Source of the DNA: Paraburkholderia sp. PGU19
GTDB taxonomy: Bacteria; Pseudomonadota; Gammaproteobacteria; Burkholderiales; Burkholderiaceae
Direction: 5' to 3'
NCBI RefSeq assembly: GCF_013426915.1
Contig: NZ_AP023179.1
Span: 1,612,001-1,676,000 of the forward strand
Length of the DNA stretch: 64,000 bases
Part shown: piece by piece, positions 1 to 64,000 of the stretch
Layout of the letters: each line of letters starts with the position of its first letter
How positions within the stretch are numbered: the first letter of the stretch is position 1
The notes under the pieces: generated by a model
Database searches by the model: none
Told to the model about the DNA's origin: nothing
The model's input: only the letters and a program-made list of their open reading frames with translations
Made by a program: the position numbers and the translations under genes

Positions 1-791
1 CCGAGCAGGTGATGGCGATGTTCGCCGACAACCTCGGCGTGAAGGTGATCCACGTCGATGCGAGCGAGGCTTTCATGTCGAAGCTCAAGGGCGTGACCGA
101 TCCGGAAGCGAAACGCAAGATCATCGGCGCCGAGTTCGTCGAGGTGTTCCAGGCGGAAGCCGGCAAGCTGACCGATGCGAAGTGGCTTGCGCAAGGCACG
201 ATCTATCCGGACGTGATCGAATCAGCGGGCAAGGGCAAGAAGGCTGCGCATACGATCAAGAGCCACCACAACGTCGGTGGCCTGCCGGAGACGCTCAATC
301 TCAAGCTGCTCGAGCCGCTGCGTGAACTGTTCAAGGACGAAGTGCGCGAACTGGGCGTGAAGCTCGGTCTGCCGCCTTCGATGGTGTATCGCCATCCGTT
401 CCCGGGCCCGGGCCTTGGCGTGCGGATTCTCGGCGAGGTGAAGCGCGATTACGCGGACCTGCTGCGTCGCGCGGATGCGATCTTCATCGAAACGCTGCGC
501 ACTTTCATCGACAAGGAAACAGGCAAGTCATGGTACGACTTGACTAGCCAGGCGTTTGCGGTGTTCCTGCCTGTGAAGAGCGTGGGTGTGATGGGCGATG
601 GGCGTACGTATGAGTATGTCGTTGCGCTGCGCGCAGTGCAGACGCTCGACTTCATGACGGCGCATTGGGCGCATCTGCCGCATGATCTGCTCGGCCATGT
701 GTCGAACCGGATCATCAACGAAGTGCGTGGTATCAATCGTGTCGTGTATGACATCTCGGGCAAGCCGCCTGCGACGATTGAGTGGGAGTAA
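1..791 (+). CDS. guaA: GMP synthase (glutamine-hydrolysing), C-terminal part
   Basis: GuaA makes GMP from XMP using ATP and glutamine in the cytosol. The window opens inside the gene, so the N-terminal glutamine amidotransferase domain and the P-loop are missing. What is visible is the end of the ATP pyrophosphatase domain and the C-terminal dimerisation domain, with the family hallmarks [23 protein letters not shown] and the terminal KPPATIEWE. The stop is TAA. The final codons GAG TGG GAG T form the core that is repeated at 24187 and 58328. In the third copy this core is followed by GA, so the uninterrupted gene probably ended in TGA. The island therefore rebuilds the GuaA C-terminus unchanged and supplies a new stop codon. 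Identity is certain; the original stop is inferred. Confidence 0.97.
780..789 (+). other. Left attachment core (attL-like) within the guaA 3' end
   Basis: GAGTGGGAGT spans the last three codons of guaA and the first base of its stop. Identical decamers occur at 24187-24196 and 58328-58337, each at an island boundary. The bases just after it (AAATATTTAAATAA) are island sequence, similar to those after the second copy but unlike those after the third. This is the pattern expected for site-specific recombination at a gene 3' end. Confidence 0.85.
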
Positions 792-947
792 ATATTTAAA
801 TAAGTGACTTCGAAATCAAGGACATACGTTTCGTATCGAGTGGTCGCTCAACATCTAAATTGGCGGGAGTGGGGCGCTAACCAGTTGAAAAGTATGGGGA
901 TTTCTGTCACGTCAAACGATGCCGTTCTGGTTGCAGTGGGTCCAGTT

Positions 948-1035
948 TGACGGTATTTCTGACGGTATACGCGGGCAGCCTCTGGAGGAGCCTGCCTGAT
1001 ACCGTCAGGGGCGTTGACGGTATACGTGACGGTAT
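948..1035 (+). promoter_or_regulatory. Array of five TGACGGTAT sites in left end 1
   Basis: Forward copies start at 948, 960, 1015 and 1027, and one inverted copy (ATACCGTCA) lies at 999-1007. The two forward pairs are each spaced exactly 12 bp. The same arrangement recurs at 24355-24442, and a 12-bp spaced pair is found in each right end (24104/24116 and 58245/58257). The layout resembles accessory arm sites for a recombinase or a recombination directionality factor. The binding protein is unknown. Confidence 0.75.
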
Positions 1036-1354
1036 CTGAATCCGGGTGACGGGGGCCTGATTGCTGTGACGCCGATGTGTCAGTAGTTGGATTTCACGGG
1101 TGTTTCGGCTCCTGATCACGCTCCCGATTGTCGTCGGATAAAAAATCAGGATGACATAGTTTATTGGGGGTTGACCCGCTCCCCGATCTTCGCAACCTGG
1201 ACTCCATGTCAGATCGGGCCTATGTCAGTAGACATCGGGCAGAGAGGGGCCACGAGGCGTTATTCGCGCATACCATCGGTTTGACTTTCAGACGTCGAGT
1301 CAGCATCTGCAAACGGTCACTGGACAGCAAAAGACGAACGTTACTTGATCGGCC

Positions 1355-1607
1355 ATTGCTAATGGAATGTAGACCACCGTGAGGCAGTTGATAGGCGCTT
1401 TGCAGCCGCTCGCGCCGTCGTAGCCTTCAATGTCACGGCCGATGCCAGTGAATGAGTACTTGCGACCCTATTGGGACATTGGACACATCGACTCGAACGA
1501 CCGCGTCGCACGTCAGTGCTGCCATTCGCTTGAGCCCCGGCACCGCTCCGCAGCTCCTTTCTTCTTCACGGGCTCCGCGACGAACACGTTAGAACTCTTC
1601 CTGCATC
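1355..1607. other. Spacer between island left end and tetR
   Basis: I see no gene here. The short open frames lack ribosome binding sites and family resemblance. Confidence 0.5.
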
Positions 1608-2326
1608 CTAACGCGTCACGTCATCATGCAGGCAACCGTCTTCGCCTCCCAATGCATCAACTCGTTCAAAGATGGCGCCGCGTGGTGCTGGAGGATCGGC
1701 GATCCGCGCATAGGCAAGTTTGCGAGCTTCCTTTGCTCCGATGCCAAAGGCGCGCATGAGCGCACACATGGATTGCTCGGCGTAGTCGGCGGGGGCGTCT
1801 CCCGATAAAAGCGTTTCGATACCGTACATGATCGAGCCAAGGGCAATATCGCGCGCAACGACCACATCCACCACGTCGAATCGCCCTGCCTCAAGGGCCA
1901 TCTGCAGATCGCGAGTGAGGTACTCGTCGAGCAGGCGGCCTCGCGAACCGCGCTTCGTTCCCACCCGCGTGATGAACGCACCCCACAGCGGATACCGTGC
2001 CGCCATGGCCATATAAAGACGCGACCCCACCACCACCCGCTGGGCCGGATCATCGATCGCGCGCACGAGTGGATCGATAACCGCGAGAACTTCATCGCTG
2101 CTCTCGCCCGCCACCGCCGACAGCAGTTCCGCAGTCGTGCGAAAGTAGTTGTAGAACGTCCGCGGGCTACTCCCGCAGCCGCGATGAAATCGTCGATCGT
2201 CGGGGCGTCCGCTCCCTTCTCCGCAAAAACGCCCAGCGCACTCTCAATCAGACGAATGCGGGTCTTCTCGCGTCGCAACGCACCAACGCGGGTTCGATGA
2301 TTTTCAATCGATTCTGTCGCTTCCAT
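1608..2326 (-). pseudogene. TetR-family regulator, single-base frameshift
   Basis: The N-terminal part shows a TetR helix-turn-helix (RREKTRIRLIESALGVFAEK, then TIDDFIAAAGVARG). The C-terminal ligand domain, starting near SSDEVLAVIDPLVRA, lies in another frame. The switch falls near 2160, where the expected TFYNYF after GVARG reads RSTTTF. Restoring one base (GGACG to GGAACG on the coding strand) gives the canonical TetR motif and joins both halves. The gene is divergent from the FAH-VOC-hydroxylase operon and probably repressed it through the operators at 2394-2452. The frameshift may be real, leaving the operon constitutive, or it may be a sequencing error. Confidence 0.8.
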
Positions 2327-2393
2327 TGGCTATCCCGTTGATCTGGTTTGATTTTAGCAGCGCATAGGCTCTGCGGGTTTGTCCTGGATAAAT

Positions 2394-2452
2394 TCGTATT
2401 GACGAAAATGTCACTTTGAATAGAATTGGAACTGACAAATTCGTCAATACGA
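2394..2452 (+). promoter_or_regulatory. Promoter with twin TetR-type operators
   Basis: A -35-like TTGACG at 2399-2404 and a -10-like TAGAAT at 2421-2426 are separated by 16 bp. They are embedded between TGACGAAAATGTCA (2400-2413) and TGACAAATTCGTCA (2433-2446), both TGAC-N6-GTCA dyads. The outer 13-mers TCGTATTGACGAA (2394-2406) and TTCGTCAATACGA (2440-2452) are perfect inverted copies. A repressor bound here would cover the promoter of the downstream operon. Assignment to the neighbouring TetR is by position. Confidence 0.65.
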
Positions 2453-2502
2453 GATTCGGCATGCCCTGAGGCATTCCGTCTCTGGGTCTACAGGAGGCAG
2501 AT

Positions 2503-3351
2503 ATGCGGTTCGTTAGTTTCGAAAAGGATGGCAAGGCAACCCTCGGCGTTCGTGAAGGAGATCACGTACGTGTCGTCGGCGACGAGACGCTTGAGTCGCT
2601 CCTCGCGCGCGGCGTCCGTCTGGACGAGTACGCGAAGACAAACGCCACAGAGGAAAAGGTACCTGCCGCCAGCCTGAAGTATCTTCCGCCGCTGCAAAAG
2701 CCGCCGAAGATCGTTTGCGTGGGTTTGAACTACGCCGACCACACGAAAGAGAGCAAGTACGAGCAGCCCGACTACCCGACCCTGTTCCTGCGCGTTAATA
2801 CCAGTCTGGTTGCTCATGAGCAGCCGATGATCCGGCCCGGCGTTACCGACTCAGAAGGACTCGATTACGAAGGCGAGGTCGCGGTCGTGCTGGGCAAGGG
2901 TGGTCGCCACATTTCGAAGGAAAACGCGCTCTCACACGTCGCTGGCTATGCGCTCTTCAACGACGGCTCGGTGCGCGAGTATCAGTTCAAGACGCCGCAA
3001 TGGACCGTAGGAAAGAATTTCGATGGCACAGGCGCATTCGGTCCCGACCTCGTGACCGCCGACGAATTGCCCGCAGGCGCCAAAGGCCTGCTGCTGGAAA
3101 CGCGCGTGAACGGCGAACTGGTTCAGTCGGCGAGCACCGATGACATGGTGTTCGACGTCGCAACGCTCATCAGCGTGATCAGCGAAGCCATCACGCTCGA
3201 ACCAGGCGACGTGATCGTCTCAGGTACGCCGTCGGGTATCGGCTGGGCGCGCACGCCGCGGCTTTTGATGAAAGCGGGAGACCTTTGCGAAGTGACGGTC
3301 GAGAAGATTGGCACCCTGCGCAATGTGATCGCTGACGAAGCAACCCGCTAA
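2503..3351 (+). CDS. Fumarylacetoacetate hydrolase family protein
   Basis: A 282-aa cytosolic C-C or C=C bond hydrolase or hydratase of the FAH superfamily. The N-terminal lead-in (1-65) is followed by the catalytic fold starting PPKIVCVGLNYADH. Likely metal ligands are Glu123 and Glu125 in LDYEGEV and Asp154 in LFNDGS. The C-terminal block PGDVIVSGTPSGIGWAR is classic for the family. AGGAGG sits just before the ATG. It is the first gene of an operon with a ring-cleaving dioxygenase and an aromatic hydroxylase, so it most likely hydrolyses or isomerises the ring-fission product. The exact substrate cannot be read from sequence. Confidence 0.9.
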   Translation: MRFVSFEKDGKATLGVREGDHVRVVGDETLESLLARGVRLDEYAKTNATEEKVPAASLKYLPPLQKPPKIVCVGLNYADHTKESKYEQPDYPTLFLRVNTSLVAHEQPMIRPGVTDSEGLDYEGEVAVVLGKGGRHISKENALSHVAGYALFNDGSVREYQFKTPQWTVGKNFDGTGAFGPDLVTADELPAGAKGLLLETRVNGELVQSASTDDMVFDVATLISVISEAITLEPGDVIVSGTPSGIGWARTPRLLMKAGDLCEVTVEKIGTLRNVIADEATR

Positions 3352-3404
3352 TTTCCCATCGGCGAAGCCGGCCGACGAGCCGGCGCTTATCGAAATGGAG
3401 ACAC

Positions 3405-4361
3405 ATGGTCATGACCGATCCGGCAGCAGCATCTGCGCGTGCGAGTGTTCATTCGATCGATCACTTTGCACTCAACGTATCCTCGCTAGTCGAGGCCAAG
3501 CGCTTCTTCAGCGCGTTTGGCCTCGACGTGGCAGCAACAGTCGCAGAACTTCAGTTGCGCGCGGCGGATGGTCATCGCTGGGCGCGCATTTTTCCCGCTT
3601 CGAGAAAGTCGCTGGCGTATCTGAGTTTCAACTGCTTCGAACAGGACTTCGCGGCGATCCGCGATCAGGTCAAGGCGGCGGGCGCGGACCTCGTCGCGCC
3701 TCACGATCGAGGCGAAGCGTCTGGGTTCTGGTTTCGGGATCCGGACGGCAACCTGATTCAGGTAAAGACCGGTCCGAAGACGACGCCAGTCAGTAAGGCA
3801 CCATGCATCGTCGCGTCGAGTCACGCGGACGAGCGCGGCACACACACGCGCTCAGCAGCGAAGACGGTTCGTCCACGACGTCTCTCTCATGTGCTGCTGT
3901 TCTCGCCCGACGTCCTTCGTGCGCTGGATTTCTATGGCAAGGCGCTCGGTCTGCGTTTGTCGGACAAGTCGCTCGACATCATTGCATTCACGCATGCACC
4001 GCACGGCAGCGATCATCATCTGGTTGCGTTCGCCAGGAGCAGCGCGCGTGGCTGGCACCACGCAGCCTGGGACGTCGATAACGTGAACCTCGTTGGTCAA
4101 GGTGCATCGCAGATGGCCGCGGCAGGTTTCACAAAGGGCTGGGGTACCGGCAGGCACGTACTGGGCTCGAACTACTTCCACTACGTCCAGGATCCGTGGG
4201 GCTCGTTCTGCGAGTACTCCGCCGACATTGATTTCGTGTCTGCGGGCCAGACGTGGCCCGCTGGCGAATTCGCTCCCGAAGACTCGCTCTATCTGTGGGG
4301 CCCGCCCGTCCCCGACGACTTCATCCACAACACCGAAGCCGGCGTCGTTCTCGAAGACTGA
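3405..4361 (+). CDS. VOC-superfamily extradiol dioxygenase-like protein
   Basis: The 318-aa protein has two glyoxalase/extradiol domains: residues 14-122 and 158-275. Candidate Fe(II) ligands in the second domain are His162 (RLSHVLLF), His218 or His219 (GWHHAAWDV) and Glu270 (GSFCEYSADID). This matches the 2-His-1-Glu extradiol site and the two-module architecture of catechol 2,3-dioxygenases. It probably opens the ring of the diol made by the flavin hydroxylase at 4451. A GGAG lies a few bases before the start; a second ATG two codons later is also possible. Confidence 0.85.
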   Translation: MVMTDPAAASARASVHSIDHFALNVSSLVEAKRFFSAFGLDVAATVAELQLRAADGHRWARIFPASRKSLAYLSFNCFEQDFAAIRDQVKAAGADLVAPHDRGEASGFWFRDPDGNLIQVKTGPKTTPVSKAPCIVASSHADERGTHTRSAAKTVRPRRLSHVLLFSPDVLRALDFYGKALGLRLSDKSLDIIAFTHAPHGSDHHLVAFARSSARGWHHAAWDVDNVNLVGQGASQMAAAGFTKGWGTGRHVLGSNYFHYVQDPWGSFCEYSADIDFVSAGQTWPAGEFAPEDSLYLWGPPVPDDFIHNTEAGVVLED

Positions 4362-4450
4362 TCGCTTCAAACCCCTTTGATTGATTCCATGGCTGCCGGC
4401 TCATCCGGCGCCAGGGCACAACTCGCTCTTTTCTAAGCAGGTGAACTGAA

Positions 4451-6067
4451 ATGACAGATCAAAACATCCTCGACGTCGCAATTGTCGGTTACGGACCGGT
4501 CGGACAATCTCTCTCGATCCTTCTTGGAGAACGTGGTTATAACGTTGCGGTATTCGACCGCTGGCCATCGCTGTATCCGCTTCCGCGTGCCGTATTTCAC
4601 GACCACGAGATCCGTCGCGTGTTTCATGCGATGGACATTGGCGAGGACGTCGAGCGCATCTCGCAGCCGTCCGCCAAATATCAGTGGTTCAACGCGGACT
4701 GGAAGACGCTTGTCGAGATCGACTGGTCGGCGGAATCAATCAGCGACGGTCCGGTGGGCTACCTCTTCAATCAGCCGTCGCTTGAAGCACTGCTCGACAA
4801 GAAGGCTAAATCGCTGCCGAATGTGTCTGTGCAACAGGGCTGGGAGGCGACCCAATTGCAGCAGTTGCCCGACTGCTGCGAATTGACGCTGCGTCGCGGC
4901 GCAATGAACGGCGCAAACTGGGATCCGACCGGCGAAACTCAGACCGTACGCGCACGCTACGTCGTTGGCGCGGATGGCGCGAACAGCTTCGTGCGCAAGT
5001 CGCAGAACATCGAGTTCGACGATCTCGGCTTTCAGGAAGACTGGCTCGTCATCGATCTGAAGCCGAACGATGGTGTGACGCTCGACGTGCCCGATATCGG
5101 TCAATGGTGCAATCCGGCGCGGCCGACGACGATGGTGCCGGGCGGCCCCGGCTATCGTCGCTGGGAATTCATGCGCCTGCCGCACGAAACGATCGAGGAT
5201 CTGCAGAAACCCGAGAAGGTGTGGGAACTGCTGTCGCCCTGGGTCACACCGCAAAACGCGACGCTCGTGCGCTATGCCGTCTACAAGTTCCGCTCGCTGA
5301 TCGCGAGGAATTGGCATACCGGCCACGTGGTACTCGCGGGAGACGCCGCCCATCAAATGCCGCCGTTCATGGGCCAGGGCATGTGCTCCGGCATCCGCGA
5401 TGCCTGGAACCTCGCCTGGCGTTTCGATCTGATCCTCAAGGGAATTTCATCGGACCGTGTGCTCGAAGGGTACACGCCGGAGCGTCGTCCGCAGGTGCGC
5501 GCGGTGATCGATGCCTCTATCGCGATGGGGCAGGTCGTTTGCATCTCCGACAAGGACGAGGCCGCTGGCCGCGACGAAGCGTATCTCTCGGGTCAGGTGC
5601 CGCCACTTCCGCCATTCCCAGGTTTAACCGATGGCCTGATCTGCAAGGACCCTGAGTTCGCGTGCGAGAGCGTGGCCGGACTGCTGAGCGTACATGGCCA
5701 GGTGAACAACCTTGGCGAAGCATCGCGCTACGACGACGCCGTGCCCAACGGCTTTCACGTCATCGCGCTCGATGCGCACCCGAACCCATATCTCGACGCG
5801 AAAGGCAAGGCGGCGCTTGCTGCCATCGGTGGGCGTTCGATCGGCATCACGACCGACTCGGATAAAGCCGTCAAGGATCGGGTGCTGTACGACGTCAGCG
5901 GCAAGTACAAGCAGTTCTTCGATGAGCACGGCGTTAAAGCCATCGTCGTGCGGCCCGACTACTACGTCTTCGGCGGAGTGAAGACGCTTGAACAACTGCC
6001 GACGTTGTTGAGCGATCTCGTGTCGCGGCTGTCGATCGACGAACACGCGGAAGCGGCCGTTTCCTGA
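4451..6067 (+). CDS. FAD-dependent aromatic hydroxylase, MhpA-like
   Basis: A 538-aa class A flavoprotein monooxygenase, which inserts one oxygen ortho to a phenolic hydroxyl using NAD(P)H and O2. Visible motifs are the FAD dinucleotide fold (VAIVGYGPVGQSLSILLGERG, about residues 9-29), the DG motif GADGANSFVRK, and the GD motif AGDAAHQMPPFMGQGM. A C-terminal thioredoxin-like segment follows. The closest family by eye is 3-(3-hydroxyphenyl)propionate hydroxylase. AGGTGA precedes the ATG. Sitting with a dioxygenase, a hydrolase, a porin and an MFS carrier, it most likely starts degradation of a hydroxylated aromatic acid; the substrate is not defined. Confidence 0.88.
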   Translation: MTDQNILDVAIVGYGPVGQSLSILLGERGYNVAVFDRWPSLYPLPRAVFHDHEIRRVFHAMDIGEDVERISQPSAKYQWFNADWKTLVEIDWSAESISDGPVGYLFNQPSLEALLDKKAKSLPNVSVQQGWEATQLQQLPDCCELTLRRGAMNGANWDPTGETQTVRARYVVGADGANSFVRKSQNIEFDDLGFQEDWLVIDLKPNDGVTLDVPDIGQWCNPARPTTMVPGGPGYRRWEFMRLPHETIEDLQKPEKVWELLSPWVTPQNATLVRYAVYKFRSLIARNWHTGHVVLAGDAAHQMPPFMGQGMCSGIRDAWNLAWRFDLILKGISSDRVLEGYTPERRPQVRAVIDASIAMGQVVCISDKDEAAGRDEAYLSGQVPPLPPFPGLTDGLICKDPEFACESVAGLLSVHGQVNNLGEASRYDDAVPNGFHVIALDAHPNPYLDAKGKAALAAIGGRSIGITTDSDKAVKDRVLYDVSGKYKQFFDEHGVKAIVVRPDYYVFGGVKTLEQLPTLLSDLVSRLSIDEHAEAAVS

Positions 6068-6096
6068 CTTCAACAGGAATGTCACTGGAGGGGAAC

Positions 6097-7197
6097 ATGA
6101 GGAAGACACTATGCGCGCTGGTCGCATCATGCGCATTCACCTCGCACGCTCAAGCGCAAGGCAGCGTGACGCTGTTCGGTATTCTCGACGTCGGCGTGAG
6201 CTATGTGAGCAACGAAAACGGACACCACAACTTCAAAGCTGACGACTCGATCTGGACGCCCAGCATCTGGGGCATCCGTGGCGTCGAAGATCTGGGCGGA
6301 GGCTACAAGACCCTGTTCGAGCTTGCGTCGCAGTTCTCAGTGAACAGCGGCGCAGGAATCCCGGGGCCCAATGCCGATTTCAACCGACAGGCTGTCGTCG
6401 GTCTGTCAAAAGACGATGTTGGACGCATTACGTTCGGTCAGCAATACAACCTGATGGCGGATTTCCTCTTCTTTCCGCCTGCGAGACTGGATGGAGCCTT
6501 CACTTATGGCGGCCTTTACAACATGCGCCAGGGACCGTTCGCCGCGCTCGGCATCCCGCAGAATCCGACCGGCTCGTTCGACTTCGATCAGACTGGCGGG
6601 ACTTCGCGCGTGTCGAACTCGGTCAAGGTCGAATCCGCCACCTTCGCAGGTTTGAGACTCGGCGCACTGTACGGCTTCGGCAATACGCCCGGCTCATTTT
6701 CCGCGAACAACACGATCGGGTTCGGCGTGAACTATGCGATCGGCGGCTTCGGCATTGCGGCCGCGTACAACGAAACCCGCTACCCGGCGCTAAACGACGG
6801 TCACGACGGAATCCGCAATTTCGGCGGCGGGCTCGGTCAGACCATCGGCGACGTGTATCTCAACGCGCTCTACACCAACACGCGCAATACGCTGACGGGC
6901 GGCGTCGTGCAGGCGGTTCAGGTCGGCGGGCTGTACACGTTCATGCCGGACATCCGCTTCGGCGCGAACTATCAGTACATGAAGGGCAACGCGCAGCTCA
7001 GCCACAACAGGGCGCAGCAAATCACGAGCGCCGCTCAGTATCTCCTGTCCAAGCGCACGACGTTGTACGCCGAAGCCGTCTACCAATGGACCGGCGGCGA
7101 CGTAGAAGGCGGGCACAACGCCTGGATCAACGGCGCGGGCCAGTCGAGCACCACGCATCAGGTCATCGGTCGGCTCGGGCTGCAGACCGCTTTCTAA
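6097..7197 (+). CDS. Gram-negative porin (OmpC/DcaP-like of Burkholderiaceae)
   Basis: Outer-membrane beta-barrel of 366 aa. The start used is the ATG at 6097, which has GGAGGGG before it and opens a clean signal peptide (MRKTLCALVASCAF...AQA); an in-frame ATG at 6079 would only add the ribosome binding site. The mature protein starts QGSVTLFGILDVG, typical of this family, and ends with aromatic Phe (GRLGLQTAF), the outer-membrane assembly signal. As part of the aromatic operon it probably admits the substrate. Confidence 0.9.
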   Translation: MRKTLCALVASCAFTSHAQAQGSVTLFGILDVGVSYVSNENGHHNFKADDSIWTPSIWGIRGVEDLGGGYKTLFELASQFSVNSGAGIPGPNADFNRQAVVGLSKDDVGRITFGQQYNLMADFLFFPPARLDGAFTYGGLYNMRQGPFAALGIPQNPTGSFDFDQTGGTSRVSNSVKVESATFAGLRLGALYGFGNTPGSFSANNTIGFGVNYAIGGFGIAAAYNETRYPALNDGHDGIRNFGGGLGQTIGDVYLNALYTNTRNTLTGGVVQAVQVGGLYTFMPDIRFGANYQYMKGNAQLSHNRAQQITSAAQYLLSKRTTLYAEAVYQWTGGDVEGGHNAWINGAGQSSTTHQVIGRLGLQTAF

Positions 7198-7289
7198 CGC
7201 GTTTCCCTTTCTCAATGCGTGCGCGAATCCGTCGTGCACGCCGGACGGTCGCATCTGACGACGTCGTTATTTAATTGGAGATCGCAAAC

Positions 7290-8543
7290 ATGGAATACAG
7301 CACCGGTTCCAGGTGGGATACCGCCTATGAGTGGAAGGCCGTGGTCCTGCTGTCACTGGGCTTCGGACTGGTCGGCATCGATCGGTTCATGATCATGCCG
7401 CTCTTTCCCATCATGATGAAGGATCTGCATCTGGACTATCAGGACCTTGGCCACATCACCGGTGCTCTGGCCGTCGCGTGGGGTGTCTCGGCGATGTTCA
7501 TGGGAAACCTGTCCGACCGCATCGGCCACCGCAAGGTGATCATACCCGCGATCATCGTATTTTCGCTGTTAGCGGGCTTGAGCGGCCTTGCGACGGGCGT
7601 CGGCTCGCTGGTCCTGATTCGCGCGGCGATGGGCTTTGCCGAGGGCGCGTATACGCCTGCGAGCATTATCGCGACCCTTGATGCATCAAAGCCAACGCGT
7701 CACGGTCGGAACATCGGCATGCAGCAGATGGCGCTGCCACTGTTCGGCCTGGGTATCGCGCCGATCCTCGTGACGCAACTGCTCAAGGTATTACCGTGGC
7801 ACTGGATCTTCGCGGTGGTGTCGATTCCGGGTTTGCTGGTTGCTTTCCTGATGGTGAAGGTGCTGCGCAATACTCAACCAGCGGCGGCTGCATTGCACAC
7901 GGCGACGGACGACACCGCCCTCCACAAGTGGACCGGTATCTTTCGCTACCGCAACATATCATTGAACATCGTCGGCATGCTGTGCTGGCTGACGTGCCTC
8001 GTCGTACTGAGCGCGCTTTTTCCCAGCTACCTGATCGACTACCTGCACTTGAGCATGCAGCAGATGGGTTACGTGCTTTCGGCGATTGGCTTCGGCGGCA
8101 CGCTTGGCACGCTCGTGATGCCGGCGCTTTCCGATCGACTGGGAAGAAAGCCGGTCATGATCTGTTCGGTGGTCGGCGCGGCCGTCTTCCTGTTCCTTCT
8201 GATGCGGACCGGTGCGAACCCGACATTGCTGTTCACGTACCTCACGCTCACGCTTCTTTTTGTCTTCAGCATGATCACACTGACAGTGGGACCGTTGAGC
8301 GCGGAATCGGTACCGGCGAAACTGATGTCAACGGCTTCAGGTCTGGTGGTCGGCATTGGAGAAGTCTTCGGTGGTGGACTCGCACCGGCGATTGCGGGTT
8401 ACATTGCCAAGCATTTCGGGATCCAGTACATCATGCATCTTGGGCTGGCTGCGCTCGCCATCGGATTTGTCGTGACGCTCAGTCTGAAGGAAACGGCACC
8501 CGCCCGGGCGCGCTTGCAGGCGCCTGCCGTCGCCTTGGACTGA
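7290..8543 (+). CDS. MFS transporter, aromatic acid/H+ symporter-like
   Basis: Inner-membrane carrier of about 417 aa with twelve predicted membrane segments and the MFS loop motif GNLSDRIGHRKVI between TM2 and TM3, repeated as ALSDRLGRKPVMI in the second half. The ATG at 7290 is chosen because TTGGAG lies 10 bases before it; a TTG at 7275 overlaps that site. It is the last gene of the aromatic operon and probably imports the compound degraded by the upstream enzymes. The substrate is inferred from context only. Confidence 0.88.
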   Translation: MEYSTGSRWDTAYEWKAVVLLSLGFGLVGIDRFMIMPLFPIMMKDLHLDYQDLGHITGALAVAWGVSAMFMGNLSDRIGHRKVIIPAIIVFSLLAGLSGLATGVGSLVLIRAAMGFAEGAYTPASIIATLDASKPTRHGRNIGMQQMALPLFGLGIAPILVTQLLKVLPWHWIFAVVSIPGLLVAFLMVKVLRNTQPAAAALHTATDDTALHKWTGIFRYRNISLNIVGMLCWLTCLVVLSALFPSYLIDYLHLSMQQMGYVLSAIGFGGTLGTLVMPALSDRLGRKPVMICSVVGAAVFLFLLMRTGANPTLLFTYLTLTLLFVFSMITLTVGPLSAESVPAKLMSTASGLVVGIGEVFGGGLAPAIAGYIAKHFGIQYIMHLGLAALAIGFVVTLSLKETAPARARLQAPAVALD

Positions 8544-9475
8544 TGGTGCGGCGCGTTGAGTCTTGACAGCGGTCGCCAGCGTGACGCTGATCGCGCTCAA
8601 TCCGCTCGGGGCTCCGAGCAGCGGGCTGCCCCGCGGATCGATGCGCTTCGAGCGGAACAGGTGGCGGCTAGACTCCGCACCGCGGCCATTCAGCGTGCAG
8701 AGGTGGGCGTCGCTTAATGACCGGTAGTACTCGTTGACATCAGAAGCCAGTGAGCAGCCATTGAGGATCTCAACGACCGCTCTGCAGAGCGGTCTCGAAC
8801 TGGTGCAATCGGCCAGTTGCGGCCATTTAAACGCGCTGTTTGACTGACCGCTTTCGCGCGATGACCTGCCCGACGAGGAAGAGAGGACCGGCCGCATATT
8901 GATTCTGTGCATGTACAACTCAGCGTGCTGTGGCCAGGCCATGCAGGATCGCTGGGTATCGAAGCTCGGCAGGATGTGTGCGCGCGTTCAGCGTGGGCAG
9001 CGCACGAGGCAGCCGCCTGAATCTGTCCGCGGTCGAGGCGCTCACGCAGGCGCATGGTGAGCACGTATCGCAGCAAGTAGCGGGACCGAGTTTGCGGACG
9101 ACGAACTGCCATGCACAGTCACTACCGTCTGCGATAGTGGCACCGCCGGGACGTATCCGTTCTGACCGGGCGGTCCGTCAAGGTTCACGGGGACTATGCA
9201 CCCCGACTGTTGCACCGGGGCGCACCACGCAAAAGCGGGCGTCGCGACCTTCTTTTCTTTCGTGCAGCATGTCGGTTGGGGAGCAGCGGCGAGCGCCAGC
9301 CGGTTCTGACGCGGCGCACCAAAAAAGGGGAACGTGTTCGTCAAAGCGACAATTTTTGGTCCAGCCTCAAAATTGCGCGGAATATTTTCCTTGACGATCT
9401 CGGATCCATATCCCAAAAATACACTGTCAGTGCTTGATTTACCGGGCAAGGCGTCCGCGCCTCAAGGAGCTCCGG
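8544..9475. other. 932-bp intergenic region upstream of napE
   Basis: No gene is supported. Frames such as 8930-9394 have composition and starts typical of chance ORFs. The region must contain the nap-ccm promoter, but I cannot place convincing -35/-10 boxes or an FNR site (TTGAT-N4-ATCAA). A TTGACG at 9391-9396 lacks a good -10 at normal spacing. Confidence 0.45.
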
Positions 9476-9634
9476 ATGAATGAGAGCAAGGAATTGCGCA
9501 AGTCAGAAGAGCTGCGAAGCTTCCTCTTTCTGACTGTCGTCATGGTTCCCGTGTTGACGGTGATGCTCATTGCGGGTTATGGATTTGCAGTATGGTTTTA
9601 CCAGCTGCTTATTGGTGGCCCGCCTCACCACTGA
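9476..9634 (+). CDS. napE: Periplasmic nitrate reductase subunit NapE
   Basis: A 52-aa membrane peptide with a charged N-terminus (MNESKELRKSEELRSF) and one membrane segment (FLFLTVVMVPVLTVMLIAGY), ending YQLLIGGPPHH, matching NapE. AAGGAG is well placed before the ATG at 9476; the open frame extends 14 codons further upstream but without a binding site. It is the first gene of the nap operon. The role of NapE is not well understood; it is an accessory component of Nap systems in many proteobacteria. Confidence 0.9.
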   Translation: MNESKELRKSEELRSFLFLTVVMVPVLTVMLIAGYGFAVWFYQLLIGGPPHH

Positions 9635-9675
9635 TATGAAAGCACGCCGGTTCCCCACGATCCGGAGTCAGACTC

Positions 9676-10002
9676 ATGACGATCGGTTGTCGCAACGAAG
9701 CTTGTGAAACCGACACGCCTGGCGAATTTCATATCGCCGGTGTGGTCGTCTACGCGCAGCCCGCACTGCGCGACAGCGTCGTGCAGAACATTGGCATGCT
9801 GCCGGGAGCGCAGGTGCACGCTGCCTCTCCTGATGCAAAACTGGTAGTCACACTCGAGGGGCCACGTTCGTCCAGCGTTGCCGAGCAACTGGACGCCATT
9901 CAGGCCTTGCCCGGCGTCTATGCCGCTGCCCTTATCTATCAGCATCACGAAGACATCGATTCGCTCAACGAGGAGATCGTCGATGAAGCTGACTCGCCGT
10001 GA
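9676..10002 (+). CDS. napD: NapA maturation chaperone NapD
   Basis: A 108-aa cytosolic chaperone that binds the twin-arginine signal of NapA and aids its maturation and proofreading before export. The family core is present: [31 protein letters not shown], then KLVVTLEG and [16 protein letters not shown]. The C-terminus overlaps the napA start by 20 nt, which suggests translational coupling of chaperone and client. Confidence 0.92.
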
Positions 10003-12466
10003 GTTCATCAAGCAGACGGCGGTGGCTTCTGCCGCTGCCGCTGCCGGCATCACGTTGCCCGGTGCAGACCTTCTGGCGCAGGACGACAATCTGAAATGGT
10101 CGAAGGCACCGTGTCGTTTTTGTGGCACCGGCTGCGGCGTGCTCGTCGGCGTAAAAGACGACAGGGTCGTGGCAACGCTCGCCGACCCCCAGGCCGAGGT
10201 CAATCGTGGTTTGAACTGCGTCAAGGGCTACTTCCTGTCGAAGATCATGTACGGCGGGGACCGGCTGACCACGCCGTTGCTGCGCATGAAGAATGGCAAA
10301 TACGACAAGGACGGCGAGTTCTCGCCCGTGTCGTGGGATCAGGCCTTCGACGTGATGGCCGACCAGTTCAAGCGCGTGCTGAAGGACAAAGGGCCGACGG
10401 CGATCGGCATGTTCGGCTCGGGCCAATGGACGGTGTGGGAAGGCTACGCCGGCGTCAAACTGATGAAGGCGGGTTTTCGCAGCAACAACATCGACCCCAA
10501 TGCGCGTCACTGCATGGCGTCGGCCGTGACGGGGTTCATGCGTACGTTTGGCATGGACGAACCGATGGGCTGCTACGACGATATCGAACAGACCGATGCG
10601 TTCGTGCTGTGGGGTTCGAACATGGCGGAAATGCACCCGGTGCTCTGGACCCGCGTGACCTCGCGGCGGCTGAGCGCGCCGACAACCAAGGTCGTTGCGC
10701 TGTCGACTTTCGAGCACCGCTGTTTCGATCTCGCGGACGAAACGATCATTTTCACGCCGCAGAGCGATCTGGCCATTCTCAACTACATCGCGAACTACAT
10801 TATCAAGAACAACAAGGTGAATCGCGATTTCGTCGACAAGCACACGGTCTTCAAAGAGGGCAATACCGACATCGGCTACGGCCTGCGCCCGGACAATCCG
10901 CTTCAGAAGGCCGCGAAGAACGCCGCCGATCCGAACGGCTCGAAACCCATGACGTTCGACGATTACGCGAAATTCGTCTCGAAGTACGACGCGGCGTATG
11001 TAACGAAGCTCTCGGGCGTGCCGAAGAACAAGCTCGACCAGCTCGCGCAGCTCTATGCCGACCCGAATGTGAAGGTGGTGTCGTTCTGGACGATGGGCTT
11101 TAACCAGCACACGCGCGGCACGTGGGCCAACAATCTCGTCTACAACCTGCACCTGCTGACGGGCAAGATATCGACACCCGGCAACAGCCCGTTCTCGCTG
11201 ACTGGCCAGCCGTCGGCATGTGGCACGGCGCGCGAAGTCGGCACGTTCTCGCACCGGCTGCCAGCAGACATGGTGGTCACCAACCCGAAGCATCGCGAGG
11301 AAGCCGAGCACATCTGGAAGCTCCCGCCCGGGACGATTCCGGACAAGCCCGGCTACCACGCCGTGCTGCAAAACCGCATGCTGCGCGACGGCAAGCTGAA
11401 TGCATACTGGGTGCAGGTCAACAACAACATGCAGGCGGCCGCGAACATGAATCAGGAAGGACTGCCCGGCTATCGCAATCCGGCCGCTTTCGTGGTCGTG
11501 TCGGATGTATATCCGACGGTGACGGCCGTCGCGGCCGATCTGATCCTGCCATCGGCGATGTGGGTCGAGAAGGAAGGCGCGTACGGAAATGCGGAGCGGC
11601 GCACGCAGTTCTGGCATCAACTGGTGAAGGCGCCGGGCGAGGCGCGCTCGGACTTGTGGCAACTGGTCGAGTTCTCGAAGCGGTTCAAGGTCGAAGAGGT
11701 GTGGCCCGCCGATCTGCTCGCGAAAATGCCGGAATACAAGGGCAAGACGCTGTACGACATCCTGTACCGGAACGGGCAGGTCGACAAGTTCCCTCTCTCG
11801 GAAGTCGATACCACATACCGCAACGACGAGGCGCATGCGTTCGGCTTCTATATCCAGAAGGGCCTCTTCGAGGAATACGCGAGCTTCGGCCGCGGACACG
11901 GTCATGATCTCGCGCCGTTCGACGCCTATCACAAGGCGCGCGGCCTGCGCTGGCCGGTTGTCGACGGCAAGGAGACGCGCTGGCGCTACAAGGAAGGCAC
12001 CGACCCGTATGTGAAGGTGGGCACCGGCTGGCAGTTCTACGGCAATCCGGACGGCCGCGCGGTGATCTGGGGTTTGCCGTACGAGCCGCCCGCCGAGTCG
12101 CCGGACAAGGAGTATCCGTACTGGCTCGTGACGGGCCGGGTGCTCGAGCACTGGCATTCGGGCTCGATGACGAGGCGCGTCCCGGAGCTGTATCGCGCGT
12201 TTCCGAACGCGGTGTGCTTCATGCACCCGGACGATGCGAAGGCGATGGGTTTGCGGCGCGGGGTCGAGGTCAAGGTGATGTCGCGGCGCGGCTATATCCT
12301 GACGCGGGTTGAGACGCGCGGGCGGGACAAGCCGCCGCGCGGACTTGTGTTCGTGCCGTGGTTCGATTCCAGCCAGCTGATCAACAAGGTCACGCTGGAC
12401 GCCACCGACCCGATCTCCCTGCAGACCGATTTCAAGAAGTGCGCGGTCAGGATCGTCAAGGTTTAG
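9983..12466 (+). CDS. napA: Periplasmic nitrate reductase catalytic subunit NapA
   Basis: An 827-aa molybdoenzyme that reduces nitrate to nitrite in the periplasm. The start at 9983 opens a Tat signal (TRREFIKQ, then an Ala-rich stretch ending LLAQ). Cys44, Cys47, Cys51 and Cys79 form the [4Fe-4S] site (CRFCGTGC...NCVKG), and Cys177 in NARHCMASA is the expected Mo ligand. The bis-MGD family tail is complete ([19 protein letters not shown]... to [11 protein letters not shown]). Length is normal for NapA. The ATG lies inside the end of napD. A longer frame beginning at 9878 would give an unnatural N-terminus and is rejected. Confidence 0.97.
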
Positions 12467-12476
12467 GGAGCCTGCC

Positions 12477-12953
12477 ATGCGAACGTGGATAGCTCTGGTC
12501 ATTGCTTCAGTCCTGGCGATTGTGGCAGTCGCGCAGCCGACTGTCCCGAAAGGACCGTTCTACGACACGTTGCGTGGTCCGACAGCGCTCGATGAAGAGC
12601 CGACACCGCCACTGATTGCGCCGACCGAAAACCAGGATGTGATTCGTGGGCGGGCGTACGCGCAGCAACCGCCGACCATCCCTCACAAGATCGACGGTTA
12701 CCAGCTCGATCGGAACGCGAACCGGTGTCTTTCGTGCCATGCGAGCAGCCGCGCGGCGGAGAGCGGTGCCGTGCCCGTGGCGATCTCACACTATACGAAC
12801 CGGGAGGGTGAGACGCTCGGACACCTCGCGCCACGCCGCTATTTCTGCACCCAGTGCCATGTTCCTCAGGCCGATGCGAAGCCGCTCGTGGCCAATACGT
12901 TCAGCGAAATCCAGGACGTCAGGCTGCCGTCTGCGGCGACGAAAAAAAAGTAG
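12477..12953 (+). CDS. napB: Dihaem cytochrome c subunit NapB
   Basis: A 158-aa periplasmic electron-transfer partner of NapA. It has an N-terminal signal (MRTWIALVIASVLAIVAVAQ) and two haem-binding motifs, CLSCH and CTQCH. The family block IPHKIDGYQLDRNANRCLSCH and the distal histidines in VAISHY and GHLAPRRYF are present. It starts 10 nt after napA and precedes napC by 9 nt. Confidence 0.95.
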   Translation: MRTWIALVIASVLAIVAVAQPTVPKGPFYDTLRGPTALDEEPTPPLIAPTENQDVIRGRAYAQQPPTIPHKIDGYQLDRNANRCLSCHASSRAAESGAVPVAISHYTNREGETLGHLAPRRYFCTQCHVPQADAKPLVANTFSEIQDVRLPSAATKKK

Positions 12954-12962
12954 AGGCCTGAC

Positions 12963-13580
12963 ATGCGCGACCTGCTGCGACGCTACTGGACGACCATTAC
13001 CCGGCCTAGTGCGTATTTCAGTCTGGGATTTCTGACTCTCGGCGGATTCATCGCGGGGGTGGTGTTCTGGGGCGCGTTCAACACCGCAATGGAATTGACG
13101 AATACTGAGGCGTTCTGCACTGGCTGTCATGAAATGCGTGACAATACCTATGCCGAGCTGAAAACCACGATTCACTACAGCAATCGCAGCGGCTTTCACG
13201 CCAAGTGTTCGGATTGTCATGTACCGCATGAGTGGACATACAAGATTGCGCGCAAAATGCAGGCGTCGAAAGAGGTCTGGGCGAAGGTCTTCGGAGACAT
13301 CAATACCCGCGACAAATTCCAGGCGAAGCGGCTGGAACTGGCCGAACATGAATGGGCGCGCTTCAAGGCGAACAACTCGCTGGAATGCAGAAACTGCCAC
13401 TCGTTCGAGTACATGGACTTCACGCGTCAGAGCCCGCGCGCGCAGGAGGCGCATCAGCGTTTTCTCGAGCCGGGTGCGAAGACCTGCATCGATTGCCACA
13501 AGGGGATTGCTCACCAGTTGCCGGACATGACCCAGGCAGAAGTGGACGCGCAAAAAAAGCAGCAGGCCAAGAAGCCGTGA
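12963..13580 (+). CDS. napC: Membrane tetrahaem quinol dehydrogenase NapC
   Basis: A 205-aa NapC/NirT protein that takes electrons from membrane quinol and passes them to NapB. One N-terminal membrane anchor ([21 protein letters not shown]) is followed by four CXXCH sites: CTGCH, CSDCH, CRNCH and CIDCH. All c-type haems here require the Ccm system encoded directly downstream. No napF, napG or napH is present, so electrons probably enter only through NapC. Confidence 0.95.
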
Positions 13581-13638
13581 GAGCAGCCCGTCCGAGGACG
13601 CGCCTTTGCCTAACTCCAGCGCCAGACAAGAGTCCGAC

Positions 13639-14412
13639 ATGTTTTCTGTTGAGCAGCTTGCCGTGGAACGCGGCGGCCGGATGATCGTTCGCGGCATTGA
13701 CCTGCATCTCGCAGCCGGCTACGCACTGCAGATTCACGGTGCGAATGGCAGCGGCAAGTCGACGCTGCTGTGCGCGCTCGCCGGTCTGTTGCTGCCCGTG
13801 AAGGGCAAGGTGTGCTGGCATGGCGCCGACGTGCGCTCGCAACCGCAGCGGTTCCGGCGCGATCTGTCGTATATGGGGCATACGAACGGCGTCAGCGACG
13901 ATCTCACCGTGCTTGAAAACATCCGCTTCGCGCGGTTGCTTGGCGCAGGCCGCTCGACGGACAACAGCACTTACCGATCACATCTGAATGAAGGCGAGGT
14001 CCTCAAGGGCGCGGGCTTGCTAGAGTTGCTGCATACGCGGCTCAACCGCCTTTCGCAAGGACAACGTCGCCGTGTTGCGCTCGCACGCGTGATGCTGAGC
14101 GCCAAACCGTTATGGCTGCTCGACGAGCCGGCCGAAGCACTCGACGCTGCGGCGCAAGGCTGGCTGGGCGTGTGCATCGACGCTCACATGCGTGCAGGCG
14201 GCATTGTCGTGTCGACGACACACCGGCCATTGGCAACAGCCAGTGCGCATACGCGCCATCTGCGTCTGGAAGGGGAGGCCGATGACTGGCGTGACGCTGG
14301 GTGTCATACGCCGCGAACTCATTCTGACCTGGCGCAGACGGACGATGACGCTCGGCACGCTGGCGTTCTTCATTCTCGCATCGAGCCTGTTCCCACTGGC
14401 GATTGGTCCTGA
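13639..14412 (+). CDS. ccmA: Haem exporter ATP-binding protein CcmA, 3'-extended
   Basis: ABC ATPase of the CcmAB(C) haem-handling complex. Walker A is GANGSGKST, the signature is LSQGQRRRVALARV, Walker B is LWLLDEP, and the H-loop is STTHRPL. Usual CcmA ends near LRLEGEA; here the frame runs on for about 45 residues and overlaps ccmB by 131 nt, giving 257 aa. The extra tail has no family resemblance. The ATG at 13639 begins a normal CcmA N-terminus (MFSVEQLAVERGG). A lost original stop, by point mutation or frameshift, seems the simplest explanation. Confidence 0.88.
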   Translation: MFSVEQLAVERGGRMIVRGIDLHLAAGYALQIHGANGSGKSTLLCALAGLLLPVKGKVCWHGADVRSQPQRFRRDLSYMGHTNGVSDDLTVLENIRFARLLGAGRSTDNSTYRSHLNEGEVLKGAGLLELLHTRLNRLSQGQRRRVALARVMLSAKPLWLLDEPAEALDAAAQGWLGVCIDAHMRAGGIVVSTTHRPLATASAHTRHLRLEGEADDWRDAGCHTPRTHSDLAQTDDDARHAGVLHSRIEPVPTGDWS

Positions 14413-14950
14413 CTCGAAGCTCCTGCAGGCGATTGCGCCGGGCGTGATGTGGGTGACGGCCCTGTTCGCTGCATTGCTGTCGGCCGGTCAGCTGTTCGGA
14501 CACGATTTCGCGTGCGGCGCACTCGAACAGATGCTGCTGTCGCCACAGCCGCTGACCGTCATCGTGTTGGGCAAGATCGTCGCGCATTGGCTGACCAACG
14601 GTCTTGCACTTGCTCTACTCGCGCCGCTGGTCGCGCTTCAGTACGACCTTCGCTTCTCCGACATGCTGCCGCTGATGGGCTCGCTGCTGCTCGGTACGCC
14701 GCTCCTGAGCCTGATCGGCTCGATGGGCGCGGCACTCACACTGGGCGTGCGCGGGGGCAGTGTCGTCCTCGCGCTTCTCATTCTGCCGCTCTATGTTCCC
14801 GTACTGATCTTCGGCGTTGGCGCGGCCGATCCCGCGGTCACGACCGAATGGTCCAGGGCGAACTTTTCACTGCTCGGTGCGACCTTGTGCGTCGCCGTGT
14901 GGCTGTGTCCGTGGGCGAGCGCCGCTGCACTGCGCATTGCAATGGAGTGA
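14282..14950 (+). CDS. ccmB: Haem exporter membrane protein CcmB
   Basis: A 222-aa integral membrane protein with six predicted helices, partner of CcmA and CcmC in attaching haem to CcmE. The start at 14282 has GGAAGGGGAGG just before it and gives the typical N-terminus VIRRELILTWRRR; a longer frame to 14192 lies inside ccmA and is not used. The family block LLSPQPLTVIVLGKIVAHW is present. It overlaps the extended ccmA tail and is followed by ccmC after 5 nt. Confidence 0.92.
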   Translation: MTGVTLGVIRRELILTWRRRTMTLGTLAFFILASSLFPLAIGPDSKLLQAIAPGVMWVTALFAALLSAGQLFGHDFACGALEQMLLSPQPLTVIVLGKIVAHWLTNGLALALLAPLVALQYDLRFSDMLPLMGSLLLGTPLLSLIGSMGAALTLGVRGGSVVLALLILPLYVPVLIFGVGAADPAVTTEWSRANFSLLGATLCVAVWLCPWASAAALRIAME

Positions 14951-14955
14951 CACAC

Positions 14956-15699
14956 ATGGCACGTCTGAACTGGTTTCGATATGCGTCGCCGCGGACCTTC
15001 GACCGGTTAGCCGCGCGTCTTGCGCCATGCTTCGGCGTGGTCACCGTCGTGCTCATGCTGGGGGGGCTCGCCATCGGACTCGTCATCGCACCAACCGATG
15101 CGCTGCAAGGCGACGTGTACCGGATCATGTTCGTGCATGTGCCTGCCGCATGGATGTCGATGTTCATCTATCTGGTGATGGCCGCCTACTGCGCGCTCGA
15201 TCTTATGCTGAATGCCCGTTTGTCGTCGATGATGGCGCAGGCGCTCGCGCCGACGGGCGCGCTGTTCACGTTCATCGCACTCGTGTCGGGCGCGCTGTGG
15301 GGCAAGCCGACGTGGGGCGCGTGGTGGGTCTGGGATGCGCGGTTGACGTCGGAACTGATCCTGCTCTTCCTCTATATCGGCTTTCTGTCGCTGCACGCGG
15401 CCATTGATGGCGTGCGCCGCGCCGACCGCGCGTGTGCCGTGCTCGCACTAATCGGCGTGGTCAACATTCCCGTCATCTATTTCTCGGTGCAATGGTGGTA
15501 CACGTTGCATCAGGGGCCGTCGCTGAGCTTTGGAAGCGGCGTATCGATGACAGCCTCGATGGTGTGGGGCATCGTCGTGATGTCGCTTGGGTTCTGGGCC
15601 TACACGATTGCAGTCTCGCTCACGCGCGTACGCGTGATCATGCGTTCGCGGCAACAGACGGCCGCGTGGGAGAGTCATATCGGGGAGCGTCCGGCATGA
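14956..15699 (+). CDS. ccmC: Haem exporter membrane protein CcmC
   Basis: A 247-aa inner-membrane protein with six helices. The haem-handling tryptophan-rich motif reads WGKPTWGAWWVWDARLTSEL, flanked by periplasmic histidines (FVHVPAAWMSMF and YTLHQGPSL). It loads haem onto CcmE. The gene overlaps ccmD by 4 nt (ATGA). Confidence 0.95.
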   Translation: MARLNWFRYASPRTFDRLAARLAPCFGVVTVVLMLGGLAIGLVIAPTDALQGDVYRIMFVHVPAAWMSMFIYLVMAAYCALDLMLNARLSSMMAQALAPTGALFTFIALVSGALWGKPTWGAWWVWDARLTSELILLFLYIGFLSLHAAIDGVRRADRACAVLALIGVVNIPVIYFSVQWWYTLHQGPSLSFGSGVSMTASMVWGIVVMSLGFWAYTIAVSLTRVRVIMRSRQQTAAWESHIGERPA

Positions 15700-15845
15700 A
15701 CACCATCGAACATGTCGTGTCGATGCTGACCCATACTCCGCTGCTCGCGACGGCGCTGCTGGTGATGTTCGCGCTGCTGGGACTCGAAACGTTCATGGTG
15801 CGAAGCGGTCGTCGTGCTGCGCCCGACAATGAAGGGGACGAGTAG
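15696..15845 (+). CDS. ccmD: Haem exporter accessory protein CcmD
   Basis: A 49-aa single-span membrane peptide (MNTIEHVV..., helix around LLATALLVMFALLGLETFMV) with a charged cytoplasmic tail, matching CcmD in size, topology and place between ccmC and ccmE. It helps release haem-bound CcmE from CcmABC. The start overlaps the ccmC stop by 4 nt. Confidence 0.85.
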   Translation: MNTIEHVVSMLTHTPLLATALLVMFALLGLETFMVRSGRRAAPDNEGDE

Positions 15846-16322
15846 ATGAAAGTCCGTCATCGACGCCTCGTGCTGATCGCGGGCGGACTCGGCAGCGCCG
15901 GCCTCGCGTGCGCGCTCGTGCTGAATGCGTTTCGGGCGAACGTGATGTTCTACGTCAGCCCGAAGCAGATCGTCGCGCATGAGATACCGGTTGCGCACCG
16001 GTTCAGGCTCGGCGGTCTAGTCGAACGCAACTCGCTTCGACGCGACGCAGACGGTTTGACCGTCCATTTTGTCGTGACGGATACGGCGGCGGAAATTCCG
16101 GTGATCTATCGCGGCGCGCTGCCCGACCTGTTTCGCGAGGGAAGTGGCGTGGTCGCGCAGGGTGTGCTCGGCGACGACGGCCAGTTTCATGCAGACGAAG
16201 TGCTTGCGAAACACGACGAGAAATACACGCCGCCCGCCGTCAGCGATGCACTGCGCCACGCACAGGGGGCATCTACCGTCAGGGTCGCGACGGGCGCGGC
16301 CGATCGAGGAGCACAGCGGTGA
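15846..16322 (+). CDS. ccmE: Periplasmic haem chaperone CcmE
   Basis: A 158-aa membrane-anchored haem chaperone. An N-terminal anchor (LVLIAGGLGSAGLACALVLNAF) precedes the OB-fold with RLGGLVERNSL, FVVTD and VIYRGALPDLFREG. The covalent haem-binding histidine lies in AKHDEKYTPP. It starts immediately after the ccmD stop and overlaps ccmF by 4 nt (GTGA). Confidence 0.95.
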   Translation: MKVRHRRLVLIAGGLGSAGLACALVLNAFRANVMFYVSPKQIVAHEIPVAHRFRLGGLVERNSLRRDADGLTVHFVVTDTAAEIPVIYRGALPDLFREGSGVVAQGVLGDDGQFHADEVLAKHDEKYTPPAVSDALRHAQGASTVRVATGAADRGAQR

Positions 16323-18370
16323 TCGCCGAACTGGGTCATCTTGCGCTGATCCTTGCGCTGCTGCTCGCGCTGACGACAGGCATCGTGCCGATACTCGGCG
16401 CGCAGTTCGCCATCGATGGATGGATGCGCGTCGCGAAGCCTGCGGCGCGCGCGCAGTTTGCGTTCGTGGCGATGGCGTTCGCGAGCCTCGCATGGTCGTT
16501 TCTGAACAGTGATTTCACGCTGGTCTATGTGGCGGAAAATTCGCACTCAGCTCTGCCCGCGATCTACCGCTTCACGGCCGTCTGGGGCGGCCATGAAGGA
16601 TCGCTCCTGCTCTGGGTTCTGCTGCTGACGCTGTGGATGGTCGCCGTGACGTGCTACAGCCGGCAATTGCCCGTCGCGCTTGTCGCGCGCGTGCTCGGTG
16701 TGATGAGCCTGATCGACGTGGGCTTTCTGTCGTTCCTGCTGTTCACGTCGAACCCCTTCACCCGCCTCCTGCCTCCTGCGATGGAAGGCCGGGACCTGAA
16801 TCCGCTGCTGCAGGACCCCGGCATGGTCATGCATCCGCCGATCCTGTACATGGGGTACGTCGGCTTCTCGGTCGCCTTCGCGTTTGCGATCTCGGCGCTG
16901 CTCTCGGGCCGGCTCGACACGACGTGGGCCCGCTGGTCGCGTCCGTGGACGATCGCCGCGTGGATGTTCCTGACGCTCGGCATCATGCTTGGCAGCGGCT
17001 GGTCCTACTATGTGCTCGGCTGGGGCGGATGGTGGTTCTGGGACCCGGTCGAGAACGCGTCGTTCATGCCATGGCTCGCAGGCACCGCGCTGATCCATTC
17101 GCTGATTGTGACCGAGAAGCGCGGAAGCTTTCGCAGCTGGACGGCACTGCTCGCGATCTGCGCCTTCTCGCTGAGCCTGCTGGGTACCTTCCTCGTGCGC
17201 TCGGGCGTGGTGACGTCCGTGCATGCGTTCGCGTCCGATCCGGCGCGGGGCATATTCATCCTCGCATTCCTGGCTCTGGTCGCGGGTGGTGCACTGATGC
17301 TGTTCGCGTGGCGCGCGCCGCAGATCGGCAAGGGTGCCGGGTTCGAACTGGTTTCCCGAGAGGCCTTGCTGCTGTCGAACAACCTGCTGTTCATGGTGGC
17401 GGCTGCGTCCGTGCTGTTGGGCACGCTCTATCCGATGGTGCTCGATGCAATGGGCCTCGATAAGGTTTCAGTTGGACCACCGTATTTCGACAGCGTGTTC
17501 GTGCCGCTGATGACGCCGGTCGTCTTCCTGATGGGCGTTGGACCCATGGCGCGCTGGAAAGCGGCGCGCGTGCCCGAACTGGCTGTGCGCCTGCGATGGG
17601 CGGCGCTCGTCAGTGTAGTCACGGCGCTTGTGCTGCCAATGCTGCTAGGAAGCTGGCGGCCGCTCGTGAGCCTCGGACTACTGCTCGCCACGTGGAGTTT
17701 CACGACGGTTGTGGCAAGTATGCGCGAGCGGCTTCGCGCCGGGCAACGTTCCGTGCCCGGCCGCCTGCGGCATGTCCCTCGCGCGACATATGGGATGTGG
17801 TGCGCTCATGCCGGAATTGGCGTGTTCATTGTCGGCGTAACGCTGGTCAAGGGCTACCAGACCGAGCAGGACGTGCTGATGCGCTACGGTGAAAGCGTCG
17901 GTATTGGTGGCTATAGTTTCCGGCTCGACGGCGTGCGCGATATCGCTGGCCCGAACTATCAGGCCAAGCGCGCCACGATCAGCGTCGACCGCGATGGCCG
18001 GCCGGTGGCGACGCTGTACCCGGAGAAACGCCTCTTCCTCGCGCAGAACATGCCGATGACGGAAGCGGCCATCGATCACGGCGTGCTGCGCGATCTTTAC
18101 GTCGCCATCGATCAACCGGTCGGCGGCAACGCGTGGACGATGCGTATCCAGATCAAGCCCTTTGTCCGCTGGATCTGGGCCGGCTGCCTGCTGATGGCGT
18201 TCGGTGGCCTGCTAGCGGGCACGGACCGTCGTTACCGACTGGTAACTGGCGGGCGCACCCGTGAAGGCGATCAAGGAGCGGGCAATGCACAACCCGCGCC
18301 TCTGTCCGCCGCCGTCGCGGTGGACACCGCCCGTAGTGCGAATGGTCCCGTCAGCGAGACCGAGCGATGA
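16319..18370 (+). CDS. ccmF: Cytochrome c haem lyase subunit CcmF
   Basis: A 683-aa multispanning membrane protein of the haem lyase that attaches haem to apocytochrome CXXCH motifs. The WWD domain is visible as WGGWWFWDPVENASFMPWL, with the upstream block WGGHEGSLLLWVLLL and the periplasmic loop ending PEKRLFLAQNMPMTEAAID. It starts with GTG overlapping the ccmE stop. Length is normal for the family. Confidence 0.95.
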   Translation: MIAELGHLALILALLLALTTGIVPILGAQFAIDGWMRVAKPAARAQFAFVAMAFASLAWSFLNSDFTLVYVAENSHSALPAIYRFTAVWGGHEGSLLLWVLLLTLWMVAVTCYSRQLPVALVARVLGVMSLIDVGFLSFLLFTSNPFTRLLPPAMEGRDLNPLLQDPGMVMHPPILYMGYVGFSVAFAFAISALLSGRLDTTWARWSRPWTIAAWMFLTLGIMLGSGWSYYVLGWGGWWFWDPVENASFMPWLAGTALIHSLIVTEKRGSFRSWTALLAICAFSLSLLGTFLVRSGVVTSVHAFASDPARGIFILAFLALVAGGALMLFAWRAPQIGKGAGFELVSREALLLSNNLLFMVAAASVLLGTLYPMVLDAMGLDKVSVGPPYFDSVFVPLMTPVVFLMGVGPMARWKAARVPELAVRLRWAALVSVVTALVLPMLLGSWRPLVSLGLLLATWSFTTVVASMRERLRAGQRSVPGRLRHVPRATYGMWCAHAGIGVFIVGVTLVKGYQTEQDVLMRYGESVGIGGYSFRLDGVRDIAGPNYQAKRATISVDRDGRPVATLYPEKRLFLAQNMPMTEAAIDHGVLRDLYVAIDQPVGGNAWTMRIQIKPFVRWIWAGCLLMAFGGLLAGTDRRYRLVTGGRTREGDQGAGNAQPAPLSAAVAVDTARSANGPVSETER

Positions 18371-18906
18371 AGCGCTTTCTCGTTCCGCTGGCGGTTCTAG
18401 CAGGCCTGCTGGCCGTCCTGGCTGCCGGCCTGCGGCACGACCCGCGCACGCTGCCTTCGGCATTGGTCGGCAAACCCGCCCCGGATTTCACGCTTCCGCG
18501 CCTTGATACCTCGGGCGAGACCATATCCTCGCGCGCGATGCGCGGCCAGGTCTGGATTCTGAATGTATGGGCGTCATGGTGCGAACCGTGCCGTGACGAA
18601 CAGCCGGTGCTGGCCGATTTTGCGTCCCGTCGCATTGCGCCCGTTCTAGGGTTGAATTACAAGGATGACCGGCAGAACGCCATCCGGTGGCTCCAGTTAG
18701 CAGGCAATCCCTATACAGCGTCGATTGTGGACCGCACGGGAGACACAGCTATCGACTACGGCGTCTATGGCGTGCCGGAAACATTTGTGATCGACCGGGC
18801 GGGCATCGTGCGATATCGGCTTGCAGGTCCACTCACGCACGCATCGCTCGATAGTGTGATCGTGCCGCTCGTCGGGAAGCTGCAACGCGAGGCGGCCCAT
18901 GACTAG
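18367..18906 (+). CDS. ccmG: Thiol:disulfide oxidoreductase CcmG (DsbE)
   Basis: A 179-aa membrane-tethered periplasmic thioredoxin that reduces apocytochrome c cysteines. It has an N-terminal signal anchor, the TlpA/DsbE lead LVGKPAPDFTLPRL, the active site WASWCEPCRDEQP, and the conserved cis-Pro segment YGVYGVPETFVIDRAG. The start overlaps the ccmF stop by 4 nt. Confidence 0.95.
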   Translation: MKRFLVPLAVLAGLLAVLAAGLRHDPRTLPSALVGKPAPDFTLPRLDTSGETISSRAMRGQVWILNVWASWCEPCRDEQPVLADFASRRIAPVLGLNYKDDRQNAIRWLQLAGNPYTASIVDRTGDTAIDYGVYGVPETFVIDRAGIVRYRLAGPLTHASLDSVIVPLVGKLQREAAHD

Positions 18907-19393
18907 TCGCGCACATCGTTTGGTGAATCGCTTTGTGGCCGCGTTGCTGCTGGCTTTGTCGATGGCACTGGCCGCGTCGAGCGCAGCCGGACAGGCCGCA
19001 TACCAACCGCGGGCTGAAGCGCGCGTACGGCATCTGGCCGAAATGTTCAGGTGTCTCGTCTGCCAGAACCAGAGCCTCGCGGATTCGAATGCCGAACTGG
19101 CCGCGGATCTGCGCAACCAGATTCGTGAGCAGATCCGCATAGGAGCCAGTGACGAACAGATTCAGGCCTACATGGTGCGCCGTTATGGCGACTTCGTGCT
19201 CTACCGGCCGCCCATCAAACCTGTCACGTGGGCACTCTGGTTCGGACCGTTCATAACGCTTGCGGCAGGCGCCGTCGTGCTGGTTCTCAGCATCCGACAC
19301 GCACGAAACGTACGTCCCAGGATGCTCAGTCAGGATGAACGTCGGCATGCAGATGCGCTGCTTGACGGTCACAATGAGGGCGCACGGCGATGA
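18899..19393 (+). CDS. ccmH: Cytochrome c biogenesis protein CcmH (CcmH/CycL)
   Basis: A 164-aa membrane thiol oxidoreductase with signal peptide, the catalytic motif RCLVCQNQSLADSNAELA, then IREQIRIGASDEQIQAYMVRRYGDFVLYRPP and a C-terminal membrane span. It hands reduced apocytochrome to the lyase with CcmF and CcmI. It overlaps ccmG by 8 nt and ccmI by 4 nt. Confidence 0.95.
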   Translation: MTSRAHRLVNRFVAALLLALSMALAASSAAGQAAYQPRAEARVRHLAEMFRCLVCQNQSLADSNAELAADLRNQIREQIRIGASDEQIQAYMVRRYGDFVLYRPPIKPVTWALWFGPFITLAAGAVVLVLSIRHARNVRPRMLSQDERRHADALLDGHNEGARR

Positions 19394-20661
19394 TGAGCTT
19401 CTGGATTATCGCTGGGGCGATGATCGCCATTTCCGTGGCATCGGTGATCGTGCCACTGCTGTGCCGCGCGGCGCCATTGCGCGAAGATCACGGATTGGCG
19501 GTTGCTCTCTATCGGTCGAGTATCGCCGATCTCGATCGTGAGGTTGCCGCCGAGCACCTGTCCGATGTTTATCGCGACGACGCTCGCGTCGAACTTGAGC
19601 GCCGCCTCGTGGATGAAACGTGTGGCAGTGTCACTACCGCGCCAGTGAGTCGACCAGGAGGTGTTCTGAGGCAATCTGGAATGGCTGCGCTGATGCTGGC
19701 GCTGCTGCCATCGGCTGCCGCGGTGCTTTACATGCGTCTCGGCGATCCGGCCGCAGTGGCAGTGGAACGTGGTGGCGAAGGAGAGTGGGGTGTTCACGTC
19801 GCGACGCCGGGCTCGCTGGAGGTTGCCGTCAGCAGGCTGGCGGCGCATCTGCGTCAACAACCTGACGATGTCCCAGGATGGGCAATGCTCGCGCGCTCCT
19901 ATGTTGTTCTAGACCGTACTGATGATGCCGTAATTGCATATCGCCGTGCTTTGGCCTTGAAATCTGGTGACGCTGATCTGCTTGCCGACTACGCCGATGC
20001 GTTGGCGACGGCCCGAGGCGGTGATCTGAATGGCGAAGCATTGCAGAGCATTGACGCGGCGCTCGCGGCGGATCCCGTTCATCCGAAAGCGCTGGCACTG
20101 GGCGCGTCTGCTGCGCACGACAGACAAGACTACGCGCTGGCGATCCAGTATTGGGAGCGGCTGGAAGGGGTCGCGGACCCGGGCTCAGAGATGGCCAATC
20201 AGGCACAGAAAAATATAGACGCCGAGAGAACGGCGGCGATTCACACGAGTGTCTTGCCAATCGGCGATTCACCGAAGGACGTGCAGGAACATCGGACGTT
20301 TCGTTCCTTCGAGTCGGCGACTGTACTCGAAGTACATGTACGGCTGAGTCCGGCGCTTGCGGCGCGCACGCACCCGCATGATCAGGTGTATGTCTATGCC
20401 CTCGCCGATGACGGCTCGCGCATGCCTTTGGCCGTGCAGCGCGTAGAAGTCGAACAATTGCCGTCGACGTTGCACCTGGATGATTCGATGGCGATGACGT
20501 CCAGCAGGCGACTGTCCGACTTCGAGCGGGTAATCGTTGAGGCCCATGTGTCGGGGGTGGGCAATGCACAACTCACTCGGGGCGATCTCATCGGGAAAAG
20601 CGGACCGGTAGAAAGGGGGCGCAAAGTCGTCGACATCACGATAGGCAATGTTGTCAGATGA
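19390..20661 (+). CDS. ccmI: Apocytochrome c chaperone CcmI with TPR domain
   Basis: A 423-aa protein equivalent to the C-terminal half of fused CcmH proteins. An N-terminal membrane pair (WIIAGAMIAISVASVIVPLL and a second near MAALMLALLPSAAAVLYMRL) flanks a short loop with DLDREVAAEHLS. The TPR region (about 150-250) reads WAMLARSYVVLDRTDDAVIAYRRALAL and LGASAAHDRQDYALAIQYWE. A C-terminal IgG-like domain follows. It ends the ccm operon; the next 293 bp contain no gene I can support. Confidence 0.92.
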   Translation: MMSFWIIAGAMIAISVASVIVPLLCRAAPLREDHGLAVALYRSSIADLDREVAAEHLSDVYRDDARVELERRLVDETCGSVTTAPVSRPGGVLRQSGMAALMLALLPSAAAVLYMRLGDPAAVAVERGGEGEWGVHVATPGSLEVAVSRLAAHLRQQPDDVPGWAMLARSYVVLDRTDDAVIAYRRALALKSGDADLLADYADALATARGGDLNGEALQSIDAALAADPVHPKALALGASAAHDRQDYALAIQYWERLEGVADPGSEMANQAQKNIDAERTAAIHTSVLPIGDSPKDVQEHRTFRSFESATVLEVHVRLSPALAARTHPHDQVYVYALADDGSRMPLAVQRVEVEQLPSTLHLDDSMAMTSSRRLSDFERVIVEAHVSGVGNAQLTRGDLIGKSGPVERGRKVVDITIGNVVR

Positions 20662-20954
20662 TGAACGCCCCAAAGGGCGCCGAGATCACGACTACTCATG
20701 TCCGCCTGTACCGGGGGGCCGCAAGGGACGTAACTGCATGACCCACCGCGTGCGCCAGGAGTGGGTGATCCTCAAAGGTAAATGACCGCGGTGGGGCGCT
20801 GTACGGTCGTTTGCCAGGAAGACTTCTGAGTCCGTTCAGCGTCGGGTTGTGCCCTTCGCAACCGTGGGGCGCTCTCGGGAGATCAGCGCTGCGCTCCAAT
20901 GCGACTCTCGGTTGCTGCGCGCAGAGGAGGGCCAAAGTGGCTTCGGGCTTCTCA

Positions 20955-21263
20955 TCAGGGATGCGACTGCTTGCACTCCGTTTCGAACCAATGGTCGACC
21001 AGGCGCTGCGCCGCGTGTAGGTTCGCTGGGTAGTGTGGGTCGTCGTGCCACGGTGACGGGTTGTAGCCCGCTTTCCTCAGGGCCGAAAGCTCGCTTTGGT
21101 GTTGCGACTTCGTCCGAGGAGCGTTGCTTCTAATCGCGGCCAGGTCACGGCACTCCGTTGGGCTCAGATGTGGCCCGCTTTGTGGCACGCCGGCGACGGC
21201 ATTTCCTGTCAGCAGGAGCGCCCACGCCGCAAGCGTCGAGCAGTTTCTCTGGAGGTTTCCCAT
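20955..21263 (-). CDS. Small secreted DUF4148-like protein
   Basis: A 102-aa protein starting at the ATG whose complement is 21261-21263, preceded by TTTGGAG. Residues 1-25 form a signal peptide (CSTLAAWALLLTGNAVA). The C-terminal part, ELSALRKAGYNPSPWHDDPHYPANLHAAQRLVD, resembles the DUF4148 repeat (LEQAGYNPxxxDPxYPxxIQAAE) common in Burkholderiaceae. Function is unknown; such proteins are periplasmic. The open frame runs further upstream but without homology. Confidence 0.7.
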   Translation of the reverse strand: MGNLQRNCSTLAAWALLLTGNAVAGVPQSGPHLSPTECRDLAAIRSNAPRTKSQHQSELSALRKAGYNPSPWHDDPHYPANLHAAQRLVDHWFETECKQSHP

Positions 21264-21509
21264 AGCGCATCTCCAAACGTCTGGTCGGCGCAACGCAAGC
21301 GATGCGATGCCGCCAAGAAAATCGCCAACCAACATGTCATCGAGGGCAGGCGGGAGCGGCAGCAAGCGTAGACTCCGCGGCGTTGCACGTGAGCAGCGTC
21401 TTGACGAGTTCCTTCCACGCTGCCGAGATGACCGCGCGGCGAGCCTTGCCAAACGGGTCGTGCGCTGGCGTTTCCCGCAGACGGACACCTCTCGATCGGC
21501 GCGCACGGC

Positions 21510-21920
21510 TCAATGCGAACGGCCGTGACCGCCACCTGCTGCCCAGAAGTGGCCGCCACCACCCCAGCTATGAGTGCCGCCCCAGCCGCCACCGCTCCAG
21601 CCATGAGTTCCGCCCCAGGCGCCGCCGCCATTCGAGCCGGCGTGTGTGGTACCCCACGAGCCGTGACCGCCGCCCCAGTTGCCATGACCACTCCAATTGC
21701 CATAGTGGCCCCAGTGGCCGTAGTAGCCGTAGTGGCCGAAATGGTCGGGGTGGCCATGGACGTGGCCGCAACAGCCGCTGAAGAAGACGAAGCTGAACGA
21801 CACCGACGGCCACCAGAAACCCGGCCAACCGTAAGCGTAGTACGGGTACGGATAGTAATACGGGTAGGGATAGGCGATCGGGTAGTACGCAGGCGCCTTG
21901 GTCGGGCACGGACGGTCTTT
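21510..21920 (-). pseudogene. Tyr/Pro- then Gly/His-rich secreted-type protein lacking its N-terminus
   Basis: On the complement strand an open frame runs from just after a TGA at 21921-21923 to a stop at 21510. The first part is rich in Tyr and Pro (YYPIAYPYPYYYPYPYYAYG), then GWPGFWWPSVSFSFVFFSGCC, then a long Gly/His/Trp-rich tail with repeated GGTHSWGGG-type units. There is no ATG; only a GTG at 21803 could start a 97-aa product. Similar proteins normally carry a signal peptide, which is absent, so truncation is likely. The function of such proteins is unknown. Confidence 0.45.
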
Positions 21921-22112
21921 TCAGACTGTCCTGAGGAATAAGTCGTCGGCGCGCCTCGTTTATCACTACCGTCGATGCCTGCATTCGCGAAGAACCGCGT
22001 GACGCGTCCGCCATCCAGGCGGAAGTTCGGCATCTTCGGTAATAGCGTGATTAATGCCTCACTGGACATCTCTGCGCGGGACTTCTTGCGAGCTTCCCTG
22101 GGAGGAGTGATC

Positions 22113-22259
22113 ATGAAGCGGCTTCGGATAGTTGTTGCGTGTCTCGTTTGCCTCGGAATTGCCGCGGCTTCAGGGCCTGCGGTTGCGGGTGGTGATATGA
22201 ATCAAGGCGGCAACGGCGCGTCTGGCAGTTCAACCAATTCCTCTGGCGCCGGTTACTGA
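22113..22259 (+). CDS. 48-aa putative secreted peptide
   Basis: GGGAGGAG lies at ideal spacing before the ATG at 22113. The product has a clear signal peptide (MKRLRIVVACLVCLGIAAAS...AVAG) and a mature tail of about 22 residues rich in Gly, Ser and Asn (GGDMNQGGNGASGSSTNSSG). No function is recognised. The strong ribosome binding site and signal peptide argue that it is expressed and exported. Confidence 0.6.
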   Translation: MKRLRIVVACLVCLGIAAASGPAVAGGDMNQGGNGASGSSTNSSGAGY

Positions 22260-22724
22260 ACGCCGCACGCCAGGGTTTACCGAGCGCGCGGGATGGTGCC
22301 GCCCGTTAGCGGCGTTCCTTTCGCTCCACCGACCCGAAAGCGCCGGCCAGCACGAGCGGCACGAAGCCATGCCGTAAAAGCTTATGATCCGCCAAAGAAC
22401 ACGAGCCACAATCCGCCGTTCAAATGCGTCGTCGGTTGGACGTTCACGAGTCGGCTTTCCCCGCGTTTCCGGTCATCCGATTCTCAAAGGCGGACGCTCC
22501 TTCATCGGCCCTATGTGAAGCTTCCCGTAAGGCCGATGAAGCCCCTCTCGTCCACCAACCGGACACGATCACTGGCAATCTGCATCGTCTCGAGTTGCGC
22601 GATTTGTCGTGTTTAGGCAGGGTCGGGTCTTGTGCTTCAGATTCGCGGTCCAGCTTTCAAATCAACAGAGCCTAACCACGGTCGTAACGGTCCCTCTGAA
22701 ATACCGTCAGTTAAGGCGACTACA
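22260..22724. other. Intergenic region before the DUF3047 gene
   Basis: No gene, RNA or clear regulatory element recognised; the open frames are short and lack binding sites. Confidence 0.4.
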
Positions 22725-23528
22725 ATGGACGCTAGCCAAAAGACGAATGTGACAGCCATGCATCTTCTCTCGATTCGTCGGGCACGAAAGCGAACAACCC
22801 GGCCAGTCTGGATCACCGCGTGCGTCACGCTCCTTCTGTTGCCGCCAGTCCTCTTTGCCCAGGACGAAAAGCCGGGCATTGCCTTTTCCACGATCAAGCC
22901 CGGCGCACCGATGCCCGCGGGCTGGAAGAACCTGCCGGTCGCGCACGGCAAACCCATGACGCAATACACGCTTGTTTACGACGGCCACACCACCGTCCTG
23001 CAGGCGGACGCGAACCGCTCTGCTTCTGCGCTGATGCACGAGGGTAATATCGACCTCGGCCGCACACCCGTCGTGGCATGGCGCTGGAAAGCAGAAAGAC
23101 CGATCGAGGGCGCCGACAACCGCGTCGGATCTAAGGAAGACGCGCCAGCGCGACTGGTGTTCCTATTTGACGGCGACAAAAGCAAACTATCGTTTTTCGA
23201 CCGAGCCAAGATGGACGTGGCAAAGCGCTTGGGTGGCGAGGAGTTGCCCTATGCCACGCTGATGTATATCTGGTCGACCACGGCCGCGCCAGGCACTGTC
23301 ATTGCCAACCCTCACACGGACCGCGTACAGATGATCGTGGTCTCCGGTCTGTCCGGCGATGCGGGTCAGTGGCAAAGCCTGCGCCGCAATATCGTGCAAG
23401 ACTACGAACGGGTCTTTCACGAACCACCAGGACGAATCACCGGCTACGGGCTGCTGACCGATACCGACAATACTGGTACGACAACACGCGCGTGGTACGG
23501 AGACCTCGAGTTCCTGCCCGGGCCTTGA
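22725..23528 (+). CDS. DUF3047 domain secreted protein
   Basis: A 267-aa protein with an N-terminal signal or anchor (VWITACVTLLLLPPVLFAQD). The body matches the DUF3047 pattern, with GWKNLPV near the N-terminus, then VVAWRWKAERPIEGADNRVGSKEDAPARLVFLFDG, LMYIWSTTAAPGTV, and RNIVQDYERVFHEPPGRITGYGLLTDTDNTG. The family is periplasmic and of unknown function. An ATG at 22758 is an alternative start that gives a shorter lead before the signal peptide. Confidence 0.82.
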   Translation: MDASQKTNVTAMHLLSIRRARKRTTRPVWITACVTLLLLPPVLFAQDEKPGIAFSTIKPGAPMPAGWKNLPVAHGKPMTQYTLVYDGHTTVLQADANRSASALMHEGNIDLGRTPVVAWRWKAERPIEGADNRVGSKEDAPARLVFLFDGDKSKLSFFDRAKMDVAKRLGGEELPYATLMYIWSTTAAPGTVIANPHTDRVQMIVVSGLSGDAGQWQSLRRNIVQDYERVFHEPPGRITGYGLLTDTDNTGTTTRAWYGDLEFLPGP

Positions 23529-23750
23529 TAACGCAAAGCCGCTGTAGCCGTCTCACAGATGCCAATACCTGAGTGTCAGCAATGGCCGAGGTCTTGCCCT
23601 TGAGCTACCGACCGTAGGGACCGCTGCGCTCCGATACCTGCCATTGAACGAGATCGATAGCGACGGTCGGGATTGGGTCGACTACTGTCCTCTGGACGCG
23701 CGCAAAGCTGCCGTTCGACCTGATCGTGTGCTCGACGTCAGCAACTAATC

Positions 23751-23790
23751 ATAGCCGCCGTTGGCCGATGGTCGCGCCAACGGCGGCTAT
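23751..23790. repeat. 15-bp perfect inverted repeat
   Basis: ATAGCCGCCGTTGGC (23751-23765) is followed after 10 bases by its exact complement GCCAACGGCGGCTAT (23776-23790), directly abutting the conserved island right end. No T-run follows, so it is not a standard terminator. It may form a strong hairpin. Confidence 0.7.
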
Positions 23791-24196
23791 GGCCGACAAG
23801 CGGCAGCCAACCCTGGATGAGCGAATGGCCGTTGGACTTTGGAAGCGGTCGTAGTTTTCGCGGCGAGCCGAACGCAGGCATTGGGGTCGTCGAGAGTCAG
23901 AGAGAGGAAGGCTGGCCAACATCGGTGCAGTAAAGATGAGCTATGGGATCCGCACGGTCGCACGCTCACAGGTGACGGCAGGCGGGCGCGGCGGCCGAGT
24001 GGCGTCGGTGATGTGTGTAAGCTTGCTACGGGAACGCGCCGGACCAAAAAGGAAACACTCAGGCAGGCGCGGGGCGAGGGCGTTTTTTTCAGTACACCTC
24101 CGGTGACGGTATACCTGACGGTATCCGGTCTGCCACCATCAATAAAATCCTTTAGATTCAATGACATTTAAAGATAAAAGATAATAGAGTGGGAGT
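23791..24196 (+). repeat. Island right end, copy 1
   Basis: About 406 bp aligned end to end with 57931-58337. It contains two TGACGGTAT sites at 24104-24112 and 24116-24124 (12-bp spacing), a 7-T run before them, and ends with AATA plus the att core. Open frames on both strands do not keep frame between the two copies, so I regard the end as non-coding. Confidence 0.85.
24187..24196 (+). other. Middle attachment core between the two islands
   Basis: GAGTGGGAGT, identical to the end of guaA. It is preceded by right-end sequence of island 1 and followed by left-end sequence of island 2, so it is both attR of one and attL of the other. It followed tandem insertion at the same target. Confidence 0.85.
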
Positions 24197-24760
24197 AATT
24201 ATTTAAATAATAGCCTTTGAAATCAAAGGCATACGTTTCGTATCGAATTATTTGCGCAAGCTTTAAATTGGCGGGAGCAGGGTGCTAACCCATTGAAAAA
24301 TATGGGGATTTTTATCATGTTAACAATACTCCTGCTGTTGCAATGGCTCCGATTTGACGGTATTTCTGACGGTATATGCGGGCAGCCTCTGCAGAGGCCT
24401 GCTCGATACCGTCAGAGGCCTTGACGGTATACGTGACGGTATCTGGAACTGGGTGACAGGGCATGATTGCTGTGACGCCGTTGTGTCAGTCGCTCGATTT
24501 CACGGGTGTTTCGGCTCTCTATCACGCGCGCGATTGTCGTCGTATCAGAAATTAGGACAACATATTTTATTAAGGGTTGACTCGCTCCCCGATCTTCGCA
24601 ACCCGGACTCCATGTCAGATCGAGCCTATGTCGATAGACATCGGGAAGAGAGCGGCCACGAGGCGTTATTTGCGCATACCATCGGTTTGACGTTCAGACG
24701 TCGGGTCAGCGTCTGCAAACGGTCACTGGACTGCAAAAGACGAACGTTACTTGATCGGCC
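24187..24760 (+). repeat. Island left end, copy 2
   Basis: Homologous to 780-1354. The palindrome ATACG-TTT-CGTAT is at 24231-24243. TGACGGTAT sites start at 24355, 24367, 24422 and 24434, with the inverted copy at 24406-24414; spacing is the same as in copy 1. Homology stops at TTGATCGGCC (24760). Confidence 0.85.
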
Positions 24761-25450
24761 AAACCCGCCTATAAGGCACGAGCATCGGCCAACGGCTGCT
24801 GTGGTCGGCATTGCTGACGTCGGCTCCGCGACAAGTTCGAACGGCGGCTTGGTTCCCGTTGGGAAGTCAGCAGACGACCCGTTCCTGCCCTTCAGTTAGT
24901 TTCTGCGAATGTCATCACAGCGCTCAAAAGCAGCCACAGCAGGAAGCCCGTGGAGATCAGGTGTTATGCCAAGCGGGGGATGCCGGCGCTGATTGTGAGC
25001 TCTTTCAGCGTCGTCGGGCCCAATTGCCGGTGAACGGATTGGGGGGCATATACAGCCCCTGTCACCGTCGGCTGGTGTGCGGAGCAGTGGTCATCTTCGA
25101 TGGGGATTTACGGTATTTTCCTGCTAACGCCCGCCTTCGCATGCGAGCGTTCGGACGGCACTATCCCGATGAAACCAGGGGGTATGCAACCGCGACCGCA
25201 ATGGGATGCGCCCGCGCGAAAAAACAAATAAATCAATGATCAGTATCCCTCGATTTGTCGCACTGTGCGACAGCTGCGGGCTCCACGCTGGCACAGCAAA
25301 TCAAGAACGGTATCGGTCTGCTCGCCTCGGGCTCGCAGAGCGAAGATCAGTCGCTGCGATCGCGCGCCTGGAGAAGGTGCGTCTGCCGGGATGGGATGTC
25401 GCGCTTCGTGCGTGACTCTCGTTTGAGCCACTCCGAAAAATGAGTGCGCA
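24761..25450. other. Region without a recognisable gene
   Basis: Several short open frames on both strands, none with a binding site plus family resemblance. It may be decayed DNA between the island end and the first gene. Confidence 0.4.
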
Positions 25451-26854
25451 TCAAAGCGTCGCGATATCCTTCAGCCGATCAATGTTCGATGTCACAGCGA
25501 CCTGGTACAGCTCGATGAAACGGTTGATCTTCTCGTGTGGTTTTTTCGACGGCGACGCGAAGCTCTCGATCAACTCTTTCGTCACGTCAGCGCGCGTCTT
25601 CATGTGCGACATCTTGCGAATCACTTCGGCATTGTCGTCGTGCGACACACTCTTGTACTTTTCCTTATCGACCTTGTACGCCTCAAGCATCAGCCGGACC
25701 TGGGGTTTGCCGGAGCTCAAATCGATCGCCAGCTTCCCTTCGAGCAGCCAGGCGATGATGTCCCATGGCATGTGCTTGAGTGTCGAACAGACCTCGACTT
25801 TGTGCGTCTTGAAGATCACCGTATTCGTCTTGTCGACGATCGGCGCCTTGTAGGCCTTCGCCGCGTCAGGGTTGCGGCTCGCGAGCCGCGTCGGCGCCTG
25901 GAGCGACGGAATGACCCCGTGCTTGTACAAAAGTTCGTACAGCGCTTTGCATCCGTCACCGGCCGGTTTGTGCAGAGCGCGATCGACCTCGCCGTCGGCA
26001 TAGACTTTCGCGAAATCGACTCCACCTTTCTTCAGTTCACTGCAGGACTGCTTGACCTGTGCGGCCAGCTTGTCGAGCCGCTGGACGTAGGACTTGTATT
26101 GCAGATTTTCTCCGCCGAGCTTCAGTTCCATCCTCGTGACTTCATCGACCGTCTGTGTCATACCTGTGCACTCGTCAGTGCGGTAGTACCAAAGCAGGAA
26201 AGTCACCATCGCTTTGTACTGCGCGTGATCCGGGATCATACGCACCTCCGGACCGCCAGAAGGGAACACGTGTACCTTGAATCCTTTCGCCGGAATCTGG
26301 CTGATCGGCAGTGAATCGCTTGACATCGTCATCGCGCCGAAGATCATCGTGTTGTTCAACTTCTGGGGGGCGACCTGAAAGAAGTAGCCTTGCTTCTGGG
26401 CCTCGGCCGTGAGGAGCGCGACGTATTCGTCGAAGCACTTCTTCAGCAGGACCGCGTCGCGCACGATCGAATTCATCTGCTTGGCGTCGCGCGGGGTGAC
26501 GTAATTGTTGGTGAATGAAATGAGCGCGTGCCGCTTCAGGGAAACGAACAGTTCGACTTCGAACACGCCCACTATCGTTTTGATTTTGAGTAGCGTTGAC
26601 AGTTGGCTTTTGCTCGACCTGTCCTCGTAAGCAAATCCAATGATCGGAGAGAACAGCGCCTGGTACTGGGGATCCTCGAATTTGGTTTTCGCGTTCGTGA
26701 AGTCAATCGCGCGGTCTTTCAGGAACGTCTTCAAGTGTTCGACCGTCGCGAACTCGAACGCGATTTTCGATTCGATCAGACAGGTCTGGAAAGCTTGGTC
26801 TCCGTACGATGGGTTCGGCGCGGTGGTCTTCTGGTTGGCTATCGTCAGCGTCAT
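25451..26854 (-). CDS. Uncharacterised 467-aa protein
   Basis: The start is the ATG with complement 26852-26854, preceded by AGGAG. I do not recognise the family. There is no signal peptide or clear membrane segment; the protein looks soluble and Lys-rich (about every tenth residue), with a central segment containing FFQVAPQKLNNTMIFGAM and FKVHVFPSGGPEVRMIPDHAQYKAM. The C-terminal half carries MPWDIIAWLLEGKLAIDLSSG and an amphipathic helical tail. It stands alone, with pseudogenes on its upstream side and a gene-poor region beyond its 3' end. Lower-GC codon use than the neighbouring operons suggests a separate origin. Confidence 0.75.
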   Translation of the reverse strand: MTLTIANQKTTAPNPSYGDQAFQTCLIESKIAFEFATVEHLKTFLKDRAIDFTNAKTKFEDPQYQALFSPIIGFAYEDRSSKSQLSTLLKIKTIVGVFEVELFVSLKRHALISFTNNYVTPRDAKQMNSIVRDAVLLKKCFDEYVALLTAEAQKQGYFFQVAPQKLNNTMIFGAMTMSSDSLPISQIPAKGFKVHVFPSGGPEVRMIPDHAQYKAMVTFLLWYYRTDECTGMTQTVDEVTRMELKLGGENLQYKSYVQRLDKLAAQVKQSCSELKKGGVDFAKVYADGEVDRALHKPAGDGCKALYELLYKHGVIPSLQAPTRLASRNPDAAKAYKAPIVDKTNTVIFKTHKVEVCSTLKHMPWDIIAWLLEGKLAIDLSSGKPQVRLMLEAYKVDKEKYKSVSHDDNAEVIRKMSHMKTRADVTKELIESFASPSKKPHEKINRFIELYQVAVTSNIDRLKDIATL

Positions 26855-27489
26855 CGCGGTTCTCCTGATGCTCGGCGGCCAGCGCATCCGATGCACGCAC
26901 GCGCCGCTAGGACCAGCAGTCCGCGCCATCTCCCTTTTGACGTGAACCGGCGCTAGATGCTCGACCTAGTTTCATGGATTTAGCGCGATTGCATGATCCT
27001 CGACGGGGAGTGCAACGCCTTCGCGCAATCAAAAGTCCGATCGGCCGTTACAGGCTAAATTTAGTAGCGACGTTCGTCATCGTGTCGAACGGCACAGCGA
27101 TAACGCGTTCGCCCCCTTGGCTCTTAACGATGATAGTTCATTGTTCTGTGGTTTTTGTTCCGGGAAGCGATTTGTCACGCGGACAGCATAAAGCGGTCCT
27201 TTCCGCGGAGGCGCATCGTCTCCAAGGGTTCGCTTACAGCAGATGCCCATCTGACGCGGGGGGCTGCCATTGGGTGTGCAGCGCTGCGCAGCGGCTCAAA
27301 TTGCGAAATTGCGCAATTTCGCAAAGTGGCGTTGCGCTCCTTATCAGAGCGCCCGGATAGCAGGGGGCGAGACGGGCCGGCCGGAAGCCTCTAGTCCGCC
27401 AGAAACGCAGTGGCGTTGGCAACCTTACAGCGTAGCATGGACGACCAAAGGGATTTGCGCCGCTCGTCGCCGATTTCAGACCATGGCAA
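26855..27489. other. Intergenic region with a 24-bp palindrome
   Basis: Holds the upstream side of the 467-aa gene and a perfect palindrome at 27301-27324; no gene is supported. Confidence 0.4.
27301..27324. repeat. 24-bp perfect palindrome
   Basis: TTGCGAAATTGC is followed immediately by its exact reverse complement. The centre contains ATTGCGCAAT, similar to the TTGCGCA motifs around the Lrp gene at 44665. It could be a binding site for a dimeric protein, but nothing adjacent identifies one. Confidence 0.55.
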
Positions 27490-27846
27490 AAGCGTCACGC
27501 CTGCCGTGCGGCACTGACCGAATACATGCGCGAGCGCGTCCCGCTGGACTGGGCGATGACTCAAAGCAACCTCGGGGTCGCACTCTTGAGGTTGGGTGAG
27601 CGCGAAAGCGGCACGACCCGGCTGGAGGAGGCAGTGGCGGCCTGCCACGCGGCGCTGACCGAATACACGTACGAGCGCGTCCCGTTGGCCTGAGCGATGA
27701 CACAGCCCAATCTCGGGAGCGCTTTGCGGGCTCTGGGCGAGCGGGAAAGCGGCACGGCCCTTCTAGAGGAAGCGGTGAAAGCCATCGAATCTTCGCGTAG
27801 CGAATATCACGTAGCGAAATCGGCGTGCCGGCATCGCTCTATTTGA
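27490..27846 (+). pseudogene. Tetratricopeptide-repeat protein remnant
   Basis: In one frame the sequence encodes repeats of about 43 residues: ACRAALTEYMRERVPLDWAM, TQSNLGVALLRLGERESG, LEEAVAACHAALTEY, then after an in-frame TGA (27691-27693, replacing an expected Trp codon) AMTQPNLGSALRALGERESG. No start codon or N-terminal domain remains, and the frame ends at 27846. This is a decayed fragment of a larger TPR protein of a type frequent in rhizobia and Burkholderia. Confidence 0.75.
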
Positions 27847-27874
27847 TACCCACGCCGCTGAGTCATTGGGGCTG

Positions 27875-28071
27875 CTAACAGGCCGACCAGGCGCCCGCAA
27901 ACAACTGCTCGGCGCTCGGGTGCGGCTCGGCGGCGATGAACTCGTGGTTTTCACCGCCGGGCGCCGACAGCCTGATGTCGACGACGCCGTGGTCGCCACC
28001 CGGGCGCTCGGGTGTCGGTTGACCGTGGTGTGGGCCTTGCCTGTGACCAGGACAGTTTCGATCTTGGTCAT
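27875..28071 (-). pseudogene. Organic hydroperoxide resistance protein (Ohr/OsmC) N-terminal fragment
   Basis: From the ATG at the 28071 end the product begins MTKIETVLVTGKAHTTVN, as in Ohr. After a frameshift near residue 20 another frame continues GGDHGVVDIRLSAPGGE and PSAEQLFAGAWSAC, the Ohr segment just before the first catalytic cysteine region. A stop follows at 27875-27877 and the rest of the gene is gone. An active Ohr would reduce organic peroxides; this copy cannot. Confidence 0.75.
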
Positions 28072-28864
28072 GATGAATTCCTTGATGGATAAGGGGGGTC
28101 GGTGGTGCTAACTCGTATGCGCTTTAATCTCATGCGAAGCATGAAAGAGTTAGGCGATGGCAATCGCATAAAACTTGATCACATACGGGTTTTGATAGGG
28201 CGAACGAGGCCCCTGCGATGACCATCATGACGCCGCTTGAGCGGGATGCGTGTCGGCTGGCATTTTTTCGCCACCTGTTTTGTCGTTGTTATAGCCGCAA
28301 CCCGGCGGGGAAATCGGACAGATTGACCCTGTCACATGCCGTGCCGTTATGTATGATGATGTCCTTTATCGCACAAGGACTGGCACAGAATTTTCTGCGG
28401 GCCGGCCGCTCCCCGTCTCGCCATTGCCAGTGCCCTTTGACGCGTCATCGATCGCTGCCACGCACTTCGCCAAATGGCGATTCCCCACTCATCAACGGAC
28501 GTTCGCGATGCGACTGCGAAGGACCGTTCGTGGCCGAGAGCACCAGTTCAATGAAGGTGCTGTAGGGCAGCCGTTGAAATTTTCAGCGGCTGCTTTCGGG
28601 CGACTTCCGTGAATGAGCACAGTCGGCCATGAAGGGACGTTCGCCCGGTGTGCCACTCGGACATTCAGACGGCGGCTCCGCTCAGCTACCGGCCATTCGA
28701 TCGCCGAGAGCACGTGGTACTTCGGCAAAAGCTGACGTTAACCAGTGACTCATTCAGCGGCCGTTGTGCGTCGCTTCGCCGCCAACCGACGTCAAGCTCG
28801 GGCGCATGTCAGAGATGACCGTCCGACATAGGCAGCGAACGCCCCTCAACAGACGCTGAGGCTG
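28072..28864. other. Region without a supported gene
   Basis: Short overlapping frames only. It contains one copy of a 37-bp repeat at 28754-28790. The stretch at about 28105-28155 upstream of the ohr fragment is rich in short dyads and may be the old ohr control region. Confidence 0.4.
28754..28790 (+). repeat. 37-bp dispersed repeat, copy 1
   Basis: Begins TCAGCGGCCGTTGTGCGT and ends GCCGCCAACCGAC. It matches 30289-30325 with two mismatches, in the same orientation 1.5 kb away. Purpose unknown. Confidence 0.6.
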
Positions 28865-29098
28865 GTGGGAAGCAAACATCCGTTGGGTAGTGCGGATTCA
28901 ACCCGCCGATCGAACCGTGCCAAGTATGCACTTCGGTTTTCGATACGCCCCGGTCGCCAAGCTTATTTGATTGCTTTACGCCAAAAGAGCAAGTATGCCG
29001 ATGCGCAGGATACGGCGAGCAAAATTGCCCACATCGGGGCCAAACTGATCAGAACAGCGCTGACGGGTAACATTTGGATTACTAAGGAAAACGAATAA
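28865..29098 (+). pseudogene. Unidentified small ORF, probably a gene fragment
   Basis: A 77-aa frame whose second half (LIALRQKSKYADAQDTASKI, then AHIGAKLIRTALTGNIW) looks like a real protein C-terminus, while the first part does not. No ribosome binding site is evident. It may be the tail of a lost gene. I do not recognise the family. Confidence 0.3.
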
Positions 29099-29585
29099 CG
29101 ATTTTGGACAGGCATCTGCTGCACCTGGAATGGACGATCGGACCGAACATTGTGGTTCCGAGTAGCGATGAGTTAATGCTACATCGCTACCTGGTGGTGA
29201 ATCCGTGGCGTCCTGTCGCACCGTCATTGATTCACGTCAAAGGTTGAGTCACGGCCGAATTTGAAGGCCCACGGTAGATGTTTTTGGACTTGATGCACTG
29301 TGCAAAACGCGAATTACCGTGCAGAAACAGACCTTGGATAACTCTGATCGGATGGCCGTTTGGCGTTGTGAGGCTGTCACTCACGTCAGTTGATTCGCGT
29401 GATTATTACGGGTCGATTTTTCCCGGCCGCGTTGGACAGCAGTAGACCGTACCGGACATGTGAGACAAGGCCGCACGTGTCACTCGAGCGTCCGTCGCAT
29501 TGTGCATTCCGGACGCTCGGTTTAAGCAGGTGACGACATTCAACTCAACCGTCCGTGGCGAATAGATATTCCACAAGCCAACCTT
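29099..29585. other. Intergenic region without a supported gene
   Basis: Nothing recognised on either strand; moderately AT-rich relative to the flanking operons. Confidence 0.4.
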
Positions 29586-29822
29586 TTATTGAGCGCGACA
29601 ACGTTTTTTATCGAAGAAACCATCCGCGTCGCTTTCCAGACCGATACCACTGACGTATTCGATATGGACGATGTGGTTCGTGTAGTTGCTCATGACTTGT
29701 CGCCACCCGAGGATGATTTCGAGCGCGTTCTGGCGCGTGTAGCCTGCTGCGAGACAGGTGTCGATATAGGCGTCCGGAACGAAGCCGCGTTCGCGAACCA
29801 CAATCGTCGTAAATCGATGCAA
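29586..29822 (-). pseudogene. AhpD-like/carboxymuconolactone decarboxylase-family C-terminal fragment
   Basis: The product contains HRFTTIVVRERGFVPDAYID, CLAAGYTRQNALEIILG and QVMSNYTNHIVH, which is the C-terminal part of peroxidase-related CMD proteins. The catalytic CXXC segment that precedes this region is absent, and the upstream sequence in this frame has no family match, so the gene is truncated at its N-terminus. It lies near an ohr remnant, suggesting loss of a peroxide-defence cluster. Confidence 0.7.
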
Positions 29823-29959
29823 TGCTTCAGTCCGTGGAATGACGAATGGCTTACTGTACGGTTATGATAGTTGGAGCGAATTCTCGAAACCGCGGCACAT
29901 CGAACCCTTAGGACTGACGCCGCGAACCTCGCGCTATGCGGGACATTCTGGAGAATGCC

Positions 29960-30211
29960 ATGTGGGAAAGAGCCAATTTCAAGGGTTTTGAGGTTTGGGT
30001 GATGCCAGTCCTTGCATACGGACCGCCAGCAGACGACACTCCGTACCATTATGGCGGATACGTTTGCCATCTAGGGGCCGATGTTCGTATGGCCGACCAG
30101 CGCACCCAATTCTTCGAACTCGCGAAGTTTTTCGCGACAGCAGATGAGGCTCGTAAGGCCGCATACGCGGAGGGACGCGGTCTGGTCGAAACGCTCATCG
30201 GTGATGATTGA
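29960..30211 (+). CDS. Small conserved-type protein of 83 aa
   Basis: The ATG at 29960 has GGAG at correct spacing; a further in-frame ATG at 29936 lacks one. The product MWERANFKGFEVWVMPVLAY, then YHYGGYVCHLGADVRM and FFATADEARKAAYAEGRGLVETLIG, has the pattern of small Burkholderiaceae proteins with a beta-rich body and a C-terminal helix. Function unknown; no export signal. Confidence 0.55.
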   Translation: MWERANFKGFEVWVMPVLAYGPPADDTPYHYGGYVCHLGADVRMADQRTQFFELAKFFATADEARKAAYAEGRGLVETLIGDD

Positions 30212-30288
30212 GCCGGCTGTCCACATCCGAGTCCAGCCAGGCGCCCTATGGAAGCATCCTGCCATAGTTGCGTTGGTGGGTGGCCCGG

Positions 30289-30325
30289 TCAGCGGCCGTT
30301 GTGCGTTGCTTAGCCGCCAACCGAC
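30289..30325 (+). repeat. 37-bp dispersed repeat, copy 2
   Basis: Second copy of the repeat at 28754-28790, with two mismatches. Confidence 0.6.
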
Positions 30326-30472
30326 AAACAGTTCACGTGAATCTCAACTGTGACCGTTCCGCAAGGGGCATGAACGATCCATTCCTGCCATTTTCCTCTT
30401 CATCGCGAATGGACGCAAAGCGCTGTATCCCCGTCTTTTGATTCCCGCTCACCGACCGCTGCCCGGCCCCCC

Positions 30473-31663
30473 TCAACGCATGTTTCCGGTATGGCCAAGC
30501 GAATAGCGCCCTGGCTGCGGCCATACCGTCAGCCCGTGCGGCTCCATGCCGACAGGAATCGATTTGACGGTACCGGTGGTCGTGTCGATCGCGTAAACGA
30601 CGTCGTCGTAGCGGCCAGACAGCCACAACGTCTTACCATCCGGACTGACGTTGCCCATGTCGGGACTGCCGCCGCCAGGGATCGGCCAGGTCACGAGCAC
30701 CTTGCGCGAGGTGAAGTCGATCACTGAAACGCTGCCTTTACCGTGGCGCGGCCCGTGAACGAGGTTCGACCCGCGATTTGCGACATACAGCCTTGCGCCG
30801 TCGCGGCTGGGATAGAGGCCGTGAGTACCGATGCCGGTCTTGATGAAGCCGGTCTTTGTGAAGCCATCGCCGTCAACGAGGTACACCCCGTCGGCCATCA
30901 TGTCGGCGACGTAGAACACCTTTCCATCCGGCGAAACGCGGATGTCCTGCGGCATGCCTTTCTTTGCGAGTTCAAGGTAGCCGACCACCTTGCGGTTCAC
31001 CAGGTCGATCTTGGCCAGCTTGCCGCCAAACTCGCAGGTGAAAAGAGCGTACTTGCCGTCGATGGAAAAGTCGGCGTGGTTGATGCCCTTGCATTGCGGG
31101 ACATCGAGGCTCGAATTCAGCACCATCGTGTGCGGGTCGCGGAAGTCCAGTCGCGCATGCGCTTCGGCCACCACGATCGCTTCCTTGCCGTCGGGTGTGA
31201 AGTACATGTTGTACGGGTCGTCGACCGTTACTTCCTTGCCGGGCTTGCCCGTTTTCGGATCGATCGGCGTCAGGCTGCCGTCGGTACGGCCTTCGGCATT
31301 GTTGGCGACCCACAGCGTCTGTAGGTCCCACGAGGGCACGACGTGCTGCGGACTGCGGCCAACGGGGAATTTGTCGACAACCTTGTACGTGGCCGGGTCG
31401 ATCACATACACGTCGTTCGAGCGCAGGTTCGGCACGTAGACGCGTGACAGCGCGCCTGCCACCGCGGCGCTCATACGGCCGGATTGCGCCTCGCTGTATA
31501 GATTGTCCTGGTGCACCACGGGCGGCATGCCAGGCACCGTCGTGACGGCGGGTGCGGCGACAGCATGGTCGGCGCTGTAGCCGGCGAGCGCGACCGCAAC
31601 GGCCGTTGCGAGGCTAGGGAAGCTCGAACGACGACGAAAACGCATTTGCATGACTCGGTCCAT
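30473..31663 (-). CDS. YncE/YVTN-type beta-propeller protein, periplasmic
   Basis: About 396 aa. The N-terminus MQMRFRRRSSFPSLATAVAVALAGYSADHAVA is a signal peptide; three in-frame ATGs (31663, 31651, 31645) are possible starts. The body has repeated YVTN-like blades: RVYVPNLRSNDVYVIDPATY, TLWVANNAEG, MYFTPDGKEAIVV, VFYVADMMADGVYLVDGDG, RLYVANRGSNLV, TLWLSGRYDDVVYAIDT. Such propellers bind partners or DNA or support redox enzymes; the exact role is unknown. The creatininase gene ends 50 nt upstream on the same strand, so the two are probably co-transcribed. Confidence 0.85.
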   Translation of the reverse strand: MDRVMQMRFRRRSSFPSLATAVAVALAGYSADHAVAAPAVTTVPGMPPVVHQDNLYSEAQSGRMSAAVAGALSRVYVPNLRSNDVYVIDPATYKVVDKFPVGRSPQHVVPSWDLQTLWVANNAEGRTDGSLTPIDPKTGKPGKEVTVDDPYNMYFTPDGKEAIVVAEAHARLDFRDPHTMVLNSSLDVPQCKGINHADFSIDGKYALFTCEFGGKLAKIDLVNRKVVGYLELAKKGMPQDIRVSPDGKVFYVADMMADGVYLVDGDGFTKTGFIKTGIGTHGLYPSRDGARLYVANRGSNLVHGPRHGKGSVSVIDFTSRKVLVTWPIPGGGSPDMGNVSPDGKTLWLSGRYDDVVYAIDTTTGTVKSIPVGMEPHGLTVWPQPGRYSLGHTGNMR

Positions 31664-31713
31664 TGTCGGCGGGATGGGGTGACGGGATATGCGGTGCGAT
31701 GATGTTAAACACA

Positions 31714-32526
31714 TCAACGGCCAGCGGATTCTTTCCTGATGGCTTCGATCGTGCGCGACACTATTGCGTCGGTGCCCAATTTGCCGAGTTCGACGGTCGA
31801 GTGCCGCGGATCGCCACCATAGACGCCTTCGGCCGCGCCGGGTTTCGGGGCGCTCTTCAGCTTGTCCAGCCTCACCATCTGCGGTGCGACCGCGAGCAGC
31901 AGCGACGTGTCGGAGAGCCCCGCGTGCGTGCCGATTTCGCCGTCGGACACGCCGTGTTCGCGGAGGATCTGCGCATAACCGTCGGAGCTGGTGCCGTAAT
32001 ATTCGGGCGGCACGAACGCGTGTGCGCCGGAACCGGCCCATGCTTTGTTGAGTTGAGCTACGACCCGCCGAACATCGTTCTGGTAGCCGCCGTGATCGCC
32101 GAGAAAGACGATGTTCTTGAAACCGTGAATCTTGAAGCTGTTGGCGGCAGACTCCAGGGTCGCTTCAAATACGACGTCGGGCACAGTGATCGTGCCCGGG
32201 AAACGCATGTGCGAGGTTGGCGGAGCGTAACTGCCCTCAGGCACATAGGCGACGACCGGCGCGACGATTGCGTTGCCAAGGCCTTCCGCGATGCGTTCGG
32301 ACAAAGTCTTGACCCGCACGTTGTGCTTGCCGAGTGCGACATATGGTCCGCTTTGCTCGGTCCCGCCTATCGGGATGATGATGGTCGTTTTGCCCGCGTG
32401 AATGTTGTCGCGTAGTTCAGTCCAGGTCATGTCCTCCAACTGCACCGTTCCAGGCACCTGCGCCACTGCGGCGTGCGTGAGAGCGAAAACAATCGCTGCG
32501 ACAGCAGCTCGTGACAAGAGTTTCAT
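31714..32526 (-). CDS. Creatininase-family amidohydrolase with signal peptide
   Basis: A 270-aa protein exported by an N-terminal signal (MKLLSRAAVAAIVFALTHAAVAQ). The creatininase fold is clear: IIIPIGGTEQSGPYVALGKH, VPEGSYAPPTSHMRFPGT, NIVFLGDHGGYQND, IGTHAGLSDTSL. The usual metal set (Glu, His of EQHGP, Asp of GTD, then His and Glu) is partly changed: EQSGP replaces EQHGP and GKH replaces GTD, so metal binding may be rearranged. Family members include creatinine amidohydrolase and the MftE/PqqD-pathway peptidases. Here the protein is periplasmic, which separates it from cytosolic creatininases. First gene of the pair with YncE. Confidence 0.85.
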   Translation of the reverse strand: MKLLSRAAVAAIVFALTHAAVAQVPGTVQLEDMTWTELRDNIHAGKTTIIIPIGGTEQSGPYVALGKHNVRVKTLSERIAEGLGNAIVAPVVAYVPEGSYAPPTSHMRFPGTITVPDVVFEATLESAANSFKIHGFKNIVFLGDHGGYQNDVRRVVAQLNKAWAGSGAHAFVPPEYYGTSSDGYAQILREHGVSDGEIGTHAGLSDTSLLLAVAPQMVRLDKLKSAPKPGAAEGVYGGDPRHSTVELGKLGTDAIVSRTIEAIRKESAGR

Positions 32527-33035
32527 GCGAATTCTCGAAGGGAAGTGGTGGACGTCGTGGCGATCATTCTCGCTTTTAACGATCTCACGCCATCCCCAGT
32601 TGACTAGAAGGGCATGCCTCACCCTGGGACGCTCGGTCGCACCTTTCAACAACATCACACCTCCTGCTGCGACGGACTGGCCGAAATCTTCAACTGAGCG
32701 GACAGAACTTTGTAATGCCCAACTGGCGGAAGATGGCCGGGCGTACGCATTCACCCAACATGTGCCGGAAAGCTGTCATTGACGACTCCAGCGTGCGCTC
32801 CGGAGAACGTCCACCGAACTGATGATGGACGAAACCAGCCATTCGACCGCGGGGCCAATGGGACACTGAGCGGTCCAGTAAGCATTAGTATTCGGACACT
32901 CCACCGCTGCTGCGCTTGCTCGTGACGCAACAGTGAATGAAGGACGATAATGGGCTGGCTACGCGACTGGCCGTTCGTCCCCAATAATGCGGATTGCCCG
33001 ATTGACGTCCAGCTGGTCAGCAGTGGGGATGCACC
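32527..33035. other. Divergent intergenic region
   Basis: Lies between the creatininase gene (leftward) and a cytochrome b561 gene (rightward). It should hold both promoters, but no clear boxes were identified, and no gene is supported. Confidence 0.4.
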
Positions 33036-33608
33036 ATGGTGAAAATTTCTGGCACACGCTACGGTTCGCTCGCCCAGTTCTTCCACTGGTGCACGGCAAT
33101 CCTTGTTCTCGTGGCGTTCATGCTTGGGCCCGGCGGACCGGAGGAACGCGTTTATTCGTCCGTCCACGAGTTCGACAGGCGACTCCATGAGACATTGGGA
33201 CTGTGCGTGTTCACGCTGACTGTCATCCGCCTGCTGTGGCTGACAATCGATGTTCGACCCGAGGCTCCCCCGGTTTCGCGCTGGATGGGTGTCATGGCAA
33301 CAGTCGTCCAACGACTGCTGTATCTGCTTCTCCTTGCACTTCCGGTGACCGCGGTCGTCGGCGCGTGGCTCGAAGGACACGGTCTGACTCTTATCTTGGG
33401 ATTCGAAATCCCGCCGTTAATCGGCACATCACATGATGCAGGCTCAACCTTCGCATCGGTCCACAAGTGGCTCGGCGACGCGGTCATGTGGCTTGCGGGA
33501 CTTCACGCGCTCGCTGCCCTTTACCATCATATCGTCCTCAAGGATGACGTCCTGATTACCATGCTTCCACGCTGGCTTCCAGTGGGACGGGGAAGAACTG
33601 TCCGATGA
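33036..33608 (+). CDS. Cytochrome b561 family protein
   Basis: A 190-aa inner-membrane dihaem b-type cytochrome with four membrane segments. Candidate haem histidines are in YGSLAQFFHWCTAIL (TM1), FDRRLHETLGLCVF (TM2), and the C-terminal pair VHKWLGDAVMWLAGLHALAALYHH. The family oxidises quinol or moves electrons across the membrane. ATG at 33036; preceded by GGGG-containing sequence rather than a strong AGGAG. Convergent with the PAP2 gene. Confidence 0.87.
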   Translation: MVKISGTRYGSLAQFFHWCTAILVLVAFMLGPGGPEERVYSSVHEFDRRLHETLGLCVFTLTVIRLLWLTIDVRPEAPPVSRWMGVMATVVQRLLYLLLLALPVTAVVGAWLEGHGLTLILGFEIPPLIGTSHDAGSTFASVHKWLGDAVMWLAGLHALAALYHHIVLKDDVLITMLPRWLPVGRGRTVR

Positions 33609-33625
33609 GCACAGAAACGTCCCTC

Positions 33626-34258
33626 TCAGAAGCGTTTGGAAAATCCGACTGTCAACCCGTGCGGGAGAATCTGGACGAAAACCGGCGTCTCCCATGTGGT
33701 CGCGAAATAGCCGACGGCTGTACCCAAAGCCCAGCCCGCGAGGACGTCGGTTTGCCAGTGTGCCTGCGCCTTCATCCGGGCCACTGCGTCATAGGCGGGC
33801 AACAGTTCGAGCGCCCAGACCCAAGGGTAACGTCGCCCGTAGTTGACGATAAACGGCGTCACGAAACTGGCCTGCAAGGTGACTTCTCCGCTGGGGAAGC
33901 TGTCGCCACCGCTCACGAACCACGCGTTCGGCCCCTGTCCGCTATTGGGACGCGCGCGGCGAAACGCGTATTTCATGCCCTGCGCGGCAACCGCGGATAT
34001 CGCCTCGGCATCCGCCGTTTGCCAGAAAGTATGACCAAGCTCATTGTCGTTGCCCAGCCAGAGCGCGCCGCCCGCTGCAATGGCGATCGCCGAATACTCG
34101 AGCGCCAGCTGGACATTGCGGCTCCAGATGCCACTCTGGTCGTATGCCAGCTCATGGTCGAGACCTGCGTGAGCCGTGAGGCTTGCAAAGCTTAGGGCTG
34201 TGGAAAGGATCAAACGCTTGCAGGCGCGGCTCAAGAACGTCAGTGACCTGATCGACAT
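33626..34258 (-). CDS. PAP2-superfamily phosphatase-like protein with altered active site
   Basis: A 210-aa protein; the start at complement 34256-34258 has AAGGAGG and opens a signal peptide (LILSTALSFASLTAHA). PAP2 motif 1 appears as KYAFRRARP. Motif 2, normally PSGH, reads FPSGEVTLQAS, with Glu instead of the catalytic acid/base His. Motif 3 reads RMKAQAHWQTDVLAG, keeping His and Asp. The Glu may abolish phosphatase activity or mark a subfamily with another substrate. It is probably periplasmic or membrane associated. Confidence 0.82.
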   Translation of the reverse strand: MSIRSLTFLSRACKRLILSTALSFASLTAHAGLDHELAYDQSGIWSRNVQLALEYSAIAIAAGGALWLGNDNELGHTFWQTADAEAISAVAAQGMKYAFRRARPNSGQGPNAWFVSGGDSFPSGEVTLQASFVTPFIVNYGRRYPWVWALELLPAYDAVARMKAQAHWQTDVLAGWALGTAVGYFATTWETPVFVQILPHGLTVGFSKRF

Positions 34259-34353
34259 GGCAACCCCCTCCTTATGCCAACCTGGCGGCATGCGCTCCGC
34301 GGAGCACACCGGTGCGCCTCGCAGGGAGGCAATCCAAAGGAACGCGTCGCGAT

Positions 34354-34752
34354 TCAACGGACCCGTCCAACATGACGGTTCAGTGGATCACTCGGCCACC
34401 AGAGCTCACATCCCGTGAATCTACCCGACAGCCGGAGGTGCAGTAACACCAGAGGCCGGAAGCGACATACACCGGCGACGCGAACGCCATCGTTGGAGGA
34501 GATCAGAATGTGACGTTGTCGTAGCGCCGACCTGTAGGAAATGAGCGCAAGACCTCGTGCACCGATCATGGCAATGAGCACGACCAGAATCACGGCGATT
34601 CGAAAGGTCGTCGTTTCGAAGGTTGATTCTGGGACATCGAATAGCCCTATCAGCACAAGAACGATTGCGTCAAGCACGGTAGCTGCGATTGAGGCAACCA
34701 TCAGGTACGCCCTGAGCGATTCAACTCTCGTGGAACTCAATTGATCTCTCAA
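34354..34752 (-). CDS. Putative small membrane protein
   Basis: The 132-aa frame begins with TTG and has two convincing membrane helices (YLMVASIAATVLDAIVLVLIGL and FRIAVILVVLIAMIGARGLAL) followed by a less convincing tail. No good ribosome binding site is visible. It may be a real protein of about 90 residues whose end has been altered. Function unknown. Confidence 0.4.
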   Translation of the reverse strand: MRDQLSSTRVESLRAYLMVASIAATVLDAIVLVLIGLFDVPESTFETTTFRIAVILVVLIAMIGARGLALISYRSALRQRHILISSNDGVRVAGVCRFRPLVLLHLRLSGRFTGCELWWPSDPLNRHVGRVR

Positions 34753-35486
34753 AAGGTGGTTGGCGCGAGCAAGTTGCCGTCACCACAAATGCGGGCGATG
34801 CTTGCAATCTGCAAGGAAAAACACGATGAAAATTCTGTTGAAAGAGTATTCGCCGAATCTGAAGGTTAGATTAAGAGCGCGCAGATGTAGCGCGTTTCCA
34901 ACCGTACCACTCGATGCGATCGTTGCTCGAAGTGAACAGCATATTCGTGCAACAACTGCTGCTTACGAGAATGATTACCACTACGCCAGATCACCAGCGC
35001 GGGCTCCGACTGCACAGACGATGATGCGGGCTGTTTCCAGGCCGGATTCACGGATCGCCGCATTTGTCCACGTGCCAATACACCCGCCAGGCCCACCGCT
35101 GGCAGGATCGATTGGGCCTGACGAGGCGGCCTACGGAACGCATATCAACGACGGACCAAAGCGTCGCTGATTTGCCGCCGCACGAAATACCGGTGGGCGA
35201 TACAACTGCGACCTTGCAATACAAAATTGGAAGTACAGTTCGATACTTCGGCATGCTTGAGATGTTTGTGCGGCCCGAAGGCCGAGACACAGTCGGGCCC
35301 GGACGGGAACCGGTTCTATCCGGCCATTTCCGGTGAACGATCGATGTACTTGTGTCGCCCCTGTGCGTGTGCCTGGAATTGGATAGTTGCAGCTGCGATG
35401 GCGCTGTTACTCCCTATTTCACTGGGATGAGCGCCCGCTTCGTGGAGTCGACAAATAGTCTGGGGCCGGAGATTATGGGGTTCGCT
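34753..35486. other. Region without a supported gene
   Basis: Several overlapping frames up to 136 aa, none with family resemblance or a good binding site. It separates the PAP2 area from the two-component operon. Confidence 0.4.
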
Positions 35487-36854
35487 TCATGTCTCCGGTC
35501 TAACGGGGTCAGGCAAAGGCAAACCGACGCGCACACCGAATCCCTTACCGTCCATTCCTGCCGTGTAGTCCAGCTTCCCGCGCAATTGGGCGACGATGCG
35601 CGCGACGATCGACAGGCCCAACCCACTTCCTTTCTCGACGTGGCTCGTGCCACGAAAGAAGCGATCATGCAGTCGTGACAGGTCCTCCTCGGGGACACCT
35701 GGGCCGTCGTCTCGCACCTCCACGTATATCGAGTCGGCGTCGTTCCAGGTAGCGATTTCGACGCGGCCCTGCACGTGCCCGTACTTGATCGCATTGTCGA
35801 CGAGATTGTCGAGCAGCATGCGCACCAGCGCGGGCGGCGCACGCACGATGGTCGCCCCGTCGGACCGCTGCGTCAGCGACATCTGCTTGTGGTCCGCATG
35901 GCCATGCTGATCGGCGATGCATGCCCTGGCCATGTCCGCGAGATCGACCCGCGCGCTGGGAAGCGGCGTGGTTTCCTCAAGCCGGGCCAGCGCGAGCAAC
36001 TGGTCGGCGAGATGCGTGCTTCGGTCCACGGCTTCCACCACTCGTTGCATCGCACGCCGCTGACGCCCCGGATCACGCGCGGTGAGCGCGACTTGCGCCT
36101 GGACCTTGATCGCGGCGAGCGGGGTCTTGAGTTCGTGCGCCGCGTCGCTGGTAAACGCACGCTCGCGGTCGAGCGACCTGCGCAGACGTTGCAACAGCGT
36201 ATTGAGCGCAGCGACCAGTGGAAAAACCTCGTCGGGAACGACTTTGACCGCAATGGCATCGAGATTATCCGGCGACCGCGCCTCGATCGCCTCGGATAGC
36301 GTGCGCAAGGGTGTCAGGCTGCTGCTGATCGCGAGCCAGACCAGCGCGGCCAGCACCGGCAACGAAAACGCGAGTGGCCGGGCGATGCGCTGCGCGATCA
36401 TGGTGGACAGTTCGGAACGATGCGTGCGTTGCTCGAAGACTCGCACGGTACGGTCGCGCGTGGTGTCGCCAAATACGTAAACGTGCCACTTCGCATCGTC
36501 TATCCGCACCGGGCCCGATGCGCCGGCCAAACGTGTCGGCAGGCCCGACGAAGACAGGCCAGGGCTGGCGGCCAGTATCCGTCCGTCAGCAGTGGCAACC
36601 TCGAACAGCAGTCGCGTCGACGCATCGTTGTCTCCGTCGTCGTCAACAGGGTCGAGGCTTGCCTTGGCAAAGGCAGACACGTCGCGCGGGTCGACGACGA
36701 GTAACGCACGGGCGATCAGTTTGACGCGAGTTTCGTCCCATTCCTCGACTTCATCGATCGCTTTGTGATAGCTCGAATATAGCGAGTACGACCAAACCAG
36801 CGCGACGCCGGATAACACAAGCAACGTCAGCTTTCGCCGGATCGAGTGCGTCAC
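35487..36854 (-). CDS. Sensor histidine kinase, QseC/PmrB-like
   Basis: A 455-aa membrane kinase starting with GTG (complement 36852-36854), which overlaps the response regulator stop by 4 nt. Order: TM1 (LTLLVLSGVALVWSYSLY), periplasmic sensor domain (about 30-165), TM2 (PLAFSLPVLAALVWLAI), HAMP-like linker, HisKA box with the phosphorylated His in AAHELKTPLAAI, then HATPase with N box LLDNLVDNAIKYG, G1 DDGPGVPEEDL and G2 GSGLGLSIVARIV. The frame extends further upstream but inside the regulator gene. It probably senses a periplasmic signal and controls the divergent cytochrome genes. Confidence 0.93.
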   Translation of the reverse strand: MTHSIRRKLTLLVLSGVALVWSYSLYSSYHKAIDEVEEWDETRVKLIARALLVVDPRDVSAFAKASLDPVDDDGDNDASTRLLFEVATADGRILAASPGLSSSGLPTRLAGASGPVRIDDAKWHVYVFGDTTRDRTVRVFEQRTHRSELSTMIAQRIARPLAFSLPVLAALVWLAISSSLTPLRTLSEAIEARSPDNLDAIAVKVVPDEVFPLVAALNTLLQRLRRSLDRERAFTSDAAHELKTPLAAIKVQAQVALTARDPGRQRRAMQRVVEAVDRSTHLADQLLALARLEETTPLPSARVDLADMARACIADQHGHADHKQMSLTQRSDGATIVRAPPALVRMLLDNLVDNAIKYGHVQGRVEIATWNDADSIYVEVRDDGPGVPEEDLSRLHDRFFRGTSHVEKGSGLGLSIVARIVAQLRGKLDYTAGMDGKGFGVRVGLPLPDPVRPET

Positions 36855-37513
36855 GAAGCCTTCTCCATTACATATCCGACACCGCGGATCGTACGGATCA
36901 ATTGCGCACCGAGCTTCTTGCGGAGGTTCGAGACATGCACCTCGATCGCATTGCTTTCGATCTCCTCGTTCCAGCCATATAGACTGTCCTGAAGGCGCGC
37001 GCGGGAAAGAGGGCGGCCCTGGCTCGCCAGCAGTTCGACCAGCAGTGCGCACTCGCGCGAGGTAAGCGCGATGCGCTCGCTTCCGCGCGTGATCGTCAGG
37101 CGCTCAGGATCGACCAGCAGGTCGCCGTATTCGATCGTGTCGGTGCTGCGGCCCTGCGAGCGTCGCACCAGCGCGCGGCAGCGCGCGATCAGTTCCGTCA
37201 GATCGAACGGCTTGCCGAGATAGTCGTCGGCACCGGCGCTCAGGCCGCTCACCCGATCGGCGACGGTGTCGCGGGCGGTCATGACGAGCACCGGCGTATG
37301 GTCACGGCGCCTGCGAATCCAGTCGAGCAGTTCGGTCCCCGATATGCGGGGGAGGCCAAGATCGAGTATGACCAGGTCGTATGGCGTGGTTTCCAGCGCC
37401 AGTTGCGCCTGCTTGCCGTCGTACGCCCAGTCGACCGTCATGCCCGCCTCGATCAGGCCGTCCTCCACTCCGCTGCCAATCAGCTTGTCGTCCTCGACGA
37501 GCAATACGCGCAT
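36851..37513 (-). CDS. OmpR-family response regulator, QseB/PmrA-like
   Basis: A 220-aa regulator. Receiver: acidic pair EDD (residues 7-9), phosphoacceptor Asp51 (LVILDLGLPRISG), and Lys in YLGKPFD. The winged-helix DNA-binding domain includes LTSRECALLVELLASQGRPLSR and IEVHVSNLRKKLGAQLIRTIRGVGYVM. CAGGAG precedes the ATG. First gene of the operon with the kinase and divergent from the cytochrome b562 gene, with a candidate binding site at 37612-37628. Confidence 0.95.
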   Translation of the reverse strand: MRVLLVEDDKLIGSGVEDGLIEAGMTVDWAYDGKQAQLALETTPYDLVILDLGLPRISGTELLDWIRRRRDHTPVLVMTARDTVADRVSGLSAGADDYLGKPFDLTELIARCRALVRRSQGRSTDTIEYGDLLVDPERLTITRGSERIALTSRECALLVELLASQGRPLSRARLQDSLYGWNEEIESNAIEVHVSNLRKKLGAQLIRTIRGVGYVMEKAS

Positions 37514-37611
37514 CGTGTCGTGCTCCTGTTTGTTCCGGCAAAGCGTTCATTTCTGCAACGATACGCGCTTGCATGAATATGTATCAAGCACGTCCCCCGG
37601 TATGGCCCGTC

Positions 37612-37628
37612 CTTAAGATTCCGTTAAC
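37612..37628 (+). promoter_or_regulatory. PmrA/QseB-type box
   Basis: CTTAAG-ATTCC-GTTAAC, two TTAA half-sites repeated with 11-bp periodicity, fits the known PmrA/QseB pattern YTTAAK-N5-YTTAAK. It is about 41 bp before the cytochrome b562 start and in the 156-bp gap shared with the regulator gene. Confidence 0.6.
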
Positions 37629-37669
37629 CTGACGGTCCCAAGCTCGCGGGCATTGACTGTCGCTACCGG

Positions 37670-38053
37670 ATGACGCCTATGGCCAAGTTGATGCGCCGCC
37701 TTCATTTCCACACGTTGTTGTGCGTTTCGCTGCTTGCGGCCGCGCCGCTGGCCCGCGCCGGCGAGATCAAGATATTGATGAAGGACATGAAGCGGGCCAT
37801 GCAGGGCGCGATGGACAGTACCACGATGCCCGAACTGAGCACCTACGTCGCCAGGCTCGAAAGCGATGCGCAGCAGGCGAGCCGCCAGCCTTATTACAGC
37901 GACCAGCCCACCTACGACGAAGGCATGCAGGCGCTGCGGCAGGAATTGACCGAGGTCGACCGCGCTATCCACGCGAACGATATGAACGCCGCCAAGCGGG
38001 CATTGCGCACGATCAATGATACGAAGAAGCATTACCACGACCTGCTGGGCTGA
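37670..38053 (+). CDS. Cytochrome b562-family periplasmic protein
   Basis: A 127-aa precursor with a signal peptide ending APLARA before GEIKILMKDMKRAMQ. The four-helix-bundle pattern fits cytochrome b562: a Met in the first mature helix (ILMKDM) and a C-terminal His (INDTKKHYHDLLG) are the expected axial haem ligands. An ATG at 37679 is an alternative start with a slightly better spaced GGAT. It shares an operon with the cytochrome b561 gene 45 nt downstream, an arrangement that suggests a superoxide- or quinol-linked electron shuttle. Confidence 0.85.
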   Translation: MTPMAKLMRRLHFHTLLCVSLLAAAPLARAGEIKILMKDMKRAMQGAMDSTTMPELSTYVARLESDAQQASRQPYYSDQPTYDEGMQALRQELTEVDRAIHANDMNAAKRALRTINDTKKHYHDLLG

Positions 38054-38098
38054 CAGGCATGAGCGCTCGTTCGCTCATTCGAACAGGAATACCGTTCC

Positions 38099-38665
38099 AT
38101 GAAACAAGTATCCCGTTATCCTTTGTCGATTAGCCTGCTGCACTGGCTGCTGGCCCTCGCGCTGATCGGCAACCTGATCGTCGGCTGGATGCTCGACGAC
38201 AACGAGGATCTGCTTGCGTTACACAAGTCGATCGGCATCATCATCCTTGGGCTGGCGTTGCTCCGCGTCGCGAACCGGCTGCGTATGCAGCGTCAGCTGC
38301 CGCCCTCGACCAACGCGGCCGGCACGCCTGCCTATCTGGCCGAAAAGATTGTCCATCACCTGCTTTATATGTTGATGCTCGCCATTCCGCTGCTCGGGTG
38401 GCTGAAGACCAATGCGGCTGGACACGTAGCCAGTTGCTTTGGGCTCTTCTCGCTGCCGACGCTGGTACCGAAAAGCCACGAGTTGTCGCGCTGGCTAGGA
38501 CAGTTGCATTCGCTGACGGCCTATGGGTTGGCTGTACTTGTCGGCTTGCACATGCTCGGCGCGCTGGCGCACCGGGTACTCAAGTCGGAAAACATTCTTT
38601 CTCGCATCCTGCCTTTGCCCACGCGCGTCGTTCAGCAGAAGATACCAACGAGTCGTCGAGGTTGA
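38099..38665 (+). CDS. Cytochrome b561 family protein
   Basis: A 188-aa four-helix membrane cytochrome. Candidate haem histidines are in ISLLHWLLALALIG (TM1), ALHKSIGIIILGL (TM2), VHHLLYMLMLAIP (TM3) and LHSLTAYGLAVLVGLHMLGALAH (TM4). The start is at 38099, just after GTTCC. It is partnered with cytochrome b562 and presumably controlled by the divergent two-component system. In E. coli the related CybB oxidises superoxide to feed the quinone pool; a similar role is possible. Confidence 0.88.
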   Translation: MKQVSRYPLSISLLHWLLALALIGNLIVGWMLDDNEDLLALHKSIGIIILGLALLRVANRLRMQRQLPPSTNAAGTPAYLAEKIVHHLLYMLMLAIPLLGWLKTNAAGHVASCFGLFSLPTLVPKSHELSRWLGQLHSLTAYGLAVLVGLHMLGALAHRVLKSENILSRILPLPTRVVQQKIPTSRRG

Positions 38666-38850
38666 GCCGCAGGCACGGCGTTCAGCGCAATCTTCGCTCC
38701 GAACACACCGTTATAGGCTCCTTGGCAATTCTGATGTGACCGGTATTGCCTTGGGAGCGGCCACTTTCGTTGCCGTGGCCTGAGCGGCGGCAACGGGTCG
38801 AGCGTGTGTGAAAACACGCTGATCACCTAACCTGGATTAACTCGTTCAGC

Positions 38851-40152
38851 ATGGGTGACCGGATGAAGCGATTCATTGAAGGTGAAGATCGCAAGCAGGT
38901 GACACTGCTTCCGGAGTGCCTGGATGACTTCGTTGCTGAAGACAATCCGGTCAGACTCAGCGAGGCGTTTGTTGAAGACCTTGACTTGCATCACTAGGCT
39001 TCGATGGCGCGATGCCATCGACTACTGGTCGCCCGTCCTATCATCCGGGCGTGCTGCTGAAGTTCTATATCTACGGCTTCCTGAATCGGGTCCAGTCGAG
39101 CCGCCGCCTGGAACGTGAATGCCAGCGAAACGTTGAATTGATGTGGCTCACGGGACGTTTGGCGCCGGATTTCAAGACCATAGCTGACCTCCGTCGTGAC
39201 AACGGCACTGGCATTCGCAACGTGTGCGGCCGTTTCGTGATGCTGTGCCGTGAACTGAAGCTGTTCTCGCAAGCACTGGTCGCCATTGACGGCAGCAAGT
39301 TCAAGGCAGTCAATACACGCGATCGCAACTTCACCGAAGGTAAGGTTGACAAGCGCCAGAAGCAGATCGAAGAGAGCATCCAGTGTTATCTGAATGCGCT
39401 GGAGACCGCAGATCGTACTTAACCCGCAGAGCTGGAAGCGAAGACGACCAGGCTGAAGGACAAGATCGAGCGCTTGCGCGAACAGATGCGAAACCTTGAG
39501 CAGATCAGGGAGCAACTCCAGACTGAGCCTGACGGTCAGCTCTCGACGACCGATCCTGATGCACGCGCTCCATGGCGACTAGCGGCAAAGGCTCAGGAAT
39601 GGTGGGCTACAACGTACAGGTAGCAGTAGACGCCAAACACCACCTTATCGTCGCTCACGAGGTCACAAATTCTGGCAGCGACCGGGCGCAGCTTGGCCCC
39701 ATGGCAAAAGCTGCACGCGAGGGGCAAGACCAGACTGCGGGCAGTCGCCGATCGTGGCTACTACAGTGGGCCTCAAATCAAGGAGTGCGCCGATGCGGGG
39801 ATTGCGGTCATGCTATCGAAGCCGACAACATCAGGCGCGAAATACCATGGCCGTTTCGACAAGGCAGACTTCATCTACATCGCGCGGGACGACGAGTACC
39901 TCTGCCCGGCTGGAGAAAGGGCAATTTACCGTTACACCAGCGAGGAACACGGATTGCAGCTACTCCGTTACTGGAGCAGCGCCTGTTCGCAATGCGCAAT
40001 GAAGCCAAAATGCACTCCGAGCGACCAACGACGGATAAGTCGATGGGAGCATGAGTCGGTGCTGGAAGCAGTTCAACGTCGACTGGACAAGACACTTGAA
40101 GCGATGACCGTGCGCAGACGAACCGTCGAACATGTCTTCGGAACGGTTCACA
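38851..40152 (+). pseudogene. IS1182-type transposase remnant
   Basis: Successive fragments in changing frames match the DUF772/DDE transposase pattern: MGDRMKRFIEGEDRKQVTLL (38851 on), a frameshift near 38995, then MPSTTGRPSYHPGVLLKFYI and LTGRLAPDFKTIADLRRDNG, a stop at 39419-39421, then GKGSGMVGYNVQVAVDAKHH, and RAVADRGYYSGPQIKECADA with RRTVEHVFGTVH at the end. At least three frame changes or stops exclude a working enzyme. The right end is lost, as unrelated DNA starts at about 40155. No terminal repeats are evident. Confidence 0.8.
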
Positions 40153-40161
40153 ACGTAACGA

Positions 40162-40410
40162 TCAAGCCGCCGGACGAAGTCTCCGGTCAAGGCGTGACGC
40201 ATCGGCGTCGCCCAACGCAGGCACGGGAACAGGATCGATATGCGTCATCACATTGAGAACCGGATGTTTGCCCATGAGGCTACGCTGGACTGCAGTGGCA
40301 ATGTCGTGGCCTTCAACAATCGACAGGGCTGCATCGACCTCGATGTGCACATCGACCATGATCATGTCACCCATCTTTCGGGTGCGAAGATCGTGAAAAC
40401 CCGCGACGCC
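40162..40410 (-). pseudogene. Cation diffusion facilitator C-terminal fragment
   Basis: On the complement strand the frame encodes LGVAGFHDLRTRKMGDMIMV, DVHIEVDAALSIVEGHDIAT, AVQRSLMGKHPVLNVMTHID and PVPVPA. This is the cytoplasmic C-terminal domain of CDF metal exporters. The membrane part is absent and the fragment is overlapped by the 5' portion of the RidA-like frame on the other strand. Confidence 0.75.
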
Positions 40411-41199
40411 CAACGTTTCGCTCAACGTTTCGCTCCGTTTGAAACAGTCGTGCGTTGCGGCAAAATGATCTTCGTCAGCGGCCAGGCAGCCATTGTGAAG
40501 GGACAGTGTGCTCATCCCGGCGATATCCTTGGCCAGACCAGGCAGGCGATGCAGCAGGTCGGCCGCGCGCTGGCTGCCTTCGGGGCGACTTTTGATGATG
40601 TCGTCAAGGTCAATCGCTGGTACGTTGGCCGTGGGCGCGTCGAGGATTTCGAGCCTGCGGCGCTTGCGTGCGCTGCGCACTTCAATGAGCCTGGGCCGGC
40701 TGCAACGGGTATCCCGCTTGCGAACCTTGCGTACGATGGCGAGTTGATCAGGATCGAAGTGGTCGCGATGCTCGGTGAAGATGGCGAGCACCTGCCGCGC
40801 CGTCATGCCTGGCCCGACAGTCTGTGGGACTGGACAACGCATTTGCCTTACCAGCACGGCTTGAAATGTCACGACATGATCTTTCTAGGCGGGCAGGTTT
40901 CACTCGACAAGCAGGGTCGCGCGGTTAGCGCGGGCGACATGGAGCCCCAGACGCGTCAGGCAATGACGCATATCGGCACCATCCTTCACGAACTGGACGC
41001 AGGTTTTGCGGACATCTGCAAACTGACGACGATGTACGAAGGTCGTTGCGGCGTGGACGAACTCGACGTCAACAGACGTGTGCGGTCGTCGTTTTTCGAA
41101 GCGCCGCGCTTGCCGATGACCGATGTGCCGCAGCCCGTGCTGGCCTATCCCGGCATGATCATCGAGATCGACGCTTTCGCGGTGGTCGAGCCTGATTGA
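40240..41199 (+). CDS. Double-domain RidA/YjgF-family protein, 5' end replaced
   Basis: The 319-aa frame contains two Rid domains: about 66-180 (FETVVRCGKMIFVSGQAAIV, FGATFDDVVKVNRWYVG) and about 205-317 (HDMIFLGGQVSLDKQG, FADICKLTTMYEGRCGVDEL, PMTDVPQPVLAYPGMIIEID). Rid proteins deaminate reactive enamine/imine intermediates, which fits the neighbouring amine-oxidation genes. The first 60 or so residues are simply the antisense reading of a CDF fragment, joined at a tandem 12-bp duplication (CAACGTTTCGCT at 40411-40422 and 40423-40434). The native start is therefore lost; expression and activity are doubtful. Confidence 0.7.
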   Translation: MRHHIENRMFAHEATLDCSGNVVAFNNRQGCIDLDVHIDHDHVTHLSGAKIVKTRDAQRFAQRFAPFETVVRCGKMIFVSGQAAIVKGQCAHPGDILGQTRQAMQQVGRALAAFGATFDDVVKVNRWYVGRGRVEDFEPAALACAAHFNEPGPAATGIPLANLAYDGELIRIEVVAMLGEDGEHLPRRHAWPDSLWDWTTHLPYQHGLKCHDMIFLGGQVSLDKQGRAVSAGDMEPQTRQAMTHIGTILHELDAGFADICKLTTMYEGRCGVDELDVNRRVRSSFFEAPRLPMTDVPQPVLAYPGMIIEIDAFAVVEPD

Positions 41200-41296
41200 C
41201 GGCACTGGCTTGTATGGGCGATACCGCGAACCGTGGTGATCTGTACGGACAGGTCACCTCGGGTCTATTGTCGCCGCAGTTCCCGGCGGTCAACCG

Positions 41297-42610
41297 CTAG
41301 CGAAGCCGCTCAAGCATCTGGTAATACCACATGCCAGCAGCGAGCAACGGATTGCCGATCACATCGCCCATCGGCACGCGAATGTGACGGCACGCTGCGA
41401 AAGTATCGAACTGCTCCAGCGTGCCCGTGATCGCTTCCGCCATGATTTCGCCCATGATGTGACTCGTTGCGACACCGTGGCCCGAGTAACCCTGGCAATA
41501 CCAGACGTTATCCGAGAGCTTGCCGAGTTGAGGAATGCGGTTGACGACGATGCCCATTGCGCACGTCCACTGGTAATCGATCCGCACGCCTTTCAGACGC
41601 GGAAACGTGCGCTCGATATAAGGCAGCAGTTCTTGTGCAACATCGCGCGACATCTGCCCGGAATAATTCGCGCCGCCGCCGAATAAAAGGCGGCCGTCGG
41701 CCGTCATCCGGTAGTAATCGAGCACGAAGCGGCAATCGTATACCGCGAGATCGTGTGGATTGATCTGCCGCGCCCGTTCGCCGAGCGGCTCGGTCGCGAC
41801 GATGCCGCCCATCGCGGGAAAGATCTTGCCGTCGAGCTGTTTGCGTTCGAGCTTGTGATACACATCGCCGGCAAGCAGGACCTGACGCGCGTTGATTCGC
41901 CCGCGCGACGTGACGACGGCAGGCCGCGCGCCATGAACGATATCGAGCACCTGCGAATGCTCGAAGATCAGCGCGCCGAGGCTTTCGGCCGCGCGGGCCT
42001 CGCCGATGCACAGATTCAGCGGATGCACGTGCATATTGCGGGTATTTTTCAGCGCGCCGGAGTACAGGTCGGTTTCGAGCAGCGCTTTCACGCCGTCGCG
42101 GTCGAGCAGTTCGACCGATGCGCCCATGCCGCGCCGTTGTGCCTCGTCATAGCTCGCTTCGAGTTCGCGCAGATGCGACGGCTTCATCGCTGCATGCAGA
42201 TGGCCATGCTTCAGATCGCAGGCTATGCCATAGCGGCTAACGCGCGATTCGATGATCTCGTGTCCGCGCCAGCGCAACCGCCAGATGAAATCGTCGACGT
42301 CGTTGCCGAGCGTCGCGCGCATCTGCTTGCGCATCGCGTTGTCGCCGGACAGGCTGCCCGTGATCTGGCCGCCGTTACGGCCACTCGCGCCCCAGCCGAT
42401 CTTGTTCGTTTCGACGATGGCGACTTTCAGGCCGCGCTCGGCGAGTTCGACTGCACTCGCTATACCCGTAAACCCGCCGCCGATGATCGCGACATCGACA
42501 TGATGTTCGCCTTCCAGCGTGGGGTAATCGGTTTCGTGCGCAACCGTCGCGGTGTAGTAAGACGGGCTGCGTTCCGAGGCAGCCGCGTGAAGTGGAAGTG
42601 CGGCGTTCAT
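41297..42610 (-). CDS. puuB: Gamma-glutamylputrescine oxidoreductase-like FAD enzyme
   Basis: A 437-aa DAO-family flavoenzyme. FAD-binding: VDVAIIGGGFTGIASAVELAERG (about 38-60). The family blocks GWGASGRNGGQITGS, NTRNMHVHPLNLCIGEA, LDYYRMTADGRLLFGGG and VWYCQGYSGHGVATSHIMGE follow PuuB along its length. It oxidises the free amino end of a gamma-glutamylated amine to an aldehyde. The ATG at 42610 is preferred to a TTG at 42625. It lies 51 nt after puuA on the same strand. Confidence 0.9.
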   Translation of the reverse strand: MNAALPLHAAASERSPSYYTATVAHETDYPTLEGEHHVDVAIIGGGFTGIASAVELAERGLKVAIVETNKIGWGASGRNGGQITGSLSGDNAMRKQMRATLGNDVDDFIWRLRWRGHEIIESRVSRYGIACDLKHGHLHAAMKPSHLRELEASYDEAQRRGMGASVELLDRDGVKALLETDLYSGALKNTRNMHVHPLNLCIGEARAAESLGALIFEHSQVLDIVHGARPAVVTSRGRINARQVLLAGDVYHKLERKQLDGKIFPAMGGIVATEPLGERARQINPHDLAVYDCRFVLDYYRMTADGRLLFGGGANYSGQMSRDVAQELLPYIERTFPRLKGVRIDYQWTCAMGIVVNRIPQLGKLSDNVWYCQGYSGHGVATSHIMGEIMAEAITGTLEQFDTFAACRHIRVPMGDVIGNPLLAAGMWYYQMLERLR

Positions 42611-42661
42611 GATGTTCCCGTTCAATGATGGTGACGATCAGGCGGTCCGGCGGCCCGGCTA

Positions 42662-44032
42662 TCAGGCCTGGTTCAGATACCAGCGCCAGTCCTGTTCACC
42701 GACTTCGCCCATGAACTGCCGGTATTCGGCGCGCTTGATCGCGAGGAACACCTTCAGGAAAGCCGCGCCAAACGTGTCTTTTGCCCATGACGACTGTTCG
42801 AGTGCGTTCAGTGCACTCAGCCAGTCAGTCGGCAGCAGCGTGTTGGCCTGAGCGTAACCATTGCCTTCGACGGGCGCGCCGGGGTCCAGCTTCTCGCGCA
42901 CGCCATAGTGCGACGCGGCGAGAATGGCGGCGGCGGCCAGATAAGGATTCGCATCGGCACCGCACACGCGGTGCTCGACGTGTCGGCTCGGCGCAGGGCC
43001 ACCCGGCACGCGCAGGCTCACCGTGCGGTTATCGACGCCCCACGTCGGCGTGAACGGCGCATAGCTATTGGCCTGGAAGCGCCGGTACGAGTTCGCGTTG
43101 GGACAGAACAGCAGCATCGAATCCAGCAGACCGTGCAGCATGCCGCCCACCGCATGCCGCAGCATCGGCGTGCCCGCCTTGTCCTCGGAGGCGAACAGGT
43201 TGTCGCCCGCTTTATTGGCGAGGCTGACGTGCATGTGCATGCCCGATCCGGCAATTTCCGCAAACGGCTTCGCCATGAAGCACGCGCTCATGCCGTGCGC
43301 GTTCGCCACGCCCTTGACGATGCGCTTGTAGCGCACGGCGTGATCCATCGCTTCGAGAGCGGGGCCATGCTCAAGCGTGATTTCGACCTGACCCGGCGCG
43401 TATTCGGAAATCGCGGTGCGCACGGGGATGTGCTGTTCACGGCAAGCATCGTAGAGATCCTTCAGGAACGGCTCGATCTGTTCGAGTTCGCGCAAGCCAT
43501 AGACCTGCGTGGTGCGTGGACGCCGGCCATCCGTATCGAGCGCGGGTTGCGGACGGCCTTGCGCGTCGGGCCGCGCATCGAGCAGATAGAACTCGAGTTC
43601 GCACGCCATCACGGGATACAGGCCATCGGCTTCGAGACGATCGACGATACGCGCGAGCAGCTGACGCGGGTCGGCGACGCCTGCGGGCAAACCTTCCTCA
43701 GGATGCATCTGCACCTGAACAGCGGCCGTCGGGATCTTGCGCCATGGCAAATGCACGAGACTGCCGGGCAACGGATATGCACGGCAATCGATATCGCCGA
43801 CATCCCAGACGAGACCGCTGTCTTCCGTATCGTCGCCATTGATCGTCAGATTCATGATCGCGCTCGGCAGCGGGCGGCCGCTGCGATACACGGCAAGCAG
43901 TTCTTCGCGATGCAGCAGCTTGCCGCGCGGCACGCCCGCGGCGTCGACGATGAAAAGTTCGAACAGATCGATGTCGGGATGCTGTTCGAGAAACGTGAGG
44001 GCTTCGTGTTCGTGGGCGAATGTCGTAGGCAT
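42662..44032 (-). CDS. puuA: Glutamine synthetase-family gamma-glutamyl-amine synthetase
   Basis: A 456-aa GS-III/PuuA-like ligase that joins glutamate to a primary amine with ATP. Domains: GS beta-grasp (LFELFIVDAAGVPRGKLL) then the catalytic domain with VMACELEFYLLD, EYAPGQVEITLEHG, MAKPFAEIAGSGMHMHVSLA, NSYRRFQANSYAPFTPTWGVDNRTVSLR and EHRVCGADANPYLAAAA. These match gamma-glutamylputrescine synthetase rather than GlnA. First gene of a leftward operon with puuB, divergent from the Lrp gene. It traps the imported amine as a gamma-glutamyl conjugate. Confidence 0.92.
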   Translation of the reverse strand: MPTTFAHEHEALTFLEQHPDIDLFELFIVDAAGVPRGKLLHREELLAVYRSGRPLPSAIMNLTINGDDTEDSGLVWDVGDIDCRAYPLPGSLVHLPWRKIPTAAVQVQMHPEEGLPAGVADPRQLLARIVDRLEADGLYPVMACELEFYLLDARPDAQGRPQPALDTDGRRPRTTQVYGLRELEQIEPFLKDLYDACREQHIPVRTAISEYAPGQVEITLEHGPALEAMDHAVRYKRIVKGVANAHGMSACFMAKPFAEIAGSGMHMHVSLANKAGDNLFASEDKAGTPMLRHAVGGMLHGLLDSMLLFCPNANSYRRFQANSYAPFTPTWGVDNRTVSLRVPGGPAPSRHVEHRVCGADANPYLAAAAILAASHYGVREKLDPGAPVEGNGYAQANTLLPTDWLSALNALEQSSWAKDTFGAAFLKVFLAIKRAEYRQFMGEVGEQDWRWYLNQA

Positions 44033-44376
44033 GACGGTGCTTTTTGCGCGTGAGCGCGTGCGTGGTCCGCCGCGCGATGCGGACGGCCGGGATCAATGAG
44101 TGACTGAAAGCCGCGTGTGCGGCCGGTGCTTACGAAGGGCGGCGCAACGGAGGGCGCGCGTGGCGGCAATGAAAGATCGCCCAGAACGCGAGGATCACAT
44201 TCGACAGCGGATTGAGCGTGGCCGCTTCGACGCGCGTGTGCCGTCCTGCCGTGACCGGGCAATGGATGTCGCGAATCGGAAGGCTTGCCGTGTTCATGGA
44301 GGACTCGGGGTTAGGGCGGCGCGGAGCGCCAACCGACAAGGTACCGCACGCAACGCGCAGCATCGGATCGACGCTG

Positions 44377-44503
44377 TTGCGCATTGCAGACTGACGAACG
44401 GGCGTGCTCGTCACGCATGCGCTGTTTGTCGGATTGCGCATTTAATCTACTATGTGCTTCTGCAAATTGCAATGCGCTAAAATACGGACTAATAGTTGCG
44501 CAA
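44377..44503. promoter_or_regulatory. Cluster of TTGCGCA motifs between puuA and the Lrp gene
   Basis: TTGCGCA occurs at 44377-44383, 44434-44440 and TTGCGCAA at 44496-44503, with a related AATGCGC near 44471. The 632-bp gap 44033-44664 holds no convincing gene. Repeated half-palindromic sites in the divergent region are what an octameric Lrp-type protein would use to wrap DNA. The assignment is inferred. Confidence 0.5.
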
Positions 44504-44664
44504 ATGTACGCGAGGCATCGACCGGAGTGTGGGAGAAACCTTGCCAGCGTGCAGTGGCGAGTCGCTGCGTTGCGTGATGTTTCTGTTAGCCTTCTGCGTT
44601 TGAAGCAAGTGGCGCGGCGTGTCCGTACGAGCCCGCTCTCCATTCAGATCGACAACTTCACACC

Positions 44665-45132
44665 ATGCCGACTTCGATACTCGATCCTCTCGACTTTCAG
44701 ATCGTTCGTGAATTGCAGGAAGACGGGCGGCGCGCATTCCGCGAAATCGCCCGCAACGTCGACGTGCCGGAAGCGACCGTCCGCACGCGCGTCAAACGCC
44801 TGCAGGAGCAGGGCATCCTGCAGATTCTCGCGTTCACGAATCCGTCGAAGCTCGGTCACGCCAAGCTGGCACTGCTGTTCGTCGAGGTCGATCCGAACGA
44901 CCACGATCGCGCCGTCGACAATCTTGGGCGCTGGTCGGAGGTGAGTTATCTTTCGACCATCCTGGGTGGTGCCGATCTGTGCGTGCAGGTGCTATGCCGC
45001 GACGACGAGGACCTGTTCGCGTTGCAGCAGCGCATTCGTGCGCTGCCTGGCGTGCGAACCGTGCGCACCATGCACGAGGTCAAGGTCCACAAGATCCGCT
45101 TCACGATTCCACCCGTCGAACCGGAAGAGTGA
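44665..45132 (+). CDS. Lrp/AsnC-family transcriptional regulator
   Basis: A 155-aa regulator with an N-terminal winged HTH (ILDPLDFQIVRELQEDGRRAFREIARNVDVPEATVRTRVKRL) and a C-terminal RAM ligand domain (LALLFVEVDPN, VSYLSTILGGADLCVQVLCRD, IRALPGVRTVRTMHEVKVHK). It is divergent from puuAB and precedes the permease operon, so it probably responds to the amine or an amino acid and controls both sides through the TTGCGCA sites. Confidence 0.93.
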   Translation: MPTSILDPLDFQIVRELQEDGRRAFREIARNVDVPEATVRTRVKRLQEQGILQILAFTNPSKLGHAKLALLFVEVDPNDHDRAVDNLGRWSEVSYLSTILGGADLCVQVLCRDDEDLFALQQRIRALPGVRTVRTMHEVKVHKIRFTIPPVEPEE

Positions 45133-45183
45133 CGCGCAGCGGCGCTTTTTTGACTCGTTACATCGCTCCTCGCCTCAGACGCG

Positions 45184-45473
45184 TTGCGCAAAACACACGG
45201 TAAAAGTCTGCGCAACGCGTAGCACCCACGCTCCAATCTGGCGCAATTCTCCCCTCCCGCGCCAGTTCAGAAATCTCCCCATTTCCTCGTTCACGCGGGC
45301 CAAACCCGCGCGGGCATTGACGCGTTCTCGCTTCACGAAGCGCCCGCACGCGCCGGGTCTTCACGCCCGGTGACGGTGCGTCGCGCCCTGTTTTTGCGCA
45401 AAAATAAAAATTTAGATCTTGTGAATGAGCAATGCGCAGCTATTAGGGTTAAAAAGTATACACATGCGCAATT
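45184..45473. promoter_or_regulatory. Second cluster of TTGCGCAA-type motifs before the permease operon
   Basis: TTGCGCAA at 45184-45191 and 45394-45401, TGCGCAA at 45209-45215, AATGCGCA at 45431-45438 and ATGCGCAATT at 45464-45473. They lie in the 577-bp gap (45133-45709) between the Lrp gene and the permease; the end of this gap (45400-45490) is distinctly AT-rich, consistent with a promoter. No gene is supported in the gap. Confidence 0.5.
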
Positions 45474-45709
45474 TTAGGGCTTAGGATTCACTCATCGCGA
45501 GCTCGCCGTCGTTCAACCCCCGAGATGAGAGTGACATCCATGCGAACAGCTTTTTCAGGTGCCCCACTGAATGTGGGCGCTGTGTCAGCGGGCCGGCGGC
45601 AGGACGGAGCGGCATTGCTGCGCGCCTCGAGCAATCCCTGTGGTCGCCTATTCAAGGGAAGCGTTCACGCTTCCCATCACGCGGCTCCCACGTCGCAGCA
45701 GGGAGAGCG

Positions 45710-47353
45710 ATGATGAGCGTGCAAGAAGACATCCTGTCGGCACAGGAAACTGGCCGCGTTGCAGCGGCGGAGGATCAGGTGTCCACGCGACATGAACTGC
45801 ATCGCAATCTGACGTGGAAGGACGCCTTCTGGGTGACGAGCGGCGTCCCTGTCGGCGTGCTTTTCACGATTGGCGGCGTGGCGGCGACCATCGGCCAGCC
45901 CGCGTGGCTGATCTGGGTGCTGGCGATCCTGATCGGCTTTGCGCAATGCTTCACCTACGCAGAGATTTCCGGCCTGTATCCGCACAAATCGGGCGGCGCG
46001 TCGGTGTATGGCGCGCTGGGCTGGGTGCGCTACAGCAAGTTCGTCGCGCCCGTGTCGGTGTGGTGTAACTGGATTGCGTGGTCGCCGATGCTCGCACTCG
46101 GTACGAGTCTCGCTGCGGGCTACATGCTGAGTTGTCTGTTCCCGGCGAATGCCGTGATCAATACCTGGCACCTCACGCTCGTCGATCTCGGCTTCATCAC
46201 GAAGGGCCTGACGCTGCGCATCAACGCGACGTTCCTGCTCGCGCTCGCTTTTCTGTTGATCGCGTTCAAACTGCAGCACGCGGGGGCGTCGGCGGCGGCG
46301 AAGACGCAGCGCATTCTCGGTATTGCATCGCTTGCTCCGCTGCTGGTCGTCTCGCTGGTGCCGCTGATCACGGGCGACATGCCGTCCACACACTTCCTGC
46401 CGATGCTGCCGCTCACGCACGACGCCTCCGGCGCCGCCGTGATGGGCCACTGGAACGCGGCGGGTGTCAGCACGGCAATGGGCGCGATGTTCCTCGCGTG
46501 CTGGTCGACCTTCGCGTTCGAAACGGCCGTCTGCTACACGCGTGAATTCCGCAATCCGCAGAAGGACACGTTCAAGGCGATCTTCGCGTCGGGCCTGTTG
46601 TGCCTGTTCATGTTCATCGCCGTGCCGATCGCGTTTCAGGGCGAGCTTGGATTGAAGGGCATGCTCGCGCCGAGCGTGGTCGACGGCTCCGGCGTCGGCG
46701 CGGTGATGGCGAGTTTCGTCAACGGCGGCCCGGTCGTGTTCAACGTGATCGTCGTGATGATGGTGCTGTCGATCCTGCTGCTGGTGATGACCTCGATGAT
46801 GGGCTCGTCGCGCACGCTGTATCAGGCATCCGTCGATGGCTGGCTGCCGAAGTACCTGTCGCACGTCAACGAACACGGTGCGCCGACGCGCGCGATGTGG
46901 ACCGACCTCGGCTTCAACCTGATCCTGCTGTTGATGTCCGACTACATGACCGTGCTCGCGCTGTCGAACGTCTGCTACATGATCTTCGTGTTCCTGAACC
47001 TGCAATCGGGCTGGATTCACCGGCTCGATCGCGCGGACTGGCCGCGTCCGTATCGGTGCCGCAACTGGCTGCTGGGACTGGGCGCGCTGTGCGGCTTCGT
47101 CGATCTCGCGTTTGTCGGCGCGGGTGCGAACTTCCAGGGCGAGAACACCTTGCGCAATGGTCTGGTGGCGATGTTGCTGATCGTCCCCGTGTTCTTCTTC
47201 CGACATTACATCCAGGACAAGGGCCACTTTCCCGAGTCGATGCGGCGTGACATCGAACTGCCGCATCCGCGCGCCGGCATTCTGCCGTATCTCGCGCTTG
47301 CCGCCGCCGTGGCCATCGTGTGGATTTCCGCGAAGCTGACTGTGATTACCTAA
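45710..47353 (+). CDS. APC-superfamily amino acid/polyamine permease
   Basis: A 547-aa inner-membrane carrier with about twelve helices. The typical APC opening is WVTSGVPVGVLFTIGGVAATIGQPAWLIW, followed by FTYAEISGLYPHKSGGASVYGALGW. Later blocks include FAFETAVCYTREFRNPQKDTF and SSRTLYQASVDGWLPKYLSHVNEHGAPTRAM. GGGAGAG precedes tandem ATGs at 45710 and 45713. As first gene of the rightward operon with PuuC/PuuD downstream it is the likely amine importer. Confidence 0.9.
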   Translation: MMSVQEDILSAQETGRVAAAEDQVSTRHELHRNLTWKDAFWVTSGVPVGVLFTIGGVAATIGQPAWLIWVLAILIGFAQCFTYAEISGLYPHKSGGASVYGALGWVRYSKFVAPVSVWCNWIAWSPMLALGTSLAAGYMLSCLFPANAVINTWHLTLVDLGFITKGLTLRINATFLLALAFLLIAFKLQHAGASAAAKTQRILGIASLAPLLVVSLVPLITGDMPSTHFLPMLPLTHDASGAAVMGHWNAAGVSTAMGAMFLACWSTFAFETAVCYTREFRNPQKDTFKAIFASGLLCLFMFIAVPIAFQGELGLKGMLAPSVVDGSGVGAVMASFVNGGPVVFNVIVVMMVLSILLLVMTSMMGSSRTLYQASVDGWLPKYLSHVNEHGAPTRAMWTDLGFNLILLLMSDYMTVLALSNVCYMIFVFLNLQSGWIHRLDRADWPRPYRCRNWLLGLGALCGFVDLAFVGAGANFQGENTLRNGLVAMLLIVPVFFFRHYIQDKGHFPESMRRDIELPHPRAGILPYLALAAAVAIVWISAKLTVIT

Positions 47354-47471
47354 CCCGCTTTTTTCCCCATCCGAGCAACGTTCAGCAGTGCGTTCGGCGA
47401 TAGCCGGCGCACTGTCGGGGGACTGTTTTCGCCGTTTTTCGATTCAACCTGCAACAAGCGAGTCAAACACC

Positions 47472-48311
47472 ATGACGACCCCAAACGCCGCCACGCTGAA
47501 GTGGCCCAATACGAAATCGACGGCGGTGTCGCTGACGTTCGACGTCGATGCCGAAGCCGGCTATCTCGGCGAGAGCGCAGCCTATGCGCGCCGTCTGACA
47601 AGTCTTTCCGAAGGACGCTTCGGCGTGGTGCGCGGCGTGCCGCGTATCGTCGAACTGCTGCGCCGTCATCGCATCCACGCGACGTTTTTCGTGCCCGGTT
47701 ATACGGCCGAACAGCATCCACAACTGATCGAGTCGTTGCTGAAAGACGGGCACGAAATCGGTCATCACGGTCATATGCATCTGCGCAGCGACAAGGTGTC
47801 CGTCGAAGCACAAGCCGATGAAATGCGCCTCGGTCTCGCGGCGCTGAAAAAAGCGGGTGCACCGAAACCTGCGGGCTACCGTTCGTCGTCGTGGGAACTG
47901 ACGCCCGAAACGTTCGATCTCGTGCTCGACAACGGCTTCGTGTACGACTCCAGTTGCATGGGAGACGACCGTCCGTATCACGAGAGCTGGAATGGCCGCT
48001 CGATTCTGGAGCTGCCCGTGCACTGGTCGCTCGACGACTATCCGATGTTCGGCTGGACGATCGATAACGGCGGCAACTTCACGGCGCCGCGCACGCTGGT
48101 CGATACCTGGCTGGCCGAGTACGAATCCGCACGCCGCGACGGACGCCACACGACGTTCACGATGCATCCCGAAGTGATTGGACGCGGCGCACGTTTCGAT
48201 CAGCTCGAACGCTTCGTCGAAAGGCTCGTCGCGGATGGCGACGTGTGGTTCGCGCGTCTCGACGAAGTGGCGAAGCACGTGACGCCGCAACTCGATCGGG
48301 TGGCAGCATGA
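47472..48311 (+). CDS. Polysaccharide deacetylase-family (NodB-like) hydrolase
   Basis: A 279-aa enzyme with the NodB fold. Metal/catalytic motifs: SLTFDVDAEAGY (motif 1 Asp pair), EIGHHGHMHLRS (motif 2, H-x-x-H type), PAGYRSSSWELTPET (motif 3), and a late His in TFTMHPEVIGRG. Members of this branch often hydrolyse N-acyl or imide bonds of small molecules (for example allantoinase-like or cyclic imidase-like enzymes) rather than polysaccharide. No signal peptide, so it acts in the cytosol. The stop overlaps the next gene by 4 nt. Confidence 0.87.
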   Translation: MTTPNAATLKWPNTKSTAVSLTFDVDAEAGYLGESAAYARRLTSLSEGRFGVVRGVPRIVELLRRHRIHATFFVPGYTAEQHPQLIESLLKDGHEIGHHGHMHLRSDKVSVEAQADEMRLGLAALKKAGAPKPAGYRSSSWELTPETFDLVLDNGFVYDSSCMGDDRPYHESWNGRSILELPVHWSLDDYPMFGWTIDNGGNFTAPRTLVDTWLAEYESARRDGRHTTFTMHPEVIGRGARFDQLERFVERLVADGDVWFARLDEVAKHVTPQLDRVAA

Positions 48312-49381
48312 GCTTCGTATTCCGTTCGACCCAGACCGAGCCGGCCGCACGCGGACGCGAATTCGGCGCCGCGCACGCGCGTCGTATTCATGCAGGCGTC
48401 GCGCGCTATCGCGCGTTGTTCGAGCGCGTCGCGCGACGCCCTGTCGACCTTCATGCGATGGGCGCGCAGGCGCTCGACTGCATTGCGCGCTTCGCTCCGC
48501 CGTTGCATGCGGAAATCGCGGGCATGGCGGAAGGCGCGGATATCGACGTGCGCCTGCTGGGCGCGATCAATGCGCGCACAGAAATTCTCGCTGCACTCAA
48601 CGCACCATTGCGCGGCGAATGCTCGACGGTTGTGCAGGTCGATGCGCACAGCGCGCATCCTGTCGCCGTGCAGACGTGGGACTGGTATGCCGAATGCGCC
48701 GATCAATGGCTGACGTGGGAAATCCCACACGCCGACGGCCACGTCACGACTACGGTGACGGAGATCGGCATTGTCGGCAAGGCTGGCGTAAACGATCGCG
48801 GCATCGGCGTGCATTTCAACATCCTGCATCACGAGCGCGATGGCGCGACCATTGGCGTCCCCGTGCATGTCGCGTCGCGCTGGATGCTCGATACCTGCGG
48901 CGATATCAACCAGGCGTTGCAACTGCTGGCGTCGGCGGGGGTTTCCGCGTCGTCGTCGCTGACGGTGATTGCGGCGGCGGATAACGGCAGTACTGCCGTA
49001 TCGGTGGAACTGCATCCGGGCGGTCCCGGCTTCGTGTTTCCCGATGCCAACGGACTGCTCGTGCACACCAATCACTTTCTCTCGTCGCCGGCAGCGGCGG
49101 GCGATACCGAGCCGCGCCAGTACCCTGACACGCTGATTCGTCACGACCTGCTCACGCGCAGGCTTGGCGGTCAAGCGAAGCTCTCGGCGCTGCAGGTGAT
49201 CGGCGCAATGAACAGCCACCTCGGCACGACGGGCGCGGTGTGCTGTCACCCCGATCCCGCGCTGCCGGAGGACGGCCAGTACGCAACGCTCGCCACCATC
49301 GTCATCGACGTCGCCAGCGGCACGCTTCGCGCGCTGCGCGGCGGCCCCTGCAATCACGTGCAGTTGCTCGCCGCAGCCTGA
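48308..49381 (+). CDS. C45-family peptidase / acyl-CoA:6-aminopenicillanate acyltransferase-like
   Basis: A 357-aa Ntn-hydrolase. The expected self-processing nucleophile is Cys105 in LRGECSTVV, followed by VQTWDWYAECADQWL, KAGVNDRGIGVHFNIL and HTNHFLSSPAA, which are characteristic. Family enzymes cleave or transfer acyl groups on amines. Translationally coupled to the deacetylase (ATGA). In this operon it probably removes or adds an acyl group on an amine intermediate. Confidence 0.85.
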   Translation: MSFVFRSTQTEPAARGREFGAAHARRIHAGVARYRALFERVARRPVDLHAMGAQALDCIARFAPPLHAEIAGMAEGADIDVRLLGAINARTEILAALNAPLRGECSTVVQVDAHSAHPVAVQTWDWYAECADQWLTWEIPHADGHVTTTVTEIGIVGKAGVNDRGIGVHFNILHHERDGATIGVPVHVASRWMLDTCGDINQALQLLASAGVSASSSLTVIAAADNGSTAVSVELHPGGPGFVFPDANGLLVHTNHFLSSPAAAGDTEPRQYPDTLIRHDLLTRRLGGQAKLSALQVIGAMNSHLGTTGAVCCHPDPALPEDGQYATLATIVIDVASGTLRALRGGPCNHVQLLAAA

Positions 49382-49413
49382 CTTTCATTCACACAGAGAA
49401 CAAGGAGTTCGCC

Positions 49414-49833
49414 ATGCTCAAACTCAAGCGCATCGACAACATGGACATCCTGACGCCCAATGTGCAGCGTCTGGTCGATTTCTATCACGGCACGCTCGGC
49501 CTCGGCTTCTTCCTGCCGTATCAGCCGGAAGAGCAGTGGGCCGCGATCGAAATGGGCAACGTGACGCTTTATATCTTCCGCACGGAAGACGCGACGCCCG
49601 TCGAACGCCGCACGGCTGTGAACCTCAAGGACAAACCCGGCTTCGATTCCTTCGCTTTCGAAGTCGAGAATCTCGACGACGCGATCCGCGTACTCGACGG
49701 CAAGGTGCAATGGGTCACCGACGCGCCGATCGAATGGCAGCACCCGAATGGCACGCACTATCGCTATCGCCCGATGTTCGATCCGGACGGCAACATGCTG
49801 TACGTGACCGAGCCGCACAAGGTCGCTGCCTGA
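49414..49833 (+). CDS. VOC-superfamily small protein
   Basis: A 139-aa single-chain glyoxalase/bleomycin-resistance fold: KLKRIDNMDILTPNVQRLVDFYHGTLGL, then SFAFEVENLDDAIRVLDG and FDPDGNMLYVTEP. AAGGAG is placed before the ATG at 49414. It may act as a metal-dependent dioxygenase, isomerase or binding protein in the same catabolic pathway; sequence alone does not decide. Confidence 0.8.
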   Translation: MLKLKRIDNMDILTPNVQRLVDFYHGTLGLGFFLPYQPEEQWAAIEMGNVTLYIFRTEDATPVERRTAVNLKDKPGFDSFAFEVENLDDAIRVLDGKVQWVTDAPIEWQHPNGTHYRYRPMFDPDGNMLYVTEPHKVAA

Positions 49834-49852
49834 GTTATCGCGGAAGGGAATC

Positions 49853-50674
49853 ATGGAAATGAACCAGACAACTCAACGCGCACCGGCGCGTCAGGCTCCC
49901 GAAACCGTACTCACGCTGTCGCCGGAGGCAGGGCGTCTCACCGGGCGTGTCGCGCTCGTCACGGGCGGCGGGCGCGGCGCGGGCCGCGCACATGCACGGC
50001 TGCTCGCGCTGCGCGGCGCAGCCGTGGTGATCGTCGATATCGACGCCGATGTGGCGCGTGCAACGGCCACGGAAATCGAGCAGGAGGGCGGCCGCGCGCT
50101 GGCGCTCACCGCCGACATCACACGCCGCGATCTCGCCGAGCGCGTGATCCACGAAGCCGCTGAACGTTTCGGCGGCATCGACATCCTCGTGCATAACGCC
50201 GGAATGATGTACTCGCTCACCGGCCTGGAGAAGACCGACGACGACAACTTCAACCAGCTGCTGTCGATCAACGTGCATGCGCCGCTCTTTCTCACGCGGG
50301 CCGCGCTGCCTTATCTGCGCAAGAGCCGCGCGCCGCGCGTGATCTTCATCAACTCGCAGTGGGGCCAGGTGCCTGACGGCCACTCGTATGGCTACATGGT
50401 CGCGAAGGCTGCGCAACTTGGCTTGATGAAGACGATGGCCAAGGAATTCGTCGGCGAAGGGATTCTCGTGAACGCGGTGACGCCGGGCGCGATTCTCACG
50501 CGCATGGTGCCCGACGAATACATCGAAGGCGAGCAGAAGGCGATACCGCTCGGCCGGCTCGCGCATCCGGAGGAGATCGCCAGCACGGTCGCGTTTCTCG
50601 CATCCGATGAGGCGGCGTTCATCGCCGGGCAGTCGATTCCCGTGAACGGCGGCGCGCTCGTCGTCGGCATCTGA
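49853..50674 (+). CDS. Short-chain dehydrogenase/reductase
   Basis: A 273-aa classical SDR. NAD(P) site: VALVTGGGRGAGRAHARLLA; cofactor-preference Asp in VVIVDIDAD suggests NAD(H). NAG motif: LVHNAGMMYS. Catalytic residues: Ser in FINSQWGQV, then YGYMVAKAAQ (Tyr-x-x-x-Lys). C-terminal PGAILTRMVP. It likely oxidises a hydroxyl made upstream or reduces a keto group. Start 49853 follows GGAAGGG. Confidence 0.9.
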   Translation: MEMNQTTQRAPARQAPETVLTLSPEAGRLTGRVALVTGGGRGAGRAHARLLALRGAAVVIVDIDADVARATATEIEQEGGRALALTADITRRDLAERVIHEAAERFGGIDILVHNAGMMYSLTGLEKTDDDNFNQLLSINVHAPLFLTRAALPYLRKSRAPRVIFINSQWGQVPDGHSYGYMVAKAAQLGLMKTMAKEFVGEGILVNAVTPGAILTRMVPDEYIEGEQKAIPLGRLAHPEEIASTVAFLASDEAAFIAGQSIPVNGGALVVGI

Positions 50675-50701
50675 ATACAACATTTAGCGTTAGAGGTTTC
50701 T

Positions 50702-51736
50702 ATGTCCCCGCAATTTCCACTCCGCTCTCAAGCCGAACTGGCGATGCGCCGTCAATGGTTCCCCGTCGCCCGTTCCGTCGATCTGACGATACCGCAAAGC
50801 GCGACGCTGCTTGGCCAGCGCCTCGTCGTGTATCGCACGGAGTCGGGCAAGGCCGTCGTGCAGGATGCACGCTGCCCGCATCGCGGCGCAGATTTCGCGC
50901 TCGGCAAGGTGCATGGCGAGAACATCGCCTGTCCGTATCACGGCTGGCAGTTCTCGGCGGAGAACGGCAAGTGCACGCATGTGCCGTCGCTCGAAGATCA
51001 ATGCAAGATTCCGCCGCAGGCCGCGATTCGCACGTATCCGGTGATCGAGCGCTTCGCACATGTGTGGACCGTGCTCGAAGAACCTGTCGAAGCACTGTAC
51101 GACCCGACGCAGTGGCGCGAACTCGAACTCGACTGGCTGGCGGCAACGCCGCTCGAATCGCCGACGGGCGTCGCCGTCGCGATCGAGAACTTCCGTGACG
51201 TCGCACATTTTCCGTTCGTGCATGAAGTGTCGATGGGTCCGTCGAAGCATGTGGTCGAGCCGTTGAAAGTGAAGCGCGAAGGGCTCGACGTCTGGATGGA
51301 GCGCAAGCTCGATGCCGGCGAAGGCGACTGGGCCAACGATGGCGACTGCATGATGTTCTATCACTGCGCGGCGCCTGGCCTCGCATCGATCACCTACGAC
51401 TACGAGAAGCTCGGCAAGCGCATCGTGGCGGGCTTCCCGTCGCCCGTCGCGTATGACCAGGTGCGCATCTTCTGGGGCGTGGCGAACGAGCGCAGCTATC
51501 GCGGCGCGGACCTGGAGGAATGTCTGCGCGTCGAAGAGATGGTGTATCTGGAAGACATGCCGATTGCAGCGGGCATCCAGCCGCGCGAGATCGACTGGGA
51601 CGGCACGTATGTCGAGCATTCCGTGCCCGCCGATCTGTTCACGCTGAACTATCGGCGCGCCTTCCGCGAGTTCATGGAACGCGCGAAGCAGCCGGTGTCG
51701 TCCGTCATGCTGCAAGCGAAGGCGGAGGCGGTATGA
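50702..51736 (+). CDS. Rieske non-haem iron oxygenase, alpha subunit (VanA-like)
   Basis: A 344-aa terminal oxygenase. Rieske [2Fe-2S] ligands Cys58-His60 (CPHRG) and Cys77-His80 (CPYHGW). Mononuclear Fe site in IENFRDVAHFPFVHE: Asp166 bridge, His169 and His174. Length and single-subunit layout fit the phenoxybenzoate/vanillate-demethylase group, which dealkylate or hydroxylate aromatic, N-methyl or O-methyl substrates. It overlaps its reductase by 4 nt. Confidence 0.92.
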   Translation: MSPQFPLRSQAELAMRRQWFPVARSVDLTIPQSATLLGQRLVVYRTESGKAVVQDARCPHRGADFALGKVHGENIACPYHGWQFSAENGKCTHVPSLEDQCKIPPQAAIRTYPVIERFAHVWTVLEEPVEALYDPTQWRELELDWLAATPLESPTGVAVAIENFRDVAHFPFVHEVSMGPSKHVVEPLKVKREGLDVWMERKLDAGEGDWANDGDCMMFYHCAAPGLASITYDYEKLGKRIVAGFPSPVAYDQVRIFWGVANERSYRGADLEECLRVEEMVYLEDMPIAAGIQPREIDWDGTYVEHSVPADLFTLNYRRAFREFMERAKQPVSSVMLQAKAEAV

Positions 51737-52689
51737 ACGCGCGCAACACGGCGTTCGATGTGCAGATCACTGGCATGCGCATCGAAGCGGAAGGTGTGGT
51801 TTCGCTGGAACTGCAAATGCCGGACCGCTCGGCGTTGCCTGCGTGGACAGCAGGTTCTCATATCGATCTCGTGTTGCCGTCGGGTCTGACGCGTCAGTAT
51901 TCGCTTTGCGGCGAGCCTGGCGATGCGCAGCGCTTGCGCATCGCCGTGTTGCTCGAACCGAACAGTCGCGGCGGCTCGCGAGAAGTGCACGGGCTGCGTC
52001 TTGGCCAGCAGGTGACGATTCGCGGACCGCGTAACGCATTCGAATTGCAGCCCGCGGATTTCTTCCTGTTCGTTGCGGGTGGCATTGGCATTACACCGAT
52101 TCTGCCGATGATCCACACCGCGCGGCGCGTGAATGCCATGTGGCATTTGCTGTATGGCGGACGCTCGCGGGCTTCGATGGCGTTCGTTCCGGAACTGGAG
52201 CGTCTCGGACGCGAGCATGTCGAGATCCGGCCCGCAGATGAAACGGGTCTGCTCGATCTCGACGCCATCATGGCGAAGGCGGCGGAGGGCGTGCAGGTTT
52301 ATAGCTGCGGTCCCGCCGCGTTGCTCGATGCGCTCACTGAACGCTTTGCGTCGGCGGGGTTGAGTGAGCGTCTGCATATCGAACGATTCAGCGCTGCGCC
52401 TGCTGCTGCGCCAGTTGCCGGCACCACGTTGCGTGTGATTCTTGCGCGCAGCGGCACGACCGTCGACGTGCCGCACGATTGCTCGGTCATGCAGGCGCTG
52501 CGGGATGCAGGCCACGACGTGCCATCGTCGTGTGAGCAGGGCGTGTGCGGGATGTGCGAAACGCGCGTGCTGGAAGGCACGCCCGATCACCGCGACATGC
52601 TGCTGACCGGGAGCGAGCGGCAACGCAATAACGTAATGATGGTATGCGTGTCGCGTGCGTTGACGCCCACTATTACGCTCGACATGTAG
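51733..52689 (+). CDS. Oxygenase reductase (VanB/PDR-type, FMN and [2Fe-2S])
   Basis: A 318-aa electron donor for the Rieske oxygenase. Order: flavin-binding barrel (HIDLVLPSGLTRQYSLCGEP), NAD-binding domain (FLFVAGGIGITPILPMIH, VQVYSCGPAALLDAL), C-terminal plant-type ferredoxin with Cys ligands in SSCEQGVCGMCETRV and VMMVCVSRA. Domain order is that of phthalate dioxygenase reductase and VanB. Confidence 0.93.
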   Translation: MNARNTAFDVQITGMRIEAEGVVSLELQMPDRSALPAWTAGSHIDLVLPSGLTRQYSLCGEPGDAQRLRIAVLLEPNSRGGSREVHGLRLGQQVTIRGPRNAFELQPADFFLFVAGGIGITPILPMIHTARRVNAMWHLLYGGRSRASMAFVPELERLGREHVEIRPADETGLLDLDAIMAKAAEGVQVYSCGPAALLDALTERFASAGLSERLHIERFSAAPAAAPVAGTTLRVILARSGTTVDVPHDCSVMQALRDAGHDVPSSCEQGVCGMCETRVLEGTPDHRDMLLTGSERQRNNVMMVCVSRALTPTITLDM

Positions 52690-52753
52690 GCGCGTTACGG
52701 ACGGCGTCGATTGTCGCAATGAAATCGGCTGAATCAACCCCGATAAATTAGTT

Positions 52754-53545
52754 ATGCAAAGCAATATTATTGTTGGTGTAACCGCCGATCGAACGAAGAT
52801 CGGCTTGCATTGGTCACATGCCGTCGGCGAGAAATACATCGATCCGGTTGTCGACGGTTGCAACGCGCTTGCTGTGGTGTTGCCAGTGCTCGGCGATCGG
52901 CAGTCGATCGACGCGGTGCTTGCTTGTGTCGATGGCCTGCTGTTCACGGGAAGCTATTCGAATGTCGAGCCGCATCGCTATGGAGGCGCAGCAAGCGCGC
53001 CGGGCACGCTCCATGATCCACATCGCGATGACACCACGCTGCCGCTGATGCAAGCGGCCATCGAACGCGGCGTGCCGGTGCTTGCCATTTGCCGTGGCTT
53101 TCAGGAGATGAGCGTCGTGTTCGGCGGAACGCTGCATCAGGCCGTTCACGCTGTCCCCGGCCTGCTCGACCACCGCGAAAACAAGGCCGATCCGATCGAA
53201 ACGCAATATGGCCCCGCGCATTCGTTGCGTATCGGAAAGGGCGGCGTATTGCATGCGTGCAGCGGCTTGACGGAAGCACGCGTGAATTCACTGCACGGCC
53301 AGGGCGTCGAGCGGCTGGGCGACGGGCTGAGAGTCGAAGCCGTGGCGCCGGATGGTCTGATCGAAGCGTTCAGTGTCGCGTCGTCGCGCGCGTTCGCGCT
53401 GGGCGTGCAATGGCATCCCGAATGGCAGCACGCGGACAACCCGCTATCGACAGCGATCTTTCGCGCATTCGGCACGGCGTGTCGCCAAAGGCGGCGAGCG
53501 AAAGATGCGGCGCTCGATGCGGACGCGCTGTTCGAGAAGGCATGA
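52754..53545 (+). CDS. puuD: Class I glutamine amidotransferase-like gamma-glutamyl hydrolase
   Basis: A 263-aa hydrolase matching PuuD. Nucleophile Cys113 in LAICRGFQEMSV; catalytic His and Glu in GVQWHPEWQ. Other family blocks: LLFTGSYSNVEPHRYGG, DDTTLPLMQAAIERGVP, LLDHRENKADPIETQYGPAH and VNSLHGQGVERLGDGLRVEA. It releases glutamate from the oxidised gamma-glutamyl product, closing the Puu cycle. Confidence 0.93.
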   Translation: MQSNIIVGVTADRTKIGLHWSHAVGEKYIDPVVDGCNALAVVLPVLGDRQSIDAVLACVDGLLFTGSYSNVEPHRYGGAASAPGTLHDPHRDDTTLPLMQAAIERGVPVLAICRGFQEMSVVFGGTLHQAVHAVPGLLDHRENKADPIETQYGPAHSLRIGKGGVLHACSGLTEARVNSLHGQGVERLGDGLRVEAVAPDGLIEAFSVASSRAFALGVQWHPEWQHADNPLSTAIFRAFGTACRQRRRAKDAALDADALFEKA

Positions 53546-53609
53546 ATGCGATGGAACTGCGCGTACTGCTGCGATTGACAACCGAAACAAAGATGGGATG
53601 GTTCTTTGC

Positions 53610-55109
53610 ATGGAAACGCAAAACAAAGACTTGAAGTACTGGCGGTCGCGCCGCGCGACGCTGGAGATCGAAGGGCGCGCGTTTATTGACGGGACGTACC
53701 GGGAAGCGCAAAGCCATCACACGTTTGACTGCATAAGCCCGATTGACGGCACTTTGCTCGCCCGAATCGCTGCATGCGGCGAAGCGGATGTCAACGATGC
53801 AGTTTGCGCCGCCCGCCGTGCCTTCGATTCAAACGGATGGGCAGGTTTGAATCCGCGCGCCCGCAAGGCGATCATGTTGCGGTGGGCCGCGTTGATCCGC
53901 GAACACGCTGACGAACTCGCGTTGCTCGAAACGCTCGACGCAGGCAAGCCGATCGCCGATACGATCACCGTCGATGTGCCGGGCGCCGCGTACTGCATCG
54001 AATGGTTTGCGGAAGCGATCGACAAGTTCGGCGGCGAAGTCGCTCCGGCGGATCATCACCTCGTCGGTCTCGTCACACGCGAACCCATCGGCGTCGTTGC
54101 CGCTGTGGTGCCGTGGAATTTCCCGCTGCTGATGGCGGTATGGAAGTTTGCGCCTGCGTTGGCAGCCGGCAACAGCGTCGTGCTCAAACCCTCCGAGAAG
54201 TCGCCTTTGACAGCGATTCGCGTCGCGCAGCTTGCGCTTGAAGCTGGCATTCCGCCGGGCGTGTTCAATGTGCTGCCGGGCGCTGGCGACGCGGGCAAGG
54301 CACTCGCATTGCATCGCGACGTGGACTGCATCGCGTTCACGGGTTCGACTCCGGTGGGCAAGCTGATCACGCAGTACGCGGGTGAGTCCAATCTCAAACG
54401 CGTGTGGCTCGAACTCGGCGGCAAGTCGCCGAACATCGTATTGCCCGATTGTCCCGATCTGGACCGTGCGGCGAAGACGGCAGCAAGCGCGATCTTCTAC
54501 AACATGGGCGAGATGTGCACGGCGGGCTCGCGGCTGCTGGTGCATCGGGATATCAAGGAAGCATTTCTCGACAGGCTGATCGATGCGTCGCGTCGCTATG
54601 TGCCTGGCAATCCGCTCGATCCTGCAACAGCGATGGGCGCCATCATCGATCGGACACAACTCGACCGCGTCCTTGGCTATGTCGAAACCGGGCGGCACGA
54701 GGCAGCACTGCTCGCGGGCGGGTCGCGCGTGGAAGTGATCGACGGCGGCTTCTATCTCGAACCGACCATCTTCGACACGCGCGATGGCGATGCGCTGATC
54801 GCACGCGAAGAGATTTTCGGGCCGGTGCTGTCCGTCATCACGTTCGACTCTATCGACGAAGCCGTGCGCATTGCGAATGCAAGCGACTATGGGTTAGCCG
54901 CCGCTGTCTGGACAGAAGATCTGACCACTGCACACGACGTGTCACGCAGACTGCGGGCGGGGACCGTCTGGGTCAACTGCTACGACGAAGGTGGCGACAT
55001 GAACTTCCCATTCGGCGGCTATCGGCAGTCGGGCAATGGCCGAGACAAATCGTTGCACGCGCTCGGGAAATACACCGAACTCAAATCGACGTTGATCCGT
55101 CTGCGTTAA
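53610..55109 (+). CDS. puuC: Gamma-glutamyl-aminoaldehyde dehydrogenase
   Basis: A 499-aa ALDH. NAD(P) site GSTPVGK, general base Glu268 (WLELGGKSPN), nucleophile Cys303 (NMGEMCTAGSR). Close to PuuC throughout, for example ELALLETLDAGKPI, PGAAYCIEWFAEAIDK, REPIGVVAAVVPWNFPLL and GGYRQSGNGRDKSLHALGKY. The open frame extends to 53373 inside puuD; the ATG at 53610 gives the family N-terminus. It oxidises the aldehyde made by PuuB. Confidence 0.93.
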   Translation: METQNKDLKYWRSRRATLEIEGRAFIDGTYREAQSHHTFDCISPIDGTLLARIAACGEADVNDAVCAARRAFDSNGWAGLNPRARKAIMLRWAALIREHADELALLETLDAGKPIADTITVDVPGAAYCIEWFAEAIDKFGGEVAPADHHLVGLVTREPIGVVAAVVPWNFPLLMAVWKFAPALAAGNSVVLKPSEKSPLTAIRVAQLALEAGIPPGVFNVLPGAGDAGKALALHRDVDCIAFTGSTPVGKLITQYAGESNLKRVWLELGGKSPNIVLPDCPDLDRAAKTAASAIFYNMGEMCTAGSRLLVHRDIKEAFLDRLIDASRRYVPGNPLDPATAMGAIIDRTQLDRVLGYVETGRHEAALLAGGSRVEVIDGGFYLEPTIFDTRDGDALIAREEIFGPVLSVITFDSIDEAVRIANASDYGLAAAVWTEDLTTAHDVSRRLRAGTVWVNCYDEGGDMNFPFGGYRQSGNGRDKSLHALGKYTELKSTLIRLR

Positions 55110-55133
55110 TTCAAACTCCTGGAGAGAAGTGAC

Positions 55134-56270
55134 ATGAATGCCAAGATAGCTCTGGCAGTGGGACTGCTGTTCGCGTCAGCCGCCGCATATTCGCAAAGCA
55201 CTGTCACGCTGTTTGGCGTGCTGGACGAAGGCATTAACCTCACCAGCAATGCGGGCGGGCACAAGGCATGGCAGACGTCGAGTGTCGATATCGCGACGAG
55301 CCGTTGGGGGCTCAAGGGAGGCGAAGACCTGGGCGGCGGCCTGCATGCGATCTTCGACCTCGAAAGCGGCTTCACGCTGGATAACGGCAGTGCCTATTAC
55401 AGCGGCCGCTTGTTCGGTTATCAGTCGTATGTTGGCCTGCAATCCGATACGCTCGGCACACTCACATTCGGGCGGCAGTTCGATTCCGTGACTGATGTCA
55501 TCGGTTTGACAACGGCGAATGGTTATTGGGGCGGCTATCTGTTCTCACATCCGCTCGACAACGACAATACCGATGCGACGTTTCACGCTAACAACTCGGT
55601 CAAATTCACCAGCAATGAATACGGCGGCTTCTCGGCCACGGCACTGTACGGATTCAGTAATCAGGCAGGCGCGTTCGCAGGCAATCGCATGGTAAGCGCG
55701 GGCCTCAAGTACAGCTATTCGACCTTCACGATTGGTGCCGTTTATGAAGACCTGTCGAATCCGGGCAGGACATCGACGGGAGCCATCGCTTCCGACGACG
55801 CGAATTTCGTTGCGGCCAACCAGAAGATCTATGGAGTCGGCGCGAGCTACGGAGTAGGGCCCGTAACGCTTGGAGCCGTCTATACGCATGTGAACGTGCA
55901 GCAGCCGACTTCGACGGTGTATCTCGGCGATCTCGGCTTGAGCAATGCGGGCTTGCGTTTCGACAACCTGGAATTCAACGTGAAGTACGACATTCGACCC
56001 GATGTGTCCATTGGTGGCATGTACACGTACACGATGGCGCATCTGAAGCATGAGGGCGTCGAGAATGCGCTGCACTGGAACCAGGTCGGATTGATGGCGC
56101 AATATCTGTTGTCCAAGCGCACGAGCGTCTATACGCAACTGGTGTATCAGAAGCTGAGTGGGGGCAATACGGGCACGCCGCTCGATACGGCGTTCATTCC
56201 CGGTGCGGCAGGCCCATCATCGAATTCACATCAGGCGGTAGCGCGCATTGGCATGACGCATTCCTTTTAG
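55134..56270 (+). CDS. Gram-negative porin
   Basis: A 378-aa outer-membrane porin with signal peptide (MNAKIALAVGLLFASAAAYSQ), mature N-terminus STVTLFGVLDEGINL, barrel strands such as SRWGLKGGEDLGGGLHAIFDLESGF, and terminal Phe (AVARIGMTHSF). CTGGAGAG lies before the ATG. It is 24 nt after puuC, so it belongs to the operon and probably admits its substrate. Same family as the porin at 6097 but clearly diverged. Confidence 0.9.
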   Translation: MNAKIALAVGLLFASAAAYSQSTVTLFGVLDEGINLTSNAGGHKAWQTSSVDIATSRWGLKGGEDLGGGLHAIFDLESGFTLDNGSAYYSGRLFGYQSYVGLQSDTLGTLTFGRQFDSVTDVIGLTTANGYWGGYLFSHPLDNDNTDATFHANNSVKFTSNEYGGFSATALYGFSNQAGAFAGNRMVSAGLKYSYSTFTIGAVYEDLSNPGRTSTGAIASDDANFVAANQKIYGVGASYGVGPVTLGAVYTHVNVQQPTSTVYLGDLGLSNAGLRFDNLEFNVKYDIRPDVSIGGMYTYTMAHLKHEGVENALHWNQVGLMAQYLLSKRTSVYTQLVYQKLSGGNTGTPLDTAFIPGAAGPSSNSHQAVARIGMTHSF

Positions 56271-56456
56271 ACTCCGTCCGGGGCACGGAGGTGCGCATGC
56301 CTCAAGGGACGCTGTCCGATGCCCAGGCTATACGACCAAAAATTCACGCAAATACATTAACAAACACTGCGGAATGATCGATACGATGGTGCACTTTTCT
56401 GTTTGCAGTCACCGATAGCCGTGCACGCCTTGACGCGTGCCGGTCAGGGAGAATTC

Positions 56457-57560
56457 ATGCCTCGTCCGATTTCCGCCCGCATCCATCTCGATGCTGTCCG
56501 TCACAACCTGCGGCTGGTCAAGCGCACGGCGGCTCAGTCGCGCGTGTGGGCCGTGATCAAAGCGAATGGTTATGGTCACGGTATTGAGCGCATCTTTCCG
56601 GCGCTTGCAGAAGCGGACGGTATCGCATTGCTCGATCTCGATGAAGCCGTGCGCGTGCGGGAGCGCGGCTGGACAAAACCCGTGCTGTTGCTAGAAGGTA
56701 TTTTCGAACCCGCCGATGCAGAGATTGCGGACCGGTATCGTCTGAACGTCACCGTTCACTGCAACGAACAACTCGATTTGCTGACGTCCGCGATACCGCG
56801 CGAGCGTATCGACATTCAGTTGAAGATGAACTCTGGTATGAACCGGCTCGGGTTCAGGCCGCAGGAGTTCAAGCGTGCATGGGAGCGCGCGTCGGCTATC
56901 CCGGCGATTGGCTCGATCGGATTGATGAGTCACTTCGCGAATGCCGACGATGGAGAAATCGACTGGCAGATCGACGAATTCGATGCAGCTACGCGCGATC
57001 TGCCCGGCACGCGTTCGCTATCGAACTCGGCTGCCGTGTTGTGGCATCCGCGGGCACACCGCGACTGGGTCCGGCCCGGCACGATTCTTTATGGCGCGTC
57101 ACCAACAGGTTGCGCACGTCATATCGAGGGTTCACTGCTGCGCGCCGCGATGACGCTCGAAAGCCGGATCATCGGCGTGCAGACGCTTACTGCGGGTGAG
57201 ACAATCGGTTATGGGCGTAGCTTTATGGCGGATCGCTCGATCAAGATCGGCGTGGTCGCATGCGGCTACGCGGACGGCTATCCGCGTCATGCGCTGGCGG
57301 GCACACCCGTGATGGTCGATGGCGTACGCACCCGCATCGTCGGGCGCGTTTCGATGGACATGCTTACCGTCGATCTCACGCCGTGCCCCGCAGCGGATGT
57401 CGGTTCACCGGTAGAACTGTGGGGCGAGCAGGTCAGGGTCGACGAAGTGGCCGAGCCATCGAATACGATCGGCTACGAGTTAATGTGCGCACTTGCGCGC
57501 CGTGTGCCGGTGAGCATCGAGGCAGGCATTTGGGATGAAATAGCAGGCCATCCTGCTTGA
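56457..57560 (+). CDS. alr: Alanine racemase
   Basis: A 367-aa PLP enzyme. The PLP lysine is Lys35 in [12 protein letters not shown]; the second catalytic tyrosine lies in ETIGYGRSF. Other blocks: [19 protein letters not shown] and [13 protein letters not shown]. The start at 56457 has AGGGAGA upstream; a longer frame to 56403 is not needed. As an accessory copy in an island it may serve a catabolic role, such as interconverting alanine enantiomers released from the substrate, rather than cell-wall supply. Confidence 0.93.
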
Positions 57561-57930
57561 TCGCCTGATCTCTAAATGCCTCGATGCGACATAGGGGGAG
57601 TAGGTATCACTTTGCGGATCCGGGTACTCGACTGATCCAACTCGCGAAGATTGCCGACAGTGCGGTGACATAACTGCCATCCTGCTTTGGATTGCCTCCT
57701 GGCTAACGGCAAACCAACCACGATAGTCCGCCTGTTCTCGCGGCTACAACCTGGATGATCCCGGATATGGACGTCCGAAGCACATCGGGAGCGGCCATTG
57801 ACGTCGTGCCAGTTTGATTGGCCGGTGAGGGTCGAGAGTACTCATTCGCGGAGGAGGACCCAGGCGTCAACGACGGCGGCCGGGCGAATGGCCGATCAGC
57901 AACAAGTAGCCGACTTCCCATGACCGCATA
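57561..57930. other. Spacer between alr and the island right end
   Basis: No gene or site recognised. Confidence 0.4.
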
Positions 57931-58337
57931 GGCCGACAGGCGGCAGCCAACCCTGGATGAGCGACTGGCCGTTAGACTTTGGAAGCGGTCGTAGTGTTCG
58001 CGGCGAGCCGAACGCCGGCATTGGGGGCGTCGAGAGTCAGGGAGAGGAAGGCTGGCCAACATCGGCGCACTCAAGATGAGCGATGGGATCCGCGCGGTCG
58101 CACGCTCACAGGCGACGGCAGGCGGGCGCGGCGGCCAGGTGGCGTCGGTAATGTGTGTAAGCTTGCTACGGGAGCGCGCTGGATCAAAAAGGAAACACTC
58201 CGGCAGGCGGGGGGCGAGGGCGATTTTTTTCAGTACACCTCCGGTGACGGTATACCTGACGGTATCGGATCCACAGGCATTCGAAAAAGCCTTTAAATTC
58301 AATGATGCTCAAAGGCAAAAAATAATAGAGTGGGAGT
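57931..58337 (+). repeat. Island right end, copy 2
   Basis: Homologous to 23791-24196. TGACGGTAT sites at 58245-58253 and 58257-58265, the same 12-bp spacing; a 7-T run precedes them. It ends with AATA and the third att core. Confidence 0.85.
58328..58337 (+). other. Right attachment core (attR-like)
   Basis: GAGTGGGAGT followed by GATCGGACG, chromosomal sequence that leads into the terminator at 58374. Joining guaA to this right flank reconstructs a gene ending GAG TGG GAG TGA followed directly by a terminator. Confidence 0.85.
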
Positions 58338-58373
58338 GATCGGACGTCTGGACGTACTGAAACTACAAGCTTC

Positions 58374-58400
58374 AAAAGCCCGCGTCAGCGGGCTTTTTTT
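58374..58400 (+). terminator. Rho-independent terminator, probably the original guaA terminator
   Basis: The stem AGCCCGC (58377-58383) pairs with GCGGGCT (58388-58394) across a 4-base loop and is followed by seven T residues and preceded by four A residues. It lies 37 bp after the third att core, the position expected for the guaA terminator before island insertion. Confidence 0.85.
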
Positions 58401-58473
58401 CGCCGTGATGCTTCGCGGCGGCAAATCGTGGAGATTCGAGTTATCGATCGTATCGTTGTGCGTTCTTGCCTAG

Positions 58474-59854
58474 CACTACAGCCGTAGTTATTTTTCCTAT
58501 ACTAAGTTAGTACTACTACTTTGTATAGGACACTATGAAAGAGATTGCAAAAGCATGGGAACATGAACTGGATAAATTGCATGGGAGACTGGCTGGCCTG
58601 TTCAGGCGTGCTGAACCGCGACAGCGATCGCTAGCCTATCTAAAAGGTTTGCTGGGCTCAGTCGAGCGCAAAAACGGCTGGCAGCTCGCAGAATGGATCG
58701 GCGAAGCCACACCCGATGGCGTGCAGCACCTTCTCGAGCGGGCACAGTGGGATCCTGACGCAGCTCGCAACATCCTTCGTGACTACGTCGTTGAACAACT
58801 CGGTGAGCGTGATGCCGTGCTGATCGTTGATGAGACGGGTTTCGTCAAGAAGGGTGAACACTCTGCCGGTGTACAGCGCCAATACAGTGGTACGGCAGGC
58901 CGCATCGAGAATAGCCAGATTGGTGTGTTCCTATGCTACGCAGGCAATGGGGCTAGCGCATTTATTGACCGGGAACTGTATATGCCCCAGTCGTGGATCG
59001 ATGATCGTCCTCGTTGTCGGGCAGCGGGCGTCCCCGACAACGTGGGCTTCGCAACCAAGCCGCAGCTCGCGCGCCGGATGCTTGAACGGGCGTTGGATTC
59101 GGGAGTACCCTGCGGATGGGTCACCGGCGATGAGGTGTATGGCGGTGACCGTCCCTTGCGGCTGTGGCTCGAGTCGCGCGCACAACCATTCGTGCTGGCG
59201 GTCAAGAAGAGCGAACCTCTGTGGTGGCAAGGCCCGACTTATGTGCGCCCCGACAAGATTGCGCAAGCCTTGCCACCACAGGCCTGGCGCCGCCTTTCGG
59301 CCGGAATCGGCGCAAAAGGTGAGCGACTGTATGACTGGGCACTTACGCCGTTATGGCGTCTGCAACTGAGCGCCGAGGAGCGTCGCTTTGGGCATTACCT
59401 GCTGGTGCGACGTAGTCTCGACGAGACCCGCGAACACGCATATTACGTCGTCTACGCACCCCGCACCAAGGTTACCCGTCAGACGCTGGTCAACGTCGCC
59501 GGCAGGCGATGGGAAATTGAGGTGGGATTCGAGGCCACAAAGGGCGAATGCGGCCTTGATCAATATGAGGTGCGTCGCTGGCAGGGCTGGTACCGTCACA
59601 TCACGCTGGCATTGCTGGCGCACGCGGTGCTCGCTGCCTTGAGGGGACAGGCCAAAAAAAACAGCTGAAGGTTCGCTGCCATTCAGCGTTCAGGAGATCC
59701 GCCGGCTACTGTGTCGACTGATCTGGCGAACGCTCCACTCCATTGAGCATGTAATGTCGTGGTCAAACTGGCGGCGTCAACATCAGTACCGTGCTCAGCA
59801 GTGCCATTACCGAAGACGGGGAGGTACGCCCCCGGCCTACCTACGGCTGTAGTA
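58474..59854 (+). mobile_element. IS701-type insertion sequence with CTAG target duplication
   Basis: Terminal inverted repeats are CACTACAGCCGTAG (58474-58487) and the complement of TACTACAGCCGTAG (59841-59854), one mismatch at the outermost base. CTAG flanks both ends (58470-58473 and 59855-59858), fitting the YTAR target preference of IS701 elements. The element is 1381 bp and carries one transposase gene. It lies in chromosomal DNA just after the guaA terminator, not inside an island. Confidence 0.85.
58535..59668 (+). CDS. IS701-family DDE transposase (C-terminus in another frame)
   Basis: The first 377 aa carry the transposase core: VLIVDETGFVKKGEHSAGVQ (first Asp), GWVTGDEVYGGD (second Asp) and RWEIEVGFEATKGECGLDQYE (Glu). 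The frame ends after a run of eight A residues (59654-59661). Reading on with one base skipped gives the expected family tail: SLPFSVQEIRRLLCRLIW, LHSIEHVMSWSNWRRQH, ending PPAYLRL at a TAG in 59850-59852. So the gene is either mutated or uses slippage on the A-run to make the full protein of about 435 aa. The remaining 239 bp to the GNAT gene hold nothing recognisable. Confidence 0.85.
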   Translation: MKEIAKAWEHELDKLHGRLAGLFRRAEPRQRSLAYLKGLLGSVERKNGWQLAEWIGEATPDGVQHLLERAQWDPDAARNILRDYVVEQLGERDAVLIVDETGFVKKGEHSAGVQRQYSGTAGRIENSQIGVFLCYAGNGASAFIDRELYMPQSWIDDRPRCRAAGVPDNVGFATKPQLARRMLERALDSGVPCGWVTGDEVYGGDRPLRLWLESRAQPFVLAVKKSEPLWWQGPTYVRPDKIAQALPPQAWRRLSAGIGAKGERLYDWALTPLWRLQLSAEERRFGHYLLVRRSLDETREHAYYVVYAPRTKVTRQTLVNVAGRRWEIEVGFEATKGECGLDQYEVRRWQGWYRHITLALLAHAVLAALRGQAKKNS

Positions 59855-60097
59855 CTAGCTCTTCGATATCAACGGATGCTGCGAGAAATGCGCCGCAACG
59901 CGGCTTGTCCACGAAACGAAGCCACTGGCTGAACTGGCTGAGAAGGAAGTAGACGAACATGATGCGCTGTCAATGAAGAGGTGGTCACAGGCGCAATCCA
60001 TATCGTGTTGAGTGGCGCTCTGTTGATGCTTCAAGAATAGGGACGCGTGGGAGTGGTGGACATAGGACAAGGACGAATTTTGAGATAGCGACTGCGG

Positions 60098-60609
60098 CTA
60101 TACCTTCTCCAGCACATACGTCGCCGCCAGCGTCCCGTAGTAGGGCTGCAAACCGACACTCCGCATCCCGAGCCGCTTCATCACCTTGATCGATCTTTCA
60201 TTCGACGGATGCGTCGTTGCATAAACAGCAGCGAGGCCAAGCTCGTCAAACGCGAATCCGATCATCGCGCGAGCCGCTTCCGTCGCGTAGCCGTGTCCCC
60301 AGTGATCGCGTTTCAAGCGCCAGCCGACTTCCACAGGATTGCCCGGTTCGTTTTCGATGTGCTGCACGCAGCCCGCGCCGATGATCTCGCCGCTGTCGTG
60401 CCTGATGAACGACCACCACGAAAAGCCGAACCGTTCCCAACGCGCCTTCGCTGTATCGATGCTCTGATGCACTTCCGTTGGTGTTGTGGGCGACCCGTCG
60501 CCGAGAAATTGCATCACGACGGGATCGGAGTTGAGCGCGAGTAGTCCCGCGAAGTGCGCCTCGTCGAACGGTTCGAGGCGTAGCCGCGGGTCTGGAGCGT
60601 GGTTCGCAT
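60098..60609 (-). pseudogene. GNAT N-acetyltransferase (RimJ/RimL type), N-terminal frameshift
   Basis: The acetyltransferase body is intact: LRLEPFDEAHFAGLLALNSD, RFGFSWWSFIRHDSGEIIGA, VEVGWRLKRDHWGHGYATEA and ATTHPSNERSIKVMKRLGM (acetyl-CoA site). The natural start is the ATG at complement 60607-60609, preceded by AAAGGA, giving MRTTLQT; but it enters the body frame only if one C is restored near 60588 (CAGACCCGCGG to CAGACCCCGCGG). As written, the body frame has no suitable nearby start. It could be a true frameshift or a homopolymer sequencing error. Substrate unknown. Confidence 0.75.
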
Positions 60610-60659
60610 GGCATCTGTCCTTTGAACCTGTCAATGCTGGCGCATGCCTCGCCGAAACA

Positions 60660-62135
60660 CTAGCGCGTTGCGCGCTGTCGTTCCCGCTCGGTGTCAGCCA
60701 GATCACGCGCCCGCGCCAGCGCGGAAACGATCGCATCCAGCACGCGCTCGCGCGTCTCGTCATTCTCCTGCCGCAACGCGAACGACGGGTGATACGTGGC
60801 GATCACCTGCATACCGTCGACATCGATTGGCCGGTCGATCCAATCGCGCAAACTGACTTTCTCGTGCAGTAGCGCATTCAACGCAGTCGCGCCCAACGTG
60901 ACGACGACGGCAGGCTTCAGGCGCTCCAGTTCGCGTTCGAGCCAGTAGCCGCACGCGTCGATTTCCTGCTGCGCCGCTGTCTTGTGGAGGCGCCGCTTGC
61001 CGCGCAGCATCCATTTGAAGTGCTTGACGGCGTTGGTTAGATAGACATGGTCGCGCCGCAACCCCGCGCGCTCGATCGCAACATCGAGCAATCGGCCCGC
61101 TGGTCCGACGAACGGCTTGCCAGCGAGATCTTCCTGATCGCCGGGCTGTTCGCCGATCAGCATGATGCGCGCATCGTCGGGACCGATGCCATCGACGGCC
61201 TGAGTCGCGTGCCGCCACAACTCGCAGCGCCGGCATGCATCCAGAGATGACGGCTGCTGACGCGCCGGTTGCGCGCTGTGCGCATCAACAGTCACGCTCT
61301 TGCCGCCCAGTACGCCGACGCCGCGCGCCTGCGCGATACGTTGCGCGCCGCTTTTCGCTTCGCTGATCATCGACGGAATCAGGTTGCCTTCGGGCAAGCC
61401 TTTCCAGAAACGCACGGGCATGTGCTGTTCGAGCGCCGTCTCGTTCAGGCGCGCGGGGTTGAACGTGCTGCGGTAGTAGGCGAGCCAGAGCGCTTCGGCT
61501 TCGTCGCCGGTGTGCTTGCAACGGTCGCTGGATAAAGCCACGCGGCGTTCGAGCCGCAATGCGCTGCCGTCCCACCATGCTGCGCTATCGGGCGTCGAGA
61601 TGAGCCACGTCGAGCGGCCCATGCGGCGTGCAAAATGCTCGGCCGACCACGCGAGCACATCGTGCTCCGGCTCGTACCACGCGACGTACTCGGGCAAATC
61701 GGGCTCTGGTGCATCGTTGCCGGGCTCGCGCAGTCGGAACCGTACATACGCGATCATGTCGTGCTTCGCGCGTCGCACGGCCTTGGCCATCTTGTACAGG
61801 CGCGCGCCGTCGCAATCGGCGGCGGACGCGACTGAGCGGTCGCCGTCATGCCATCGCCAGAGCACGCGGTAGAGGAACGCCCAACGTGCCGTGTCGCGAT
61901 AGAGCGCCGCGTCCTTCAGCAGTTCGCCGAGTTCGCGGGAAATGCGCACTTTGGCGGGAGTCGCTGTCGCAAGCGACGCACGCGCGTGATCGTCGAACAA
62001 CGCGGGCGTGGTTGCGCGATCGTCATCGCCAATGACGCACCAGTCGATATCCTCAGGCGCAATGCGGTTCGCAAGCGCCTGTAGCGCGGCTTCGCGCCAC
62101 GCCGCATAGCTGTCGTCGATCGAGATGACCCGCAT
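60660..62135 (-). CDS. DUF4130 - UdgX uracil-DNA glycosylase fusion
   Basis: A 491-aa two-part protein. The N-terminal DUF4130 domain (about 1-245) contains WAFLYRVLWRWHDGD and ALWLAYYRSTFNPARLN. The C-terminal UDG domain (about 298-485) has an Fe-S cysteine pair (CRRCELWRHA), motif GEQPGDQEDLAGKPFVGPAG and the UdgX-specific insert KRRLH at 380-384 (the KRRIH equivalent). In UdgX the His of this motif (here His384) becomes covalently bonded to the sugar after uracil excision. The gene ends an operon with the radical-SAM gene 16 nt upstream. Confidence 0.92.
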   Translation of the reverse strand: MRVISIDDSYAAWREAALQALANRIAPEDIDWCVIGDDDRATTPALFDDHARASLATATPAKVRISRELGELLKDAALYRDTARWAFLYRVLWRWHDGDRSVASAADCDGARLYKMAKAVRRAKHDMIAYVRFRLREPGNDAPEPDLPEYVAWYEPEHDVLAWSAEHFARRMGRSTWLISTPDSAAWWDGSALRLERRVALSSDRCKHTGDEAEALWLAYYRSTFNPARLNETALEQHMPVRFWKGLPEGNLIPSMISEAKSGAQRIAQARGVGVLGGKSVTVDAHSAQPARQQPSSLDACRRCELWRHATQAVDGIGPDDARIMLIGEQPGDQEDLAGKPFVGPAGRLLDVAIERAGLRRDHVYLTNAVKHFKWMLRGKRRLHKTAAQQEIDACGYWLERELERLKPAVVVTLGATALNALLHEKVSLRDWIDRPIDVDGMQVIATYHPSFALRQENDETRERVLDAIVSALARARDLADTERERQRATR

Positions 62136-62151
62136 GCCTTCGCGTCCAGTG

Positions 62152-63363
62152 TCAAAGCAGCGACAACTGCGTCGGTGGCGGCGTCAGCGCGTGTCGTAAG
62201 CGCTGCGTCGATACGTCGGCGTGTGCAGGGCGATAGTCGGCTGTCACGACGAACGGCCGCGTCTTGTCCATCGAACACCGCAACTGCACGAGATCCTGAT
62301 AGCGGATGCGCCGCGAGCGCCGCAGCGCCACCAGACGCTTTGCGTTGCGCATGCCGATGCCCGGCACGCGCGCGATCATGCGTACGTTGGCGCGATTCAG
62401 GTCGACGGGAAAACTCTCCCGATGATTCAGCGCCCACGCGAGTTTTGGATCGATATCGAGCGCGAGATTGCCGGGCGTGGCGAACAGTTCGTCGACGCGA
62501 AAGCCGTAGCCGCGAAGCAGAAAATCCGCTTGATACAAACGATGCTCGCGCAACAGCGGCGGCGCCTTGGCGGGCAGCGCGGTCGGACTGTCGGGAATCG
62601 GGCTGAACGCGGAGTAGTAGACGCGCTTGAGCCGGTACGAGCCGTACAGCGTTTCGGCTGTTTGGAGGATCGTGCTGTCGCTGGTGTCGTCCGCGCCGAC
62701 GATCATCTGCGTGCTTTGCCCCGCAGGCGAGAAGCGCGGCGCTTTCGCGTCGCTCTCGGCTTCGTCGCTGGCGAGCCGGATCGAGCCCATCGCGAGGCGG
62801 ATCGTGCGCGCGCTTTTCTCGGGCGCGAGCCGTTCCAGGCTGATTTCGGTCGGCAGTTCGATATTGACGCTCAGGCGATCCGCGTAACGGCCCGCTTGCG
62901 CGATCAGTTCCGGATCGGCATCGGAAATGGTTTTCAGATGGATATAGCCGCGAAATAGATGTTCTTCGCGCAACGACTGCGCGACGCGCACCAGTTGTTC
63001 CATCGTATAGTTCGACGAGCGGATCACGCCGGAACTGAGAAACAGACCGTCGATGTAATTGCGTCGATAAAAGTCGAGCGTGAGGCTCACGACTTCCTCG
63101 GGCGTGAAACGCGCGCGCGGCACGTTGCTCGTGCGCCGGTTCACGCAATACTGACAGTCGTACAGACAGAAGTTGGTCAGCAGGATTTTCAGCAGGGACA
63201 CGCAGCGGCCGTCAGGTGTGAAGCTGTGGCAGATGCCCGCGCCCGTGCTCGCGCCGAGACCGTCCGCGCCGCGCGAACTGCGCTGTGGCGCGCCGCTGCT
63301 CGCACACGACGCGTCGTACTTGGCGGCGTCGGCGACTATTTCGAGCTTTTTGAGCAGTTCCAT
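62152..63363 (-). CDS. Putative DNA modification/repair radical SAM protein
   Basis: A 403-aa protein; the ATG at complement 63361-63363 starts MELLKKLEIVADAAKYDASC. The radical SAM cluster ligands are Cys66, Cys70 and Cys73 (CLYDCQYC). The central TIM-barrel part has DGLFLSSGVIRSSNYTMEQL and STQMIVGADDTSDSTIL. The C-terminus has a helix-hairpin-helix (VRMIARVPGIGMRNAKRLVALR). This family is nearly always beside DUF4130-UdgX, as here; its chemistry is unknown. It is first in the operon and sits behind a LexA-like box. Confidence 0.92.
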   Translation of the reverse strand: MELLKKLEIVADAAKYDASCASSGAPQRSSRGADGLGASTGAGICHSFTPDGRCVSLLKILLTNFCLYDCQYCVNRRTSNVPRARFTPEEVVSLTLDFYRRNYIDGLFLSSGVIRSSNYTMEQLVRVAQSLREEHLFRGYIHLKTISDADPELIAQAGRYADRLSVNIELPTEISLERLAPEKSARTIRLAMGSIRLASDEAESDAKAPRFSPAGQSTQMIVGADDTSDSTILQTAETLYGSYRLKRVYYSAFSPIPDSPTALPAKAPPLLREHRLYQADFLLRGYGFRVDELFATPGNLALDIDPKLAWALNHRESFPVDLNRANVRMIARVPGIGMRNAKRLVALRRSRRIRYQDLVQLRCSMDKTRPFVVTADYRPAHADVSTQRLRHALTPPPTQLSLL

Positions 63364-63377
63364 GGCAGACGGCGATA

Positions 63378-63393
63378 CTGTATATATGTACAG
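63378..63393. promoter_or_regulatory. LexA/SOS box
   Basis: CTGTATATATGTACAG fits the CTGT-N8-ACAG consensus of proteobacterial LexA with an AT-rich centre. It is 15 bp before the radical-SAM start codon, so LexA would block this operon until DNA damage. The divergent TPR gene begins 228 bp away on the other side. Confidence 0.8.
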
Positions 63394-63620
63394 TATTCTA
63401 CGCCGTCGCGTGTCGTCCACAAGGCACGTATCGACGCAAACGCGGCGGCTGTCCCGGATTTGTCCTATTTTTCAGTGGATAAGCGGAACAACGGCGACGT
63501 CTGCCTTCACACAACTTCACAGCTCGCCGGCGGCGCAGTGCCATCATTGCTGCCCCCGAGCCGAATCGACGTATCGACGGTTCGAAGCCTCAGTTTTGTC
63601 GCGGTGAAGGACATGATCGA

Positions 63621-64000
63621 ATGACATCCCAGCCAGATATCGACCAGCGGTACGCGGCAGCCGAGCAAGCCTTCTTCGCGGGCGACCACGACGCGGCGCG
63701 CGCGCATCTGGACGCCGTCCTGCAAGCGCGGCCCGAGCACGCCGCTGCGCTCCATCTGCGCGGCCTCGTTGCGCTCGAAGCGAAAGAGCCGGGCGGCGCG
63801 GCGCACTGGATCGAGCAGGCGCTGCGCGTGCGGCCCGATGCCATTTTCTACAACAGCTTGAGCGTCGTGCAGATTCGGTCGGGCGCGCTCGCCGAGGGCG
63901 CGGCGAGCGCGCAACGCGGCCTCGATCTCGCGCGCAGCGAGCCGTCCATGTCGATCGATACATCGATTCTCGCCTTCAATCTGGGCGTCGCGCTGCAACT
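63621..64000 (+). CDS. TPR-repeat protein, N-terminal part
   Basis: Open to the window end from the ATG at 63621, preceded by GAAGGA about ten bases earlier. The 126 visible residues form TPR helices: YAAAEQAFFAGDHDAARAHL, LQARPEHAAALHLRGLVALE, WIEQALRVRPDAIFYNSLSV. No membrane segment or signal peptide so far. Such N-terminal TPR arrays often precede glycosyltransferase or sulfotransferase domains, but the rest lies outside the window. Confidence 0.75.
   Translation, partial: MTSQPDIDQRYAAAEQAFFAGDHDAARAHLDAVLQARPEHAAALHLRGLVALEAKEPGGAAHWIEQALRVRPDAIFYNSLSVVQIRSGALAEGAASAQRGLDLARSEPSMSIDTSILAFNLGVALQ

Follow-up and report, generated by a model that had tools for sequence, protein, structure and literature searches.

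In the 64,000-nucleotide stretch of Paraburkholderia sp. PGU19 DNA analysed here (the window), the guaA 3' end is followed by two islands in tandem, and the arrays of the word TGACGGTAT at their ends are very probably the putative arm-type sites, within attL and attR, of a guaA-specific tyrosine integrase of the epsilon15/P4 kind, the islands being CIME-like and the word following, at its base 4, a rule with few exceptions. Such an integrase would carry an N-terminal Arm-DNA-bind_3 domain (PF13356; P4/IntSXT group), with the beta-hairpin of this domain placed on the arm pairs and the core domain on the guaA core. The word appears to be one of a set of related words that read TGNNGGYAT and form direct pairs at 12 bp; their base 4 goes with one hairpin residue, and TGACGGTAT itself would call for an integrase with Asp/Arg/Thr (D/R/T) at three specificity positions. 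The two islands would have been inserted successively into the guaA 3' end, the core being rebuilt at each insertion, and neither now has a recognisable tyrosine recombinase.

The original prediction described conserved ends with five copies of TGACGGTAT at each left end and one 12-bp pair at each right end, an arrangement confirmed by the exact-word scan from which all arm sites below are taken. Its span had ended at 24442; the right end of island 2 was found at 58245-58265, with its core at 58328. The features are as follows.

9..791, + strand: 3' part of a gene which, from its sequence, we take to be guaA (GMP synthase); open reading frame, sequence, homologous gene in relatives
780-791, + strand: core GAGTGGGAGTAA, left edge of island 1, within the guaA end; sequence comparison
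792..24198, unstranded: island 1, 23.4 kb; open reading frames, Pfam of five proteins, whole-genome PF00589 scan
948..956, + strand: arm site, left end 1, pair 1
960..968, + strand: arm site, left end 1, pair 1
999..1007, - strand: arm site, left end 1, inverted
1015..1023, + strand: arm site, left end 1, pair 2
1027..1035, + strand: arm site, left end 1, pair 2
24104..24112, + strand: arm site, right end 1
24116..24124, + strand: arm site, right end 1
24187..24198, + strand: core GAGTGGGAGTAA separating both islands; sequence comparison
24199..58339, unstranded: island 2, 34.1 kb; open reading frames, Pfam of four proteins (no family for one), PF00589 scan
24355..24363, + strand: arm site, left end 2, pair 1
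24367..24375, + strand: arm site, left end 2, pair 1
24406..24414, - strand: arm site, left end 2, inverted
24422..24430, + strand: arm site, left end 2, pair 2
24434..24442, + strand: arm site, left end 2, pair 2
58245..58253, + strand: arm site, right end 2
58257..58265, + strand: arm site, right end 2
58328..58339, + strand: core GAGTGGGAGTGA, far edge, followed by native guaA downstream sequence; comparison with relatives

In both islands the first left pair starts 168 bp past the core GAGTGGGAGTRA (780 to 948; 24187 to 24355) and the right pair starts 83 bp before it (24104 to 24187; 58245 to 58328). The claim that this phase is maintained while the surroundings diverge also stood, since the islands agree at all 63 arm bases, where the neighbouring sequence is 79% and 86% identical. 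With up to three mismatches permitted, the pair TGACGGTAT-N3-TGACGGTAT has six matches in the window, all of them exact, where 0.01 would be expected; the single word with at most one mismatch has 29, against 8.37 expected from shuffles. Away from the ends, the exact word occurs twice more within the islands, unpaired, at 22701(-) and 30523(-). The fifth site is absent from three of the eight left ends compared. Ends that were coding with a conserved reading frame would have refuted the prediction; this is not the case in the arm region, which carries single-base indels. Further in, a short frame of about 50 codons (1206, 24614) is open in three copies, with few substitutions and without clear third-position bias among them.

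The core is duplicated at 780, 24187 and 58328, and the uninterrupted guaA site is present in the related genome G053, in which a homologue of the far-edge flank follows directly after guaA (locus L639; 79% identity over query bases 1-98). Island 1 carries catabolic genes, a nap-type molybdopterin oxidoreductase with a NapC-type cytochrome, and cytochrome c maturation genes; island 2 carries glutamine-synthetase-family and other catabolic genes, an alanine racemase and others. Eight of the nine cargo proteins scanned by Pfam fell into metabolic or cytochrome families and one into no family. A hidden tyrosine integrase was considered and rejected: the PF00589 (tyrosine recombinase) profile scan of the genome gave 30 matches, none within the window, and integrase profiles likewise gave none in either island. 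On the sequence, then, the islands are integrase-less and CIME-like with intact attachment sites; the absence of integration genes is observed, and their loss would be the event behind it. A further island end was also sought in this genome at the C3 near-match (L007) and discarded, this being coding-looking sequence between two frames, presumably transketolase-like and transporter-like; a second weak match, L008, has two mismatches in the scan.

Past mobilisation would have been the work of an integrase encoded in the element or acting in trans. It is quite possible, if on balance somewhat doubtful, that the islands are not mere relics but non-autonomous elements mobilised in trans by transient integrase-bearing guaA elements. 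Three guaA islands have a left end of class A and could be placed at both ends (the two in the window and one in G139), and all three keep their arms and have no integrase match. In the G139 array the class-A island, whose right end is of the other type, is accompanied by an element in which the D/R/T guaA integrase is intact; the ribE islands described below likewise occur with and without an integrase. Against this, in the loci read (five PF13356 matches left out), G139 alone of the six class-A-end genomes has a D/R/T integrase that is intact, G101 has a D/R/K fragment, and the arms may have been retained from an earlier autonomous life. None of the three PF13356 integrases of the present genome has the D/R/T set called for by TGACGGTAT.

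The preferred reading, of arm sites of a guaA integrase, leads beyond this genome. Across the genus the exact pair occurs 52 times in 31 of 144 genomes, the reversed control pattern giving 0 among the matches listed, and records from several phyla show it directly upstream of genes for PF13356-type integrases. When 224 instances of the pair were measured against the closest integrase match, 63 fell on the upstream side at -50 to 600 bp, every one of them in the orientation of that match. Arm spacing to the guaA core is discrete: the right pair stands 82-84 bp before the core in 20 loci (the window's own excluded) and the left pair 124-128 bp past it in 22. In 61 integrases chosen without reference to arms, a 9-mer repeated at 12 bp was found de novo upstream of 29 and downstream of 4, a period of 10 being likewise raised (17 upstream, 7 downstream). 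At a score of at most 4, an arm pair accompanies 54 of 121 integrases fetched without the motif, against 0 of 605 shuffles; the other 67, lacking a pair at this strict score, may have diverged arms, arms elsewhere or other words. The class-B stretch L217 has no match to the integrase profiles. Because no five-site left end adjoins an integrase gene among the loci read, the cognate enzyme of that end is one that we infer.

Pairs of TGNNGGYAT are often found upstream of PF13356 integrases, and their base 4 goes with a single residue of the hairpin (Arg with C, 38/38; Glu with G, 16/17; Gln with T, 9/9), as seen in 63 of the 64 non-redundant integrases that could be classified. Of 198 distinct integrases, 20 were dropped for having less than 150 bp upstream, and two of the 66 rows compared lie outside classes C, G and T. 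The words expected for classes D/R/T, K/E/R and Q would be TGACGGTAT, TGGGGGCAT and TGTTGGTAT, respectively. A held-out set was fetched by protein, the queries being one ribE integrase and the training integrases, sorted by class: 69 of 232 had no upstream sequence, 88 of the 163 others were at least 70% identical to the training set and were left out, 27 redundant ones were removed, and for 19 of the final 48 no pair came within the score limit. Of the 29 thus compared, two are split between copies and 27 agree with the rule, a number reached by 0 of 200,000 permutations.

The rule is contradicted at one locus (L622, the same as L032), where a partial domain has K/E/R beside C/TGGTGGTAT, and the row without a residue, L069, has a broken or short frame. 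At four N/D/T loci Asp also goes with T. At L185 and L191, two apparent exceptions, an N/Q/T integrase is preceded at 357-380 bp by a TGACGGTAT pair, yet this pair lies across the guaA core from the integrase, and the stretch between core and integrase holds copies ending in ATGGTAT. We do not count them as rule breakers: the pair can be a neighbour's right end, and T at base 4 would fit Gln.

It is highly unlikely that the rule merely reflects common descent or motif-based fetching. The suspicion has some footing, in that 33 of the 38 C-class rows come from motif-selected loci or from a guaA locus fetched for its arms. Supported branches also give few independent pairs, four to five, all agreeing and none against, so that a sign test cannot reach 0.05. 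Nevertheless, the motif played no part in fetching the G and T rows (P4 excepted) or five of the C rows, and the held-out set, fetched by protein, has no relatives at or above 70% identity. In a motif-first comparison the C set (177 occurrences, 63 with an arm domain downstream) is the training source, and the T and G sets (124 and 72 occurrences, 6 and 48 with the domain) may have contigs in common with sets fetched before. On a tree of the catalytic part (85 rows, 79 for base 7, with copies disagreeing at base 4 and short catalytic parts taken out) the arm word changes at least 24 times, and the best tree irrespective of support gives 18, 18 and 8 independent pairs. Only three alignment columns stand out (z 32.0, 24.3 and 15.5; next 5.9).

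We propose, with good though not full confidence, that PF13356 (DUF4102) domains read arm sites by a simple beta-hairpin code, and that arm domain and word have switched together many times against the background of the catalytic domain. In the numbering of the Proteus guaA integrase L087, residue 50 would set base 4 (Arg C, Glu G, Gln/Asp T), residue 52 would set base 7 (Arg C, otherwise mostly T), and residue 43 (Asp, Lys, other) seems to go along with them. The base-4 pairing would fit Arg-G, Glu-C and Gln-A contacts on the opposite strand. Literature searches on arm specificity and on word strings did not find this rule in print; those by the bare string TGACGGTAT (titles unrelated among the matches listed) and by TGGGGGCA returned nothing useful.

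The original prediction of an asymmetric recombination complex with arm sites for a recombinase or excision factor is thus supported, and the evidence favours an integrase, for three reasons: the annotation of epsilon15, the pairs upstream of PF13356-type integrases, and the tracking of base 4 with the arm domain. That an excision factor or a transcription factor is what binds these sites instead is hardly credible: in relatives that carry an integrase the pairs do occupy the place expected of an int promoter (a matter of position only), but the epsilon15 record marks the same word as an integrase site, the available part of PMC11963761 describes IntS sites in ICEMlSymR7A, and the arm word covaries with the integrase's own arm domain.

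Arm sites have so far been found described for epsilon15, P4, ICEMlSymR7A and KplE1, that is, solved one element at a time. With a rule that links residue to base and stands up on held-out integrases, the att sites of many islands, ICEs and prophages could be located from sequence, each orphan island could be assigned to the integrases able to move it, and the evolution of arm specificity would become directly testable. If the rule is true, the language of attachment sites becomes predictable from the integrase, and for islands that lack one, helper integrases in the same cell can be matched or excluded. Taken with TGACGGTAT, the rule would explain the motif here and leave both islands probably stuck unless a matching integrase arrives.

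Among the known systems that come close are Paraburkholderia-group islands at ribE (riboflavin synthase; product with lumazine-binding domains), which share TGACGGTAT at their ends, several having in common the 24-mer TGACGGTATTTCTGACGGTATACG. They differ in target gene and in that some have an internal PF13356 integrase and others none; these integrases, though not beside their arms, have the residues predicted by TGACGGTAT. CIME accretion, in the accessible part of PMC5704250, resembles our case in keeping attL and attR without integration genes, in tandem at one site; both features are seen here, the loss of the genes being presumed from their absence. The CIMEs treated there are decayed ICEs or IMEs, whereas here we have two large metabolic islands with double arm pairs at guaA, in which the tyrosine recombinase scan detected no integrase of their own, as an ICE or IME would have. 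A point against the preferred reading, should this integrase be of PF13356 type, is the TAAA arm motif reported for KplE1 IntS in the portion of PMC2951348 available. ICEMlSymR7A, according to the available text of PMC11963761, has in attP five P/arm-type motifs of consensus TGKTGGTATC, all needed for efficient integration; it differs from the islands in having T at base 4, another target and a full ICE with its own integrase.

The original prediction knew of no described family with this motif, and here it must be corrected: the exact word is present in epsilon15 and phiV10, and sister words occur in P4 and ICEMlSymR7A. A new family unknown to annotation was rejected, since repeats of this kind are already annotated in the records of epsilon15 and P4. 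The annotated integrase sites of epsilon15 read GTGACGGTAT, 4/4 in the stretch fetched, the same word as in the islands. As in the attP of epsilon15 and phiV10 (guaA-specific, IntSXT subgroup, as far as the accessible part of PMC8138268 goes), the core lies at the guaA 3' end (GAGTGGGAATGA). Both phages also have the arm word TGACGGTAT, with an inverted copy near the integrase, and the phiV10 integrase is of PF13356. Unlike the islands, they have single left copies in place of the 12-bp pair, an integrase adjoining the core, and a complete phage. The islands thus share with the epsilon15 cluster the guaA 3' insertion with duplicated core and the arm word; a cognate integrase gene is absent from them (no PF00589 match in the window), so they are not filed as complete members. 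P4 differs in its word, GGGGGCA(T/C) (TGGGGGCA in 4/6), and its core, and its integrase has K/E/R where the islands' word calls for D/R/T. Its annotated attP repeats nonetheless form a 12-bp pair on either side of the core plus an inverted copy by the integrase-side pair, and this P4-type topology is the one found in the islands.

A motif scan of the window recovered the TGACGGTAT sites where the original prediction had placed them and yielded six exact 12-bp pairs (two direct copies with starts 12 bp apart) against 0.01 expected. The sites listed in that prediction all stood, but the right end of the second island, at 58245-58265, had been left out. The guaA 3' end GAGTGGGAGTRA is present three times in the window (780, 24187, and 58328), which therefore holds two tandem islands:

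792-24198, island 1, in tandem with island 2
24199-58339, island 2, in tandem with island 1

In the genome G053, whose guaA is 99.2% identical to that of the window over 260 compared residues, guaA directly joins a homologue of the sequence beyond the window's last core; this junction is the empty site, and both window islands are exact insertions. Nine cargo proteins over both islands were scanned with Pfam, one being without a family: island 1 encodes a fumarylacetoacetate hydrolase family protein, an FAD-binding monooxygenase-like protein, a molybdopterin oxidoreductase with NapC-type cytochrome, and CcmF, and island 2 includes glutamine-synthetase-family, Rieske oxygenase, and alanine racemase proteins. 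A DDE transposase gene (58535-59668) lies outside the islands, directly past the last guaA core. A short frame (MSDRAYV...) stands about 170 bp beyond the arms (window 1206-1355 and 24614-24765; position 2013 of locus L021), open in all three copies and alike over about 50 codons, with few changes among them.

The predicted conservation of the arms amid diverged surroundings was borne out: islands 1 and 2 agree in 45/45 left-arm and 18/18 right-arm bases, and in 228/288 (79%) and 201/234 (86%) of the non-arm aligned columns. Pairwise identity among eight left ends from Paraburkholderia and Trinickia is 88% in arm columns versus 51% in columns within 60 of the arms, and among five right ends 100% versus 65%. 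We label these window-type guaA ends class A. The fifth site is absent from 3/8 left ends (G139, Trinickia soli, and L024), so the pair, the inverted copy, and the next direct copy form the more constant part; the left ends of G063 and G101 show a change in single sites. Other guaA ends of the genus, class B (the inner end of L210, L216, and L217), carry on the right side a pair or near-pair at about 211 bp and a second near-pair at 83 bp, both before the core, and on the left, in L210 and L217, a near-pair of the words TGACGGTA[AG]; among these three loci, only L210 has an integrase beside the class-B end. Ends were also found in other arrangements. Locus L213 (18417-18607; G010, contig C79) has fused ends: only 103 bp, without a guaA core, separate a right-end pair from a class-A left end. 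Locus L215 (14030-14117; G101) contains a second class-A left end that directly follows other sequence and has neither core nor right end; it looks like a truncated copy. Locus L210 (8502-18510; G139) is a hybrid array, in which the island runs from a class-A left end to a class-B-like right end and an element carrying a guaA integrase comes next.

In a scan of 84,980 species, each represented by one genome, the exact pair occurs in at least 117 stretches of many phyla, part of which are surely chance matches; it also occurs in 50 stretches of viral contigs and in 31/144 genomes of the genus (52 pairs). In a census of 224 instances at 204 loci, some of them overlapping, 63 pairs (59 loci) lie on the upstream side of an integrase match, at -50 to 600 bp from it, and every one of them shares the integrase's orientation; the others comprise 14 with an integrase elsewhere in the locus and 147 with none. 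Some pairs without a nearby integrase mark the far end of an element or belong to class A or ribE islands. Distances around the guaA core are discrete: in 20 loci, not counting those of the window, the right pair precedes it by 82-84 bp, and in 22 loci the left pair follows it by 124-128 bp; in class A ends the left pair follows by 165-171 bp. The targets are guaA, tRNA genes (near several of the pairs), and the ribE 3' end, the last in the Paraburkholderia group. Pfam assigned Arm-DNA-bind_3 (PF13356) plus Phage_integrase to 8/9 proteins of pair loci; the ninth, from L080, is of another type.

To avoid circularity, 61 PF13356 integrases were chosen by family score, irrespective of arms. Within 450 bp, a 9-mer repeated at exactly 12 bp (at most one mismatch) was found upstream of 29/61 and downstream of 4/61, the words being TGGGGGTAT, TTACGGTAT, TGTTGGTAT, and similar. 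Period-10 repeats were also raised (17/61 upstream versus 7/61 downstream), as were, in the same upstream regions, period-22 repeats (12 versus 3). Since TGACGGTAT itself (at most one mismatch) gave 15 upstream versus 7 downstream, generality belongs to the word family rather than to TGACGGTAT alone. A pair of the general form TGNNGGYAT scored 4 or less in 54/121 integrases chosen without the motif versus 0/605 shuffles, 2/121 reverse complements, and 11/121 simple reversals.

Base 4 of the arm word follows a residue of the integrase. A set of 66 non-redundant integrases that have arms comprised, by base 4, 38 of class C, 17 of G, 9 of T, and 2 others. One alignment column has Arg with C in 38/38, Glu with G in 16/17, and Gln with T in 9/9, and two further columns covary with class (Asp/Lys/other and Thr/Leu-Arg/other); these three columns reach z-scores of 32.0, 24.3, and 15.5, against 5.9 for the column that ranks next. 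While 33/38 C rows had been fetched by motif or for guaA arms, the G and T rows had not, except P4, taken as a named phage. Literature searches, covering open-licence papers, did not find this rule in print.

As a held-out set, 233 new viral loci were fetched by protein, using as queries training integrases from all classes plus a single ribE integrase; after removal of those with at least 70% identity to the training set or to each other, 48 integrases remained, 29 with arms. These gave Glu-G 18, Gln-T 4, and Arg-C 5, with one of two copies departing in two more, and the agreement of 27 was reached by 0/200,000 permutations. At base 7, C stood in both copies in 10/10 where the second position is Arg, and T in both copies in 8/8 with Leu or Met, 8/10 with Thr, and 0/1 with Val (one copy T); among the 79 rows of the tree set, those with C had Arg (15) or Lys (1), and the 63 with T had other residues. 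From word to protein, taking distinct domains within 450 bp after pairs in sets that partly overlap the earlier ones, TGGGGGCAT was followed by Glu in 41/41, with Arg at the base-7 position in 37/41, TGNTGGTAT by Gln in 6/6, and TGACGGTAT by Arg in 48/51, the other three being two with Gln and one with no residue. A quick tree built from the catalytic part of 85 integrases requires at least 24 word changes and 25 residue changes; phylogenetically independent pairs on supported branches were concordant in 5/5 for C, 4/4 for T, 4 to 5 of 5 for G, and 4/5 for base 7, with none against, too few for a sign test to reach significance.

The ribE integrases (Asp/Arg/Thr), which lie kilobases from the TGACGGTAT ends of their islands and outside the training set, provide an independent case for the rule. 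The exceptions are a partial domain with Glu and C/TGGTGGTAT (L622, the same as L032), Pro with G (L359), and Lys with TGGGGACAC, a word that falls outside the family (L631). Also against the rule are four loci (L610, L612, L613, and L635) that combine Asn/Asp/Thr specificity residues with TGGTGGTAT-type arms; we read these as a further class of the code. At guaA in L185, L191, and L194, the core separates a TGACGGTAT right pair from the integrase, which is Asn/Gln/Thr in L185 and L191; one core may there serve two elements whose arm words differ.

The AlphaFold2 model of L087, a guaA integrase of Proteus (mean pLDDT 84.2, pTM 0.50), has strands at residues 38-46 and 49-57; the three rule residues are 43, 50, and 52, which, by hairpin geometry, should face the same way as residue 45, an Arg in 18/18 sequences of alignment A5 though not in every row of the 66-integrase set. 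Contacts of Arg with G, Glu with C, and Gln with A on the complementary strand are standard pairings. Solved structures of the Arm-DNA-bind_3 domain are 3ju0 and 3jtz.

For the window, TGACGGTAT calls for an Asp/Arg/Thr integrase. A PF00589 profile search of the whole genome gave 30 matches, none in the window, and the three PF13356 integrases of the host, all outside the window, are Lys/Glu/Leu, Lys/Ser/Glu, and Arg/Gln/Met, so that by the rule none fits TGACGGTAT. Integrase profiles likewise had no match in the three guaA islands with a class-A left end and both ends placed, namely the two of the window and, in G139, the first island, which has a class-B-type far end. Among five other class-A genomes, G139 has an intact Asp/Arg/Thr guaA integrase within the same array; in the other four none was found among the loci read. 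G101 has a D/R/K integrase fragment, and G084 one of 60 residues, 40 of which align with the G139 guaA integrase at 77.5% identity. We conclude that both window islands are probably orphaned at present and could move if a matching integrase arrives; they may once have been autonomous or may always have been moved in trans.

Islands at the ribE 3' end of the Paraburkholderia group carry TGACGGTAT pairs at left ends (L009, L012, L016, L017, L018, L022, L030, L031, L035, and L153) and right ends (L019, L026, L034, L046, L071, and L135), as sorted by eye. Those of L219 (5.8 kb) and L220-L222 (44 kb) lack an integrase, as does L228, whose right end is a candidate only; L223-L224 has an internal integrase, and L226 and L229, with right ends unplaced, hold relatives 80-91% identical to it. 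A conserved internal integrase is common to three of the islands examined further.

The reading of the array as arm sites is upheld by known systems. In the record of epsilon15, a guaA phage, the fetched stretches have four integrase protein_bind features, which all read GTGACGGTAT (4/4), the same word, and phiV10, whose integrase has PF13356, carries it at matching places. The P4 record has six 12-bp attP arm repeats, as pairs flanking the core plus one inverted, with GGGGGCA(T/C) in 6/6 and TGGGGGCA in 4. Excerpts of two papers describe five IntS arm motifs TGKTGGTATC in ICEMlSymR7A, all five required (PMC11963761), and assign DUF4102 integrases to the IntSXT subgroup, with an epsilon15 cluster at guaA (PMC8138268). 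TGNNGGYAT-type words need not serve all relatives, as a TAAA motif is reported for KplE1 IntS in an excerpt of PMC2951348. Arm sites and tandem CIME-like islands are already known kinds, and from the sites of epsilon15, phiV10, P4, and ICEMlSymR7A together with the IntSXT grouping, we conclude that the array of the window is an attL/attR arm array of such a kind.
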